DNA of 14,676 nt from Nitrospirota bacterium (lineage in GTDB: Bacteria; Nitrospirota; Nitrospiria; Nitrospirales; Nitrospiraceae): the NCBI GenBank assembly GCA_004296865.1, contig SCVQ01000469.1:1-14676 (forward strand), written 5' to 3'. This document shows positions 1 to 14,676 of this stretch, piece by piece (positions within the stretch are counted from its first letter, which is position 1; every line of letters starts with the position of its first letter). The translations under genes and the position numbers were made by a program. Below the pieces are notes generated by a model that searched no databases, was not told the DNA's origin, and saw nothing but the letters and a program-made list of their open reading frames with translations.

Positions 1-431
1 TCGTCGCCGCAGTGGCCGTTCCTAATTTCATCGCATGGATTGACCGAGCCCAGCTCAAAGATGCGTTGCTGGGACTGCACGGCAATCTGAACCTGGCGAG
101 GATGACCGCGATGAACCGAAATACTACCGTCACCGCCACACTGGCGGTGGTCAACAACCGGGTCACGGCAACATTCACCGACCCAGCCAATACCTCCGCA
201 GGGTGCTTGGCCAATCAGAGCCTCTGTGTGATTCCGACCCAGGTCATGCCCGGTCAGGTGACGGGGTTCGGAGGCGTGCCGCAGGTCCAGTTTAACTCAT
301 TGGGCCTGCGGGTTGGAGGGGGGGCGACAACCCAGACGATCCAGTTGACCAACAGTAAGGGCGTGACGTTTGAGATTCAAATCACGCCGGCCGGGAAGAC
401 GCGCTGGTGCACGGTCTCTCCCTGCCCCTAG
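1..431 (+). CDS. GspH/FimT-family minor pseudopilin, 3' part (5' end outside window)
   Basis: The frame is open from the first base; the first complete codon is at position 3 and the TAG stop is at 429-431. The visible start is the end of the hydrophobic pilin helix (AAVAVPNFIAW) followed by the amphipathic segment with the family pattern L..NLNLARMTAMNRN. The C-terminal half has GspH-type features: a short F-N-S-L-G-L strand motif followed by beta-strands and the phrase TPAGKTRWC. Two cysteine pairs (around residues 64-71 and near the C-terminus, WCTVSPCP) could form disulfides. The prepilin leader and G|F-T-L-I-E type cleavage site must lie upstream of the window. GspH/FimT/FimU proteins are minor pseudopilins that help prime pilus assembly in the inner membrane and periplasm. 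The downstream pilV-pilW-pilX-pilY1 genes make a FimT/FimU role in the pilus more likely than type II secretion. The gap to pilV is about 34 nt and is filled by a heptad repeat arm. Confidence 0.85.
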   Translation, partial: VAAVAVPNFIAWIDRAQLKDALLGLHGNLNLARMTAMNRNTTVTATLAVVNNRVTATFTDPANTSAGCLANQSLCVIPTQVMPGQVTGFGGVPQVQFNSLGLRVGGGATTQTIQLTNSKGVTFEIQITPAGKTRWCTVSPCP

Positions 432-434
432 AGA

Positions 435-513
435 GTTGTGAGTTGTGAGGTTTGAATTTTGAGTGATGAGACCAGGAAAACTCAACACCAAGCGATCAAA
501 ACTAAAAACTCCC
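435..513. repeat. Heptad inverted array, fimT-like/pilV junction (A/T-rich version)
   Basis: Five consecutive 7-nt units run from 435 to 469 (GTTGTGA twice, then GGTTTGA, ATTTTGA and GTGATGA). After a short spacer a complementary-type set runs from 479 to 513 (AACTCAA, CACCAAG, CGATCAA, AACTAAA, AACTCCC). The left arm is G/T/A-rich and the right arm A/C-rich, so they form an imperfect inverted repeat. The left arm begins 3 nt after the TAG stop of the upstream gene, and the right arm lies inside the pilV prepilin leader. Confidence 0.7.
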
Positions 514-978
514 GTTAGTCAGGGCGGCTTCACGCTGATCGAGGTCATGTTGGCGATGCTGCTGCTGACGGTGGGGCTGCTCGCGATTGCGGGCATGGTC
601 GAGATGTCGCTCGGCCGGAACGTGGACGCCAACGAGATCAGTCTGGCGACAAACTTGGCGTCCGACGTGATAGAGCGCATCCAGTTCAATCGGCAGAACG
701 TGACGGCGTACAACGGGGCGCTCAATTCGGGGATCGATACGTTGAACAGCGCGACCAGGCCGCCGGCCACGCAGCCGATGGCTAGGGGAGATTACGATCA
801 GTGGAGCGCCAGGCTGGCCGCATCGGGCTTGCGCAATGTCCGGGGGGTGGTCACGGTGTCGGCGACGGGGCCGACCGTGCCGTCGCTCAACCAGAGTCAG
901 GTGACGGTCCAGGTCAACTGGAGCAGTACGATCAGGACTAGGACGCTGGTCGTGAGCACCGTCGTCGCGCCTGAATAG
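466..978 (+). CDS. pilV: Type IV pilus minor pilin PilV (prepilin with class III signal)
   Basis: PilV is a minor pilin of the type IV pilus that works with PilW, PilX and FimT/FimU to prime assembly and place PilY1 at the tip. From the ATG at 466 the protein is 170 aa. It has a 21-residue basic leader, a PilD-type cleavage site G21|FTLIEV with Glu at mature position +5, and a 20-residue hydrophobic helix (MLAMLLLTVGLLAIAGM). The next segment resembles the PilV family pattern of helix followed by ATNLASDVIERIQFN. The C-terminal third (VTVQVNWSSTIRTRTLVVSTV) is typical of the final beta-strands. A GTG at 463 is directly upstream and equally possible; neither start has a clear Shine-Dalgarno sequence. 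The leader residues KLNTKRSKLKT are encoded by the right arm of the heptad repeat. The stop (976-978) is followed at once by the next repeat array. Confidence 0.9.
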   Translation: MRPGKLNTKRSKLKTPVSQGGFTLIEVMLAMLLLTVGLLAIAGMVEMSLGRNVDANEISLATNLASDVIERIQFNRQNVTAYNGALNSGIDTLNSATRPPATQPMARGDYDQWSARLAASGLRNVRGVVTVSATGPTVPSLNQSQVTVQVNWSSTIRTRTLVVSTVVAPE

Positions 979-1078
979 TGAACGGTGACGAGTGATGAGT
1001 GACGGGTCGCGAGAAGTCGGAGGTTGCTATGTGAGCGCGTCACGCGCCACGCGTCACGTGTCACCCGTTACGGTTCGC
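977..1078. repeat. Heptad inverted array, pilV/pilW junction (34-nt arms)
   Basis: The left-arm heptads are AGTGAAC (977-983), GGTGACG (984-990), AGTGATG (991-997), AGTGACG (998-1004) and GGTCGCG (1005-1011). The right-arm heptads are GCGTCAC (1037-1043), GCGCCAC (1044-1050), GCGTCAC (1051-1057), GTGTCAC (1058-1064), CCGTTAC (1065-1071) and GGTTCGC (1072-1078). Aligned by hand without gaps, 980-1013 matches the reverse complement of 1043-1076 at 25 of 34 positions, and three of the mismatches would be G-U wobbles in RNA. The roughly 29-nt loop contains the pilW ribosome binding site and start codon. Confidence 0.85.
1019..1023 (+). promoter_or_regulatory. Ribosome binding site that fixes the pilW start
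   Basis: GGAGG lies 7 nt upstream of the in-frame GTG at 1031. An earlier in-frame start at 992 has no such motif and lies within the left repeat arm, so 1031 is preferred. The site falls in the loop of the pilV/pilW inverted repeat. Confidence 0.7.
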
Positions 1079-2044
1079 GAACGCGGGGCCACTCTGGTCG
1101 AACTTATGTTCGGCGCGGCTATCGCCATGGTGGTCATGGGGGCCGGCTACACCGTGCTCAACGGCAGCCAGAAGGCCGCGTCCACCAACAGCCAGACCGC
1201 CGAGATGCAACAGAGCGCGCGGGTGGCCATGGAACTGCTGACGCAAGATCTCAAGACGGCGGGGTTCGGCATGAGCGGACCTGTGGGCAATTGCGCCAGC
1301 GCGATCGTGCCGGCGGATAACACGCCGGGTGGAGCCGACGTGGGGCCGGACTCGGTGTCCGTCGTCGTGCCGACTCTGCTCTCGACGTTGGCCGCTCAGG
1401 TCACCGGCGGGCCGACCGCCAACGCGATCACGCTTCAAAGCGGGGCTGTTGCGGCCATGACTCCGGATGGATTCGGCGTCGGCGCGGCCGTCTCGATCAA
1501 CGGGGCCTTGCCTGGCACCGTGAGCGGCCTCGCCGGCGATGTGCTGACGCTGGGGAACACGGTCGGCGCGCCCACCGTGTTTCCTGCCGGCACGCCGGTG
1601 TTCTGGCTCCGGTGCATCACCTACGCCATCGGCACCACCACTGCGGCCTGTGCCGGCAGTGCGCCCTGCCTGCTCCGTGGCGGGGTCGCCATCGCGGAAG
1701 GGATCGAGGACCTCCAGATCGCTTATGCCTGCGACGGGTGCAATGGAACGGCGTCGGACGGCGTGATCGACGACCAGAACGCGTCGAATACCTTCGACGC
1801 GGCGGATTTTATCTCCAACAGCACCTGGACGACTTCCCCGATGACCCCCGACACGATCCGCCTGGTCCGTATCAGCATCGTGGCCATGCAAACGCACAAC
1901 GACCAGAAATGGAGCAGCACTGCGCCGATCGTGGCGGAGGACCATAATCCGACAAACAACCAGGGATTCTCGCTGGGGACGTACCAACAGAGCCGGCGCC
2001 GGCTCCTGACCAGAACCGTGCAGGTCAGAAACTTGGGACTGTGA
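1031..2044 (+). CDS. pilW: Type IV pilus minor pilin PilW
   Basis: This is a minor pilin of the pilus-priming complex, 337 aa from the GTG at 1031. The leader is 19 residues and ends in RERG|ATLVEL. Cleavage after Gly19 leaves Ala at +1 and Glu at +5, followed by the hydrophobic helix MFGAAIAMVVMGAGYTVL. The segment after the helix (QQSARVAMELLTQDLKTAGFGMSG) is characteristic of PilW, whose members usually read R.A...L..DLR.AGF. The C-terminal RRLLTRTVQVRNLGL matches the usual PilW ending (R..T.TV.LRN). Several cysteines occur, including a CDGC motif near residue 230 and CAGSAPC shortly before it, which could form disulfides. Most of the leader (ASRATRHVSPVT) is translated repeat right arm. 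The next gene, pilX, follows after 24 nt. Confidence 0.88.
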   Translation: MSASRATRHVSPVTVRERGATLVELMFGAAIAMVVMGAGYTVLNGSQKAASTNSQTAEMQQSARVAMELLTQDLKTAGFGMSGPVGNCASAIVPADNTPGGADVGPDSVSVVVPTLLSTLAAQVTGGPTANAITLQSGAVAAMTPDGFGVGAAVSINGALPGTVSGLAGDVLTLGNTVGAPTVFPAGTPVFWLRCITYAIGTTTAACAGSAPCLLRGGVAIAEGIEDLQIAYACDGCNGTASDGVIDDQNASNTFDAADFISNSTWTTSPMTPDTIRLVRISIVAMQTHNDQKWSSTAPIVAEDHNPTNNQGFSLGTYQQSRRRLLTRTVQVRNLGL

Positions 2045-2104
2045 GCGACCGTGAGGGGATGATGAGCCATGAGTGATGAGACCGATTACGCCTCACGCCT
2101 CACG
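2041..2104. repeat. Heptad inverted array, pilW/pilX junction
   Basis: The left side has 7-nt units ATGAGCC (2062-2068), ATGAGTG (2069-2075) and ATGAGAC (2076-2082), preceded by CGTGAGG (2050-2056). The right side has GATTACG (2084-2090) and CCTCACG twice (2091-2097, 2098-2104). CGTGAGG is the exact reverse complement of each CCTCACG copy. The array covers the pilX ribosome binding region, its ATG and its first 12 codons. Confidence 0.75.
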
Positions 2105-2686
2105 TCCGAGCGGGGGGTGGCATTGCTCACCGTCCTGCTGCTGATGGTGATTCTGACGATCGTCGGCATCGTGGCCATCACGGTGACCGGTGTGGAGAAT
2201 CGGATGGCCGGCTATGTCCGGACCACCGAGTCGGGGACCAGCGCCGCTGAGGCCTGTATGGGGACCGCCGTGAACGTCATTCAGCAGACCATCGATAATG
2301 GCACGTTGTCGGCTTCTTTCCTGGACAATGCCGTGCCGGCGGGACCGGTGCCGGCCGGCAATGCGACGACCCTGGAGCAGGAAATCATGGGTCAGTCCGA
2401 TAACAACCCCGATGCGGCCGACACCGCCCCGAATACGGTGGCGACGGTGAATACGTTCACGGTGCGCGGGGACATCGACCGGCTCTACGTCGTGGGCAAA
2501 ACGGGTGGCTCGCTGCAGTTTGCGGGGGGCTATGAAGGGACGGCGGGCGGCGCCGCCAGCGGCGGGGTCGATATTTATTACCGTGTTGACTGCTCCGCCA
2601 CAAATGCGGCTACGAGTACCAAAAGCCGGGTCACAGCGGTCTATGTCTGCACGAGCACCGGTGAATCGTGTCAGAGAAAAATATAG
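2069..2686 (+). CDS. pilX: Type IV pilus minor pilin PilX (PilX N-terminal domain)
   Basis: This 205-aa protein has the PilX N-terminal signature: ERG followed by a hydrophobic helix (VALLTVLLLMVILTIVGIVAI), then ENRMAGYVR and SAAEAC. Those elements correspond to the family's E.RMA......A..AAEA pattern. As in many PilX proteins, the residue after the leader glycine starts VALLTV rather than FTLIE, so the conserved Glu+5 is absent. Whether the prepilin peptidase processes it is therefore uncertain. The C-terminal domain has paired cysteines (RVDC, VYVC, ESC). The ATG at 2069 is the only good in-frame start; GAGGGG at 2053-2058 is a plausible Shine-Dalgarno sequence 10 nt upstream. The first residues (YASRLTS) are encoded by the repeat right arm. 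PilX joins PilV, PilW and PilY1 in the pilus tip and priming complex. Confidence 0.85.
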   Translation: MSDETDYASRLTSERGVALLTVLLLMVILTIVGIVAITVTGVENRMAGYVRTTESGTSAAEACMGTAVNVIQQTIDNGTLSASFLDNAVPAGPVPAGNATTLEQEIMGQSDNNPDAADTAPNTVATVNTFTVRGDIDRLYVVGKTGGSLQFAGGYEGTAGGAASGGVDIYYRVDCSATNAATSTKSRVTAVYVCTSTGESCQRKI

Positions 2687-2699
2687 GTGAGGGCACATC

Positions 2700-3080
2700 A
2701 TGGCAAACGGAAAGACTAGTGGCGAGAATCGGACGGAACAGCAAGCAGGGACTGCAAGTTGGTTGGGGGTAGTCTTGTGGGTGACCCTTGTGGTGCTGGT
2801 GTTCGGCAGCGCCCTGATCGTGGGCGGCGTGGGTTGGGCCCAATCCTCTGACTCTTCTGCGACGGCCGGCTTTCAGTCGGGTGAGGTGACGGACAAACAA
2901 GGCCGTACCATCTCCATCAGCGGCCAGGGTTATTCCCTGTCCTCGGAGGCCGTCATCAAAGATGATGAGGGGCGAACGAAGGGCGAGAAGGACCTAGTCC
3001 CGGGCACCCTGGTCAAGTTCCACCTGAGTCGGGGCAGCGCGGATCAGATTGACCAGATTGTCATCATTCTGCCGAGATAA
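2700..3080 (+). CDS. Small membrane-anchored or exported PilY2-like protein
   Basis: This is a 126-aa protein starting at ATG 2700, with AGGTGAGGG at 2685-2693 giving a strong Shine-Dalgarno 6 nt upstream; that site overlaps the pilX stop. Residues about 20-45 are a hydrophobic segment (LGVVLWVTLVVLVFGSALIVGG) after a polar 19-residue N-terminus. It ends in GWAQ, so it could be either a transmembrane anchor or a long signal peptide cleaved near residue 47. Residues 60-126 form a small beta-rich domain with the pattern GEVTDKQGRTISISGQGY, then SLSSEAVIKDD, then LVPGTLVKFHL and QIDQIVIILPR. That layout, with position next to pilY1, resembles PilY2, a small accessory protein of fimbrial biogenesis in Pseudomonas. 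The resemblance is judged by eye and the function is inferred. Confidence 0.6.
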   Translation: MANGKTSGENRTEQQAGTASWLGVVLWVTLVVLVFGSALIVGGVGWAQSSDSSATAGFQSGEVTDKQGRTISISGQGYSLSSEAVIKDDEGRTKGEKDLVPGTLVKFHLSRGSADQIDQIVIILPR

Positions 3081-3142
3081 GCGTGACGCGGTTGAGTCGA
3101 ATCGCTCCGGTCCTGTTTTTTCCGCCGGGGTGAGTAGGGATG

Positions 3143-3148
3143 AAGGAG
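3143..3148 (+). promoter_or_regulatory. Ribosome binding site of pilY1
   Basis: AAGGAG lies 7 nt before the ATG at 3156. It is one of the best-matched Shine-Dalgarno sequences in the window and fits high expression of the tip adhesin. The 75-nt gap (3081-3155) has no clear heptad array, only a short GTGACGCGGTTGAG fragment and a T6 run at 3116-3121. Confidence 0.65.
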
Positions 3149-3155
3149 AACAGCC

Positions 3156-6100
3156 ATGAGACGCCGGACCATCACCGTAATCGCAATCGTGACATTGATG
3201 CTGATCGGTGGACTGCCGTGGACGAGCGATGTCCATGCCCAGGTCCTGGCCGACTACACCGCAAGCCCGCCCTTTACCACTGCCGCCGTGCCACCTAATA
3301 TTCTGCTCCTGCTGGACAACTCCGGCAGCATGAACAGAATGGCGTATACGGCCGCCTTCGATCCGACCTACACGTATTCCGGCATTTTCGATTCGACGCA
3401 GTGTTATACGTATGGAAGCAACGTATTTCAGCCGAACCCATCTCCCAGCACAAAGCCCTGCTCCGCGTCCTACCCCTGGGATGGAAATCTGCTGAACTAT
3501 GTGTCGATGCGCGAGATCGATATTGTGAAAGTGGTCATGCTGGGGGGGCAGTGCACGGCGGGAGGGCGGTCCGCGCAGGGCACCTGCACCAGACTGGCGG
3601 GCCAATCGACGTTTTCCAACGCGGCCTGCTGCGCGGACCAAACCCAGTCGATCACGGCGGCCCAGGCGGCGGGGCTGATGCCGTCCTCTCTGATCCCGGG
3701 GTCCGGCAACGTGTACTTCCACAGCATGGGAAGCATCAGTACCCTCAAGGGCAGCTTCTGTGTATCCAGCTCGAGCACCCAGCCCAGCGGGAATTCGACC
3801 TGTCCTTCCCAATGGCAGATTCAAGCCAATGTTCCCGTGAATCCCACCGGGATCATTCAGCAGGTGGGCAGTAAGGCCCGGTTTGGGCTCATGGAGTTCA
3901 ATAGCGGAGCCAATAATACGACCACGACCGATGGGGGCGTAGTCCTTAACAATGTGGGCGGGACTGTCACCAGCATGGTCACGGCCATCGAGAATACGAC
4001 GCCCTCCGCCTGGACCCCGCTGGCAGAATCGCTCTACGAGGCCACACGGTACTTTGCCCAGGTGCCGCCGGCCTTCGCGGGATCTGATTACACGTACAAC
4101 GTGACGAATCAAGATCCCTATTATTTCCTGAAGCCGGGTTGGACCGACACGTCTCAGTACGTCAACTGCTGCAAGAGCTTTGTCCTCATCTTTACCGATG
4201 GGCAGCCGACGCAGGACAAGGACATTCCAGCCAGCCTGCAAGACTATGCCCATACGGCAGCCAACCATGGCACAAGCGATCATTGCGCCGGTGCAAGCGG
4301 ATGTACCGGCACGCTCAGCAGTCACTCCAATACCTCTTCAACCTTCCACAACAGCTTAACGGACCACCACGATAACTGTTCGGCCTACTTTGGAGGTGCC
4401 ACGTCGGATTCCTGTGTGGCGAACGGGTCTCACTATTTGGACGACGTGGCCTATTTTGCCCACATCACTGATTTGCGACAGGCCACCGTGCCGGTCCTTG
4501 GTACGGGGCAGGATCTGCCCGGCATGCAGAATCTCACGGTCTATGCGTTTTTTGCTTTCGGCACGGGGGGGAATCTGCTGAAAGATGCGGCGAAGGTCGG
4601 CGGGTTCACCGATCTGAACGGGAACAACCTCCCGGACCTGCAGCAGGAGTGGGATCAGGTCAACAACCAGACCGGGGCTCGGGGGAGTGACGGCATCCCC
4701 GACAACTACTTTGAGGCGACCGATGCCAGCAAGCTGCAAGAGCGTCTGATGGCCGCTATCACCAGCATCCTCCAGCGCAGCGCGTCGGGGACCTCGGTCT
4801 CGGTGCTGGCCACGTCGTCCACCGGCGACGGCTCGCTCTATCAGGCGTATTTTTTCCCGCTCCAATACGAGGGGCTGAACTCCGTGGCGTGGACCGGGTA
4901 CACGCAGGGGCTCTTCATCGACGAGTTCGGGAATGTCCGGGAAGACACCGATGGGGATGGAAAACTCATTTACCAGAACGACATCATCATCCGGACTCGA
5001 TACGACAGCAATAGCGGCAATGTGCTGGTGGATCGGTTTGTGGATTCCGACGGCGACGGAAAATCCAACGGCCCTGCGACTCCCGCGACGGTGGGGCTCA
5101 AGGAGATCAAACCCATCTGGGAAGCGGGCCGTCGGCTGGCCCTGACCTCCCCCTCCGCTCGGACCATCCTGACCTGGGTGGACATCAACAACAACGGCAT
5201 CGTGGATGCAGGGGAGCAGATTCCCTTCACCACCGCCAACTCGGCGACCCTGGCCCCCTATTTGCGGGCCGGGGCTGCTCCGTATACGGCCGATAACATC
5301 GTCAACTTCGTTCGCGGCAGCCAGGTGACCGGCCTGCGGGACCGGCAGTTGACGGTCACGGATGACGCCGGGGCGAGCGCCTTGCAGGTCTGGAAGATGG
5401 GCGATCCGATCAATGCCACGCCCACCGTGGTCGGGGCTCCCAAGGAGCGGTTTGACGTGATTTACGGGGATGCCAGTTATACGGCATTCTTCCAGCAGTA
5501 TAAGAGCCGCCGCCAGGTGGCCTACGTGGGGGCCAACGACGGGATGCTCCATGCGTTCAACGGCGGGTTTTATCACAAGGGCGACGACCCCAACACGCCT
5601 GGCGCCACGGAACATGGCTACTTCACCCGCACCGCCGCAGACAACAGCGGCGGGGCGCTGCTGGGGCAGGAGCTCTGGGGGTTCATTCCGTATCAACTCC
5701 TTCCGCATTTGCAGTGGCTGACGCAGAGCGGGTACACCCACGTCTACTATGTCGATTTGAAGCCGAAGGTGACGGATGTCCGGATTTTCACCCCGGATGC
5801 GGACCATCCGAACGGCTGGGGGACGATCCTGATCGGAGGGATGCGGATGGGCGGCAGTTGCGGAGCCTGCGTGTCGAGCACCGGCGCGCCTCCCATGACC
5901 GTAACGGCCGATTTCGGCAGCGGTGTGCAGACACGCACCTTCTACACCGCCTATTTCGTGTTGGATATCACCAATCCGGACAAGAGTCCGGTGCTCCTGT
6001 GGAGTTTCACCGATTCCACCCTGGGACTCTCGACCAGCTATCCGGCCGTACTGCGCGTGAAGCCGGCCTGCTCGACCCCCGGTTGCAAGACCGACAACAG

Positions 6101-7301
6101 CGATGCGAAGTGGTTCATGCTTGTGGGTTCCGGTCCGACCGGCTATGGCGGGAGCAGCAGCCAGACCGGCAAAATTTTTGTCGTCGATCTGGCAGCCGGT
6201 CCGAAAGATCCTGCCACTGGGGCCAGCCTCGTGTCTTCGTTTCCCACGAGCGATCCGAATTCCTTCATGGGGGACGCGGTTGCGCTGGATGCGGACCTGG
6301 ATTTCCGGGTGGATGCGGCGTATCTGGGCAACGTCATCAACAACGGAAATAATCCGAGTTGGGCCGGGAAACTATACCGTCTGACGACCGGGGGCACGTT
6401 CCCGTTCGGCGTCACGGTGGGTCCCTCGGCTTGGGGGATCGTCTCGGGGGCGAATCGGGCTCCGACCGTCCTGCTGGCGACGTTTCCCACCGGCGGGACC
6501 ACGCTGGTCGGGCCGATCTCGGCGGCGCCCACCGTGACGGCCGATGATGCCAACAGGCTTTGGGTGTTTTTCGGCACCGGGCGTTTTTACAGCACGTCCG
6601 ACAAGACCAACACGGACACCCAATATTTCTTCGGGGTGAAGGACCCCGTGGTGACGGGCGGGTGTGCCCAGTCGAGCGTCACCAGTTGCCAAAAAAACAA
6701 CCTCCTGAACGTGTCAGCCGTGACCGTCTGCACGACTTGCGCAGCCGGCACCAACCAGGTGTCAGGCATTGCCGGCGTGACCACCTTCTCCGGCACCGCC
6801 ACGACGACACTGGAAGGGATGGTGCAGAGCATGGATGGGTGGTACACGACCTTGCCGACCTCGGGCGAACGGTCGTTGAGCCCTCCGGTAATTTTGGGAG
6901 GGACGGTTTTCTTCACGACCTTCACGCCATCAAGCGATATCTGTAGCTCGGGAGGCACGGGGAACGTCTATGCGCTTTTCTATAAAACAGGCAGCGCCAA
7001 CAAAGAACCGGTGATCGGGACCTATACGGGCACCGGCGGTGGAGTCAGCAATGCCGCTTGCGCCGGGGCCTCCACTTGCGTGAGCCGGGCCATGGGGCTG
7101 GGGGCCGGGCTGCCGTCCCAGATGGCGGTCCAGATCGGCGCGCAGGGAACGGGATCTTTCGGCTCGGCCAGCGGATCCGGCTGCACGGGCCGGACGACTC
7201 TGATCAGCCAGGCCAGCACTGGCGCGATGAACCAGTTGTGCAGCAAGCCGGCGCTGTCGTCCTGGAGCCGCTACGTCTCATGGATCAATCAGCGCGACTG
7301 A
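3156..7301 (+). CDS. pilY1: Type IV pilus tip adhesin / biogenesis factor PilY1
   Basis: PilY1/PilC proteins sit at the type IV pilus tip or outer membrane, oppose pilus retraction in a calcium-dependent way and mediate adhesion and surface sensing. This copy is 1381 aa, longer than the roughly 1160 aa of the Pseudomonas protein. A signal peptide (MRRRTITVIAIVTLMLIGG, cleavage probably at VHA|Q near residue 29) is followed by a VWA-type domain. Its MIDAS residues are visible: D54-N-S56-G-S58, T287 in WTPLAESLYEAT, and D348 in FTDGQPT. Acidic Ca-binding-type loops occur at D486-L-N-G-N (ending E498), D597-T-D-G-D-G, D630-S-D-G-D-G and D676-I-N-N-N-G (ending E687). The C-terminal PilC/PilY1 propeller begins near R785 (RRQVAYVGANDGMLHAFNGG) and includes ELWGFIPYQLLPHLQ and WGTILIGGMRMGG. 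There are 27 cysteines by my count, many in close pairs. It sits among minor-pilin genes, as expected. Confidence 0.93.
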   Translation: MRRRTITVIAIVTLMLIGGLPWTSDVHAQVLADYTASPPFTTAAVPPNILLLLDNSGSMNRMAYTAAFDPTYTYSGIFDSTQCYTYGSNVFQPNPSPSTKPCSASYPWDGNLLNYVSMREIDIVKVVMLGGQCTAGGRSAQGTCTRLAGQSTFSNAACCADQTQSITAAQAAGLMPSSLIPGSGNVYFHSMGSISTLKGSFCVSSSSTQPSGNSTCPSQWQIQANVPVNPTGIIQQVGSKARFGLMEFNSGANNTTTTDGGVVLNNVGGTVTSMVTAIENTTPSAWTPLAESLYEATRYFAQVPPAFAGSDYTYNVTNQDPYYFLKPGWTDTSQYVNCCKSFVLIFTDGQPTQDKDIPASLQDYAHTAANHGTSDHCAGASGCTGTLSSHSNTSSTFHNSLTDHHDNCSAYFGGATSDSCVANGSHYLDDVAYFAHITDLRQATVPVLGTGQDLPGMQNLTVYAFFAFGTGGNLLKDAAKVGGFTDLNGNNLPDLQQEWDQVNNQTGARGSDGIPDNYFEATDASKLQERLMAAITSILQRSASGTSVSVLATSSTGDGSLYQAYFFPLQYEGLNSVAWTGYTQGLFIDEFGNVREDTDGDGKLIYQNDIIIRTRYDSNSGNVLVDRFVDSDGDGKSNGPATPATVGLKEIKPIWEAGRRLALTSPSARTILTWVDINNNGIVDAGEQIPFTTANSATLAPYLRAGAAPYTADNIVNFVRGSQVTGLRDRQLTVTDDAGASALQVWKMGDPINATPTVVGAPKERFDVIYGDASYTAFFQQYKSRRQVAYVGANDGMLHAFNGGFYHKGDDPNTPGATEHGYFTRTAADNSGGALLGQELWGFIPYQLLPHLQWLTQSGYTHVYYVDLKPKVTDVRIFTPDADHPNGWGTILIGGMRMGGSCGACVSSTGAPPMTVTADFGSGVQTRTFYTAYFVLDITNPDKSPVLLWSFTDSTLGLSTSYPAVLRVKPACSTPGCKTDNSDAKWFMLVGSGPTGYGGSSSQTGKIFVVDLAAGPKDPATGASLVSSFPTSDPNSFMGDAVALDADLDFRVDAAYLGNVINNGNNPSWAGKLYRLTTGGTFPFGVTVGPSAWGIVSGANRAPTVLLATFPTGGTTLVGPISAAPTVTADDANRLWVFFGTGRFYSTSDKTNTDTQYFFGVKDPVVTGGCAQSSVTSCQKNNLLNVSAVTVCTTCAAGTNQVSGIAGVTTFSGTATTTLEGMVQSMDGWYTTLPTSGERSLSPPVILGGTVFFTTFTPSSDICSSGGTGNVYALFYKTGSANKEPVIGTYTGTGGGVSNAACAGASTCVSRAMGLGAGLPSQMAVQIGAQGTGSFGSASGSGCTGRTTLISQASTGAMNQLCSKPALSSWSRYVSWINQRD

Positions 7302-7304
7302 CCA

Positions 7305-7377
7305 CGTGTGAGGTGCGCAACGTGAGGCGTCAGGCATGAGAAAGGCCATCCTCTTGCCTCTGGCCTCTTGCCTCTGG
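7305..7377. repeat. Heptad array at the pilY1/lipoprotein junction, with a 14-nt tandem repeat
   Basis: The left-arm units are CGTGAGG (7321-7327), CGTCAGG (7328-7334) and CATGAGA (7335-7341). The right arm is a perfect 14-nt tandem duplication (7350-7363 and 7364-7377), each copy made of CCTCTTG plus CCTCTGG. The arms are roughly complementary (CGTGAGG against the reverse complement CAAGAGG). The lipoprotein ATG lies in the last left-arm unit, and the right arm encodes the signal-peptide core. An additional GTGTGAGG lies at 7306-7313. Confidence 0.75.
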
Positions 7378-8319
7378 TCGCTTGCCCTGGTTGTTCTTGT
7401 CGGCTGCACGGAACGCTCGTCTCAAGGCGAGGCGGAGCGGTCTGAGCGGGCCGCCTCGGCACCCCCATTGGCCGGCCCGGCCGGTGGACAGCCCAATCGT
7501 GCCCCCTCCGTGCGATCCGCTCGTATCGCACCCAATCCGGTGCTTCTCAACGGCTCGATCCTAGTTCAGGTGGATGGGGAGGATATGGACGGGGACCCGC
7601 TGACATTTCGTTATCACTGGTTGGTCAACGGCGATCGGATTGAGGGGCAGACCCAGTCCACACTGAATCCGCGCTTGGCGAAACGTGGCGACCTCCTTGC
7701 CGTGGACGTGGTCCCGTTTGACGGAAAGGTTGAGGGGGTACCGTATCGCACCGATCCGGTGGTGGTCGGCAATACCCCGCCCGAAGTGGTCCGCGTCGTG
7801 CTCGCGCCGAGCCAGGTGCGGGCGGGAGACCGTCTGCGCGCGCAAGTGGAGGGGGCTGATGCGGATCAGGATCCCATCCGCTACAAGTTTCGGTGGTGGC
7901 GCAACAACCAGCTCGTCTCGGAAGGAGAGGCCGGCGAACTGGAGACGGTCGGGTGGGTGCGGGACGACCTGATCGTGGTGGAAGTGACGCCTTTCGATGC
8001 CGCCGGCGCGGGACAGGCGAGGTTCTCCGAGCCGATTGCGATTGCCAACAGCCCTCCGACGATCACGTCCGTCCCTCCCACGGCGATCGACGCGGGGCGG
8101 TATCAATACGCCGTCAAGGCCACCGATCCGGAAGGCGATCCGCTGACCTATGGGCTCGACGGCGCGCCACCCGGCATGACGATCGATACAAATACCGGCC
8201 GCATCGAATGGCGGATTATGGCCGGCAGGAGGGAGACTCACCGGGTCCGCGTCTCCGTACACGATAACCGCGAGGGATATGCCTTTCAGGAATTTGCTCT
8301 GACTCCCGAGAAGAATTGA
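7336..8319 (+). CDS. Ig-like / cadherin-like repeat lipoprotein
   Basis: This is a predicted lipoprotein of 327 aa. The signal sequence (MRKAILLPLASCLWSLALVV) ends in a lipobox L21-V-G-C24, so the mature protein should start at an acylated Cys24. A low-complexity linker (Ser/Glu/Ala/Pro/Gly, about 25-53) precedes three related beta-sandwich modules at about 54-143, 146-236 and 238-325. Each carries an acidic turn: D83-M-D-G-D-P-L, A176-D-Q-D-P-I and D264-P-E-G-D-P-L. The third module resembles putative-Ig (He_PIG/cadherin-like) domains, with LDGAPPGMTIDTNTGRIEW. Such domains bind other proteins or carbohydrates and often calcium. GAGG at 7324-7327 is a plausible ribosome binding site. It starts 34 nt after pilY1 and is probably in the same operon, so it may be an outer-membrane partner of the pilus; that role is inferred. 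Confidence 0.8.
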   Translation: MRKAILLPLASCLWSLALVVLVGCTERSSQGEAERSERAASAPPLAGPAGGQPNRAPSVRSARIAPNPVLLNGSILVQVDGEDMDGDPLTFRYHWLVNGDRIEGQTQSTLNPRLAKRGDLLAVDVVPFDGKVEGVPYRTDPVVVGNTPPEVVRVVLAPSQVRAGDRLRAQVEGADADQDPIRYKFRWWRNNQLVSEGEAGELETVGWVRDDLIVVEVTPFDAAGAGQARFSEPIAIANSPPTITSVPPTAIDAGRYQYAVKATDPEGDPLTYGLDGAPPGMTIDTNTGRIEWRIMAGRRETHRVRVSVHDNREGYAFQEFALTPEKN

Positions 8320-8406
8320 CGATCGATAGATTGACGATTGAGGGATTGGCGGATTGGGGAAATCATGGCAATCGTCAATGCCGTGTAATTCTCAATGATT
8401 CAATTC
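8313..8406. repeat. Imperfect inverted repeat after the lipoprotein gene (ATTGACG version)
   Basis: Units of 7-8 nt related to ATTGACG occupy 8313-8358. A perfect 11-bp complementary pair is ATTGACGATTG (8330-8340) with CAATCGTCAAT (8369-8379), and an outer pair is GAATTGA (8313-8319) with TCAATTC (8400-8406). The left arm overlaps the lipoprotein stop codon. There is no terminal T-run, so it is not a classic terminator, but it could protect the 3' end of the pilus operon transcript. Confidence 0.75.
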
Positions 8407-8413
8407 CTCCTAC

Positions 8414-8443
8414 TTGCTGGCATCTTCGGCGGTCTGGTAGAAT
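8414..8443 (+). promoter_or_regulatory. Candidate sigma70-type promoter for the phoH operon
   Basis: TAGAAT (8438-8443) matches the TATAAT -10 consensus at 5 of 6 positions. TTGCTG (8414-8419) matches the -35 consensus at 3 of 6, with an 18-nt spacer. It lies between two inverted repeats in the only non-coding gap long enough for a promoter, so transcription would begin near 8450 and include the second inverted repeat as leader. Predicted by eye only. Confidence 0.4.
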
Positions 8444-8451
8444 GCCCCCGT

Positions 8452-8550
8452 AAAGAATTGACGATTATCTGCGATTGTCGGATTGTCGATTCGAAGATGT
8501 GTGGATACGCAATTCGTCAATCGTTCAATCGTCAAGGAATCAATTTTTTT
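8452..8550. repeat. Inverted repeat ending in T7 in the phoH leader
   Basis: The left arm, from about 8452 to 8496, contains GATTGTCG twice in tandem (8473-8480, 8481-8488). The right arm, about 8507-8549, contains CGTCAATCGTTCAATCGTC. At the base, 8452-8461 can pair with 8540-8549 over 10 positions including one G-U. Internal GATTG units pair with CAATC units. A run of seven T (8544-8550) follows or overlaps the base of the stem, then GGAGGG (8552-8557). This looks like a leader hairpin or attenuator before phoH. Confidence 0.6.
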
Positions 8551-8573
8551 CGGAGGGTCCTCGTAGACCAGGC

Positions 8574-9641
8574 GTGCGCAAGATCAAGTTTCGAGAAGGA
8601 ACCAACACCGCGAGCCTGTTCGGCTCTCGCGACCTGCACCTCAAGATGATCGAGGATGAGCTTGGGGTGCGGATCGGGGCAAGGGGAGACGAACTGGGAC
8701 TGGCCGGCGCCCCGGATGCCGTTCGAAAGGCGGAACGGGTCTTGACCGAGCTGGCCTCCTTGACCGCCGAGGGGTACGAGCTCAGGGCCGACGACGTGGC
8801 GGTGGCGCTCAAGGCGGCGCGAGGCTCGACGGACGTCCCGCTGAAAGAACTCCTCCTCGGCACCGTTCCCATCGCAACCAAAAAGCGTTTTGTCATGCCC
8901 AAGTCGGCCGCCCAGAAGGCCTACCTGGAGGCGATTCAGAAATTCGACATCGTCATCGGGATCGGCCCGGCCGGGACGGGAAAGACCTACCTGGCCATGG
9001 CCATGGCGGTGGCCGCGCTGACCAAGAAGGAGGTCAGCCGCATCATCCTCGCCCGTCCGGCCGTCGAAGCCGGAGAAAAACTCGGGTTTCTGCCCGGGGA
9101 CATGTACGACAAGATCAATCCCTACCTCCGGCCCCTCTATGACGCGCTCTACGACATGATGGAGATGGAGCGGGCGAACCGCTTGGTGGAGCGCGGCGAG
9201 ATCGAGATCGCGCCCCTGGCCTTCATGCGCGGCCGCACGCTCAACGATTCGTTCGTGATCCTGGACGAAGCGCAGAACGCGACCACCGAGCAGATGAAGA
9301 TGTTTCTGACCCGGCTGGGCTTCAATTCCAAGGCGGTGATCACCGGCGACATTACGCAAGTGGACCTGCCGTCCGACCGACGCTCGGGTCTCATCGAAGT
9401 GCGCGACATTTTGCAGGAGATTCCCGGCATCGAGTTCGTGTACTTCAACGAACAGGATGTCGTGCGCCACCGGTTGGTCCAGGAGATCATCAAGGCCTAT
9501 GACCGGCATGATCCGGTCCGGTCCGGTCCGGCTTCGGCCCGCGCGCAGGCGCCTCGTCCCGGGGGGCGAGGCGTGAAGCGGTGGCCCAGGCCTCGCCCCG
9601 TCGATCCCCACGGGGAAGGCGATGCGGGACAGCCGCACTGA
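8574..9641 (+). CDS. phoH: PhoH-like P-loop ATPase (YbeZ family)
   Basis: This is a PhoH/YbeZ-type nucleotide-binding protein, 355 aa from the GTG at 8574, linked in other bacteria to YbeY and ribosome/RNA quality control. The N-terminal ~80 residues (LFGSRDLHLKMIEDELGVRI...) look like the KH-like region of the family. The ATPase domain has Walker A G131-PAGTGKT138, Walker B with ILDEAQN (D231, E232), the conserved RGRTLNDSFV before it, and the sensor-like VITGDITQVDLP. An upstream TTG (8475) would add 33 residues of translated repeat and is rejected. GTG 8574 fits the usual RKIKFREG start. The GGAGGG at 8552-8557 is 16 nt away, longer than usual, and a 4-bp GGTC/GACC hairpin (8556-8569) lies between. 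The last ~40 residues are an Arg/Pro/Gly-rich tail. The stop overlaps the ybeY ATG by one base. Confidence 0.92.
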   Translation: MRKIKFREGTNTASLFGSRDLHLKMIEDELGVRIGARGDELGLAGAPDAVRKAERVLTELASLTAEGYELRADDVAVALKAARGSTDVPLKELLLGTVPIATKKRFVMPKSAAQKAYLEAIQKFDIVIGIGPAGTGKTYLAMAMAVAALTKKEVSRIILARPAVEAGEKLGFLPGDMYDKINPYLRPLYDALYDMMEMERANRLVERGEIEIAPLAFMRGRTLNDSFVILDEAQNATTEQMKMFLTRLGFNSKAVITGDITQVDLPSDRRSGLIEVRDILQEIPGIEFVYFNEQDVVRHRLVQEIIKAYDRHDPVRSGPASARAQAPRPGGRGVKRWPRPRPVDPHGEGDAGQPH

Positions 9642-10099
9642 TGCCGGTGCTGGTGCGGTGCCGGCTCAGCCTGGTGCGTCTCTTTCGGGCGCGGATCGAA
9701 ACGCTGGCGCAGGCCGTCGTTGCCGCTGCCGGTGACCCGGACGCCGAACTCAGCCTCCTGCTGGTCGGGGATCGCCGGATGCGGCGCTTGAACTGCGAGT
9801 ACCGCCGCAAGGACAAGACCACCGATGTCTTGGCCTTTCCGATGCGGGAAGCCGACGGACCCGCCTCCTCCCTCCTGGGCGATGTCGTGATCGCACTCCC
9901 ACAGGCTGCCCGTCAAGCCAAGGCCGGCGGCCATTCTCTGGACCATGAACTGGCCGTCCTCTTGGTCCACGGCATCCTGCATCTGTTCGGGTATGACCAC
10001 GAGCGGGGGGAGCGTGAGGCCATGCGGATGCGACGGAAAGAACGGGCCATTTTGCGAAGGCTGGAGCCGTTGCCGAAGCTAGTAAGACGTGAGGGGTGA
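9641..10099 (+). CDS. ybeY: Endoribonuclease YbeY (rRNA maturation factor)
   Basis: YbeY is a zinc-dependent endoribonuclease needed for 16S rRNA 3'-end maturation and 70S quality control. The 152-aa protein carries the signature H110-GILH114-LFGYDH120, whose three histidines bind the metal. It also has the conserved Y54-RRKDKTTDVLAFP segment, with Arg in the expected position, and GDVVIALP. The ATG at 9641 overlaps the phoH TGA as TGATG, indicating translational coupling; the only SD-like sequence (GGGA, 9626-9629) is weak and 11 nt away. The length is typical. The often-seen HD-domain membrane protein gene between phoH and ybeY is absent here. The last codons (RREG) are part of the left arm of the heptad array that leads into ftsY. 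Confidence 0.95.
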   Translation: MPVLVRCRLSLVRLFRARIETLAQAVVAAAGDPDAELSLLLVGDRRMRRLNCEYRRKDKTTDVLAFPMREADGPASSLLGDVVIALPQAARQAKAGGHSLDHELAVLLVHGILHLFGYDHERGEREAMRMRRKERAILRRLEPLPKLVRREG

Positions 10100-10165
10100 T
10101 GCGGCATGAGTAAACAACGCTTTCACTCATCAGGGATCATGCATCACTTATCACGCATCACGAAC
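10088..10165. repeat. Heptad inverted array, ybeY/ftsY junction
   Basis: The left-arm units are CGTGAGG (10088-10094), GGTGATG (10095-10101) and CGGCATG (10102-10108). The right arm has six uninterrupted 7-nt units: CACTCAT (10124-10130), CAGGGAT, CATGCAT, CACTTAT, CACGCAT and CACGAAC (ending 10165). The left arm overlaps the last four ybeY codons and stop. The right arm ends 2 nt before the ftsY ATG. Confidence 0.85.
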
Positions 10166-10167
10166 CG

Positions 10168-11100
10168 ATGAGCTGGTTACAACGACTCAGTCAGGGCTTG
10201 GCGAAGACCCGCGATGCGGTCCGGGGGTCGCTGGACCGTCTGATCGGCCGCGGGCCGGACCCGGCGGCGCTGGACGAGCTGGAAGCGGCGCTGATCACAG
10301 CCGATCTCGGGGTCCATACGGTGCAGCGCCTCATGGAGCGCGTGCAGACCGAGTTGCGCCGGCGCGACTTCGACGCATCGGATCCGAGCCGGCGCCTCCT
10401 GCTGGCCTTGAAGGACACGATCCAGGCCCAGCTTCGCGGGTGCGAAGGGCCGCCGGTCGAGCGCCTGATCGAACAAGGGTCGAAGCCCTACGTGATCCTG
10501 GCGGTCGGGGTGAACGGTGTGGGGAAAACCACGACGGTGGCCAAGCTGGCGCAGCGATTGCGGCAGGGCGGAAAGGCGCCGTTGCTGGTGGCCGCGGACA
10601 CGTTCCGCGCCGCCGCGATTGAGCAACTGGAAGCCTGGGGCAAGCGGGTGGGGGTGGACGTCGTCCGACATCATCAAGGGGCGGATCCCTCGGCCGTGGT
10701 GTTCGACGGGCTGTCTGCGGCCAAGGCCCGCGCCGCCGACGTGGTGCTGATCGATACGGCCGGCCGCCTCCACACCAAGGCCAATTTGATGGACGAACTA
10801 AAAAAAATGAAACGGGTCTTGGCCCGCGAGTTGCCCGGCGCGCCGCACGAGGTGCTGCTGGTGGTGGACGCGACGGTGGGGCAGAACGCCCTGTCCCAGG
10901 CCAGACTGTTCAACGACGCGGTCGGGGTGACCGGGATTGTCTTGACGAAGCTGGACGGGACCGCCCGCGGGGGCATCGTGGTGGCCATTGCCGAGGAGTT
11001 GAAGATTCCGGTCCGGTTGATCGGCGTGGGGGAGGCGGTGGAGGATCTGCAGGATTTTCACGCCCGGGAATTCGTCGACGCCTTGTTCGAGCCGGCGTAG
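10168..11100 (+). CDS. ftsY: Signal recognition particle receptor FtsY
   Basis: FtsY is the membrane-associated SRP receptor GTPase that delivers ribosome-nascent chains to the Sec translocon. The 310-aa protein has an N domain (about 1-95) and a G domain with G1 GVNGVGKTT (114-122), the FtsY/Ffh insertion motif DTFRAAAIEQLE, G3 DTAGRLHTKANLMDEL, G4 TKLDGTARGG and the closing GVGEAVEDLQDFHAREFVDALF. It lacks the long acidic A domain of the E. coli protein (497 aa). The N-terminal helix MSWLQRLSQGLAKTRDAV is the usual membrane-targeting helix of short FtsY proteins and supports the ATG at 10168. No Shine-Dalgarno sequence is visible, because the upstream 40 nt are the repeat right arm. Confidence 0.97.
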   Translation: MSWLQRLSQGLAKTRDAVRGSLDRLIGRGPDPAALDELEAALITADLGVHTVQRLMERVQTELRRRDFDASDPSRRLLLALKDTIQAQLRGCEGPPVERLIEQGSKPYVILAVGVNGVGKTTTVAKLAQRLRQGGKAPLLVAADTFRAAAIEQLEAWGKRVGVDVVRHHQGADPSAVVFDGLSAAKARAADVVLIDTAGRLHTKANLMDELKKMKRVLARELPGAPHEVLLVVDATVGQNALSQARLFNDAVGVTGIVLTKLDGTARGGIVVAIAEELKIPVRLIGVGEAVEDLQDFHAREFVDALFEPA

Positions 11101-11110
11101 AGGCTGCCAA

Positions 11111-13381
11111 GTGTTTTGCCTCCCCGCCGCCGCCAGGATTCAGCACAGGTGGACCGTGCCGTTTGTCGGAATCGTTCGGGCCTGTGTTCTTGCGGGGGGA
11201 CTGTCGGGTCTTTTCTGTGTCCCCGGCGAGGCGGTTGCCGGCTCATCGCTCTCTCTGCCCGATCACCGGACGGTTGAGATTCTGTCCCACGATCTCAGCC
11301 TGGCACTCTTCCCCGATCGCCATGAACTCAAAGCGACCGATCGCCTCACACTCAAGGTGCTGACGCCTCAGCTCGATCAGGTGTCCGTTCTGCTCAATGC
11401 CGGGCTGCGCGTGACTTCTGTGCGTCGGCAGAGCGGGTCTCAATCGCATCCCCTCTCATTTGTGACGGAGCCGGGGCAGGGCCGCGATGCCGGTGGCCAA
11501 GAGGCGGTGCGATGTGTCACGGTCCATGTGAACGGGGAGGCGTTGCCCGGACAAATTCTGACCCTGGAGTGGGACTATGAAGGAACGATCAACGATCCGC
11601 CGCGCGAGTCCCGCCACCTGCGGTTCGTGACGCCGAGCGAAACGGCGGGGCACATTGGAAACGAGGGGATCTACCTGAGCGGGGAAACCCGGTGGTATCC
11701 AGACCAAGCCGGATCGCTGGCGACCTTTCGAGTGGCGGTCACGACCCCTGAAGGCTGGCAGGCGGTGACGCACGGCAGGGAGGTTCGAAGGACCGGCCGG
11801 CCCTCAACCTTGACGGCAGCCTCGACGACGGAATGGGACGTGTCCGCCAAAACAGAGGCCCTCACGGTGGTGGCGAACCGCTTCACGGTCAACCGGCGGG
11901 ACTGGCGTGATGCCACAGGAAATCGGATCGAAGTTGCGACCTACCTGTTTCCGGAGGACGCAACACTGGCCGAGGAATATCTGGACGCCTCGGTCCGGTA
12001 TCTGGATGCCTATACGAAACTCTTGGGACCGTATCCCTTTCCGAAGTTCGCCGTGGTGGAAAATTTTTTTGCCAGCGGGCTCGGCATGCCCTCCTTCACC
12101 TTGCTCGGGAGCGGAGTCGTAAAGCGCCATTACACCCAGCCCTATGCCCTGGGGCACGAGATCGTCCATTCGTGGTTCGGGAATTGGGTGTTCAATGACG
12201 TGCAAGCGGGGAATTGGGTGGAAGGACTGACGACCTACCTCGCCAACTATTATTATGACGAGCATGTGGGACGCTCCGAGCAAGCTCGCGACCAGCGGCG
12301 CATGATGGTGCTGGGTTATGCCGTGTACGTGAGATCGGAGGACGACTATCCGGTCGGGCAATTTCAGCAGAAGGTCGATCAGAAGGACAACGCCATTGGC
12401 TATCAAAAAGCGGCCATGGTCTTTCATATGCTCCGGCGCGAGGTCGGGGAAGAGGCCTTTTGGGGCGGGCTCCGGAAGCTGGTCGCCGACTACGGCGGCA
12501 GGTATGGGACCTGGCGGGACGTCGAGCGGGTCTTTTCTGACGCGACGGGACGCGACCTTCGGTGGTTCTTTGAACAATGGGTGGAACGAGCCGGGGCTCC
12601 CAGTCTGAAGATTGTGGAGGCCGTGACGCAGGGTTCGGCCTCTTTGGCCGGTGACTACACCGTCACGGTGCGCATGACGCAAGAGGGGGGACCGTATCGG
12701 CTTCGCCTTCCTGTCTCGGTGAAGATGGCGGGAGGGCAGACGCAGGTCGCTCTCGTGCCGATGGAGTCGGTTGAGCAGACGGCCACCGTTGTTGTGCCGG
12801 CCAAGCCGATCAGCGTCACGATCGATCCGGCGTTCGACTCGTTTCGACGGCTCTCCCGCGATGAAGTCCCTCCCATGCTAAACCTCTTCATCACGGACCG
12901 GCAACGGTCCCTGGTCTTACCCAGTGATGGGACGGAGGCGGAACGTGCCCCCTACGTGGAACTGGCCGGCCAGATCGCCTCGCGTGAGCCGGATATCGTG
13001 AAGAGCTCCGACCAGGATGCGGTCTTGCCGGGTGGCTCTGTGTTAGTCTTGGGCGGCCCGGGCAAGAATCGCGCGGCCGGCTGGGTGGCCCAAGCCTGCG
13101 GCAAGGGGGTCCGTCTCGAACCGAATCGATTCACCGTGGGGGACACAACTTATGAAGGAACCGGCGCGGCCTTGCTGGTCTCCTGTCGCCGGCCGGATCG
13201 GTCCGGTGAGGTGGCGACGATGTTCTACGGCCTGACGCCTCAGGCGGTGGGCAAGGTGGCGCGCCTGCTGTTCTTCTACGGATGGCAAAGTTATCTGGTG
13301 TTTAACGAGGGGGCCGTGGTGGCGCGGGGTGATTTTGCGCCGTCACGGGATGAGGGGGAGGTAGTGGTTGATGCGCCGTAA
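11111..13381 (+). CDS. Secreted M1-family (gluzincin) metallopeptidase
   Basis: This is a predicted exported zinc aminopeptidase-like protein of 756 aa. The GTG at 11111 has AGAGG (11099-11103) 7 nt upstream, overlapping the ftsY stop; a GTG at 11156 is an alternative. The signal peptide probably ends AVA43|GSS. A beta-rich N-terminal domain (about 50-280) resembles the M1 bowl domain. The catalytic domain has H349-E-I-V-H353 with the third ligand E371 in NWVEGLTTYL, and a candidate catalytic Tyr431 in GYQKAAMVFHML. The usual exopeptidase motif GAMEN is replaced by NFFASGLGMPSFT. The spacing HExxH to Glu is 17 residues instead of the canonical 18. A C-terminal domain (about 590-756) has an alternating beta/alpha layout ending in YGWQSYLVFNEGAVVARG. 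Activity as an aminopeptidase is not assured. The gene overlaps the next one by 11 nt. Confidence 0.88.
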   Translation: MFCLPAAARIQHRWTVPFVGIVRACVLAGGLSGLFCVPGEAVAGSSLSLPDHRTVEILSHDLSLALFPDRHELKATDRLTLKVLTPQLDQVSVLLNAGLRVTSVRRQSGSQSHPLSFVTEPGQGRDAGGQEAVRCVTVHVNGEALPGQILTLEWDYEGTINDPPRESRHLRFVTPSETAGHIGNEGIYLSGETRWYPDQAGSLATFRVAVTTPEGWQAVTHGREVRRTGRPSTLTAASTTEWDVSAKTEALTVVANRFTVNRRDWRDATGNRIEVATYLFPEDATLAEEYLDASVRYLDAYTKLLGPYPFPKFAVVENFFASGLGMPSFTLLGSGVVKRHYTQPYALGHEIVHSWFGNWVFNDVQAGNWVEGLTTYLANYYYDEHVGRSEQARDQRRMMVLGYAVYVRSEDDYPVGQFQQKVDQKDNAIGYQKAAMVFHMLRREVGEEAFWGGLRKLVADYGGRYGTWRDVERVFSDATGRDLRWFFEQWVERAGAPSLKIVEAVTQGSASLAGDYTVTVRMTQEGGPYRLRLPVSVKMAGGQTQVALVPMESVEQTATVVVPAKPISVTIDPAFDSFRRLSRDEVPPMLNLFITDRQRSLVLPSDGTEAERAPYVELAGQIASREPDIVKSSDQDAVLPGGSVLVLGGPGKNRAAGWVAQACGKGVRLEPNRFTVGDTTYEGTGAALLVSCRRPDRSGEVATMFYGLTPQAVGKVARLLFFYGWQSYLVFNEGAVVARGDFAPSRDEGEVVVDAP
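13353..13361 (+). promoter_or_regulatory. Ribosome binding site of the TolB-like gene
   Basis: AGGGGGAGG lies inside the end of the peptidase gene, 9 nt before the ATG at 13371. It supports ATG 13371 over the adjacent TTG at 13368 and indicates coupled translation with the upstream gene. Confidence 0.65.
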
Positions 13382-14495
13382 ATTTGCAGTTGTCGTGGTT
13401 CTTCTGACCCTGTTTTTTATCCCGGCCGAGTCCACGTTCGTCCGGTCGGTGAAGGCGGAACAAGCCGAACGTCACTTGGCGAATATCCGCCAACTTACGT
13501 TTGGGAACAAGAACGCCGAGGCGTATTTCTCGTTTTCCGGTCGGAAGCTGATTTTCCAGTCCACAAACGATTGGAGGGACCGAGCTCAGGCCACGAGCAA
13601 GACCGACGGCGGCAAGGGCCTGGGGTGCTACCAGATGTATGTGATGGATCTGGAGAGCGGGGCGGTCAGGCTTGCGAGTACGGGGGTCGGCGCCACGACC
13701 TGCGGCTATTTTCTCCCCGGCGATCGGCGCGTGCTCTATTCCTCCACACACCTCGTCAGCCCCAGTTGCCCGCCGAAGCCCAAGACGGAAGGGAAGTACC
13801 GCTGGGCGCTGGACGACTACGAAATCTTCTCGGTCCGGCTGGACGGGCAGCAGGTCCAACGGTTGACCGTGATGCCGGGCTATGACGCTGAAGCCACGGT
13901 CTCACCGGACGGCAGGACGATCGTCTTTACCTCGGTCCGAGACGGTGACCTGGACATCTACACCATGGACCTCGACGGGGCCCATGTCCGGCGTCTCACG
14001 AAGGAAGTGGGTTACGATGGCGGCGCCTTCTTCTCGCCGGACAGCCAGCGGATCGTCTACCGGGCCTCTCATCCCAGCGATCAGGCCGAGCTGGAGAAGT
14101 ATCAAGCCCTGCTGGCACAACGTTTGGTGGAGCCCGGCCAACTGGGCATCTTCGTCATGAATGCCGACGGCACCGGCCAGCGTCAGGTGACCGCCAACGG
14201 GGCGTCCAACTTCGCGCCCTTCTTTCATCCCGACGGCAGGCGCATTATCTTTGCCTCCGATCAGCACGAGCGTCAGCCGGACCGGTCATCAGAACAGCCG
14301 GCCGATCGTCCACACTCGTTTCATCTCTACCTGATCGGCGACGACGGGACCGGTCTGGAGCAGGTGACGTTTGCGGGAGGGTTCAACAGTTTTCCGATGT
14401 TCTCTCCGGATGGGAAGCAAGTCGTCTGGGTGTCCGACCGCAACACGACCTCGCGCGGAGAGTTCAATGTGTTTCTCGCGGATTGGATTCCGTGA
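13371..14495 (+). CDS. Exported TolB/PD40-type beta-propeller protein
   Basis: This 374-aa protein has a signal peptide (MRRKFAVVVVLLTLFFIPAE, probable cleavage VKA29|EQ) and a beta-propeller of TolB-like PD40 repeats. The repeats are visible as S56-GRKLIF, S178-PDGRTIVF, S222-PDSQRIVY, H286-PDGRRIIF and S345-PDGKQVVW. They are linked by DLDGAHVRRLT, ADGTGQRQVT and DGTGLEQVT connectors, which is the D-x-G-x-x-x-R-x-L/V-T pattern of this family. It lacks the N-terminal TolB domain and is not adjacent to tolA or pal, so it is not canonical TolB. Such proteins act in the periplasm as binding scaffolds, or as the propeller part of peptidase systems. The 11-nt overlap with the M1-type peptidase gene suggests a shared pathway; that is inference. 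A heptad array follows directly after its stop. Confidence 0.85.
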   Translation: MRRKFAVVVVLLTLFFIPAESTFVRSVKAEQAERHLANIRQLTFGNKNAEAYFSFSGRKLIFQSTNDWRDRAQATSKTDGGKGLGCYQMYVMDLESGAVRLASTGVGATTCGYFLPGDRRVLYSSTHLVSPSCPPKPKTEGKYRWALDDYEIFSVRLDGQQVQRLTVMPGYDAEATVSPDGRTIVFTSVRDGDLDIYTMDLDGAHVRRLTKEVGYDGGAFFSPDSQRIVYRASHPSDQAELEKYQALLAQRLVEPGQLGIFVMNADGTGQRQVTANGASNFAPFFHPDGRRIIFASDQHERQPDRSSEQPADRPHSFHLYLIGDDGTGLEQVTFAGGFNSFPMFSPDGKQVVWVSDRNTTSRGEFNVFLADWIP

Positions 14496-14497
14496 AG

Positions 14498-14564
14498 ACG
14501 TGACGAGTGATGAGTAACGCAGACTCGACCACGCACCACGCATCACGCATTACGCATTACGTTG
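14498..14564. repeat. Heptad inverted array, TolB-like/last-gene junction
   Basis: The left-arm units are ACGTGAC (14498-14504), GAGTGAT (14505-14511) and GAGTAAC (14512-14518). The right-arm units are CACGCAC (14530-14536), CACGCAT twice (14537-14550), TACGCAT (14551-14557) and TACGTTG (14558-14564). The segment 14498-14520 matches the reverse complement of 14540-14562 at about 16 of 23 positions. The right arm is inside the next reading frame. Confidence 0.8.
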
Positions 14565-14676
14565 CCATCAGCCTCTCCTGTGCCGCTCTGGCCGGGGTGT
14601 TTTGGGGACTGCTCCAAGTAGACCTGCCCTTGGCTCGCTTCTTACGATCCGTCCACCATGCCGGGCTTGAACAAGC
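14510..14676 (+). CDS. Start of a membrane protein, possibly PAP2-family phosphatase (3' end outside window)
   Basis: An open frame from ATG 14510 continues 55 codons to the window end without a stop. It begins MSNADSTTHHASRITHYV, encoded by the heptad array, then a hydrophobic stretch (AISLSCAALAGVFWGLLQV) that would be a first membrane helix, followed by DLPLARFLRSVHHAGLEQ. That last segment resembles the N-terminal region of PAP2-type membrane phosphatases, where a D-x-P-x-A-x-F-L-R motif follows the first helix. The catalytic motifs would lie outside the window, so the family is only a suggestion. There is no clear Shine-Dalgarno sequence; the start lies in the left repeat arm, 14 nt after the TolB-like stop, so translation may be coupled. 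Confidence 0.6.
   Translation, partial: MSNADSTTHHASRITHYVAISLSCAALAGVFWGLLQVDLPLARFLRSVHHAGLEQ

Follow-up and report, generated by a model that had tools for sequence, protein, structure and literature searches.

Short intergenic gaps of the source bacterium and many of its relatives often carry hairpin arrays built of heptad units. In each element, one array of a 7-nt (at times 8-nt) unit faces another across a short spacer. We put the probability at about 0.57 that these are simple-sequence hairpin elements that grow at the DNA level by slippage and template switching and are filtered by the flanking reading frames. Arms would grow and turn over through replication slippage, hairpin template switching would copy one arm onto the other, and the flanking frames would select which arrays survive. 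An arm meeting the 3' end of a gene would have to give stops early (TGA every 7 nt puts a stop in all three frames within 21 nt), and an arm meeting a gene start would hold fewer stops and be readable as an N-terminal extension.

Heptad arrays in the window

The window, the whole 14,676-nt stretch analysed, contains 13 genes, all on the forward strand, and 12 junctions. Lag-7 identity was compared with 1,000 dinucleotide shuffles at the nine junctions that were long enough and was significant at six (p ≤ 0.005, the junction p-values being post hoc because the stretches came from an earlier list and lie partly inside ORFs). The features are as follows.

432..517, no strand: fimT/pilV element; lag-7 p = 0.001; arms 447–462/496–511, 81%; fold z −1.96
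979..1078, no strand: pilV/pilW element; lag-7 p = 0.001; arms 980–1011/1045–1076, 75%; z −2.75
2041..2106, no strand: pilW/pilX element; lag-7 p = 0.005; z −2.64
7302..7384, no strand: pilY1/lipoprotein element; lag-7 p = 0.003 for 7302–7345; z −0.35
8316..8410, no strand: lipoprotein/phoH element A; lag-8 peak over the whole junction; z −3.92
8411..8450, forward strand: block without repeats separating elements A and B; from alignments with L174 and L001
8455..8550, no strand: lipoprotein/phoH element B; arms 8472–8489/8514–8531, 78%; z −3.43
10088..10165, no strand: ybeY/ftsY element; lag-7 p = 0.001; arms 10096–10111/10146–10161, 81%; z −2.87
14490..14564, no strand: tolB-like/last gene element; lag-7 p = 0.001; arms 14499–14515/14538–14554, 76%; z −0.37

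The earlier note had placed one array architecture at seven junctions. This holds in part: lag-7 periodicity is found at six of the nine junctions tested (fimT/pilV, pilV/pilW, pilW/pilX, pilY1/lipoprotein, ybeY/ftsY and tolB/last gene), and inverted arms of at least 8 nt at five of seven regions, the longest or best pairs being 75–86% complementary. No ungapped inverted pair of at least 8 nt was found at pilW/pilX or pilY1/lipoprotein, and the lipoprotein/phoH junction showed no lag-7 excess over its 1,000 shuffles (p = 0.13), its peak lying at lag 8 (0.39). Against the same number of shuffles, lag-7 excess was likewise absent at the 2700-gene/pilY1 (p = 0.61) and M1/tolB (p = 0.55) junctions. 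The former gap, at 75 nt, is not a short one, yet it has no array. The runs 1037–1078, 10124–10165 and 14530–14564, previously described as exact, are degenerate, with single units varying; just four tracts (428–464, 1034–1071, 7346–7384 and 14525–14565) reach 16/21 lag-7 matches, and 10124–10165 falls below that value.

Six of the eight window elements fold more stably as RNA than their shuffles (z −1.96 to −3.92), the pilY1/lipoprotein and tolB/last gene elements fold no better than theirs (z −0.35 and −0.37), and an array-free control gap gave z +0.80. An inverted array is identical on either strand and all genes lie on the forward strand; hence only arm order is informative within the window. 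Rfam returned no window matches at gathering thresholds, and a scan of 8300–8600 found neither a sigma-70 consensus nor a terminator (GC-rich stem plus T run).

Several elements reach into genes. The left arm at fimT/pilV has GTTGTGA/GAATTTTGA-like units, and its right arm lies within the called pilV ORF (466–978, start 466). Between the pilV/pilW arms are GGAGG (1019–1023) and the called pilW start, GTG at 1031; given that start, the residues at the N-terminus of PilW would come from the right arm. The called pilX ATG (2069) falls in the left arm of the pilW/pilX element, the right arm of which is within pilX. At pilY1/lipoprotein, an element mostly kept in the same-genus contig L174, the left arm consists of GTGAGGC-type units, and the Y-rich tract 7346–7384 lies inside the lipoprotein ORF, encoding an N-terminal signal-like segment. 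The ybeY stop TGA (10097–10099) is within the left arm of its element, and relatives L001–L005 have a different sequence or no array at this junction. The tolB-like stop codon (14493–14495) lies at the edge of the last element; L001 has a different array at the orthologous position. The lipoprotein/phoH junction is a mixed 7/8-nt repeat in which two elements flank a conserved block. Element A is built of mixed 7/8-nt GATTGACG units and element B, 5' of phoH, of GATTGAC-like units, and arms also pair across the two. The block is almost unchanged in two relatives, L174 and L001, and is a possible candidate for a phoH regulatory site.

Abundance, polarity and placement in the family

The family survey covered 1.92 Mb sampled from six genomes, five of them chosen as array-rich. 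A check set in advance, the excess of lag-7 tracts over shuffles, bore out the periodicity: 214 intergenic tracts were found, 110 of them in one genome (G020), against shuffle means of 0–0.2 per genome. Any other lag gave at most 12 intergenic tracts per genome, and gene cores held 33 lag-7 tracts in 1.28 Mb. Neighbouring tracts were inverted in 75 of 80 pairs, and single tracts occur alongside them. Units vary from junction to junction, and a single genome contains many unit families, yet both arms of one element agree: arm similarity was 0.645 within an element versus 0.473 to other elements of the same genome (0/500 permutations).

Removing six pairs with arm similarity below 0.55 from the 75 inverted pairs leaves 69 clean ones, of which 61 share one polarity; the common architecture, polarity and intergenic location noticed in the window extend through the family. 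By G–C skew, the 75 pairs comprise 59 with G>C, three with C>G (two of which apparently join arms of adjacent elements) and 13 with zero or same-sign arms. Purine content had been tried as a polarity measure and was dropped in favour of G–C skew and RGY register, as it fails for T-rich units. Single tracts lie at the boundary expected from their skew in 177/226 cases and at the 'wrong' one in 49/226 (8/20 in divergent gaps), which counts against the DNA-growth reading. So does the polarity itself, since slippage and template switching alone yield no single polarity.

An RGY-N4 polarity is common to unrelated heptad units: R-G-Y stands at a fixed place in most 5'-arm units and its reverse complement in the 3' arm. 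It is conceivable, if rather doubtful, that this strand-specific grammar reflects a dedicated RGY-reading activity that builds and re-copies the hairpins at gene junctions. The grammar would then be independent of the remaining four bases of the unit, and the activity would recognise one RGY per heptad, on a single strand. It might be a nascent-strand primer, a hairpin-copying polymerase or an integrase, and the arrays would form a heptad-based class of elements distinct from REPs and MITEs.

Gene-pair types differ in their arrays, as the earlier note had anticipated: gaps bearing them number 143/816 between co-directional, 33/171 between convergent and 17/227 between divergent genes, so that divergent gaps are poorer than all others (17/227 vs 176/987).

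Reading frames, RNA pairing and proposed array growth

The arrays change protein ends and displace Shine–Dalgarno sites. Of 122 gene ends, 54 take their stop codon from an array that overlaps it, and orthologous gene ends point to overlap in which the array replaces the stop. The stop codon was also considered as the founding unit of the array, an idea first backed by 66/122 stops in register, 41 of them without a further unit in the ORF. It was rejected after splitting by tract start: all 54 tracts beginning before the stop are in register with it, compared with 12 of the 68 beginning at or after it (close to the expected 1/7), so the register is a consequence of overlap rather than of seeding. 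For start codons the share in register is lower (21/93, null 1.2%). Compared with array-free orthologues, nine of 16 in-register genes are longer by 1–5 residues, five shorter and two equal; among control genes 60/392 are longer by up to 7 residues (p = 0.0003) and 232/392 equal. A cruder measure (≤3 residues) gave no separation, with 12/16 in-register genes, 16 being the whole set, against 314/391 controls. Ordinary genes, such as ybeY in the window, have their ends rewritten by arrays, and this affects how the starts and ends of genes are annotated.

Stops are unevenly placed within elements. Among 73 elements, stop-bearing frames average 2.13 of three in the first 35 nt versus 0.89 in the last 35 nt, and stops in all three frames within 35 nt occur at 50% of entries vs 14% of exits. 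Such blocks could be under selection as translation insulators, catching run-on or frame-shifted ribosomes at gene ends, and this would agree with the near absence of periods divisible by three in the six genomes. Lags 4, 5, 10 and 11, which are not multiples of three, are however nearly absent too, the partner hairpin arm is superfluous for a stop block, and some families (AGTTNTC, AGCCNTC) carry no stops in the left, entry arm. Insulation is thus a very unlikely explanation. These stop-free arms also bear on the DNA-growth reading, as filtering by stop codons fails to explain their polarity; stops are commoner on the other strand in 12 of 69 pairs, with five ties. Further, single tracts lie nearer a start more often than a stop (54 vs 31), which again counts against DNA growth.

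The arrays could instead work as RNA hairpins, placed in leaders or at the 3' ends of transcripts, with a function in stability, attenuation or translation control and under selection on the transcript. Their enrichment 3' of stops and scarcity between divergent genes would suit this, and so would the folding of co-directional elements (mean z about −3.5 against shuffles) and the lower frequency of Shine–Dalgarno-like 4-mers where an array sits at the gene start (23/86 genes) than in genes without an array (314/592) or with one elsewhere in the gap (21/42). Comparable grounds have led to the argument that REPs work as RNA (PMC3733652). However, the antisense strand of co-directional elements folds equally well, and arm mismatches in 45 such elements comprise 57 of the G·U type vs 59 of the A·C type (G·U share, 95% interval 0.40–0.59; mismatch and fold counts leave out two of the 75 inverted pairs, whose arms lie over 80 nt from each other). 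As G·U is no commoner than A·C, selection on sense-RNA pairing is undetectable. At one junction the hairpin is also weak or lost in eight of 27 species (best arm-alignment score ≤14, a chosen threshold). We regard an RNA-level role, raised by the earlier note and given no support by the mismatch test, as unlikely; a DNA repeat that propagates or grows by itself is the better fit. Probably the arrays serve no dedicated regulatory function.

Growth at the DNA level is consistent with the behaviour of that junction across the 27 species. Coding identity is 0.87, junction identity 0.60 and lag-7 match 0.45, and the heptad unit changes between species at the fixed position, with arms agreeing better within a species (0.446 vs 0.419; 2/5000 permutations). 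Template switching has been described as able to give rise to stems and re-establish their base pairing (PMC8794818) and to homogenise inverted-repeat arms (PMC8604942). The mutation events that the DNA-growth reading calls upon are inferred from sequence comparison.

Relation to known repeats and mobile elements

Heptamer over-representation in bacteria has been noted but not explained, and work on Xanthomonas leans on G-quadruplexes. The STRR heptanucleotides of cyanobacteria are dispersed 7-nt tandem repeats; the present units are similarly dispersed and tandem, with 75/80 neighbouring tract pairs inverted. A heptanucleotide case in Calothrix is mentioned in PMC4692102. Known 7-nt precedents are not merely tandem, as the earlier note had it: polarised inverted heptamer arrays are already known from Xanthomonas, where Rehm et al. 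2015 (PMC4692102) describe convergent inverted GGGAATC arrays, 70 in Xcc and 75 in Xac. The same account gives GGGAATC/GGGGA(C/T)T arrays in Xanthomonas and Nostoc, with the Xanthomonas G-rich strand directly 3' of stops or, in antisense, directly 5' of starts. Those arrays are rare between divergent genes, some repeats overlap stop codons, and array length and sequence vary among related species at conserved positions (PMC4692102). The present arrays resemble them: tandem 7-nt units are in excess in intergenic DNA, the pairs are inverted and convergent, their G-rich strand pointing away from the ORF boundary, and arrays are scarce between divergent ORFs. They differ in having many unit families per genome, most of the units being GTRAYGN-like without GGG (as read from the sequence, units such as GTGAYGN, GTGAAAN and AGTTNTC each lack a GGG tract); G runs do occur in a minority family, GGCGAGR. 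Since most units lack GGG tracts, G-quadruplex formation is not a general cause, and it is the polarised architecture, not the G-tract, that recurs. What is new here is arrays mostly without G-quadruplex units, plus the RGY-N4 polarity; this polarity and the supply of stops go beyond the account in the available text of PMC4692102, save for its remark on stop overlap. A search confined to open-licence papers found no literature on such repeats in Nitrospira.

The TAACTGA repeats of Beggiatoaceae are 7-nt intergenic direct repeats (one indirect), described as lying mostly directly 5' of starts, with stop codons in the unit and scarce Shine–Dalgarno sites (MacGregor 2015, PMC4679880). The present arrays share the intergenic 7-nt units with stops and the few Shine–Dalgarno sites, but form inverted pairs of many units instead of direct repeats of a single one.

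REP/BIME sequences are described as GTAG/CGTC-tagged palindromes of 20–40 bp that lie between convergent or co-directional genes, frequently as pairs facing opposite ways, with termini that can give stop codons (PMC3733652). The present elements are likewise dispersed, palindromic, intergenic and stop-supplying, with heptad arrays in place of the tagged palindromes described there. They might thus be REP/BIME- or MITE-type mobile elements whose copying depends on a transposase, Y1 (RAYT-like) or another. Similarity spanning the loop as well as the arms was seen in 7/136 element pairs in G024, 7/105 in G011 and 9/465 in G020, and a G084 element used as query gave at least 17 short matches at other sites in genus g9 covering both arms and the spacer at 71–78% identity, which would suit copying of whole elements and counts against the DNA-growth reading. 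Y1 matches are present in the source genome (G000), G011, G017 and G020, all array-rich. Yet the units are not the same from one junction to another, and chance alignment of spacers may arise from the heptads alone. No Y1 transposase was found at E ≤ 0.001 in six array-rich genomes (G024, G032, G034, G038, G004 and G029; completeness 72–99%), so Y1 is not required, and copying by a transposase seems quite improbable. Conversely, G058, G098, G061, G066 and G072 have 6–12 Y1 matches each, yet 1–7 array matches.

Heptad arrays in the window and beyond

The window is the entire contig C385 (14,676 bases) of a 2.71 Mb assembly in 613 contigs. Its FtsY is closest to those of Nitrospira-lineage MAGs, with 91% identity at full length for relative L001 and 97% across residues 80-309 for L006. 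The 12 junctions lie between genes that are all on one strand:

GspH/fimT-like gene, + strand, gene call
pilV-like gene, + strand, N-methylation motif
pilW and pilX, + strand, gene calls
126-aa gene, + strand, no Pfam match
pilY1 and ftsY, + strand, names taken from the earlier note
Lipoprotein-like gene, + strand, Ig-like domain
phoH and ybeY, + strand, gene calls
M1-peptidase-like gene and PD40/TolB-like gene, + strand, gene calls
Last gene, + strand, cut off

The earlier note had proposed that most junctions share inverted arrays of 7-nt units. Lag-7 identity (base identity at a 7-nt offset) was significant in six of nine testable junctions and inverted arms were present in five of seven regions inspected. 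The right arm lies inside the called ORF at pilV, pilW, pilX and the lipoprotein gene, where it is predicted to be translated. At the lipoprotein/phoH junction the units are mixed 7- and 8-nt, and two elements flank a conserved, non-repetitive 40-nt block (8411-8450), near-identical in relatives L174 and L001 despite changed flanking arrays. This block may be a phoH regulatory region; no sigma-70 consensus was found in 8300-8600.

Tracts (at least 16/21 lag-7 matches) were counted in intergenic gaps of 30-600 nt across 1.92 Mb from six genomes, with genes called by a purpose-written simple codon-usage caller that agrees with the ORF list on the window. Because five genomes were picked for many arrays (tile runs or first contig tiles) and ten of the 20 extra contigs of the window's own genome, G000, for having matches, densities are unlike those of an average family genome: 39 tracts in G024, 41 in G011, 110 in G020, 12 in G000, 3 in G032 and 9 in G017. 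Other lags from 4 to 12 never gave above 12 in any genome, and ten dinucleotide shuffles gave means of 0-0.2 per genome, against 214 real tracts in all, an excess of the kind that the earlier note had proposed to look for.

Of 118 genomes of the family that were scanned, 98 contain the pattern GTRANGN x3. Most of them have few or no copies of the reversed control, though G002 (23/28) and G012 (4/21, reversed above forward) are among the exceptions. A phylum-wide draw gave matches in 83 of 198 genomes, including G221, G213, G224 and G266 from outside the family. In four family f14 genomes of this draw (G125, G134, G167, G175) the reversed control is common and the forward pattern rare or absent, which suggests a different heptad unit family.

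Arm polarity and gene context

Reverse-complementing an inverted array gives the same array back, so that arm order alone is informative; as the window genes all share one strand, orientation cannot be judged within it. In the six-genome sample, 75 of 80 neighbouring tract pairs up to 120 nt apart were inverted and five direct. Unit families vary by junction (GTGAYGN, GTGAAAN, AGTTNTC, GGCYTAT, GGCGAGR, GGTCANT, CGTTAAN and others), and the two arms of a pair resembled each other more than they did arms belonging to that genome's other pairs (0.645 vs 0.473; 0/500 permutations). In-register R-G-Y was richer in the forward reading of 61 of 69 clean pairs (seven reverse, one tie), the same set from which this grammar was derived, and in 27 pairs with units other than GTGA/GTAA (five reverse, one tie). 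An independent set of seven pairs at a slightly looser tract threshold, two of them non-GTRA, gave six forward and one tie. Alignment information was 3.71 bits vs a maximum of 2.93 among 60 random orientation flips, and 3.16 vs 2.71 for the non-GTRA set, a comparison somewhat favouring the real set (30 restarts vs 6). Single tracts were less clean: judged by G-C skew, 177 sat at the boundary predicted for them and 49 at the opposite one.

Presence also differed between gene-pair types, the split that the earlier note had asked for. Tracts occurred in 143/816 co-directional, 33/171 convergent and 17/227 divergent gaps (divergent vs rest, p=5e-5); for gaps of 60-149 nt the counts were 89/376, 24/79 and 3/64. 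Across 149 tract-bearing gaps of up to 200 nt, the median distance was 11 nt from the left gene to the first tract and 8 nt from the last tract to the right gene. A Shine-Dalgarno-like 4-mer preceded 23/86 genes whose start is met by an array, 21/42 whose upstream gap holds one at another place and 314/592 array-free genes; the caller's bonus for such motifs is expected to shrink, not produce, this difference.

Arrays start close to the stop at 122 gene ends, and in 66 of these the stop heptad fits the array: 54/54 when the tract has already begun ahead of the stop codon and 12/68 when it begins at or after it. This split indicates that the array overlies the gene end and supplies the stop, and rules out the stop codon as array seed. 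Compared with array-free orthologues, in-register genes end 1-5 residues later in 9/16, earlier in 5/16 and equally in 2/16, and off-register genes end equally in 15/21; controls end 1-7 residues later in 60/392 and equally in 232/392. A cruder measure, ends within 3 residues, gave no difference (12/16 in-register vs 314/391 controls). Over 73 elements, both strands, 2.13 of three frames held a stop in the first 35 nt on entry and 0.89 in the last 35 nt.

Turnover and level of selection

Orthologous junctions can carry different arrays. Upstream of ftsY, the window has GTGAYGC-like units, L001 another hairpin, L002 an 8-nt GGAGACGC array and L009 a GTGAGGC-like array farther upstream, while the short gap of L003-L005 is array-free; the L001 ybeY frame reads through the repeat and ends in overlap with the ftsY start. 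In Nitrospirota loci L014, L015 and L019 a different repeat, CTCTCCCTCTCCCC...GAGGGAGAGGG, lies upstream of ftsY. The L001 array between the TolB-like and last genes has other units, and the lipoprotein/phoH arrangement is preserved in L174 and L001 with altered lengths. The alignment of L174 (G007:C100), a contig from the same genus, to the window skips from 7521 to 8135; its lipoprotein gene appears to be short by ~600 nt, through either a real deletion or an assembly effect.

One junction was traced through genus g9 (28/30 loci anchored, 27 used, one 480-nt junction left out). Identity was 0.871 in coding sequence vs 0.597 in the junction, mean lag-7 match was 0.453 and the hairpin was weak or lost in 8/27. 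Some species have GTTAGGC/GTAAGGN units and others GTGATGN, the same in both arms; arm agreement was slightly higher within species than between (0.446 vs 0.419; 2/5000 permutations).

The earlier note had considered an RNA-level role. Selected transcript pairing predicts more mismatches leaving G·U than A·C in the sense RNA. The 45 co-directional elements gave 57 G·U vs 59 A·C (G·U share with a 95% interval from 0.40 to 0.59), with 16/14 in convergent elements, 16/19 where the element middle is inside a called gene, 1/5 in divergent elements and 21 vs 14 at the g9 junction. Sense and antisense folded about equally in co-directional and convergent elements, and antisense better in the three divergent ones. 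This balance argues against strong RNA-level selection; a weak one is compatible with the data.

Unit turnover, arm agreement and lack of strand-specific mismatch bias are expected from slippage combined with hairpin template switching; template switching is described as a route to making and mending stems (PMC8794818). Flanking ORFs could then filter arrays, with stops on entry and fewer on exit, and divergent gaps, where promoters lie, would hold few. Such a filter fails to account for the polarity of stop-free families. Copying of elements may be another route: some element pairs are alike across the loop, and a G084 element had 17 full-element matches elsewhere in genus g9 among matches listed, which leaves room for it. 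A RAYT-like (Y1) transposase is not required, since six array-rich genomes lack a match, with matches in others.

REPs can supply stop codons and are located between co-directional and convergent genes (PMC3733652); the arrays here likewise supply stops and occupy such gaps. In MacGregor's account of TAACTGA direct repeats, Shine-Dalgarno sites are rare (PMC4679880). Polarised inverted heptamer arrays are already in print for Xanthomonas (Rehm et al., PMC4692102), with an emphasis on G-quadruplexes, which most units here are unable to form. Locus L199 (G084:C10:1-20000) is rich in small called ORFs, some of which look like PIN-type toxin-antitoxin genes on visual inspection; numerous heptad tracts (GAATGNG, AGTGGYR, GAGGTTR), mostly on one strand, lie between them. 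The locus is possibly an accessory island or an array of cassettes.
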